The notes under the pieces are model-generated. The model had not been told where the DNA came from, did not search any database, and was given only the letters and a program-made list of their open reading frames with translations. Shown here in pieces: positions 1 to 32,950 of a DNA stretch of 32,950 nt. Origin of the DNA: a virus. The DNA lies in IMG/VR virus record IMGVR_UViG_3300025151_000157, positions 1 through 32,950 of that record, one strand, 5' to 3'. Made by a program: the position numbers and the translations under genes. The stretch's first letter is position 1, and the number at the start of each line of letters is the position of its first letter.

Positions 1-48
1 GCTTTTATTCTTTCTCTCTTTTTGCGTATGTTTTCGTATAAACTCATA
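1..48. other. 3' flank of the minus-strand small-gene cluster
   Basis: Short T-rich stretch just downstream, on the minus strand, of the last complete gene in the window. I see no open frame or convincing hairpin in it. The next gene of the minus-strand structural unit, possibly the major capsid protein, would lie beyond position 1. Confidence 0.4.
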
Positions 49-357
49 TTACCATTTTACTTTGTTAGCCCAGTAGGCTGCTGACATTTTACCTTTCCTT
101 ATATTCTTACCATGTCTTGCTTTAAAAGATTTACGTTTCATTTTCATTCTACGAGACTCACCTGCTTTTGGTTTGCCAGCTGTTTTAGCTCCCTTTTGAC
201 CAAACCTAATAATTTTTACTTTGTCTCCTTTTTTAGCTAAAACAATGTGGCTTTTTTTAGGGTGGCTAGGAGTTCTTTTGGGTTTATTAAAACCTGCAAA
301 GGTTTCCCCTCTATACTTTATTTTCCCTGAGGCAAGTCTTTTAAACTTCTTTGCCAT
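49..357 (-). CDS. small very basic phage protein
   Basis: A 102-aa protein rich in Lys and Arg throughout. The C-terminal part contains SRRMKMKRKSFKARH followed by GKMSAAYWANKVKW. This basic-residue plus AYWANKVKW ending resembles short phage proteins of the DUF5872/DUF6321 kind that end in a YW..K.W motif; this is from memory and unverified. The charge suggests nucleic-acid binding, perhaps a virion or head DNA-associated protein, but nothing catalytic is visible. It starts one base after the upstream gene's stop codon, so the two are co-transcribed. No clear Shine-Dalgarno is present. It belongs to the small-gene tail of the portal-scaffold unit. The existence of the gene is well supported; its function is not. 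Confidence 0.75.
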   Translation of the reverse strand: MAKKFKRLASGKIKYRGETFAGFNKPKRTPSHPKKSHIVLAKKGDKVKIIRFGQKGAKTAGKPKAGESRRMKMKRKSFKARHGKNIRKGKMSAAYWANKVKW

Positions 358-358
358 C

Positions 359-664
359 TTAATCTACATTAGGGTCGTCTGCTCTTAAACCTCTACGCAC
401 AGGTTTTTTCTTTTTAGGGGTTTTTTGTTTGCTTTTGCTCATTGCTTCAACCGCATCTATTTCAGAAAGACTTTGTTTCCCTTGCTTACCCCCCATTTCA
501 AAAGGTAAGTTTTTCTTCTTAATCTTCATAGAACGTGGATCTCTTGGCCCACGAAATTGGTCAGACTTTTCGTTCTTACGGATCTTTTTTGCTATCTGTT
601 TTTTCTTTTTAGCATCTCTTAATGCTTTTTTTAAAACTCTTTTTGCTCCTTTTAATTCGGCCAT
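359..664 (-). CDS. small basic hypothetical protein
   Basis: A 101-aa highly charged protein. Residues 1-35 form a Lys-rich helix-like segment (KKALRDAKKKKQIAKKIRK), the middle carries FRGPRDPRS, and the C-terminal third has KKKKPVRRGLRADDP. I do not recognise the family. The RGPR tetrapeptide recurs in the 337-aa basic protein (27920-28933) and in the probable small terminase (30933-31523), so a shared nucleic-acid-contact motif is conceivable. Upstream of the ATG on the minus strand is an AGTATATATT run (671-680) that could be a -10-like promoter element, as there is a 20-base gap to the preceding gene. The opposite-strand frame over 429-671 is a low-complexity shadow. Confidence 0.7.
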   Translation of the reverse strand: MAELKGAKRVLKKALRDAKKKKQIAKKIRKNEKSDQFRGPRDPRSMKIKKKNLPFEMGGKQGKQSLSEIDAVEAMSKSKQKTPKKKKPVRRGLRADDPNVD

Positions 665-670
665 ACATTA

Positions 671-681
671 AATATATACTA
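671..681 (-). promoter_or_regulatory. possible promoter-like AT element upstream of the 101-aa gene
   Basis: Read on the minus strand, this is TAGTATATATT, ending about 6 bases before the ATG at 664. Similar AGTATATAT(T/A) runs occur on the plus strand at 5411-5420 and at 30916-30925, the latter in the divergent terminase intergenic region. AT-rich runs arise easily by chance, so this is only a candidate. Confidence 0.25.
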
Positions 682-686
682 TTTTT

Positions 687-896
687 TCATTCAGACAATC
701 GCTTGTTTTCAATGCTGACCCACGTACTATCCTCTGCTAAAGAATGTGCTTTCATGTCATTATGACAATAACCCCACTTTTTTAAGTGATAAGTGGCTTT
801 TTCTATACCCTCCCTGTATAGAGAGCACCTTATCCTCATTCGGATAAGGTCTAAACTTTTCTCTCTATACAGTTGCTCCCAATCTGGGGAGGACAT
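687..896 (-). CDS. small hypothetical protein with embedded structured repeat
   Basis: A 69-aa protein with two LYRE motifs (residues ~9-12 and ~27-30) and a Cys/His/Trp-containing middle (KKWGYCHNDMKAH). I do not recognise it. The start is well supported: AAGGAG (902-907, minus strand) lies 5 bases before the ATG, the clearest Shine-Dalgarno in the window, and the gene begins two bases after the lipoprotein stop, so the two are translationally linked. Bases 814-872 of the gene form a perfect nested inverted repeat, listed separately. No transmembrane segment is seen, so a direct lysis role is not indicated despite its lipoprotein neighbour. Confidence 0.65.
   Translation of the reverse strand: MSSPDWEQLYREKSLDLIRMRIRCSLYREGIEKATYHLKKWGYCHNDMKAHSLAEDSTWVSIENKRLSE
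814..872. repeat. nested perfect inverted repeat inside a coding region
   Basis: An outer 12-bp perfect stem, CTGTATAGAGAG (814-825) with CTCTCTATACAG (861-872), encloses an inner 9-bp perfect stem, ACCTTATCC (827-835) with GGATAAGGT (842-850), loop TCATTC. It lies wholly within the 69-aa gene on the minus strand, where the arms encode LYRE-type and IRMRIR segments. The transcript could fold into a stable structure; there is no U-tract, so it is not a standard terminator. Confidence 0.75.
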
Positions 897-898
897 GT

Positions 899-1096
899 CT
901 ACTCCTTTATATCTACTCCGATGCAGAATTTAGGAGGAAGTACTTTAGCTTGGACCTCTAAAGCTACCTTTACAGGCTCTCCACTTCCATTATCTGTAAA
1001 CGGAACGTTAATCCCAGCTCCAGTGTTCAATGTGCTACATGAAACACCACAGAGCAGTACAGGAATGACACATACAATTAATGCGATCTTATTCAT
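899..1096 (-). CDS. small lipoprotein (possible o-spanin-like)
   Basis: A 65-aa protein with an N-terminal signal: MNK, then a hydrophobic stretch IALIVCVIPVLLCGVSC, with the probable lipidated Cys at residue ~20. The -1 position is Ser and -3 is Gly, so the lipobox is imperfect but plausible. The mature part is about 45 residues and Gly/Pro-containing. Outer-membrane lipoproteins of this size in phages are often Rz1/o-spanin components or lipoproteins for host exclusion; no partner i-spanin is visible next to it, so the role is open. It sits between the scaffold candidate and the 69-aa gene, with 21 bases to the former. If it is lipidated, a Gram-negative host is likely. Confidence 0.65.
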   Translation of the reverse strand: MNKIALIVCVIPVLLCGVSCSTLNTGAGINVPFTDNGSGEPVKVALEVQAKVLPPKFCIGVDIKE

Positions 1097-1117
1097 ATCT
1101 TTGTTTTGTTTGTTTTT

Positions 1118-2314
1118 TTAGTTACCCCCAAGGGCTGCTTCAATCGCAGAAGCAAAGTCTAAATCTGTGCTTGGTTTATTACTACTTGCTTGACCAGAGA
1201 CTGTAGGTTCAGCAGCTTCAAAATCAGCTAACCTATCTGTTAATGAGTCGTTTTCTTTCATTGTCTGAAAATATTCTTTAACGATAGTAGGTAATAACTG
1301 TGCTGCTACAGAGTTATAAGCATAATCTACTGGGTGCACTACGTCAGGAGCTTGGGAATAGGCTTTCTCTTTTATAACGTTTTGATCTACTCCTTCTAAA
1401 CCATTTAAAAATGGTAGCTTTTGCCACACTTTATCAATAACATTTTGAGTGACAGCTTGCCTATGTTTCAGCTCTTCAGCAGCTATTGCGTTTTGTCTCT
1501 CTTCTTGTAAAGCGTTTGCTTCTGCAAGAGCTTCTTCAGCGTTGTTGTGTAAGTCTTCTCTTTTCTGAAGAATAGGTTCTATATCTTCTACAGCCCTAAA
1601 TACTCTCACTTTGTCTCTATCAGAAGCCCCGTAAAACAATTCAGATATACTTTCGTCTTGTTCTTCTGAAGTTTCTTTATCTAAAGCGTCTAAAATATTA
1701 TCTGGGTCTACGTCATACTTTTCAGCTAATTCATTAAGAGTGGTAAATACTTTATCTAAAGGTTCAGTAACTGATTTAGTGTATGCTTCAGTTTGCTCAA
1801 GGTTTTCAAAAGCTTGAACTCTTTCATACTCTTCAATTTTTTCCTTCATCTGAGCCATGTCTTCGGATTCAGTCAACCCCTTCATCTCAGATATTTGTTT
1901 TTCTTGTTCTTTTACAGTTTGCTGGAGTTGCTCTAACTCAGATCTATTTGACTTTAATTCTGTCTTTAACTGTTTAAATCGATTAGCTGCTTTAGGTGTC
2001 CACTCATCTCCAACTTCTTCTGTTAAAGTATCTAAAGGATCTTTCTCTTCAGAGCCCTCCTCTTTTGTCTCAGGTTCTGATGACTCTTCCTTATCAGCCA
2101 AGGGAGGATCTTCGGTCTGTGTCTCCTCTGGTTTAAGCTCAGGCTCCTCCGTAGTAGTCTCTTCTGTCTGTGTTTCAGCGGGTTCAGCGGGTGGGTTTAA
2201 AGCATTCTCGATAGCCTCAAAAAAAGAGGTATCCCCTGCTTCCATCGGCTGTGCTGGGACATCTTCTATTGTAGTAGGCCCGTCTATAGTGGTGGTGTCT
2301 GAATGTGTTTCCAT
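1118..2314 (-). CDS. probable capsid scaffolding (assembly) protein
   Basis: A 398-aa acidic, mostly helical protein. Residues 1-95 are a low-complexity Glu/Thr/Pro-rich stretch; residues ~110-165 are a strong coiled coil (RFKQLKTELKSNRSELEQL..); another helical segment lies at ~250-290. The C-terminus is Ser/Thr-rich and ends in FASAIEAALGGN. This profile, just downstream of a portal gene, is that of a podovirus scaffold protein; the call rests on composition and position, not a sequence match. A helix FFEAIENAL near the N-terminus (31-39) resembles the terminal FASAIEAAL (387-395). The start overlaps the 108-aa gene by 31 bases, indicating translational coupling. A virion or tail protein of similar composition is the alternative. 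Confidence 0.6.
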   Translation of the reverse strand: METHSDTTTIDGPTTIEDVPAQPMEAGDTSFFEAIENALNPPAEPAETQTEETTTEEPELKPEETQTEDPPLADKEESSEPETKEEGSEEKDPLDTLTEEVGDEWTPKAANRFKQLKTELKSNRSELEQLQQTVKEQEKQISEMKGLTESEDMAQMKEKIEEYERVQAFENLEQTEAYTKSVTEPLDKVFTTLNELAEKYDVDPDNILDALDKETSEEQDESISELFYGASDRDKVRVFRAVEDIEPILQKREDLHNNAEEALAEANALQEERQNAIAAEELKHRQAVTQNVIDKVWQKLPFLNGLEGVDQNVIKEKAYSQAPDVVHPVDYAYNSVAAQLLPTIVKEYFQTMKENDSLTDRLADFEAAEPTVSGQASSNKPSTDLDFASAIEAALGGN

Positions 2315-2610
2315 TCTTCGTGTGCTTCTATTTTAGTTTCTGTTCTGTATCTCGTTAATTTATGGAGATCATTGAAAGCGTCACGATACCCTGCGTACCA
2401 AGCATAACGTTGACTAGTTGAAACGGCATCGTCTCCGATTCCTCCGTTTGAGGGACCTGCAATCTCTTTGAGGACAGCAATTGCCGTTTGTAAAGCCTCA
2501 GATTCCAAGACTTTTCGTAATTCATCAACTTTTTGGGCATCCTTAAACCATAAGTCTAATGGTATCGGAAGGGAAATTATTTTTTTAGATGTTACCTTTT
2601 TATTAGCCAC
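2284..2610 (-). CDS. hypothetical protein between portal and scaffold
   Basis: A 108-aa protein with a basic N-terminus (MANKKVTSKK), a helical middle (DELRKVLESEALQTAIAVLKEI) and an aromatic motif YAWYAGYRDAFNDLHKL near residues 69-85. I know small proteins with similar position in podovirus structural clusters but cannot name a family. It starts with GTG (2608-2610), 7 bases after the portal stop, and its 3' end overlaps the scaffold candidate by 31 bases, so it is in the same operon. A role in head or connector assembly is inferred only from the context. Confidence 0.65.
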   Translation of the reverse strand: MANKKVTSKKIISLPIPLDLWFKDAQKVDELRKVLESEALQTAIAVLKEIAGPSNGGIGDDAVSTSQRYAWYAGYRDAFNDLHKLTRYRTETKIEAHEEWKHIQTPPL

Positions 2611-2617
2611 TTATGAC

Positions 2618-4846
2618 TTATGACATATCTTGTTGCATTTTCAAGACATTTTCTGCATCTCTCATAGCTTGCTCTTGCTCAAACTTAGCTTTCTTGAGCT
2701 CTAAGTCCAAATTAGCTTTCTCACGAGCCATTTGCATCTTCAATTGGTGCTCCTGAAGCTTGGCATTCATTTCTCCTCCCCCATCTTGTTCTTGGGATTG
2801 CCCCTGTGCAGCATCTCTCTGCATCTTCTGAACCTGCTTAGAAGTGTTATTTATCATTTCTTCTGCAAACTGAAGTACTTGTTTAACTTCCCCTACCAAT
2901 CCTTGCGACGCAGGGTCTCCTGCAATCTGCTGTAATGTCTCTGATATGTGCTGGTAGAAAGCTTGTAACGCAGGTAATGCTTGTACAGGATCCGCTGCCC
3001 CAGCATTTAACTGCTCAATCAATTGCATCAACGCAGGAGCGTGGACTTGTAAGTGAGCTCCATGCATTTCCGTAGAAAGAACAGGTATTGGGTCTCCATC
3101 AGAAAGCTGTTGGTTCTCAAGGAAAGCTATCTTGTTGTCCACAGTCTGCCTGTCTTCCGCTAAGTTTGGAGCGTACCTATCTGCGAGGTCGTGACCCACA
3201 CGAGTAGCCACAATATCACGAGTAAGATTTTTACGACCAACTTCATCAAAAGAACCTGAAATAGCTTGTAACTCTCGAAGAGCTACTAACCTGTTTGCAT
3301 AAGAACCATTTCCTATAGACCTGACAGCTTTTGTTCTTTCTAGGTCTAAACTCTTTACAAACTCAATGGGCACTCCTCTGCGTTCACAGCGAGTATAAAA
3401 ATCCCTAAGGTCTGCATCTATCTTGTTACTTGTAACAACTCTCCTGACTATTTCTTTCAAGAGCCTGTTCCATGATGCATAAAACAAGTTTAAGGATGCA
3501 CCAGACAGTCTAGTCTGTACATCCATGTCAGCTACGACTTGCATCTGATTTCTGTACGGTGAACCCTGTTGAGACCCATAAGTGCTCACTGTATCAGTGT
3601 TCATTGCCAACTGATTGGATATATCGTTCAGTGCTGGTTGTACAGCAGTACTAAGATTAGGTGATGCCTTCTCAATTATATTGACATTGGGGGAGAGCAC
3701 GGCATATGCTCCATAGTAAGTGAACCCTAATTCATCTAACGCCCTCTGGCTCTCTGGCTGGATCATAACTGCCGAGCCCAACATGGCTCCATCCACCATC
3801 TGACAACGTAGTCGATTACTTGTCTGAATGTGGTTGAATATCCTATGCCCTAACCCCCTGATAGAATGGTATGTACCATTACTACCTGTTCCATATGTGA
3901 ACAAAACATACGCCTGTTCAGGTTTATCATACCTGCTCAGTCTTTGGTACATGAAACTCTTAGGTGATTCTTCTGCCGAAATATAATGGCTAACTGAACC
4001 ATCCATCTCACGTACCCAAAAATGCAATACTGCTACAGAAGGGTTTTGATGGCCTTCGTAAATATCATTGTTTTTTAACTCTTTCTGTAACTCTTCCCAC
4101 TCATAGGAAGAACTATATGATGAACCCACTGTTCTTTTTGAAGAAGTCGTAGCATTCTTTAAAATAACTCGCTTAACTTCTTCTACGTCCCACCCCACCT
4201 TAGCTGCTGCTTCAGGGTTTTTGATAAATGCAAATAACTCGTGCAGCAAATACTTGCGTCTGCCTACGGCTACATCTATGCAGTTTTCATTAGCGGGTGT
4301 TTGTCTAGGAATTAAAATGTCAGCAAATGAACCTATTTTGAAACGCCATTCATCAGGGTTGTCAAAATACGAAAAAGCAACTCCGTGTTTTATGAATGTC
4401 GTACAAAGTCTGAGATAGTTACTATGAAACTCAGGCCAGCTTCTCAAGAGGTGGGTTATCTCTTCAGAAACAACATCCTCAAAGTACCCTATTTCAGACG
4501 GGTCTCCCATAGTCCCTTTGACCTCTACTAGTTTCTCAAGGGAAGAGTACAAATCTACATACGCAGAAAGCGAAACATCCAGTAATCTCTGGGCTTCTCC
4601 AAAATTCAAATTAGTTTTAAGTCCCTGCCCACTCGCATTTAACTGTGATTGACTATAAGGGTTAGCCCCGTCAAACATAGCATCTACTCTGGCTCTGTTT
4701 ACAGCTGACTTTTCATCCGCTTTTAACAAACCTTGAAAAATAGAAAGTGCACTTTTAACGTCTTTAAGACGAGACTCAACAGGCTTACCTGTTTCATCTA
4801 ATGATCCTAAATCGTTCAAAGCCTCGATATCGTATTTTGAAGACAT
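2618..4846 (-). CDS. portal (head-tail connector) protein
   Basis: A 742-aa protein from the ATG giving MSSKYDIEALNDL. The frame stays open to TTG/ATG codons at 4885/4882, but the extra MVLIFRTKFVYY residues look non-native and no start has a good Shine-Dalgarno. The N-terminal and central parts are mixed alpha/beta with portal-like wording: an RSWPEFHSNYLRLCTTFIKHGVAF region, then GRRKYLLHELF, then a helical stem region near NQMQVVADMDVQTRLSG. The C-terminal ~70 residues are a long Gln/Glu/Lys-rich helix (KLQEHQLKMQMAREKANLDL..) like the barrel helix of P22- or N4-type portals. The size is at the large podovirus end. The neighbours (terminase in the genome, scaffold downstream) fit. It forms the 12-mer ring for DNA packaging and exit. 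The function is inferred from overall character; no hallmark catalytic motif exists for portals. Confidence 0.75.
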   Translation of the reverse strand: MSSKYDIEALNDLGSLDETGKPVESRLKDVKSALSIFQGLLKADEKSAVNRARVDAMFDGANPYSQSQLNASGQGLKTNLNFGEAQRLLDVSLSAYVDLYSSLEKLVEVKGTMGDPSEIGYFEDVVSEEITHLLRSWPEFHSNYLRLCTTFIKHGVAFSYFDNPDEWRFKIGSFADILIPRQTPANENCIDVAVGRRKYLLHELFAFIKNPEAAAKVGWDVEEVKRVILKNATTSSKRTVGSSYSSSYEWEELQKELKNNDIYEGHQNPSVAVLHFWVREMDGSVSHYISAEESPKSFMYQRLSRYDKPEQAYVLFTYGTGSNGTYHSIRGLGHRIFNHIQTSNRLRCQMVDGAMLGSAVMIQPESQRALDELGFTYYGAYAVLSPNVNIIEKASPNLSTAVQPALNDISNQLAMNTDTVSTYGSQQGSPYRNQMQVVADMDVQTRLSGASLNLFYASWNRLLKEIVRRVVTSNKIDADLRDFYTRCERRGVPIEFVKSLDLERTKAVRSIGNGSYANRLVALRELQAISGSFDEVGRKNLTRDIVATRVGHDLADRYAPNLAEDRQTVDNKIAFLENQQLSDGDPIPVLSTEMHGAHLQVHAPALMQLIEQLNAGAADPVQALPALQAFYQHISETLQQIAGDPASQGLVGEVKQVLQFAEEMINNTSKQVQKMQRDAAQGQSQEQDGGGEMNAKLQEHQLKMQMAREKANLDLELKKAKFEQEQAMRDAENVLKMQQDMS

Positions 4847-4863
4847 ATAATAGACAAATTTAG

Positions 4864-4880
4864 TTCTAAATATTAGAACC
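4864..4880. repeat. 17-bp palindrome ahead of the portal start
   Basis: GTTCTAA / ATA / TTAGAAC is a perfect 7-bp inverted repeat, 18 bases upstream of the preferred portal ATG (4846) and just after the previous gene's stop. It could be a small operator or an RNA hairpin around the ribosome entry site; it may also be chance in AT-rich DNA. Confidence 0.4.
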
Positions 4881-4888
4881 ATCAAGGG

Positions 4889-5329
4889 CTAATAATTCCA
4901 CGTAGCCTTCATCAAGTCGTCCACCTTCAATGTTTTACGATCCCCCGAAAAGTCGTGCAGGGTCACGTAGGGGGTTTCACGAATGTATCGTTGCTTCACC
5001 ATAAAACATTCGTTGGCTCCTTTGCCTCTTTTTGGAGGGTCTACACAAAACACGGCTCCGTAGTCAGTGATAGCGTAACGGGGCCAGTAAGGTATTGCTT
5101 TAGCACCTAAAGATTCTGTTATTTGTTCAGAAGTTAAATACTGCCCTCCCACAAAAGTATCCTCCGATACCTTAGCCACTTTCAAATATCTCCTGCTTCC
5201 GTTATCGCAGTAGAGGTTTACATAAGGTTCGTTGTTCTTATACGAAGGTTTCAGTTTCCTTCCGTTATGATAAATATGATTATTTTCATCTATCTCGTAT
5301 TTCGTTGCGTATGGTACTTGTTTTTTCAT
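4889..5329 (-). CDS. NUMOD4-like duplicated-domain protein lacking a nuclease
   Basis: 146 aa from the ATG of MKKQVPYATKYEID; the frame extends to a GTG at 5380 inside the conserved upstream hairpin element, which argues for the shorter start. The protein holds two similar halves. The first is YEIDENNHIYHNGRKLKPSY..EPYVNLY..SRRYLKV..VSEDTF. The second is YAITDYGAVFCV..YIRETPYVTLH..DRKTLKV..LMKATW. The pattern (Y.I...G.V....., PYV.L, K..KV..L...TF/W) is like NUMOD4 and related DNA-binding modules normally joined to HNH homing endonucleases, but no HNH catalytic core is present. It is probably a DNA-binding protein or a decayed homing-endonuclease remnant. It leads the portal unit, with its start 12-20 bases past a G-run. 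Confidence 0.6.
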   Translation of the reverse strand: MKKQVPYATKYEIDENNHIYHNGRKLKPSYKNNEPYVNLYCDNGSRRYLKVAKVSEDTFVGGQYLTSEQITESLGAKAIPYWPRYAITDYGAVFCVDPPKRGKGANECFMVKQRYIRETPYVTLHDFSGDRKTLKVDDLMKATWNY

Positions 5330-5340
5330 GTTTCCGTAGG

Positions 5341-5446
5341 GGTACCCCCTTATTATAAATATTCTTCTTAGGTCTCTCACATTTTCTACTGTTCAGTAGA
5401 AAGTGCGAGCAGTATATATTAAAGGTTTTTAGGCTACCCCCCTCTC
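5341..5446 (-). promoter_or_regulatory. hairpin-centred control element, copy B
   Basis: A large hairpin, CTCACATTTTCTACTG (5376-5391), loop TT, CAGTAGAAAGTGCGAG (5394-5409), 16 pairs with two G:T. On the minus strand it is followed by CTAAGAAGAA, then TTTATAATAAGGGGG, ending about 15 bases before the ATG at 5329. Nearly the same ~110-bp arrangement occurs at 29011-29125, including AT-rich and C-run flanks on the other side. Nothing ends upstream of this copy on the minus strand, so a terminator role does not explain it; a promoter, possibly for a phage polymerase, or a structured 5' leader fits better. Confidence 0.6.
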
Positions 5447-5525
5447 TATCTCTGACGATTATCACGGCTCCCTTAGTATTGCAAACATTATATTTAAATA
5501 TTACTTACATACCTTACCAAAACTA

Positions 5526-5582
5526 ACCGCTCATTTAGAGGCATATCCGTTATGAGCGGTACTGTTTTTGAGCGGTCGCTCA
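5526..5582. repeat. TGAGCGGT inverted-repeat cluster (operator or iteron-like)
   Basis: ACCGCTCAT (5526-5534) and ATGAGCGGT (5552-5560) are perfect 9-bp inverted copies; TGAGCG-GT-CGCTCA (5569-5582) is a perfect 6-bp palindrome containing another TGAGCGGT. Four half-sites of one motif within 57 bases suggest a protein-binding site such as a repressor operator or iteron. Confidence 0.55.
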
Positions 5583-5780
5583 TTAAAACCGCCTATACGT
5601 CTAGCAAAACACTGGGATTTTTCATAAATTTTTTCACAAACCCTGAGATATATAAGAGGCTGCCACCCAAAAACACCACCCCCCACCCGTGGCGTACCTA
5701 ATAACCTATAACTTCCTACAATCTAGCTAATGTTTAGTTGGTGATATGGCTTAACCTACTGAGGATCAATGGATAGTGCA

Positions 5781-5830
5781 CACTGAGCAATTAATCCTGT
5801 CCAGTATTCAGTGTAAATGGTTCAATGTTC
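5781..5830. repeat. dispersed repeat copy with inverted partner
   Basis: CACTGAGCAATTAATCCTGT, followed by CCAG, at 5781-5804, then ATTCAGTG and GGTTCAATGTTC, the latter the reverse complement of GAACATTGAACC. It is one of several divergent copies of the same short repeat in the window. Confidence 0.45.
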
Positions 5831-5904
5831 GAATGAGCGGGCAGGCTATGTGGGATCAACTGAGCCGATCCGCATTGATACATACCAATCTGAACACCTG
5901 TACT

Positions 5905-5933
5905 CTGAACACTGAGCATTGAATCCTGTACAG
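5905..5933 (+). repeat. dispersed repeat, best intergenic copy
   Basis: CTGAACACTGAGCATTGAAT continuing CCTGTACAG (5905-5933). Related copies lie at 6985-7007, 7965-7988, 9785-9831, 11008-11030, 15201-15223 (inside the giant gene), 29859-29885 (inside terminase) and 32914-32940 (inside the helicase gene). Confidence 0.5.
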
Positions 5934-6047
5934 TTAATCACCCTTCATGAAAGGTTATCAATACGCAGCTAATATATTTATCTAAATAAATGTTGAGATA
6001 TACAGCTGAGAATGTAAAATGGGCACGGGATAAACCCGCATTTAAAA

Positions 6048-6497
6048 ATGAAAAACGATACAAAGAAAATAATAGGAGCTCTCTTTGAGCTAATCAGCAG
6101 ACTAATTGGCAGTGCATTCTTTATGGCACTTATGGCATTCTTATTTGGCATACTGGCACTCTTTGTCAGTATGATTGGGATACAATTAGTTTATGACACA
6201 GAGTACGTAGTATTCGGTAAGATTGTAATTGGTATATCAGCTGTACTCTTTTTAGTTGGTACAGGTATGATGGGTTGGATGACTCATTATGAAGTCACTG
6301 AAGATATTGCTGACTTTAAGAGAGCGATCAAACCCGCTGGCAAAACAAAGCCTGTACAGGAATCCGAAGTTAAGGTGTACGAAAGAATTCCTTCAAGTGA
6401 TAGTCAGCTCGATTACTGCTTAGTCCCTGTCTCAGATTACGCACCCGCCCCTCAGTCCAATACAATCTACGTTTCAGGTACAACTACAATCAGCTAA
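6048..6497 (+). CDS. two-TM membrane protein, unknown function
   Basis: A 149-aa protein with two hydrophobic segments, ~21-49 (LIGSAFFMALMAFLFGILAL..) and ~54-78 (VVFGKIVIGISAVLFLVGTGMMGWM), separated by a short loop, then a ~70-residue soluble tail with Pro/Ser-rich end (APAPQSNTIYVSGTTTIS). It is probably an inner-membrane protein with the tail in the cytoplasm if the short basic N-terminus is inside. I do not recognise a family. It is the first gene of the plus-strand island, preceded by a small hairpin and an AT leader with no Shine-Dalgarno. A holin is possible by topology, but the position beside non-lysis genes and the long tail argue against it. Confidence 0.7.
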   Translation: MKNDTKKIIGALFELISRLIGSAFFMALMAFLFGILALFVSMIGIQLVYDTEYVVFGKIVIGISAVLFLVGTGMMGWMTHYEVTEDIADFKRAIKPAGKTKPVQESEVKVYERIPSSDSQLDYCLVPVSDYAPAPQSNTIYVSGTTTIS

Positions 6498-6501
6498 GAA
6501 T

Positions 6502-6987
6502 ATGAAGAATATGGAATTACGATACAAAGTACATTTATCAGACAGGTGTCCTCTAGTTAATCTAGAGGACATTTTTGATTATTTAGATGAGGCTGAGTGC
6601 CACGTTATTAATACTGCACTTGAGTTCACTCGCACTAAGTCAGTGGTTGAAGGCCCCACATTATTGTTAGGTGATCTCACTTACTTCGACGTTCAGTATG
6701 TCATCGACTCTGCAAACGATATGATCGAAACAATCTTGAAAAGGAAGGGTGATCTGTATGCAGATTTTAAGAAAGTCTTTGATAGGTACTTCAATATCTT
6801 AGACCCTGAAAGCTGCTCTCGTTTTATCTGCGTCAAAGGTAACTATGATCGGATGCAAGGGGGCGATATGGACACTATATGGAACCTAGAAGATGCCGAT
6901 TGGTTAGAACAGTTTCCTTCAGAGTTAATCCCTGAAAAGGAATGGAGGTCGAAAGAAAATAAGATTCCAGTACCAAAGTCAAAATGA
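6502..6987 (+). CDS. hypothetical protein
   Basis: A 161-aa acidic, mostly helical soluble protein. It starts 5 bases after the membrane-protein stop, so the two are one operon; a second ATG lies three codons in. Features seen: an N-terminal LRYKVHLSDRCPLVNLEDIFDYL segment, a central VIDSANDMIETILKRKGDLYADFKK helix, and two Cys near residue 105-110 (SCSRFICVKGNYD). No catalytic motif or known family is recognised. It ends where the first hairpin leader begins. Confidence 0.65.
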   Translation: MKNMELRYKVHLSDRCPLVNLEDIFDYLDEAECHVINTALEFTRTKSVVEGPTLLLGDLTYFDVQYVIDSANDMIETILKRKGDLYADFKKVFDRYFNILDPESCSRFICVKGNYDRMQGGDMDTIWNLEDADWLEQFPSELIPEKEWRSKENKIPVPKSK

Positions 6988-7074
6988 ACACTGGGCGTTG
7001 CACCCTGTATGACGCAGGGTGCATAGCTTGGTGGTTAAGGTGATCATCAAACAAAAATAACTAAACAACGAAAA
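6985..7074 (+). promoter_or_regulatory. repeated hairpin leader, copy 1
   Basis: An 8-bp perfect hairpin GCACCCTG (7000-7007), loop TATGACG, CAGGGTGC (7015-7022), then ATAGCTTGGTGGTTAAGGTGA, and finally AAACAACGAAAAATG at the next gene's start. The same hairpin (identical stem and loop) plus near-identical downstream sequence precedes the DUF932-like gene at 7981-8040. It is preceded by a TGAACACTGGGCGTTG copy of the dispersed repeat. It is probably a transcript-level element (processing, stability or translation control). Confidence 0.6.
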
Positions 7075-7968
7075 ATGAAATATTTAGAATCTGAAAACAA
7101 AGGGTTTGTCATAAACATTCAATTATCTGATGAACAATGGCAGCACCCATATTTAGTTCATCTAAGGACAGAACGATTAGACCCAGACACTGGAGATATG
7201 ATTGATTTTGAAAGGTCAAGTTATCATCAGTTTGAGTCATATGAATTTGCATTCGATTATGCAAACAACCTTAAGCGGGACATGTTCTGTAGGTTAAAGG
7301 ACACACCTGTAATCATCGAAGATGAGGTTTTAATGGATACAGTAAAGCATATCCCATATCCAATCAGGGAAGCCCGTAATGCACATGAAAGTAATTTATT
7401 GGCTTGGGTATGCCGACTAAAAGCGGGCAGTATTGTTGATGTTTATATTAATCAGGCTGACAGGGACGGCAGGGTATTGGCAGTGTTACCACCAAGGGGT
7501 AATAAGTATGGCAAGTTACCGAGAGTACTTATTGAGTATGTAATGCCAAGGGGCTCGACGGCATTAGTTACAATTGGGTGTGGCCCGTTATCATATGGAG
7601 GCCTTGCAAAGCATAAAGAGTGGATGCATGCCATTAAGACTCAGATGGGCTATGAGGGCCACACTGTTACAACTAAAGCTGAGGGCCGATACGGCAATGA
7701 GCGGGAAGGCACTATTGAGATATTGCCAATATGTGGACAGGCCCAAGGTGGAGCGACTTGGTGTTTCCCTGTTAACCCACCAATCTACTTAGGTGGTAAC
7801 GGCACTGAGGGTAATGATAATAGAGAACAGGTATACCCAATAACTAATAGAAAGTATCGCAATATCGATTATGGAGATTGGGGCTTCCAATTTACTAGAC
7901 CTAATTGGGATTCAACCAACCGAGATTTAAACCCTTGGGTAGCGAGATCACAAGATTTTGTGTCCTGA
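7075..7968 (+). CDS. hypothetical protein
   Basis: A 297-aa soluble protein with beta-rich, Gly/Tyr-rich C-terminal half (PLSYGGLAKHKEW, GRYGNEREGTIEILPICG, TWCFPVNPP, YGDWGFQF). The N-terminal ~90 residues have FVINIQLSDEQW and YHQFESYEFAFDYANNLKRDMF, an alpha/beta pattern. No family is recognised and no catalytic motif is obvious. The start follows AAACAACGAAAA, the same A-rich leader as the next gene, rather than a Shine-Dalgarno. It lies between the two identical hairpin leaders, suggesting its level is set in the same way as the DUF932-like gene. Confidence 0.7.
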   Translation: MKYLESENKGFVINIQLSDEQWQHPYLVHLRTERLDPDTGDMIDFERSSYHQFESYEFAFDYANNLKRDMFCRLKDTPVIIEDEVLMDTVKHIPYPIREARNAHESNLLAWVCRLKAGSIVDVYINQADRDGRVLAVLPPRGNKYGKLPRVLIEYVMPRGSTALVTIGCGPLSYGGLAKHKEWMHAIKTQMGYEGHTVTTKAEGRYGNEREGTIEILPICGQAQGGATWCFPVNPPIYLGGNGTEGNDNREQVYPITNRKYRNIDYGDWGFQFTRPNWDSTNRDLNPWVARSQDFVS

Positions 7969-8062
7969 GTCCTGAGCATTGCACCCTGTATGACGCAGGG
8001 TGCATAGCTCGGTGCTTAAGATGAGTACTGATAAACAAACAACGAAAAACAAAATATATAAA
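7969..8062 (+). promoter_or_regulatory. repeated hairpin leader, copy 2
   Basis: CCTGAGCATT (7971-7980) followed by the same hairpin as copy 1, GCACCCTG (7981-7988), TATGACG, CAGGGTGC (7996-8003), then ATAGCTCGGTGCTTAAGATGA and AAACAACGAAAAAC (8037-8050). Because this leader is shared with the previous gene and ends at the same A-rich motif, the DUF932-like gene most likely starts at ATG 8063, not at GTG 8000 inside the hairpin. Confidence 0.6.
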
Positions 8063-9247
8063 ATGGATACATTAGAAATAACACCCGCAAGAGAGCAGTC
8101 AGTCTTAACCGCTCAGAGTTCAAGTCTAGCAGCTGCTGACAGATCCTTTGATCAGGTCTTAAGGCAGATCAGCAGACCGAGACAGGACATAGTCACACCT
8201 ATGAGAGGTATGCAGTTCAAGTGGGATGATAGCGTTGGTCAGACTGGCCGATACCTAATCGAGCTTCACAATAAATCTCGGTTTGAGTTTTCATTCCCAA
8301 CTAACAAATACTTCAACGAGCAAATGTACTCTCGTTTAGCTAAGGGTCTTAAACCTTACGCTGACTTTATGCAGTCCAACGGGCAGCGAGATCTATTGCT
8401 AGAAAATGTGAATAGGCAGCTACAAAGTGACGATAGAAAGTCATTGGTAAGAGCCCAAGAAAATGCCAATGGTTTGTACATAGCCAAAGCATTGGTCAGT
8501 GATATGTACAAGCCAATTGATGATGATGTAATACTGGATGCTATCCTACCAATGATTGATGGGAAGGATTCAATATACAAAGTTATTGGAGGCCGTGTTG
8601 GTATGGAAAAAACACATCTTAAGATTGTATCTAAAGACCCTGTATTTGATATTGGCGATAGACCAATCCACTTGGGGGCTTTGTACATTAACTCAGGGGT
8701 TGGTGCTAGTAGGTTTAAATACCTACTTTTTATCTGCGATGCTTTTTGCACTAATGGTATCATCTTTAACCAGAGGACTCAGTTTGAACTTTCGCACACT
8801 CACAAGGGTGCAAGGTACTCTAAAGAGTTTGGCAAATTGATGGGCGATACTTTTAAGCGAGAGGAGCTGAGGGCTATACAGTCTATGGTTAAAGAAACAA
8901 CCGCTGCTGCACTTGATCCCGCTCGACATGCAGAGTTTAAAGAGCTTTTAGAAGCCAGTGCTAAGAGACCTGTAACAGGTGACACTGCTGAGGTTATCAA
9001 TAGACTCGGTAAAGGTATCAAGTTATCAGCGTTGGAGGCTAAATTGGCAACGATAGCAATTAGAGACAATGAGCATAATCAGTACGGAGTGCAGGCAGGG
9101 TTAACTCGTATGGCTCAGGAACTAGATTCATACGACCGCAGGTTGGAAATCGAATCCTTAGCGGGCAGCATTCTTACTATGAGTAAAGAACGTTGGGAAA
9201 CAATTGCAGCAACTGTTAAGTCTGATCAAGTCGAGCTTGCAAGTTAA
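8063..9247 (+). CDS. DUF932-like phage/plasmid protein
   Basis: 394 aa from MDTLEITPAREQ (upstream in-frame GTG 8000 and ATG 8021 lie in the repeated leader). The central segment IHLGALYINSGVGASRFKYLLFICDAFCTNGIIF.. followed by ELSHTHKGARYSKEF resembles the conserved core of DUF932 (the phage/plasmid-like TIGR03299 group), where a W/D.-x-C.NG hydrophobic motif is followed by basic/His residues; size ~300-400 aa also fits. The function of DUF932 is not established; members occur on phages, plasmids and near defence islands. The N-terminal 90 residues and the helical C-terminus (LDSYDRRLEIESLAGSIL) are less conserved by eye. Its stop overlaps the next start (TAATG). Confidence 0.6.
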   Translation: MDTLEITPAREQSVLTAQSSSLAAADRSFDQVLRQISRPRQDIVTPMRGMQFKWDDSVGQTGRYLIELHNKSRFEFSFPTNKYFNEQMYSRLAKGLKPYADFMQSNGQRDLLLENVNRQLQSDDRKSLVRAQENANGLYIAKALVSDMYKPIDDDVILDAILPMIDGKDSIYKVIGGRVGMEKTHLKIVSKDPVFDIGDRPIHLGALYINSGVGASRFKYLLFICDAFCTNGIIFNQRTQFELSHTHKGARYSKEFGKLMGDTFKREELRAIQSMVKETTAAALDPARHAEFKELLEASAKRPVTGDTAEVINRLGKGIKLSALEAKLATIAIRDNEHNQYGVQAGLTRMAQELDSYDRRLEIESLAGSILTMSKERWETIAATVKSDQVELAS

Positions 9248-9609
9248 TGGCCAGATCAGGAAGTTATCTAATTAGGAATGGGGGCAAGTGGGCTTTAGTT
9301 AGCCGACTTAGCCCCTCTTTCGAGATCCCCTTTGAGTCCCGTAAGGAAGCCCTTCATTATGCCAAGGCGATTGGATGGCGGGTAATGCGTAGGCCAGATT
9401 GGGACAGGGTGAAAGCTATATCCTCAGACCTTACTGTATCTGATATTGTCAGCCCTCTCACTAATGATGAGAGATTGATTGTCAGATCAGGTCTTAAGAA
9501 AATTCAAAGATTAAGGAAGCTCAGGCATTCCTTACGCTTGTTGGGCTTAGGTTTTTTGATTACTCCTAAGATTAAGAAATTAACAACTGATTTGAAAAAA
9601 TGGTTATGA
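9247..9609 (+). CDS. small basic hypothetical protein
   Basis: A 120-aa basic protein. N-terminal residues 5-50 read like a small beta-type domain (GSYLIRNGGKWALVSRLSPSFEIPFESRKEALHYAKAIGW), and residues ~85-118 a basic amphipathic helix pair (KKIQRLRKLRHSLRLLGLGFLITPKIKKL). The ATG overlaps the DUF932-like stop (TAATG), and its own stop overlaps the next start (ATGA), so translation is coupled across three genes. The family is not recognised; the basic C-terminus could bind nucleic acid or a membrane surface. Confidence 0.65.
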   Translation: MARSGSYLIRNGGKWALVSRLSPSFEIPFESRKEALHYAKAIGWRVMRRPDWDRVKAISSDLTVSDIVSPLTNDERLIVRSGLKKIQRLRKLRHSLRLLGLGFLITPKIKKLTTDLKKWL

Positions 9610-9779
9610 AAAAATTAAAACTATACAAGTTCACTTTCTATGGGGCCCCTTCGCATTATATGGATAAGGAACCAAGTAAAGAGGACATACTCAGTGAAAT
9701 TGAGGAGCACTTATCTTATGCTCAAAATCTAAATCAAATTACTACAGTGACGGCCACTGAGCAGTCGACTAAAAAGTAA
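9606..9779 (+). CDS. 57-aa hypothetical protein, ATGA-coupled
   Basis: A short open frame MKKLKLYKFTFYGAPSHYM.. ending ..TATEQSTKK, 57 residues. Its ATG overlaps the stop of the upstream gene as ATGA, a classic coupling arrangement, and it ends 30 bases before an intrinsic terminator, as expected for the last gene of an operon. Residues 1-13 look like a beta strand, and 24-42 (SKEDILSEIEEHLSYAQN) a helix, giving a plausible small folded protein. The family is not recognised. Without the coupling and terminator context it would be doubtful. Confidence 0.6.
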   Translation: MKKLKLYKFTFYGAPSHYMDKEPSKEDILSEIEEHLSYAQNLNQITTVTATEQSTKK

Positions 9780-9808
9780 ATAGACTGCACACTGAACACT
9801 GAATAATG

Positions 9809-9842
9809 AAAGGGGCATCCTGTACAGGGTGTCCCTTTTTTT
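9809..9842 (+). terminator. intrinsic terminator of the plus-strand island
   Basis: AAAGGGGCATCCTG (9809-9822), loop TA, CAGGGTGTCCCTTT (9825-9838): 14 pairs with two G:T, running into a T-tract (9836-9842). The upstream arm contains CATCCTGTACAG, the core of the dispersed repeat, which is preceded here by CACTGAACACTGAATAATG. Confidence 0.85.
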
Positions 9843-10141
9843 GTGTTTTTAAAGGCCCTCAGAATCGCTTGTATGAAATAACACTGGGTCATAGGCCAGT
9901 ACAGGCTATCCTCAGGGCCTTTAAAAATGCCTTAGAATCGCCTTTAATAATATTTACCTAATAGTTTATTAATAATAGCGAAAGCGATTCCTGAGCGAAC
10001 CTCGGCGCAAACAGGGTTTTGAAAAAAATTTTGTGGGTAGTTCTTATGTTAAGTTAATCCCACCCCAAAATGTAAATGTATTTAAGGAGATGGGTTATCT
10101 TTTGGGGTTGCATATAATTTTTATAAAGATTAGAGTTTTGT
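9843..10141. other. origin-like or operator region upstream of the DnaA-domain gene
   Basis: No gene in ~300 bases. TTTTTAAAGGCCCT (9846-9859) and AGGGCCTTTAAAAA (9914-9927) are a perfect 14-bp inverted repeat 54 bases apart. CCTCAGAATCGCTT (9857-9870), CCTTAGAATCGCCTT (9930-9944) and the inverted AAGCGATTCCTGAG (9982-9995) are three copies of one motif. Between the second and third lies an AT-rich tract (9944-9977). Further down are A/T-runs (10020-10033) and AAGGAG at 10085-10089 (see rejected items). A replication origin or a multi-site operator fits. Confidence 0.45.
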
Positions 10142-10360
10142 ATGCAAATAATTAGGGAAGTATATCCAAACGACTTGCCATTCATGTTGGAAGGTGTGTT
10201 AGACAATGAAGGTGCTATCGAACCTGAGTCCGTGAAGATGTACCCTATAATCCACCCGCCTCAAATGCCCGCCTTCATAGGGGAACCTATGCAGTTAAGA
10301 GATAATAAACTAGCCGAAAGGTTAAACTTTATTTTATTTAAACAAAATGATACTACATAA
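10142..10360 (+). CDS. small hypothetical protein
   Basis: A 72-aa acidic protein with Pro-rich middle (MYPIIHPPQMPAFIGEPMQLRD) and a helical end (NKLAERLNFILFKQND). It has a weak TTAGAG ribosome site ~6 bases upstream. Its last 14 bases overlap the DnaA-domain gene, so they are co-translated. I do not recognise it; a partner or adaptor for the DnaA-like protein is a context guess only. Confidence 0.6.
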   Translation: MQIIREVYPNDLPFMLEGVLDNEGAIEPESVKMYPIIHPPQMPAFIGEPMQLRDNKLAERLNFILFKQNDTT

Positions 10361-10655
10361 AAAGACCTCGTCAGAACATATATTAAATGCCCTTTCTAGC
10401 GTTTCGGGATACACCACAAAAGAATTACAAAGTAGCACAAGAGACGCAGCTATCTGTCAGTGGAGGCACTTAGGAATGTACGCTGCCCGATTGAAAGGAT
10501 ACACTTTAGTAGAAGTAGGTAAGATGTTTAACAGGCATTTTTCAACAGTAATCATGGCGGAGAAAAAAGTACTAGAGCACTCGGATAAAATAGACGGGGC
10601 TCTTCAGTCTTTAAATACTCAAATAAATAAATATGAAAACAGCAGTAAAACCTAA
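10347..10655 (+). CDS. stand-alone DnaA domain IV-like DNA-binding protein
   Basis: A 102-aa protein. Residues ~11-75 align by eye with the C-terminal DnaA-box-binding domain (Bac_DnaA_C): ILNALSSVSGYTTKEL, then R40 HLGMYAAR, then GYTLVEVGKMFNRHFSTVIMAEKKV, corresponding to the RQIAMYLAR and SL.EIG..FG.RDHTTV..A..KI signature. No AAA+ domain, Walker motif or domain I is present. The RDHTTV signature reads RHFSTV here, one residue shorter and with the Asp-His contacts changed, so the binding site probably differs from a host DnaA box. Likely acts at a phage origin or as a regulator, or competes with host DnaA. Overlaps both neighbours (14 and 23 bases) in a three-gene operon beside origin-like repeats. 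Confidence 0.75.
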   Translation: MILHKKTSSEHILNALSSVSGYTTKELQSSTRDAAICQWRHLGMYAARLKGYTLVEVGKMFNRHFSTVIMAEKKVLEHSDKIDGALQSLNTQINKYENSSKT

Positions 10656-10896
10656 TGCGACACGAGAAGTATTAATAAAGTTAGAAAGACCTGAGACAGG
10701 GCCTTATCAAGCTATTTGCATGTACGCAAAGCAGGGAGGAGAAGAGATGTTTACAGTGGTAGGCCATTCAACAGACCCAGTTTTCGATGTAGTAGTGTAC
10801 CAAGGGCCTAGCAAAAACGAAGCGATCACCCGATTTTATGAGATGGTTTTGAATGAAGATAAAAATAATTCAAATAATCTTGACGACGAGCTTTAA
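10633..10896 (+). CDS. small hypothetical protein
   Basis: An 87-aa protein with a beta-rich pattern (EVLIKLERPETGPYQAICMYAKQGGEEMFTVVGHS, FDVVVYQGPSKNEAITRFYEMVL) and an acidic Asn/Asp tail. It overlaps the DnaA-domain gene by 23 bases and is the last plus-strand gene before the convergent giant gene. No family is recognised. Confidence 0.6.
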   Translation: MKTAVKPNATREVLIKLERPETGPYQAICMYAKQGGEEMFTVVGHSTDPVFDVVVYQGPSKNEAITRFYEMVLNEDKNNSNNLDDEL

Positions 10897-11065
10897 TAAT
10901 ATATCTTCGATTTGCTTATTATATTGATGTGACATACAGAGGGGCTTAAACGTGCCCCCCTCACGGAGTTAGGATGGTTTAATCGTTGTTCAACCTTTCT
11001 CTGTGATGAACCCTGTACACTGTATCATGATCTATGAGGGGTTTTTAAATACAGTGTATGGGGTT
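10897..11065. terminator. convergent intergenic region with hairpins
   Basis: Lies between the ends of the plus-strand DnaA-domain operon and the minus-strand giant gene. It holds GAGGGGC / GCCCCCCTC (about 10941-10963, bulged) and CCCTGTACACTGTAT (11011-11025) with ATACAGTGTATGGGG (11049-11063), 15 positions with two non-Watson-Crick, whose left arm is another copy of the dispersed repeat. Hairpins are appropriate for bidirectional termination, but U-tracts are short or misplaced, so efficiency is uncertain. Confidence 0.4.
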
Positions 11066-14000
11066 CTACTCTTTAAGATATATTCTTCGTTCTCCTCCAA
11101 ATATTCCTTTATATATTCTTTCAACGTCTTTAGATCTTCCTCTGCTTTTCTTTTTAAGAGTATCTAAAAAGCTTTTGTTTTCTCTTAAGAATTGTTTCTC
11201 AGTGATGTACCCCTTTTTAACAATATCTATTAAGCTTTTCCTAATCCCAGCGTCTTTCATTATATCCTCTACAGTATTTTCACCGAGTTCTTTTTGGTAT
11301 GCGTCGTAAGCATTTCTAGCATCTCTTAATCCTTCAACCATCCCTTCTTTCTCAAGCTCTATCATTTCTTTTACAGAATCAGGTGAAAACCCTTTAGAAG
11401 TTTGTAACAGTTTCTTTTTCCTAGCTTGCTCAAAGTACACTCCTTCTTTGATATCCTCGAACCTTCTTCTGGCGTTGCCTTCTACGTTCATGGGATAAAG
11501 TTTAAAGGGCAGTAAGTGTTTTACTATTTCTCCTAAAGGCCCATAAGAATTTAAATTAGTACCAAATATTTTTCTTATGTCTTCGTCTTTTATATTTTTA
11601 AAGTCTCCTTCAATGGCCTCTAAAGATCTGTTGGCAGCTAATATTGTAGGAGGGGCTACCCCTTTCTCCCAAATATAATTGAGTTGAGTAGCTAATTTAT
11701 TAGGTGTGTAGTCCCCAACAATTTTCAGACCTGAGTTAGCATCTGTGTTATTAAAGACATCTGCGACAGCAGAGAATAAAATTTGAGGGTTTAAGAAAGT
11801 AGCTGATAGATAGCTTATTGTCATATCTCTTATAGCCTTTGAAGGTTCCCCTCGGTAAAGGTTTTCTAATCCCCTTGTAAGAGAGTCGAGTATAGGAGAC
11901 ATAGGGTGGACATAAGTTAGACTTGTAGTTACTGGCTTATCTTCGCTATCTCTAAAGTAGAATAAGTTTTGAACCCTTGACCACTCAGGAGAACCCAACC
12001 TATAATTTTTGTCTTCCTCATCAGAAACATTAGCAAGTAATAACTGAGACATCTTTGGAAGCATCATGTAATAAACAAAGTTCCATTTAAAATAACCGTT
12101 TCTTCTTTGGGTTCCCCTTTCTCTGATCACAGGATTAGAACTCATTCTTTCTGTAAGGGCTTGCCTTGGAATATTAGTTAATATCCTTGGGTTCTCAGCC
12201 ATAAACCTAGCAAACGGAGCAGCTATTATTCTAATTACAGGCGTTTCAGTTATCCACTTTATGATAGGAGCCCCCTGACTTCTAGACTGTTGTGTCTTAA
12301 GAATAATTTCAGCAGCTAAAGAATCTATCTGTGCATTAGAAAGATCCCTATACATATCGTCTCTATTACTTGTAATAGAATCTTCTCTAGCTGCTTCGAT
12401 GTAAGATTTCTCATACTCAAATGCTCTGATTTTCATAGCATTATCTAATGCTAAAACAAGAGCCTGTGTCTTTTCTACCGCAAGACTACCTCCTTTTTTA
12501 GCAACTTTAAGAGACTTCAATATAGTCTTTTCTTGCAAGCTACCTTCAGGGAAGTATTTATTTAAAACTTTTTCAGAAAAGGTAGGCCCGTCTAACTCGT
12601 CCTGCTCAAGCTGGAGTTCTTCCATTTGACGTTTCGGATTGCCTTGGAATAAGTCAGCTAATAGAGCGTAGTCTACGCTTCCTTCTAGAACTCCCATAGC
12701 ATCTAACTTAGCGTAGTAAGCCATAGTTTGTTTTTTAGCAGGTTTATTTCCTAAGTCCCATTGCCTTTTAATCTCTGTTCCCAACTCAGGAATGTACCCT
12801 CTAGTCGGCCTAAAGTTTGAAGAAGAGTGTCCGAAAGTAGGTATTCCATTTTGCCCTAAGAACACAACCGAACCTAAAAATTGTCTTGGGTAGAAAGGAA
12901 TTGATCCTGCTGTTTTAGACAACAAGGTTAAACCTGTTATGTAGGCAGCTAAGTCCTCTACATTGTCTAGTAGTTTCTTATTTTCTATTGACTTCTCAGG
13001 TACAAGAATTTCTCTTAACTCTTTGGCTACTTCTTCTGGAGCTAATAAGTTTCCGTATTTCTCAACAGATCCGTCTTCTGTTTTAACCCTATAATTTATA
13101 AATGGGTTGGAGCTTGGCAACTTTCGTTTGCTCGGATCAATTGGGATACCTGAATCATCAAATTTGATTTGGAAATTTTCAGGGTTCTTTTCGTCAGGGT
13201 CCACATCGGGTCCATCCATTGAATCAGAAGTAACAACTTCTACCCATCCCTTGTACGGGCTTTCTTGGTTAAAAGATTCTGCTCTAGCAGTTTCTTCGGC
13301 CATCTTTTCTTGAGTGACTAGCCATCCTGCTTCCATCCCTACCCTAACCATGTGATCTCTTACCGCCATTTTAGAAGCTAAACTGCCTAAGTTTAATATA
13401 GTTCTATAAAGGATATCTATATTAGACTCTTCAGTAAATTCACCTAAAGCTAATCTCAAAGCTTTTGGTATTTCTTGTTGCCTTGCTTTTAAACTATTAA
13501 CTTTATTCTTACCTGTGTAACTTATTAAAAATTCTTCAAGAGCTTTCTCTGCTAAGTTCTTAGCACTGGGATCATTTTCTAAAAAGTCTTTTGCTTCTTT
13601 CTTTGCTACATCTTTATCCTTGCCTTTCTCCTTCATTAGAAACTCAACTCTTTGAGACTCTATTTGAGTAGCAAAATAATCCAAAGCTATCTCTCTAGAC
13701 TTATCGTGTACCTCTAGAGTCATAAATTCGTTTGTCCAGTCAGGCCGAGTGAAAGCTCTGTATTGTCTTGTTAAATAAATTTGAAGGTTCTTACCAATAA
13801 TTAAGTCAACCTCAGGAGAAGTTACAGATAGTATTTTCCCTATTGTAAGAGACAACTCATCTGCTAATTTCCTTAAAGACACTATGTGGTTAGCTAGTTC
13901 AGGAGAATCTTCTCTAATTTGTTCAAGGGCTTTTACTTGTTTTTCTTTTTCTGATTCAATTTTTTGTTTACGAGCAATTTGTTTAGCTTTTTCCCTGTCG

Positions 14001-17000
14001 TTAAAGTTTTCAACATAAGCTTTTTTACGCTCCGCATTATCAAGCTCTTCGTTTTTACTTATTTCATTTAATTTATTTAAATACTTTTCTTCTATTTCAT
14101 TTAAAGTTTCCTCTGAAGGAGACACATCTAAAGAACCTGTTGAGTCTACAATAGTTTGAGAAGGAATTTCCTTTCCTTGTTTTGTATAAACTTCGTCGAG
14201 TAATTTATCTGTTGTTGCTTTAAATTGAGCAACTTGTTTGCCTATAGTTCGTTTGAAAAAACTACTTCTTTCTAAATATTTTTTGATCTCTCTTTCTTGG
14301 GTGCCTAAGAATAGTTGGAAGAAAGGGTTTCCTTTTCTCCAATTCTCATGAGCTGTTGGGCTATATATTTTCCTTTGAATTGTTCTTAACGTAGCAGCAA
14401 TAACATCTTCTGTTACTTCAGCAGCTCTGCCTATTATGTTAGTTCCCCCACTACCTTCTTGCCTTTCAGTATCCATTACAGGAATCTCAGCGGTAAGGAT
14501 ATTCATTAACTCCCCCCACGATTCAGTGATTTCTTTGTACTCAGGAGTCTCTGTAAGATCTTCAACGTGTATTGCTGTCTCTTGCTTTTCAGGAAAGAAA
14601 TAATTTTTAATCTTTAAGTGTTCTCTTTCTAAGAAGGCAGGGTCTATCCCTGCTGCTTTTATTTGTTCTGTCCACACTTTAGAAGAACCACTCGGTGCCC
14701 ATTTCTTGCCATCTTTTTTAAGGTCATACAAACCTAAGTTTTCTTCCTGTTCAGTTATTGTTTTATGGTATTCATAAAGAGGGTGCCTTTGACCAAGAAT
14801 ATTTTCTACTCTGTGGTATATAGCCTCTCTAATGGTGCCATCAATTACTTCTTTGTTCTCATCATTAGGGACTCTCTTTGATTCTACAACAAAAGGATGG
14901 GGATCCTCCAAAGCAGACATCAATAAAAACCGAGTTTGATTTTTCTCAATTACAACAAAGTCGTATTCAAAAGGCACATACTCTTTTCCTATCTGCTCGT
15001 CAGCTTCTCTTTCTTGATCAAGATGGGCAGCTAATCTAACTTTAGCTTTATCTAATTGTTCTTTCTTTTCTTTATAAGAGTCTTTGTTTAAAAGAGAATA
15101 CCCTCCCTCAACAGCTTCTGCCGATACATATAAACTATACTTACCTAATTCCTTTCCTGCTAAAATTTTGTCAGCATCTTTAGGATTAACTCTTATACTT
15201 GAACCCTGTACACTGAACTCTGGATCACTGCCTAATGACCCAGCTAATCTTGGTTTATTTATTATAACAACAAGAGGGTTTACTTGAAGGGATTTTATTA
15301 ATGGTTCTTTATTTACAATAACTGCATCAGGTAAAACTTCTTTAACAAATTGATTTAAACTTTCTTTGGTAAAACCTTTTTGAAAAGTTCCTTTGCTTGT
15401 TACAATTTCAGCAGGGCCCACTACAGTAGGTTCAGATTTAACTGAGAATACTTGAGACACTGACCTTGCTGTTATGATAGCGGTTCCTCCTTCTTTAAGT
15501 GCTGTGTAAATATCTTGCAGCAAATTAATTCTTTCATCTGCTGTTATGACATTCATAACAACATTGCTCACAATAAAATCTTGTGACTTAGGAGCTGGTT
15601 TATTTTTAAGGGACGGGGCAAAAGTTTTTTCATTTTCTTTATAGTAAGGCTCATAAGATTTAACCTGAAATAAAGAACTGTCTTTTGCAACGCTAGCAGC
15701 TTTTGCTTTTAGAGCTTCGGTACCGTACCCAAACCCTGAACCCCAATCTAATAAGTTATACTTAGTTATCTTTTCAGAAGAATCCTCTTGAGATATATCT
15801 TTTATAATTTCCCAAAATTTATCATAAGTGCCTACAGTGCTAGCTGCTTGCGTTTGGTTGCTATCCTCTTGAACTAAATTAAAATTCTTTTCTAAAAACT
15901 CTCTAGTTACTGGTGGTTTATCTAACCCGTAGTCTTTTGTCCTAATGCTTGAAAAAGAAGAATATTCAGAAGGCCCATATTTTTCTCTATCAATTTTTAA
16001 TTGATTAGTTTCTTTTACTTTAGCAGCAGCTGTAAAACTATTTTTCCAATCAAACTGAACATCTCCTTTAATATTATCTGCTTTAGTAGCTACCTCTAAA
16101 GAAGTTTCAATAGCTGCCCCTAATAAAGAAGTTTCTATAGACTGCCCCCTTGAGGCTTGGCTTATAGAAAATGATGCAAGCATATCACTTATTAAACTTA
16201 CAAAAGTATCCCAAAGGCTTTTTATTTCTCCTCCTTTGGTTTCAGTATTTGGAATAGACATTAACCATTTCTGAAACTCAGGGTTTGAAAATGTCTCTGT
16301 TACAAATTCATGTATGTTTCCAAGACCGTAAAAAGATATTTTTGATGCCTTGTCTGCTGAAGCTCCCTGCATTCCTTTAGTAACATAAAATGTTTTCTTA
16401 GAAGGTTTTTGCCCTTTCCTTGAGTAAAGAAATTCATCTCCATACTCAACAGCTTTTAAATAAACTTTAAGAAACTTTCTTATGTGCGGAGGTATTTGAG
16501 GATCTTCTGATCTTCGCTCGTAATATGTTTTTAACATCTTCCCTTTAATAGGAGGATTTAAATCGTATTGATAAAATTCACTCTGGGTAACTTGATGAAA
16601 TATTTCGTGGATGATTGTTCTTGGCTCTACTCCACGGATAACATTTGCTTGTGCATAAGGGATTCTTCTTGAATTTAAAAACTTTTTTCCTACGCCATCA
16701 AAAAACAATCCTTCTTTAGGGAAGTTTTCAACGTTTGTCCAATTGATAACATTAATTAAACCTTGGTGTTTGTTTAAGTTTAAAACATCAGGATCGGTTT
16801 CGCCCTCTGCGTTGCTAAAATATTTTATAAATAAATTAAGTTTTTCTTTTTGATCACTGTTTAATACATCCAACTCTCCCCAGTTAGAAACGTCTGGTAT
16901 AAGAGACCAAGGAGCATCTCTGTCTGCTTCATACTTCAATCCTTTGTATATTGCTTGCCAGTTTAAAATTACGTCTAAGGGAGAATTAAATTTAAACCGC

Positions 17001-20000
17001 AACCATTCTCCGTAACCAACTAATTCTTTTTGAACAAAAGATTCTGAATTAGGGAAACCCTCAGGCCTTTCTTCCATGCGTGTTCTTGAAAGGTGTATTC
17101 CGTTTTTAACACTAGAGTTACTTCTTTTTTTAGTAGGTTTATTATAAACTCTTACATTAAGCATTTTATCAGATAACACTTTTAATAGCGTTTCTGCTGT
17201 TTGCTTATAAGCACTGTCTTCTTGAGTATTAAAATTTTTATTTTTTATTATTTCTTGCAGTATTGATTTTACGTCAGTTTCTAACTTAGGAGCAATTGGT
17301 ATCATAGAGCCAATTTCATACTTATCCTTTGCAGCCATATAAGGGTTCATCCGCTCCAGCATAGACCTCACATGCAATTTATATTCTTCATCAACCCCGT
17401 CTTGTTTGTATTGAATAGTATCCCTCAACGGAGCTAACCTGACACTTAAAGGAATCAAGCTACTTGTGTTTTGAGTTTTCCCCGTGTATACAAATGGGCC
17501 TTTTGTATCCTTTACAAGGTACTCCGAAACCTCCATATCAAGCCTGTCCTCAAAAATTATCTCAGTTCCTTCTTCATAAAAACTCTGTGCTATCTTTAAA
17601 CCTGCCCTTGATATGTAGTAAGGTTGTGTGGTCCCTGCTTTAATAGCCACTAATAAAGAGCCGTCTTCTTTAACTCTTTCGGTTACACGAATATATTCTT
17701 GCAATCCTAAAGCAGCAGCTGCGTGTGAGAAATGAGCTTCTTGAAAAGAATATTTATTTGCAGGAGTTAATAAAAATTCTTTTTGCTTATCTTTTTCGTT
17801 TTCCTCAGATGGGTTCTTTATAATAGTGTACTCGCTTTCGGAAAGAAAACGGCCTTGTGAGCTTGCAAAGAAATTAAACGTATTAGGAATTTCACTTTCG
17901 GCTAAAGTAGCTGCCTCTTTTAAAAGAGAGTATATGTTTTCTTCGTAAGGATTTATTTCTCCTTCTATATTTTTAGAAGCCAAATCATCAAATGATTGGT
18001 CTAAGTTCTCCCATCGTACAGAACTAAATTGTTTTGGCTTCTCAATATTTTCTGTAACAGTAGTCGTAGATGCGTTACCCCAATCAGGTCTCCCCACCCC
18101 TATACCTCTGTTAGTATTAGCTGAGTCTATCAACTCTCCCATAGATAGAACTTCACTTTCAGGAGGCATGTTTGATTTAGACCTTTGTACAAAAGTAATA
18201 ATACTTTCTTGAGCTTCTTCAAAAGTTAAGTCCCCGTCTTGGTAAGAGTTCCATATATCTGTAACTGCTCTAACATGATCGGCATTGCTTTTCCATTTTG
18301 GTTGGAAGAATTGTCTAACAGCTTCCCATGTAATAGATTGAATTTCCCTCGGTAAATATCTACCACCAGTTAATTCGTTTTCAAATTCTACAGATCTATA
18401 TGCTTCTGCAAAAGCAGGGTATAATCCACTAAGACCCAAAACAGAATCTGCTGCGGTTCCTTTACCCCCAAAATTTTGAGTTACTTCAGTGCTATTACCA
18501 CTAACGGGCTTAAGTAAAATAGCAGCAATTGCGTGGGTGTCCATTGTCACATGCCCGTCTTTGTTAGAGGGGTCTACAATGTTGTTGTAGAAAGATCTAA
18601 CTTTATGCATAAGACCTAACTCATTAGATATGACAGACATATCTTGATCCCCAGCAGCATTTAAAATGTTAATAGATTTTTCTACAGTCCCATAACTACC
18701 CCAAGCAACAGACCGTGGCTTACCCTTGTCAGACATAGAAGATCTTTCTAAGATAGCTCCGTCTGGTCTTATAACATTGAATGTTTTGACATCCCTAAGA
18801 TTTTTATTTGCAGCTGCTTCAGAAAACATACGGACAAAACGAGCTTGAAGAGCTTCTTTGCTATATGTTTTTTTCTTGCCTTTAAAATCAAAAGTTATTC
18901 CTTGTATGTCTTTTAGCTTTTTACCTTTAAGACCAAGGGTTAAAATTTTAGTATCCAATGCTAATTTGTCTTTTGATTTTTGACTGCTCCAATTATTAAA
19001 TTGCAGAATACCATTTTCATCTACTACATGATTTCCTTGCTCATCATACACAGGAGTAGCATTTCCTTCATAAAAAGCATTACCTTCTTTGTCGTACTTA
19101 AGCTCTGGCTCTCCAGCTCTTTTAAGGAAATTAGCAGCCATCGATTTGTCAAACAAAGCAGATTGTTTTGTTTTATATATGTGCATTGTTCTCTCAGCGA
19201 GAGCTACATTCATATACCAATCTTTCTGAGGACTATTAACGGCTAATACTGCTGCTGCTTGTTCTATTGAAACTCCAAAAGTTTGAGCAAATCTGTTAGC
19301 AATTGTATTTGCCCCATCATACCACAAAGAAGCAAAAACCCTAAGGTCTTGAGGGAACGCTTTTATTAAAAGGCTTAGGTTTTTTGATGCTACTTCATTC
19401 AGAGTAGAATAAATTTCATCCGCCTTTTCAATAGGCATTGCCTTTTTCGATTGAGCTAAAGACTTAAGAGTTTCCCCAAACTTATTAGCTTTATTTCTTA
19501 CTGTTACAGATGTCTTTTCTAATTCTTTTTCTTTGTTGTTTATTACCCTTCTCTGAACTATTAAATTTTTAGCTCCTACCCTAACAGGTTTTTTGTTTTC
19601 TACGTCTTGGGCTAACCCGTCTATAATAGAATCCACCTGTTCATTTGATAACTTAATACTAGATCTTGCTACCTTTGGTCTACTGTATTCCTTAAGGGAA
19701 TCATCAAGTATCTTTTTATTAGCCTTGTTCTCTGCTTTTAAATTGTTAAGCCTAAGACGAGCACTTTTTATTTTTTCATTTATATCCTCCATTAAAGTAG
19801 CCATAGGGCTATCTTTAGATAAGACTTCTTTAACCTGTTCTTTTTGCTCTAATAGTAAATCTACTTTTTCTTTATTGTTAACAGCAGAAGCTTTTTTAAT
19901 TGAAGCGTTAATTTTTTTAAGTTCTTTACTTATAGTAGCTTTTAAATTATTGCTAGCTCTTTTAAAAGAAGTTTGAAGTTTTTTAATGTCTGCATTTACT

Positions 20001-23000
20001 TTATCTACTTTTTTAGAAGACTCTTTAAATTGTTGCTTTGCTTCGTTAACTTCTTCTTTTCTTTGGGGCTTTAGCTGATCGGATTGTTCGTTTACTTTAA
20101 AAGTAATAAGATCGTTTTTTAATTTCTTTTTATTAAATGATATTTCTTGTTGGAGTTGTTGCTGCTTTAACTCTGCTTTATTTAAGGGATCTTTTGCTTT
20201 TCTTACCTTAGCAAGTAAAGGGTCAGAAGAATACTCACGAGCTATAATAGGAAAATTTAAAAGAATAAGAGCATTCTTTTTATATGCTTCAGGATTTGTT
20301 TTTAAATCAGCTAAAGTAACTTGATTGTCAGGGTTTACTCCTTCTCCTTCTTTACCCTTAGCCGAAGGGCTTCTAGTCCCCACCGTCCTGCCAGCAATAA
20401 CAGATTTTTTTATTTCTTCAGGATCAATCTCTGATAACCATTCCTCTCTTTCCTCTTCTTCAGGGGGCACTGTACTAATATCATGCCCTATTTGACTCAG
20501 CTGTTTGCTATAAACCCCTAAGTCTATATCAGGTTCATCTAATAAAGAAGAATCTGGTTTTCTTCTAAACCCTTCTTTAGCAGCTTTATATTCTTTAGCT
20601 ACTTTATGTACAGCTGCTGCAAAGTATGGCCCTAAAGCAGAATCTTTTGATAATTCGTTTTTTGCTTTTAGCCTTCCTATTAAAAAATTACTTATATACC
20701 TTCTGTATATTGAAAGAACTTTTGGGTTAGGTGTCTTATTACCATCTGCGTCTTCTCCTATTTTCAGCCAGTTATAATCTACTTCAGTAGCTCCCTCTCC
20801 CGAAATCAAAGAAACGTGTTTTCTTAATAACTCTTCAAATAAAAATTCTTCTAGTCCTTCTTTTATTAATTTATTCTTAACACTTACTTCTGCTCCCTGA
20901 GGTAAATCTAAGTATGCGTCTTGGCCCATTCTTAAAAAAGATATAACGCTTTCTAATGGGAACCCATTAATAGGTTTATTGTATTCCCTTGCCATTGTTA
21001 TTAAAGCATTTGAACCTACTCTGTTTACATTAGTCAGTTCTTCTATAGCATTTCTTATTTCAGTATAAGTTAAACTCTCATAAGAAACTTGGTGTATAAT
21101 TTCTTCATCTACTATTAATTTAATAATAGCTTTTCCAGCAGCAGGGGAATTTACTGATAGAATAGCTTTAACTGCTTGAGGGCTTAAACCTATTGTTTTT
21201 GTAACCCTATCAAACCACCCAATCGAACCGTCGTCCGAATTAAACTCATAGTAACCTCTTGATGCACGTAAAAGTTTTTTCTTAATAGAACTTCTTACTT
21301 TAGAGTAAAGGCGATCTATAGTTGATTTCGATTTAACTTTTGAATCAGGTGCTTGGTCTGTGTCTCCTTCTTCTACATCTATAGTACTCTCTCCCGCATC
21401 TTCTACATGTTCATCTGGGGAGGGAACTGAAGACTTGATAATATCAACCTCTGTTTCGTTAACTCTTTCGGGGGAGCTGTTGTCAGGGGTTGCATCAGGG
21501 GCAAACAATTCTTTGATAGGTTCTGAGAACAGGCTGACTGGTACTCCTTTAGGCTCTTCTAAAATAGCTTGTTCATCCTCTGGAGTTAACTCTCTACGGA
21601 AGATAGCTCTCTTAGGAACTGCATAAAGGAAAGGTGTTCCATTAATATCCTTTACTACAAAAGCTACGTTATCACCGTCAAAATTTCCTTCTACTATATT
21701 CCTAGAAAATAAAGGGTTGCCTAAAATAGCAGCTCTAAAAGCTGGCGTATCCTCATCTGCTTTAATATCGTTGATTTGAACAGGTTCAGAATCTACTGTA
21801 GATACGACAACTAATTTACTATTAGCATCTGATTCGTAATTTTCATTAGGGTCTATTAAAACTTTGTTAACCTTAATAGGGTTCAGCAAAAACTTATTGT
21901 TGTATTGAATGTATTTAATACTGTCTATTTGAAACTGAGCATCCGCTACAGTCATAGATTGTATAATAACAACTTCCCCTGTTTCTTCATTTATACCAGC
22001 TACAGTGTTTTCTTCTGAAGGCTGCTCTATATCAAAGTTGAGCGTTTTTATTTCTGCTAGATTTAAAGAACCTACTGTTGTGGTATTTAAAGTTGTAGGA
22101 ATGTTTTCTTGGTTTTGAGTAACTCCATCAATACCTTCAATTCCTTTTTCTCCTACAGGGCCTTCAACTTCTTCAGAAGTAGCCTCATCTATTTTTGTGT
22201 TAAACTCCTCATCGGAAAGATTTTGTACATCTTCAAACCAACTGAAAGTAAGTTTTGCAGATATAGCTTCTATCTGTTTTCTAAGTTCTGGTCTGTACCC
22301 ATCTTGTTGAGTTCTGATAGCAGCTCTTAAGTATTCTATTATATCAAAAAGTTTTTCCTGTACAGCTTTAGATAAAGCACCTCCTCTTCCTTTTCCTTCC
22401 CAAGCTGTTCTTTCTATTTGAACTGTAGATCCTTCTCCTTGTTCAAACTGAATTAAGTAATTAATTTGAGCAGCTCCTATTAAAGATTTTTCTTGTACTT
22501 CCTCCTCTAACCCTTCAGTAATAGGTTTGTCTAATAACAAAGAAGCTATTCTATCTTTTTCATACTGTGTCATCTCGTTGTACACAGCCATTCTTTTTTG
22601 TTTTATATAATTTTTTATACTAGTAGTACCTTTTTGATTTCCCTCCAAAGATAAAAACTCATCTCTACTGGAAGTAACCTCCATAGAAGTAGCCATTGAT
22701 TCTATTAAAAGGCTCTTCATATATTGAACCCTTTTTGCTTTAGGCATAGAAGCAATTACTTCAGAAACATTTTTTGTATTAAATATAATAAAGATTTTCC
22801 CTTGCTCGTTTATTTCAATATAAAATTCATTGGAAGAATTTATTTGAAATTGTTGAGAGTCTACATTTTGGCCCACCCCTGCCTCTGCAAGTTGTTGCTC
22901 AGTAGGGTCAGCTACAACAGATATATTGTTTTGTTTGAAAGCAACAGCATTTCGTTTGGCAAAAGAACCTACAGCTTGCCCAACTCCTGCTGACTCTGCT

Positions 23001-26000
23001 AACACTTCATCTTCGGGTAGAAACCCATTTTCTATAAGAGGGCGTGATTCTTCTTTTTCTAAAAGTTCCCTAGACCCTTCTCTTTCAAGCCGACGGATTC
23101 TAACTCCTGACGCTTCAACTCTTTTAACGCTTGGGTCAGCAGTAAAAGCAACTAAAGTTTCTCCAGAATTTTCAACAGATGTATACTCAACTTTATAAAT
23201 TACAGACCCATCCTCAGACTCCATCTCTGTAACTCCTACTATATTCTCAGCTAACACCCTGACAATTTCTTCTTCCTTTCTCAAGCCACTTATAGTTACG
23301 TCTGTAGTTGTAGACATATTAAAAGCACCCGCAGGAGCTACGGGGTCTTTAGTCACCCCAGCCATTAATTGTTTTCTGTTTTGTTCTAAAACTTCTGCGG
23401 TTAAAGGAGCCCCATACTCTCTAGCATTTTTTGCTTTTTCATTTAACTCTTCCGTTTTTTCCATTACCTCATCCACCACTTTCTTATATTCTTCCTCAGT
23501 AATTGAAGACATGTCAGGGCCTAAGCCTAATAATTTTCTTTTACCTGCTGCTGCAAGAGAAGCTCCTAAAGGTATTCCTCCCCCCATTATTCCTCCTAAT
23601 ATTCCTGCATGAACAAAAAGACCTATCCTGTCATTTAAACTAAGGCTTTTTTCTAAAGCCCAAGTGTCTACGTAACTTCCAATAAACTCATCTAACCCCT
23701 CTTCTATTGCTTCAGGCAACGCATACTTTAAAGCACCCCTTGGAATCTTCTTGAAAAGAGTACCCGCTATTCCTCTGGCTACTGCATTTTTTAAACCGTT
23801 TCTAGCTATAGTGCCACTAACCTCTGAAACCATTCTGTGTAATAAAGGGGTTCCATCTTTAGCTGTTGCCTTTGTTTGTAAACTCAATGCTCTATAAGCA
23901 GCATCAATATTTTTTGATCCTGTAACTTTACTTAGTTTAACAGCTCTCTTTAAAGCTAAGTCTTCCAAACCCCCTAGTCTAAGTAATTGAAATCCTCCTA
24001 CGAGAGATCCTGTTATGGCCCCCCTTAGCAAACCTCCTGTTAATGCTTTTTTTCTTTTTTCTTCAGGAGTCATCCAGTCAGGGAGAGCATCGTATATAGT
24101 ATAGTAAGACGAGCTTGCTGACCGAAGAGAAGAAGGAGCCGTTGCACTTAAAAGCATACGTCCTGTGTTGGTTAACTTCGTAGATTTTGACGAAGAAATA
24201 GCTATAAGATCATCGGCGAGTTTATTTATTACGTTTGTACTAGTTTTAGCTACAGGAGTAACTGTCCCACTTAAAATCAAATCTGCTGCTTTTGCTTTTG
24301 CTGCTCCTTTTTCTGTAATAATAAAAGAGTCTTTCAAAGCAACTGCTGCTGCTTTGCCCGATGTTACTTTATATCCTTGTTTAGTTAAATTTTTTAGAAG
24401 TATTTTACTCGTTCCTTTTTTAAGTAGCGTAGATAATCCTCCTGTTAACATTAAATCAAAACCAACTTCTCCTGATATAGCAGCAGCATCTATAGCGTAC
24501 CCGCCTTTACCAAAAAGATTGGCTAACTTTTTCCTGTCTTGTATTTTTTTGCTAAAATATTCTGATGGGCCTTTACCTCCTATGCCGATCATATCGGTGA
24601 CATTAAATAAAAACTTTAAGTTACCATCGATAATAGACTTCCCTCCTACTTCGAGAACTCCCATAAATTTACTGTAGTGATCTCCATCAGCTAAAAAGTC
24701 ATCCATAACTTCGTAACCTTCTCTTGGCTTACCACTCTTTATTTCTTCTTCAAAAAAGTCTTCCCAGTCTGAGCCTACTCCTCGCCCTAATTTTCCACCT
24801 ACTTCTGTAACTAACCTAACGTGTTCCTTAAAATTATTTTTTAAGAAATCCGTTCTTTGCCTCTTAATATCTTTTATTTCCTCAGGGGTTAAATTAGGAT
24901 GAGTTTCTAATGCTTCATTAAAAACTGCTCTATTAGGAAATAAATTAGGATGAACAGCTATACTGAGATCACCTAACCTTTTTATATTTTGATGCCTCTG
25001 TCCTTCTCTATCAAAATAATGAAACTGACCTGAAGCGTTTAGCCCATGTCCGATTATCTGAATCATGCTATCTAAAATTTCTTCATCAGAATGGTTTTTC
25101 AAAGAAGGTATATTATCTCTTACTCCTTTTGCTATAGCCGAAACATCTGTTAAAAATTTTCTATCTTCGTCATCTAATCCTTGCAACAGTTTAGTTGCAG
25201 TTACACCAACAGGATCTAAAGGAAGTCTATTTCTAAAAGCGTGATCAGCTCCAGCTTCTGTAAATGATTGAATAAAAGATGTAAACTTATCTCCTATATC
25301 TAAAGCAAAACCTAATCTTTGATGATCATCATGAAAAGGAAGAAAAGTGGTTGCTGATATTTCTTCGTCAGCTGCTTCTTTGCGTCTTAAGTCTTCGTCT
25401 TGTGAACGAAGTAATAACTCAACCGCCATAGCAGACCTTAATAAAGACCCTTCTATAAGTTTAGCTTCTTCAAACTCTTTTCTTTCGTTAGCATCCGTTC
25501 CTTTGTAATCTACATTCCATTGCGAATAATATTCATCAAATTGATCAGGCCCTACTTTTTCAGTTTTAAACTCTTTAGCAACATCTTTAGCTTGATTCCT
25601 AAGCTTTTCCATTGCTTCACCTATTCCAATTATTCCTTGCTGTGTTCGTTCTAACTCACCATAAGTTTTTTTCGTATCCCCCAAATAAGAAAGTTGATTG
25701 GCTATTTCAAATATATCAGCTTTACTTATAGCCCCCATCTCTAGACTATAATCAATAGCTTTTTGTAAGTTGGGAAAAGTTTGAGTTAGGAATCTAGTAG
25801 GTGCTACGGCTATTTCTCGTTCTCCTTCTTCATTTGTATATGCAGCAAAAGGAATAGGAATAGTATTAAAGTTTCCTTTTTCTTTATTAAACTCTGCTCT
25901 ACCTACTGCTTCCTTTTTAAAGTTATCAAAAATAGATACAGTTTCTAAATAATCATTTAGAGGTCTGTCAATTTTACTAAGAGGCTCCATAAGAAGCGTT

Positions 26001-26491
26001 TCACCTTTTCCTGTTTCTGTATATTGCTTAAAGGTGACATTCCCATCCTCATCTTTATTACTATTAAAGGTGTTGTATATATCTAAAGTTTTATCTGTAG
26101 CAGGGTTTACTCCGTCCCACTTAGCACTTTCTGCACTAAGCCTGTTAAATAAAGCAACAGACTTTTCAGCGGGTATCCTTTCATCAAAAATTTTAGTTAT
26201 CCAGTCTTCTTTTTTACCTATGTCTGGCTTTAAAACTTTAGCTTCTTCGTATGACCTATTTACAACTTTATTAAGAGTGTTTTGATTGTAATTACCCGAA
26301 CTTACAAATTGATTGATAAGGTCAAAAGTAAAGTTTCCTAGCTCGTCTACGTTTCCTCCGCTCCATTGTAATGGTTCAGGATCATCTTCCCACTGCCATG
26401 CTAAAGAGTTACCCTCTGTTTTCTTGTTCTTTAACATAGGTTTTATTGAGTTTATTTCAGCCACTTTATTATCCCTGTGTGTTATTTCCAA
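11066..26491 (-). CDS. giant multidomain polyvalent internal/ejection protein
   Basis: 5141 aa from TTG; a GTG at 26464 with AGGGA upstream is an equally good start (5132 aa). No frameshift over 15.4 kb. By position: helical N-terminus; Gly/Ala-rich hydrophobic segments at ~665-704, ~810-839 and ~955-986; a weak EEIIHQ motif (1796-1801); Lys/Gln/Glu coiled coil ~2098-2268; a domain with WYDGAN..SPQKDW (~2390-2425) and VTMDTHA (~2645), recalling large phage protein domains (DUF7178-like, unverified); zincin with HEIFH (3295-3299) and IHEFVTETFSNPEFQ (~3390-3408); SAM methyltransferase with DWGSGFGYG (3582-3590), SNVVMNVI (~3640) and FQKGFT (~3702); coiled coil ~4128-4193; C-terminal PFARFMAENPR region (~4750) as in large polyvalent proteins. 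Such proteins are thought to be injected with phage DNA and counter host defences. Clustering with virion genes supports this; delivery is inference. Confidence 0.85.
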   Translation of the reverse strand: MEITHRDNKVAEINSIKPMLKNKKTEGNSLAWQWEDDPEPLQWSGGNVDELGNFTFDLINQFVSSGNYNQNTLNKVVNRSYEEAKVLKPDIGKKEDWITKIFDERIPAEKSVALFNRLSAESAKWDGVNPATDKTLDIYNTFNSNKDEDGNVTFKQYTETGKGETLLMEPLSKIDRPLNDYLETVSIFDNFKKEAVGRAEFNKEKGNFNTIPIPFAAYTNEEGEREIAVAPTRFLTQTFPNLQKAIDYSLEMGAISKADIFEIANQLSYLGDTKKTYGELERTQQGIIGIGEAMEKLRNQAKDVAKEFKTEKVGPDQFDEYYSQWNVDYKGTDANERKEFEEAKLIEGSLLRSAMAVELLLRSQDEDLRRKEAADEEISATTFLPFHDDHQRLGFALDIGDKFTSFIQSFTEAGADHAFRNRLPLDPVGVTATKLLQGLDDEDRKFLTDVSAIAKGVRDNIPSLKNHSDEEILDSMIQIIGHGLNASGQFHYFDREGQRHQNIKRLGDLSIAVHPNLFPNRAVFNEALETHPNLTPEEIKDIKRQRTDFLKNNFKEHVRLVTEVGGKLGRGVGSDWEDFFEEEIKSGKPREGYEVMDDFLADGDHYSKFMGVLEVGGKSIIDGNLKFLFNVTDMIGIGGKGPSEYFSKKIQDRKKLANLFGKGGYAIDAAAISGEVGFDLMLTGGLSTLLKKGTSKILLKNLTKQGYKVTSGKAAAVALKDSFIITEKGAAKAKAADLILSGTVTPVAKTSTNVINKLADDLIAISSSKSTKLTNTGRMLLSATAPSSLRSASSSYYTIYDALPDWMTPEEKRKKALTGGLLRGAITGSLVGGFQLLRLGGLEDLALKRAVKLSKVTGSKNIDAAYRALSLQTKATAKDGTPLLHRMVSEVSGTIARNGLKNAVARGIAGTLFKKIPRGALKYALPEAIEEGLDEFIGSYVDTWALEKSLSLNDRIGLFVHAGILGGIMGGGIPLGASLAAAGKRKLLGLGPDMSSITEEEYKKVVDEVMEKTEELNEKAKNAREYGAPLTAEVLEQNRKQLMAGVTKDPVAPAGAFNMSTTTDVTISGLRKEEEIVRVLAENIVGVTEMESEDGSVIYKVEYTSVENSGETLVAFTADPSVKRVEASGVRIRRLEREGSRELLEKEESRPLIENGFLPEDEVLAESAGVGQAVGSFAKRNAVAFKQNNISVVADPTEQQLAEAGVGQNVDSQQFQINSSNEFYIEINEQGKIFIIFNTKNVSEVIASMPKAKRVQYMKSLLIESMATSMEVTSSRDEFLSLEGNQKGTTSIKNYIKQKRMAVYNEMTQYEKDRIASLLLDKPITEGLEEEVQEKSLIGAAQINYLIQFEQGEGSTVQIERTAWEGKGRGGALSKAVQEKLFDIIEYLRAAIRTQQDGYRPELRKQIEAISAKLTFSWFEDVQNLSDEEFNTKIDEATSEEVEGPVGEKGIEGIDGVTQNQENIPTTLNTTTVGSLNLAEIKTLNFDIEQPSEENTVAGINEETGEVVIIQSMTVADAQFQIDSIKYIQYNNKFLLNPIKVNKVLIDPNENYESDANSKLVVVSTVDSEPVQINDIKADEDTPAFRAAILGNPLFSRNIVEGNFDGDNVAFVVKDINGTPFLYAVPKRAIFRRELTPEDEQAILEEPKGVPVSLFSEPIKELFAPDATPDNSSPERVNETEVDIIKSSVPSPDEHVEDAGESTIDVEEGDTDQAPDSKVKSKSTIDRLYSKVRSSIKKKLLRASRGYYEFNSDDGSIGWFDRVTKTIGLSPQAVKAILSVNSPAAGKAIIKLIVDEEIIHQVSYESLTYTEIRNAIEELTNVNRVGSNALITMAREYNKPINGFPLESVISFLRMGQDAYLDLPQGAEVSVKNKLIKEGLEEFLFEELLRKHVSLISGEGATEVDYNWLKIGEDADGNKTPNPKVLSIYRRYISNFLIGRLKAKNELSKDSALGPYFAAAVHKVAKEYKAAKEGFRRKPDSSLLDEPDIDLGVYSKQLSQIGHDISTVPPEEEEREEWLSEIDPEEIKKSVIAGRTVGTRSPSAKGKEGEGVNPDNQVTLADLKTNPEAYKKNALILLNFPIIAREYSSDPLLAKVRKAKDPLNKAELKQQQLQQEISFNKKKLKNDLITFKVNEQSDQLKPQRKEEVNEAKQQFKESSKKVDKVNADIKKLQTSFKRASNNLKATISKELKKINASIKKASAVNNKEKVDLLLEQKEQVKEVLSKDSPMATLMEDINEKIKSARLRLNNLKAENKANKKILDDSLKEYSRPKVARSSIKLSNEQVDSIIDGLAQDVENKKPVRVGAKNLIVQRRVINNKEKELEKTSVTVRNKANKFGETLKSLAQSKKAMPIEKADEIYSTLNEVASKNLSLLIKAFPQDLRVFASLWYDGANTIANRFAQTFGVSIEQAAAVLAVNSPQKDWYMNVALAERTMHIYKTKQSALFDKSMAANFLKRAGEPELKYDKEGNAFYEGNATPVYDEQGNHVVDENGILQFNNWSSQKSKDKLALDTKILTLGLKGKKLKDIQGITFDFKGKKKTYSKEALQARFVRMFSEAAANKNLRDVKTFNVIRPDGAILERSSMSDKGKPRSVAWGSYGTVEKSINILNAAGDQDMSVISNELGLMHKVRSFYNNIVDPSNKDGHVTMDTHAIAAILLKPVSGNSTEVTQNFGGKGTAADSVLGLSGLYPAFAEAYRSVEFENELTGGRYLPREIQSITWEAVRQFFQPKWKSNADHVRAVTDIWNSYQDGDLTFEEAQESIITFVQRSKSNMPPESEVLSMGELIDSANTNRGIGVGRPDWGNASTTTVTENIEKPKQFSSVRWENLDQSFDDLASKNIEGEINPYEENIYSLLKEAATLAESEIPNTFNFFASSQGRFLSESEYTIIKNPSEENEKDKQKEFLLTPANKYSFQEAHFSHAAAALGLQEYIRVTERVKEDGSLLVAIKAGTTQPYYISRAGLKIAQSFYEEGTEIIFEDRLDMEVSEYLVKDTKGPFVYTGKTQNTSSLIPLSVRLAPLRDTIQYKQDGVDEEYKLHVRSMLERMNPYMAAKDKYEIGSMIPIAPKLETDVKSILQEIIKNKNFNTQEDSAYKQTAETLLKVLSDKMLNVRVYNKPTKKRSNSSVKNGIHLSRTRMEERPEGFPNSESFVQKELVGYGEWLRFKFNSPLDVILNWQAIYKGLKYEADRDAPWSLIPDVSNWGELDVLNSDQKEKLNLFIKYFSNAEGETDPDVLNLNKHQGLINVINWTNVENFPKEGLFFDGVGKKFLNSRRIPYAQANVIRGVEPRTIIHEIFHQVTQSEFYQYDLNPPIKGKMLKTYYERRSEDPQIPPHIRKFLKVYLKAVEYGDEFLYSRKGQKPSKKTFYVTKGMQGASADKASKISFYGLGNIHEFVTETFSNPEFQKWLMSIPNTETKGGEIKSLWDTFVSLISDMLASFSISQASRGQSIETSLLGAAIETSLEVATKADNIKGDVQFDWKNSFTAAAKVKETNQLKIDREKYGPSEYSSFSSIRTKDYGLDKPPVTREFLEKNFNLVQEDSNQTQAASTVGTYDKFWEIIKDISQEDSSEKITKYNLLDWGSGFGYGTEALKAKAASVAKDSSLFQVKSYEPYYKENEKTFAPSLKNKPAPKSQDFIVSNVVMNVITADERINLLQDIYTALKEGGTAIITARSVSQVFSVKSEPTVVGPAEIVTSKGTFQKGFTKESLNQFVKEVLPDAVIVNKEPLIKSLQVNPLVVIINKPRLAGSLGSDPEFSVQGSSIRVNPKDADKILAGKELGKYSLYVSAEAVEGGYSLLNKDSYKEKKEQLDKAKVRLAAHLDQEREADEQIGKEYVPFEYDFVVIEKNQTRFLLMSALEDPHPFVVESKRVPNDENKEVIDGTIREAIYHRVENILGQRHPLYEYHKTITEQEENLGLYDLKKDGKKWAPSGSSKVWTEQIKAAGIDPAFLEREHLKIKNYFFPEKQETAIHVEDLTETPEYKEITESWGELMNILTAEIPVMDTERQEGSGGTNIIGRAAEVTEDVIAATLRTIQRKIYSPTAHENWRKGNPFFQLFLGTQEREIKKYLERSSFFKRTIGKQVAQFKATTDKLLDEVYTKQGKEIPSQTIVDSTGSLDVSPSEETLNEIEEKYLNKLNEISKNEELDNAERKKAYVENFNDREKAKQIARKQKIESEKEKQVKALEQIREDSPELANHIVSLRKLADELSLTIGKILSVTSPEVDLIIGKNLQIYLTRQYRAFTRPDWTNEFMTLEVHDKSREIALDYFATQIESQRVEFLMKEKGKDKDVAKKEAKDFLENDPSAKNLAEKALEEFLISYTGKNKVNSLKARQQEIPKALRLALGEFTEESNIDILYRTILNLGSLASKMAVRDHMVRVGMEAGWLVTQEKMAEETARAESFNQESPYKGWVEVVTSDSMDGPDVDPDEKNPENFQIKFDDSGIPIDPSKRKLPSSNPFINYRVKTEDGSVEKYGNLLAPEEVAKELREILVPEKSIENKKLLDNVEDLAAYITGLTLLSKTAGSIPFYPRQFLGSVVFLGQNGIPTFGHSSSNFRPTRGYIPELGTEIKRQWDLGNKPAKKQTMAYYAKLDAMGVLEGSVDYALLADLFQGNPKRQMEELQLEQDELDGPTFSEKVLNKYFPEGSLQEKTILKSLKVAKKGGSLAVEKTQALVLALDNAMKIRAFEYEKSYIEAAREDSITSNRDDMYRDLSNAQIDSLAAEIILKTQQSRSQGAPIIKWITETPVIRIIAAPFARFMAENPRILTNIPRQALTERMSSNPVIRERGTQRRNGYFKWNFVYYMMLPKMSQLLLANVSDEEDKNYRLGSPEWSRVQNLFYFRDSEDKPVTTSLTYVHPMSPILDSLTRGLENLYRGEPSKAIRDMTISYLSATFLNPQILFSAVADVFNNTDANSGLKIVGDYTPNKLATQLNYIWEKGVAPPTILAANRSLEAIEGDFKNIKDEDIRKIFGTNLNSYGPLGEIVKHLLPFKLYPMNVEGNARRRFEDIKEGVYFEQARKKKLLQTSKGFSPDSVKEMIELEKEGMVEGLRDARNAYDAYQKELGENTVEDIMKDAGIRKSLIDIVKKGYITEKQFLRENKSFLDTLKKKSRGRSKDVERIYKGIFGGERRIYLKE

Positions 26492-27917
26492 AACTACGAT
26501 CTATTACCGCATCTTCTTCCTTGTTGCCACCCTGTGGAGTTCCCGTTGTTTCCACTGGAGCTACGGCAGCAACAGGAACAGACATTGAAAGAACAGATCC
26601 CGCAGTAAATACTAGCCCTCTTATTACGGTAACCATGTCTAAATATTTTTCTTCGTCTACTTCGACAGATCGATCTGAGCCACTACCCACTACTTCAGTC
26701 CACCTATCTTCATCGTTTATCAAACCTTTAACATCCGTTATACTCTTCGCTATATCTTTTGTGCTTTCATCAGGCAAAGCGGATATCATACTTTCAATAA
26801 CAGCTAAACCATTTTGTAATTGAGATTTAGCTACTTTTACATCTGAAGGAACTTGATCTTCTTCTGAGGGAAGAGCGTTTATGGTTTTAGATAAAAATGT
26901 CAACTTAGTGTCAACCCCCGCTTTTAAGCTTGCTACATTACCAGCTGCTATATCCCGATTTACTTTTTCCTTATCTGCCTTAGCAAAATCCTTAAGGCTT
27001 TTTGTTATACTATCACCTTCAACATAATCATATGGATGGTTTACTGAAAAGTTTAGTAACTGACTTCTTATTGCAAAGTCTTGTCTATTTTTAAGATCCC
27101 TAGCTTTTATTACTTCCTCTCTAGCAAAAGTAGATTCTGCTCCGCTCTCTGCCATCATTTGATTTATAACAGACATTTGTTTTGCGTTTAGATCCTCAGT
27201 AAGAACATAATTTCTTAAATCAGCTTGTGCTCTGTTCATCAACATGTTTGATTGTTGAGGGTCTTGAACAGAAATATCCTTAGCCTGTTGAATCATTGTG
27301 CCTACGTTACCAAGATTTATGGCTATCTGTTCTTTATTTTCTCTTGCTTTTAAGGCTACTTTTTCCGCTCTTTCAGCCTCATCCACTTTAGCTTTTGTTA
27401 AATCAATATCTAATTTCCTTTGCTCTTTTAATTGCTTATTTGCTTCAATTCCTTGTCGGGCAGCCTCTATCCCAATTCTTTGGTTTTGAATTTCGAGATC
27501 TCTCTTAGCAAATGCCTGTGCTTCTTGACCTGCTTTATTAAGGTCATCAGCAAACATTTGCCTGATACCTTCTTTGTCTTGAGCTGACAAACTAGAAGCA
27601 TTAATGTTATCGAAGTGTACTCTACGTAAAGCAGGTAAGTCTTTAACTGGATCCAGTAACCCAGCAGCTGTTGCAGCTTTTAATTCTTCGGCATCTTTTA
27701 TTAAATTGTTTGATTCTCTAGTAGCGATGTCAGGCTCCTGCATTTTTAAAAGCTCGCCTTGCAATCGCAGTTGTCTTCCTTCAGGTGTGTACGGACCTAA
27801 TCTACGGGCTGCTGCTCTGAACTTAGCTGACCGTGGCGTTACTTTTCTTTTCCCTTTAGACATAGATTGTCCAAACGGAGATGAAAATTCTATATCTGGT
27901 AAGTCTTCTAGTGCCAT
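26469..27917 (-). CDS. helical internal virion-like protein
   Basis: A 482-aa protein, nearly all predicted helix, with long coiled-coil stretches at ~135-200 (LEIQNQRIGIEAARQGIEANKQL.. KVDEAERAEKVALK) and a hydrophobic segment near ~425-450 (MVTVIRGLVFTAGSVLSM SVPVAAVAPV) before a Gly/Asn-rich tail. A basic N-terminal stretch (KGKRKVTPRSAKFRAAARRL) follows a short acidic leader. It starts two bases after the 337-aa gene's stop and touches the giant gene's start, so the three form one operon. By size, helicity and position it resembles podovirus ejection (internal core) proteins; no direct family match is claimed. Confidence 0.6.
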   Translation of the reverse strand: MALEDLPDIEFSSPFGQSMSKGKRKVTPRSAKFRAAARRLGPYTPEGRQLRLQGELLKMQEPDIATRESNNLIKDAEELKAATAAGLLDPVKDLPALRRVHFDNINASSLSAQDKEGIRQMFADDLNKAGQEAQAFAKRDLEIQNQRIGIEAARQGIEANKQLKEQRKLDIDLTKAKVDEAERAEKVALKARENKEQIAINLGNVGTMIQQAKDISVQDPQQSNMLMNRAQADLRNYVLTEDLNAKQMSVINQMMAESGAESTFAREEVIKARDLKNRQDFAIRSQLLNFSVNHPYDYVEGDSITKSLKDFAKADKEKVNRDIAAGNVASLKAGVDTKLTFLSKTINALPSEEDQVPSDVKVAKSQLQNGLAVIESMISALPDESTKDIAKSITDVKGLINDEDRWTEVVGSGSDRSVEVDEEKYLDMVTVIRGLVFTAGSVLSMSVPVAAVAPVETTGTPQGGNKEEDAVIDRSFGNNTQG

Positions 27918-27919
27918 TG

Positions 27920-28933
27920 CTAATCGTTTCTGTCTTTGTTTAGGTTTCTGTTTTTCTTAGCCTCTTCCTCTCTTCTTCTTTCGTTTTCTTTTATTTTATC
28001 ATTCATTCTTTTTTTAAGATTAGAGTCACCTGAATACTGAGATAATATTGTTCCTTGCCCAAAAGGTCTTCCACCAAATAGATCATCGTACCTTTGTTGC
28101 CTAGTTTTCCCTCTAGAATCTTTCTTATCAGGATCAAATTTATTTCTTTCCCGAACAGCTTTCTTATACTCTCTAATTTTTTTAAGCCTCTCTTCTCTCT
28201 GCCTTATAAGTTTTTCAGCAGGGTTAAAAGGCCGTCTTTTAATTTCACCTTTATCATCAATCTCTATTGGGGGGTTATCCATCTCCCTTAAATCTTTTGA
28301 AGTATAGTTAAAAAGAGTAGGGGTTTTTTCTCTTTTCATCCTTTCCTGTTGATCAAAAGCCTTTTCTTCTCTTGTAAGTTTATTGCGATTATAACTTTCT
28401 TTTGCTTTATTGAACCTGTCCCGCATCTCCTCGGTTACTTCCCTTGCGCCAGCAGCTTCATCTTTAATAAGGTTTCCTATATCCTTATATTTTTCTAAAG
28501 CGGTTTTTTTTGCTAAAATATTTTTACGCATAAAGTCTGCTGGATCAGTTAAAGGCTTGATTGATTTTGGAGGATCACTAAAATTTAATTTAGGACTACC
28601 CCCTTCTCCAACAAAAGAGTTGTCCATTCCAGCTAAAAACTCAGTACTGGATATTTTGTTGTCTGAAGAATTAGATCGAGGGCCTCTGTTAATAGCAGGA
28701 GGTTCTGTTGTTTCTACGTTAGAAACATTTTTAGTTCGGGGGCCCCTGTCCGTAAAGAGCTTAAAAAAATCAGCAATAGGATTATTCTTTGGTTTATCTA
28801 ATTTAGAAGCTGCCTTCCCCTTTTTTGCTGTCGGTTTTTTCTTTTTAGTTTTTTTCTTTTTATCATCGCTGGGAGGAAAAAGGGCTTCATCGATATAAGA
28901 TTGACTTTTGGTTGGTAGGTTGGGTTCAGCCAT
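27920..28933 (-). CDS. basic low-complexity internal or head protein
   Basis: A 337-aa, strongly basic protein. Residues 20-60 are Lys-rich (KKKKTKKKKPTAKKGKAASK), histone-H1-like; RGPR occurs twice (DRGPRTK and NRGPRSN, ~68-90); the rest is charged helix (RNKLTREEKAFDQQERMKRE, ERLKKIREYKKAVRERNK, NERRREEEAKKNR). It is probably unstructured or DNA-binding. No ribosome site is clear; the leader is AT-rich. First gene of the unit leading to the giant protein, about 80 bases past the G-run of the hairpin element at 29011-29125. A virion DNA-associated protein is the best guess. Confidence 0.6.
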   Translation of the reverse strand: MAEPNLPTKSQSYIDEALFPPSDDKKKKTKKKKPTAKKGKAASKLDKPKNNPIADFFKLFTDRGPRTKNVSNVETTEPPAINRGPRSNSSDNKISSTEFLAGMDNSFVGEGGSPKLNFSDPPKSIKPLTDPADFMRKNILAKKTALEKYKDIGNLIKDEAAGAREVTEEMRDRFNKAKESYNRNKLTREEKAFDQQERMKREKTPTLFNYTSKDLREMDNPPIEIDDKGEIKRRPFNPAEKLIRQREERLKKIREYKKAVRERNKFDPDKKDSRGKTRQQRYDDLFGGRPFGQGTILSQYSGDSNLKKRMNDKIKENERRREEEAKKNRNLNKDRND

Positions 28934-29010
28934 GTTATAAAAATATTAGTAAAATTTAAAGTACCTTAATAATTTAAATTCATAGTAAATAAAGTCAAAA
29001 TCTCATTTAC
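28934..29010 (-). other. AT-rich 5' leader of the 337-aa gene
   Basis: About 77 bases of AT-rich sequence between the element above and the ATG at 28933. On the minus strand it ends TAATATTTTTATAACATG, with no Shine-Dalgarno. No gene or hairpin is seen in it. Confidence 0.4.
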
Positions 29011-29125
29011 ACCCCCCTTTATATAAACTTCTTCTTAGAGTTCTCACATTTTCTACTGTATGTACAAAACCACTACAGTAGAAAATGTGAGCATTATATT
29101 ATAAAGTTTATAACCACCCCCTCAC
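29011..29125 (-). promoter_or_regulatory. hairpin-centred control element, copy A
   Basis: An 18-bp perfect inverted repeat, CTCACATTTTCTACTGTA (29043-29060) with TACAGTAGAAAATGTGAG (29074-29091), 13-base loop. On the minus strand it is followed by CTAAGAAGAAG, TTTATATAAAGGGGGG and an 80-base leader to the 337-aa gene. Flanks match copy B (5341-5446): GAGCATTATATTATAAAG against GAGCAGTATATATTAAAG, and C-runs at both edges. It begins at the terminase stop codon, so here it could both end terminase transcripts and start the next unit. Confidence 0.65.
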
Positions 29126-30888
29126 TCGGACACCAAAGAGCTTGCCGTAAGCACGTTGGTAAGATTTCTCATAGATTTATGTTTCTGGCTCATTACACCC
29201 CCTTGTTTTGTAGGAGGTTCTGACGCAACTAAGCCTAACCGCTGACGGGCAACGTCGATGCAAAGAAACGCAGCGTCAGCCAAGTCAGGAGACTTACCCA
29301 GTCTAGATTTAAAATCAGGCTTTGATTCAACCCTCATTTTTACAGATCCTGCCTTGTACATTTCGTACCTCCGTCCTGTCATTTCAGATGCTAGTTCATT
29401 AGTTATACCGAATAACTGCTTTGTTCTCATTAATTCCTTGCCTGAAAACCATAACTCGCTACATCTATTTGCATAAAGTTCTGTACCTACTAACTTAGAA
29501 TTAACAGAAACTTTTTTATCTGAAGGCTTACCTCCAAATGAGACTCTTAAAATATTTAATAAACCCTCTGCTTCGATTATGTCGCAGAAAGGATTACCCG
29601 CACCAGTCGAGTCAACTGCTACATTTGAAGGATCAATCCCCCGTTTCTCCAATTCAGTCCGTAACATCTTCACGATCTGGTACGAACGTGGGACCGCTGT
29701 GTTGGTGGCATCGTCCAAGAGGGGGATAGCTTCTTGAAGCTCACATACATATTGGCCTGAGTGATCATAGCCGACTAAGCCTGTATATAAAATGCACCTA
29801 TCACCTCCATTACTAAATGCAGGGTCGAGACCCGCACAGGGTATAGGGTTCCCTTTCCACTGTACACTGCTCATTGAACCTGAACGACTTATCCCTGATT
29901 CGGAGTATATGGTCTCTTCATCATCAGACTCAAAGAAAACCGCAGATACCATCCGCTTGTATCCTCTAGAGTCAGGGCCTAAAAGATCTCTGTCTTCTTG
30001 AAGCTTTTCTTCTGTAGGTAGCCACGGATATATGGTTTTACCAGCTAGAATGTTAGGAGATCTCTCTCCATCTAGTCGCAGATAATGCCCTCCGTATTTA
30101 GTTTCCCATTCGTCTTGATCATTATTTATAGAGTCCCACCCATCTTCTGGTTGAGCCCATACACCAAACGCATCATATCTAGAGGCAGGATTACTCATAC
30201 CTATAAGCTGAAAACGTGGGTTCTTGGACAGGTTAGTTAAACCTGCTTGCAAAATACTTTCACTAAGTTCACTAAGCTCGTCAGCAACAACCAGTACGTT
30301 TTTCTGCTTAATTCCAATAAACTTACCAACGGCTGTCTTTTCTTTGCTCTTTTCACAAGCAATCAAACTTAGTCCTGCTTTTTCAATTAGAGTTCCTTTT
30401 TCATTTATATAAGCAACATTGCCTATTGAATCCCGTATCCTGAATGGTGCACCATTTACAACGTTCAGCAAACTGATTACTGAACCCCATATCCTTTTTC
30501 GTGCTTCACGTAGAGTGGTAGATGTTAAAAGAACAAGTGTATCTCTCGGAGCAGCGAGCCAACAAACTATAGCGTAAGCAGCCATAGTATGAGATTTACC
30601 ACTAGAAGCAGCTCCCCCTATAGCTAAGTATTTATTTTTCAACGCAGCCCTTATCATTGTGGTAGCCCACGGATGGCGAACCATTAACTTCTCTGGTAGT
30701 TCTTCGTTATTCCACAGCTCATCGCATATCCTCCAGAAGTAATACTCTCGTGCTTTTAAGTTTTTGTGTTTAGCAAAACCAAATAGCAAAGCTGTTATAG
30801 TATTCGTAGGTGGAATGTACATCCCTCCTACACATATCTTTTGTGTTTTAGAATCTAAGAAGGGTTCAAATTTACTTATACTTGCCAT
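29122..30888 (-). CDS. terL: terminase large subunit
   Basis: A 588-aa DNA-packaging motor and headful nuclease. Walker A is GGAASSGKSH (91-100, with K98), Walker B is VLVVADE (198-204, D203/E204), and the coupling motif is GMSNPAS (230-236). The C-terminal RNase-H-like nuclease keeps its acidic residues: D355 in CAGLDPAFSNGGD, D426 in VAVDSTGAGNP, and D535/D538 in SPDLADAAF. Length is typical of podo- and siphovirus TerL. It is transcribed away from the probable small subunit, separated by 44 bases. The ATG has no Shine-Dalgarno. The gene contains a copy of the dispersed repeat (29859-29885) encoding SMSSVQW just before the nuclease domain. Confidence 0.95.
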   Translation of the reverse strand: MASISKFEPFLDSKTQKICVGGMYIPPTNTITALLFGFAKHKNLKAREYYFWRICDELWNNEELPEKLMVRHPWATTMIRAALKNKYLAIGGAASSGKSHTMAAYAIVCWLAAPRDTLVLLTSTTLREARKRIWGSVISLLNVVNGAPFRIRDSIGNVAYINEKGTLIEKAGLSLIACEKSKEKTAVGKFIGIKQKNVLVVADELSELSESILQAGLTNLSKNPRFQLIGMSNPASRYDAFGVWAQPEDGWDSINNDQDEWETKYGGHYLRLDGERSPNILAGKTIYPWLPTEEKLQEDRDLLGPDSRGYKRMVSAVFFESDDEETIYSESGISRSGSMSSVQWKGNPIPCAGLDPAFSNGGDRCILYTGLVGYDHSGQYVCELQEAIPLLDDATNTAVPRSYQIVKMLRTELEKRGIDPSNVAVDSTGAGNPFCDIIEAEGLLNILRVSFGGKPSDKKVSVNSKLVGTELYANRCSELWFSGKELMRTKQLFGITNELASEMTGRRYEMYKAGSVKMRVESKPDFKSRLGKSPDLADAAFLCIDVARQRLGLVASEPPTKQGGVMSQKHKSMRNLTNVLTASSLVSE

Positions 30889-30932
30889 AGAAAGTTGATA
30901 TTTACGTATAATTCTAGTATATATAAAGAGTA
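30889..30932. promoter_or_regulatory. divergent terminase intergenic region
   Basis: Only 44 AT-rich bases between the starts of terL (minus) and the probable small-subunit gene (plus). It holds AGTATATATAAAG (30916-30928), similar to a run beside copy B (5411-5423), a candidate promoter core; AAGAG at 30926-30930 could serve as the ribosome site for the TTG at 30933. Confidence 0.4.
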
Positions 30933-31523
30933 TTGTCTAAGAGATCTAAAAAATCAAAGCTGCTTAAGAAAGCAATAGAGATGTATAACGAAGATTATAC
31001 TCTTGTGAATATTGCAAAGGAACTAGATATAAATGTTTCTACACTACGCAGATGGTTAAGAGCAGAAGGTGTTGAGCCTAAAACAAATCCTCACTCCCTT
31101 AATCCAAAACCTGAAGACAGCGATCCTTTACAGACAGCGTTAGATGAAAACTTAGATAAGAAAACGCACGAAGCTATAAAGATAGCAAAACAAGAAGCTA
31201 GAGAAGCTGAGGAAAAAGCTATACTTGAAGTATCTGAAGCTAAGAATAGCCCAGCAGAAAAGTATCAAAGCTATGTTGCAGCTTCTGCTATAAAACTTCT
31301 TAGGGATAATTTAAAACACTTAAGGGGTCCTCGAACTATTAGGGAGCTTAGTGAACTAGATCAACTAATAAGGCGGAACTTGAACATAGATAACAGAGGC
31401 GGTACAGGACAAGGGCTTCAAATAGATATTAATATTTTAAACAACACTAAAGCTGACATAGGAAAAGGTGCTGTTGAGGTAAAACCAAATAAAGTGATAG
31501 ACGTTGAACCTGAAGACAAATGA
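30933..31523 (+). CDS. probable terminase small subunit
   Basis: A 196-aa protein. N-terminal ~10-45 is a helix-turn-helix of Hin/HTH_23 style (KKAIEMYNEDYTLVNIAKELDINVSTLRRWLRAEGV), followed by an acidic linker, a coiled-coil middle (IKIAKQEAREAEEKAILEV) and a helical part with LRGPRTIRELSELDQLIRRN. HTH plus oligomerising helices next to terL is the usual TerS plan. It starts at TTG (30933). A transcription regulator is the main alternative. Its stop overlaps the next start (ATGA). Confidence 0.6.
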   Translation: MSKRSKKSKLLKKAIEMYNEDYTLVNIAKELDINVSTLRRWLRAEGVEPKTNPHSLNPKPEDSDPLQTALDENLDKKTHEAIKIAKQEAREAEEKAILEVSEAKNSPAEKYQSYVAASAIKLLRDNLKHLRGPRTIRELSELDQLIRRNLNIDNRGGTGQGLQIDINILNNTKADIGKGAVEVKPNKVIDVEPEDK

Positions 31524-31768
31524 AAAAGCAAGAAGAGCTATTTTCAGAAAAACTGAAAGTAGAAAACCCCAAAGTTCTTATCAGAGAAAATAAAGGCAAC
31601 GACTTTTATTTTAGGCAAGACTGTCTTGTTGGAGTTTACTATAGGGTTTTTCCCTCCACCGCTCGTGAGATAATGCTTCTTCAAAACCTTAGGAAAAACA
31701 TAGATGTATACCTACCCGCAGACGAAGACGGAGGATTAATAATATCTCCTTTAGTTTTACCTGAATGA
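31520..31768 (+). CDS. small hypothetical protein
   Basis: An 82-aa protein, beta-rich middle (NDFYFRQDCLVGVYYRVFPSTAREIMLLQNLRK). The ATG overlaps the stop of the probable TerS (ATGA), and its end overlaps the RuvC-like gene by four bases, so translation is coupled. No family is recognised; context suggests DNA metabolism. Confidence 0.6.
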   Translation: MKKQEELFSEKLKVENPKVLIRENKGNDFYFRQDCLVGVYYRVFPSTAREIMLLQNLRKNIDVYLPADEDGGLIISPLVLPE

Positions 31769-32268
31769 CTATAGTAGGTGTAGATAATGGTCTAAATGGA
31801 GGGCTGGTTGGACTTTGTGCTCGCACAGGGAATATCGTATCAAAGACCCCCATGCCTACACTTATCCGAGAAGGTAAGAAAGAGGTGGACACACACAAAA
31901 CACATCAATGGATTTTAGGGTTAGATGAATTTGAACAAGAGCTGTATATAGCTATTGAAGAACCTTTAAGACATGCTAAGTCCTCACAAGCTGTTAGGTC
32001 TATGGCATTATCGTTCGGAAAGCTCCTCGGCTTATGTGAAGTGTTTGGGTGGAAACATAAATGTGTTGTTGTTAGAGACTGGCAAAGATCTATGTTAGGC
32101 AGCTTTAAAAAAGGAGAATCAAAACAAAGAGCCTTGCAAATAGCAAACAATCTAGAACCTTTAGAAAAGTGGCTAAAAAGCTCTCGATCCACCAAACCTC
32201 ACGATGGAATGGTTGACGCTTTCCTTATAGCTCACTACATAAAAAAGCACGAATTTCATTTTTCTTAA
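31765..32268 (+). CDS. RuvC-like Holliday junction resolvase
   Basis: A 167-aa RNase-H-fold endonuclease. The acidic residues expected for RuvC are visible: D7 in VGVDNGLNGG, E65 or E66 in IAIEEPL, and D147 and D151 in HDGMVDAFLIAHY. The RDWQRSMLG segment (104-112) resembles the WQ-containing loop of phage RuvC-like proteins. Size is normal. It would resolve branched replication or recombination intermediates before packaging. Overlap with the preceding gene (ATGA) places it in the terS operon. Confidence 0.85.
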   Translation: MTIVGVDNGLNGGLVGLCARTGNIVSKTPMPTLIREGKKEVDTHKTHQWILGLDEFEQELYIAIEEPLRHAKSSQAVRSMALSFGKLLGLCEVFGWKHKCVVVRDWQRSMLGSFKKGESKQRALQIANNLEPLEKWLKSSRSTKPHDGMVDAFLIAHYIKKHEFHFS

Positions 32269-32312
32269 AAAAAGTTTGGACATGTTGATCTTCCTGTAGT
32301 ATTAGGAAGTTA

Positions 32313-32950
32313 ATGAAAACTTTATATACTCCTCAAAAGAAAGCAGCAGACTATTTTCTTAACTGCTTGCGTCAAGGGAGGCATACGCTTGACACAAGTG
32401 AGGTAGGTACGGGCAAAACAGTGGTTACCGCATACTTAGCTAAACAGTTAGGTATGCGTGTAGCCATTATTTGTCCGAAGGCAGTTATACCTATGTGGGA
32501 CAGAGAAATGATTGAGATGGGAGTAGAGCCTGATTGTGTCATGAACTACGAAAGAATAAGAACAGGGAAGACAGCGTTCTTATCTAAAAGAGGAAAGAAG
32601 ATAATGACATGGCTGTTTGAGGAACCCACCTTTGTAGTGTTTGATGAGGTGCATAAATGTAAAGGTGCATGGACACAAAACGCACAATTATTAATTAGCC
32701 TTGTAGATCAGGCTAAAGACAAAGGTCATTTGATACACACACTATCCGCTACAGCAGCAGAAGACCCTACAGAAATGAGAGCTTTAGGGTACATGTTAGG
32801 ACTGCATGAGCTAAACAAAAGACCCAAAAGCTGGCATGGGTGGATGAAAAGAAATGGATGTTCTATGGATCAGTGGGGGCAGTGGAGGTTAATCAGTCGC
32901 AAGAAATTGAAAGATGTACACTGTACAATGTACGGTGAACAAGGGTCTGC
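32313..32950 (+). CDS. SNF2/DEAD-type helicase, 3' end outside the window
   Basis: The frame is open to the window end: 212 complete codons are visible. It begins MKTLYTPQKKAADYFLNCL (Q-motif-like), then Walker A DTSEVGTGKT (27-36), motif Ia IICPKAVIPMW (52-62), motif II DEVHKCKG (111-118) and motif III TLSATAAEDP (143-152). These are the N-terminal RecA lobe motifs of superfamily 2, SNF2-like helicases common in phages. AGGAAG about 3 bases before the ATG is one of the few good ribosome sites in the window. It follows the RuvC-like gene by 44 bases. It contains a copy of the dispersed repeat near its visible end (32914-32940). Confidence 0.88.
   Translation, partial: MKTLYTPQKKAADYFLNCLRQGRHTLDTSEVGTGKTVVTAYLAKQLGMRVAIICPKAVIPMWDREMIEMGVEPDCVMNYERIRTGKTAFLSKRGKKIMTWLFEEPTFVVFDEVHKCKGAWTQNAQLLISLVDQAKDKGHLIHTLSATAAEDPTEMRALGYMLGLHELNKRPKSWHGWMKRNGCSMDQWGQWRLISRKKLKDVHCTMYGEQGS

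Follow-up and report, generated by a model that had tools for sequence, protein, structure and literature searches.

Paired hairpin elements at the heads of two late operons in a family of uncultured phages: a possible control site recognised in folded form

The DNA analysed here, referred to as the window, is the whole of the IMG/VR virus record IMGVR_UViG_3300025151_000157 (32,950 bases), which is classed as linear and is therefore probably a fragment. It includes two copies, A and B, of a hairpin-centred element (Table 1). Copy B lies between the gene for the terminase large subunit (TerL) and a 337-aa ORF. It had been thought that no gene ends upstream of this copy, which proved incorrect as the TerL ORF ends inside the coordinates of copy B. 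Copy A is located directly upstream of a gene coding for a 146-aa protein, which is followed by a 755-aa gene that can be called portal-like by position only; the latter had no family match and its structure model was too poor for use. In most clades of the phage family described below a small Lys-rich sense gene ends 5' of A. As TerL precedes B and this Lys-rich gene precedes A, read-through from these genes would carry transcription across both sites in the sense direction. The two units headed by the element can be considered structural (late) operons on the basis of TerL at B and of gene position and conservation at A. Genes for an exonuclease, a resolvase and a DNA polymerase are also present, as is a possible TerS gene with a helix-turn-helix near B.

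The match of the 146-aa protein to NUMOD4 fell below the cut-off, and a longer ORF of the gene matched the HNH endonuclease family phrog_959 (E=9.8e-8). The predicted structure (pLDDT 78) has two similar beta-rich halves, and a fold search with this model gave no significant match.

Table 1. Features of the two sites and the neighbouring genes in the window.
Feature	Coordinates	Strand	Remarks
Copy A	5341-5446		Same orientation as copy B, sense of the minus-strand late genes
Site A, whole element	5345..5433	(-)	Direct repeat D5; covariance model R1 match 5346-5433, 87.5 bits
Site A, inner hairpin	5376..5409	(-)	Arms 5376-5391 and 5394-5409, loop 5392-5393
Site A, CTAAGAAGAA motif 3' of hairpin	5362..5371	(-)	
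Site A, TTTATAATAAGGGGG tract	5345..5359	(-)	0 mismatches
Possible promoter TTTGCA-N16-GATAAT, upstream of site A	5458..5485	(-)	9/12 matches, not above chance
146-aa gene, directly 3' of site A	4889..5329	(-)	Two NUMOD4-like repeats; conserved here in 34 loci
755-aa gene, after the 146-aa gene	2618..4885	(-)	67-88% identical across clades
Copy B	29011-29125		Same orientation as copy A, sense of the minus-strand late genes
Site B, whole element	29012..29115	(-)	Covariance model R1 match 29014-29115, 92 bits
Site B, inner hairpin	29043..29091	(-)	Arms 29043-29060 and 29074-29091, loop 29061-29073
Site B, CTAAGAAGAA motif 3' of hairpin	29029..29038	(-)	
Site B, TTTATATAAAGGGGG tract	29013..29027	(-)	0 mismatches
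Sigma70-like promoter TTGACT-N16-TAAATT, between site B and next gene	28971..28998	(-)	9/12 matches, alone not above chance
Terminase large subunit (TerL)	29122-30888	(-)	phrog_2, E=2.4e-12; alignment A5
337-aa gene, 3' of site B	27920..28933	(-)	From the ORF list; without family match

A repeat search of the window recovered the two copies as direct-repeat family D5 and inverted repeat I1, and copy A matched copy B with E=4.8e-10 in a search within the window, so that the repeat pair of the original prediction is real. Zero-mismatch matches to TTTATANNAAGGGGG were found in the window at the two copies only. Read on the minus strand, site A consists of AAAAACC, the inner hairpin, CTAAGAAGAA and TTTATAATAAGGGGG. 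The arm lengths of 16 and 18 bp and the loops of 2 and 13 nt described before stand; the arm of A is imperfect, its 16 pairs being 14 Watson-Crick, one G-T and one A-C, whereas all 18 pairs of B are Watson-Crick. Single-strand folding of the late-gene strand was better than that of 200/200 shuffles at both sites (z of -3.8 for A and -5.6 for B); the opposite strand also folds well (z of -2.6 and -8.1, respectively).

The two copies are a conserved pair across a large phage family, known mostly from marine samples. More than 400 loci in IMG/VR carry relatives of TerL, and neither DNA nor protein searches of an isolated-phage collection, including that with TerL, gave a match. An exact DNA pattern consisting of the arm plus CTAAGAAGAA, when run against IMG/VR, also gave none. 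In nine close relatives, with TerL identities of 84-90%, the element is retained immediately 3' of TerL. The three of them on long contigs have exactly two strong copies each, in the same orientation and 24.5-27.7 kb apart, and their site A again heads an ortholog of the window's 146-aa gene. In the longest of these close relatives (72.7 kb), the two ends share about 6.6 kb of gene order in a diverged version, and the full genome is therefore probably about 66 kb long. A covariance model built on the close set also located the pair in distant genomes (G010, 24.2 kb apart; G015, 20.9 kb apart). In six genomes of several clades the pair occupies the same two places in the same orientation, 21-28 kb apart. 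No genome has more than two occurrences of TATATAGGGG.

Site A is the constant member of the pair, heading the 146-aa gene and the putative head-gene block behind it in nearly all of the 34 loci found by searching with the 146-aa protein family. Most of these show a clear hairpin element just upstream of the gene; the exceptions are L139-L141, L143, L144, L152 and L157-L159, where it is weak or unclear, and L162 and L163, in which the match begins within the gene. Some members of the phage family have site B, which occupies the space between TerL and the late gene that follows. In the members that do not have it, the TerL stop codon overlaps or touches a TTGACT-N16/17-TATAAT-like promoter. When the presence of B was mapped on a TerL tree of 67 rows, 4 changes were needed, compared to 20 in shuffles. 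With so few changes, B is old and is most simply taken to be ancestral, vertically kept and apparently lost about four times rather than repeatedly gained. REP/REPIN and other small mobile hairpins are likewise short intergenic palindromes that are alike within a genome (PMC3116915). A mobile palindrome of the REP or MITE type was rejected here, as the two copies are found at fixed places, with 4 changes on the tree, and are not scattered.

The location of the sites brings up a role in replication or packaging, as an origin, a priming hairpin or a pac site, A serving as the principal site and B as an additional, optional one. In the window and several relatives, a long stretch of non-coding, repeat-rich DNA adjoins A, and B is next to TerL and near the possible TerS gene. 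On the other hand, the cumulative GC skew tracks gene direction with no specific turn at A or B in all genomes, and headful packaging does not need two sites in the same orientation about 24 kb apart. We consider this role highly improbable.

Comparison of the lineages defined a common architecture. The 5' side often starts with CCCCC, followed by AAAA[C/G]TTT and 8-12 nt; the middle is the inner hairpin, with 9-31 pairs and a free loop of 2 to about 25 nt; and the 3' side has about 10 nt, often with TAGAA, and then AA[C/G]TTTTATATA, to which GGGGG is usually added at site A. In the window's clade there are G-runs on both sides. The flanking features common to the lineages are AAA[C/G]TTT on either side of the hairpin and TATATAGGGGG 3' of A, while TATAGGGG is absent from many B copies. 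The sequence of the inner stem, on the contrary, is wholly different by lineage, e.g. CTCACATTTTCTACTG, AAACTGATTGGG, ATTTCCAGTTGTTTCT, GGAGTTACATTGGTTT and AATTCATTAAG. Pairing is nevertheless kept: in 37 distinct hairpins that we selected from the lined-up stems, 558 of 589 stem cells (95%) are Watson-Crick. The arms are also conserved as a structure among the relatives of the window, with compensatory changes; there are two compensated pairs within its clade, and the covariation score was equalled by 3 of 500 shuffles. These results support the original prediction of a structured element heading two minus-strand late units. G-T cells outnumber A-C cells by 13:6, an excess of the type expected for RNA that is not significant (p=0.17). 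A strict outer stem of AAAACTTT/AAAGTTTT pairs was rejected, as the motif is its own near-palindrome and its centre has C/C or G/G mismatches in about one third of the elements lined up by eye. A search of Rfam gave no match above threshold.

The relation between A and B was analysed in the 12 genomes having both sites. The best match of A was the B of its own genome in 11 of them and the second best in the twelfth (permutation p about 2e-6), and conversely the best match of B was its own A in 12/12. When only one genome per clade was considered, own copies were the best matches in 9/9 cases (p about 6e-6). Three genomes with distinct hairpins (G010, G015 and G961) have copies that are far closer to each other than to the same site in other genomes of the set; in the remaining ones the difference is less marked, or similar scores are obtained with close relatives. 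Given the age of B and the orthology of the positions, the likeness of A and B is the result of concerted evolution and not of duplication at random places. The hairpin pair and its concerted evolution can be considered well documented.

Two processes can be the source of this likeness, and in the best reading, a hairpin control site in two copies, these are kept identical either by a co-evolving trans factor that reads both of them or by conversion between them. The likeness extends past the element in G015, where conversion is favoured, and is confined to the hairpin core in G013 and G102, whose flanks differ, which fits recognition. Taken by itself, conversion would mean that the palindromes are kept alike by recombination, the hairpin or cruciform DNA being cut or copied and repaired from the other copy, by gene conversion or template switching, with no need of a reader. 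The near-perfect stems with no significant strand bias, the likeness past the element in G015, the exonuclease, resolvase and DNA polymerase genes and the fast turnover of the stem sequence between lineages are all consistent with it. We nonetheless regard it as rather unlikely, because the conserved flanking motif and places and the few losses of B argue for a function, and because several genomes (e.g. G013 and G102) are alike in the core alone.

Promoter-like sequences accompany both sites. The architecture of the promoter that follows site B (Table 1) is found at the same place in relatives, including those without site B, and a block similar to the possible promoter upstream of site A is present in G001-G003. 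Most clades have a sigma70-like promoter in the interval from the element to the next gene; at A it takes the form of a block like TTGATTCAATTTCTTTTCTGTGTTACTG. These features, together with those of the element, bear on the possibility that the latter is a DNA-level promoter or operator, either similar to the N4 early promoters or an activator-dependent late promoter, in which a phage activator would bind the extruded hairpin or the AAA[C/G]TTT pair and transcription would start at the TATATA-GGGGG tract. In agreement with this, many clades have TATATAGGGGG downstream of site A, GTGAGA-N17-TATAAT is present in copy A with its end immediately 5' of the G-run, and about 17-20 nt separate this run from the start codon in the window's clade. 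Against it are the loss of the TATA-GGGG tract in many B copies, the separate sigma70-like promoters downstream, the absence of a recognised polymerase gene and a stem-to-start layout that is unlike the short N4 hairpins at about -11 (PMC4496689), and we hold it to be unlikely.

The original prediction had put forward a promoter for a phage RNA polymerase, with N4 as the analogy, or a shared structured leader. The leader is possible. The polymerase proposal is not supported for the reasons just given, and an N4-like promoter is a weak reading: a search with PF00940 (T7-like polymerase) gave no match, although its own control was also silent, a comparison of the conserved C-terminal part of the giant protein with the solved structures of the PDB revealed no similarity to a polymerase, and TATA-GGGG is absent at many B copies. 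A polymerase within the giant protein was set aside as a candidate, with a DxDxD-like motif in only 3 of 4 genomes and a C-terminal part without structural relative. The promoters of the N4 virion RNA polymerase (vRNAP) are short hairpins centred at about -11 in which unconserved stem bases are free if paired (PMC4496689). Free but paired stem bases, few copies and a gene for a giant virion-type protein are shared with the phages studied here. The stems of the latter, in contrast, have 9-31 pairs and are located about 30 nt upstream of the G-run, compared to 5-7 bp at about -11, no vRNAP is recognised, the start-like tract is not kept at B and the units are structural where those of N4 are early. 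An N4-type promoter was rejected by the tests made, on stem length and position, and so was a promoter of a T7-like single-subunit polymerase, as there are two strong model matches per genome and the motif is not above chance elsewhere.

An intrinsic terminator, sought as a G+C-rich stem followed by a T-run, was called at neither copy and was rejected as well. This result also counts against an RNA processing site or 3'-end hairpin, that is, a site for an RNase III-like cut or a boundary that shields the downstream promoter from read-through. Each of the two sites has a sense gene ending before it and another gene after it, and this position, like the two-tier stem of variable sequence, would suit such a function. 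RNase III sites of the T7 type are long irregular hairpins between genes beside promoters, but their copies would not be expected to change sequence in concert, and cutting that is blind to sequence leaves the likeness within a genome unexplained. We therefore regard RNA processing as very unlikely.

Among the known systems, the nut and put sites offer the closest analogies. The boxB hairpin differs between phages and matches within one phage. Three nut sites have been described in mEp-immI phages (PMC11893012). Like nutL and nutR of lambdoid phages, with their boxA and boxB hairpin, the element is present on the sense strand in few matching copies per genome, between or before operon genes, with a hairpin of lineage-specific sequence beside a conserved linear motif. 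It differs from a boxA followed by a short boxB with a purine-rich loop in having 9-31 pairs and loops without common sequence, with no boxA-like sequence noticed, and it heads late operons while nut sites head early ones. By these comparisons it has the copy number and the concerted hairpin of nut and not the nut sequences. The HK022 putL and putR sites are two structured RNA sites of about 70 nt, similar to each other, at two operons, each with two stem-loops and acting without a phage protein (PMC9378689). Two mutually similar structured sites at two operons are likewise found per genome here. However, put has two adjacent conserved stem-loops in about 70 nt, whereas our element is one long two-tier hairpin; this difference and the result with Rfam led us to reject a put RNA. 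In addition, a hairpin sequence differing so widely by lineage is not predicted by a host-only partner as at put.

By analogy with these systems, we tentatively favour, while stopping short of calling it probable, a two-copy hairpin control site of late operons that is read in its folded form, as a nut or put pair would be. The element would be a cis-acting site at the heads of both structural operons, with an inner hairpin that must pair while its sequence depends on the lineage. The folded hairpin would be recognised by a phage factor that changes along with it, and both copies of a genome would then have to share one version. Formed in the sense of the late genes, it would modify the passing RNA polymerase or the late transcript. 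What we infer from the comparisons made is that a trans factor exists, that the element acts as RNA and not as DNA, and that late transcription is affected. The 146-aa protein, whose NUMOD4-like gene always follows A, is counted in support and is the natural candidate for the reader. Beyond what the divergence of the next protein accounts for, its own divergence correlates with that of the A element (partial r=0.26, p=0.0005), a correlation that physical linkage may explain equally well; no signal of co-evolution was detected between B and this protein, in a comparison of low power (n=8). The small Lys-rich protein is a second candidate, as an RNA-binding antiterminator. Several observations argue against a site of the nut or put kind: transcripts from the sigma70-like promoter located downstream of the element in most clades would lack the hairpin, no downstream terminator needing antitermination was identified, the G-T excess is not significant, the association with the 146-aa gene is possibly mere linkage, and the likeness in G015 runs past the element. 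It is also conceivable, but in our opinion doubtful, that the element represents a new paired recognition system with neither sequences nor components related to N/nut, put, Q or N4, in which the hairpin would be a lineage-specific code read in folded form, as RNA or extruded DNA, by a co-evolving factor.

The phages that carry this pair are common in environmental metagenomes and have no isolate relative in the collection searched. The persistence of a structure at two distant sites whose sequences change in step is a strong sign of a co-evolving recognition pair or of site-targeted conversion. The natural variety of the hairpins supplies matched and mismatched pairs that can be used directly in the search for the factor. 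If the reading of the hairpin as a code is true, both operons of virion genes in this phage family would be under one paired control.

A second repeated hairpin, GCACCCTG..CAGGGTGC, precedes two plus-strand genes in the window's other transcription unit, its two copies being 74% alike. Short repeats of the TGAACACTGAGCATTGAATCCTGTACAG type are dispersed within and near the non-coding stretch, and a long inverted repeat lies downstream of the 120-aa gene.

Further features of the window
Feature	Position	Strand	Details
Second repeated hairpin, GCACCCTG..CAGGGTGC	6991-7083, 7972-8064		93 nt
Short repeats, TGAACACTGAGCATTGAATCCTGTACAG type	5769-5942, 9778-9827, 11007-11029, 15178-15222, 32908-32930
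Long inverted repeat	9846-9927		28-nt arms, 86% complementary, 26-nt spacing
Giant ORF	11066-26491	minus	5141 aa
Helix-turn-helix protein	30933-31523	plus	196 aa

In the clade of IMG/VR relatives L257-L262 and L014-L027, site B, the hairpin element after the terminase large subunit gene (TerL), is enclosed by an additional inverted repeat, TGTATTTACATTGT(G/A)AG.. / ..CT(C/T)ACAATGTAAATACA. In L135-L165, a small, conserved gene lies 100-400 nt upstream of the NUMOD4-like site-A gene and encodes a Lys/Tyr-rich product of about 75-100 aa (MADLKKQEYYKNNKKKRLEYQRKYY...); this gene was not found in the window's clade.

The giant ORF has orthologues of 3465-6299 aa in the relatives, with both ends conserved; its middle includes a match to DUF7178 and a weak methyltransferase match. 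The highly conserved helix-turn-helix gene adjoins TerL in divergent orientation, and its product is possibly the small terminase subunit.

The only TerL relatives within genome assemblies, L243-L245, come from metagenome bins that carry the names Opitutae and Blastopirellula, a placement that is possibly a binning artefact and that weakly hints at the host.
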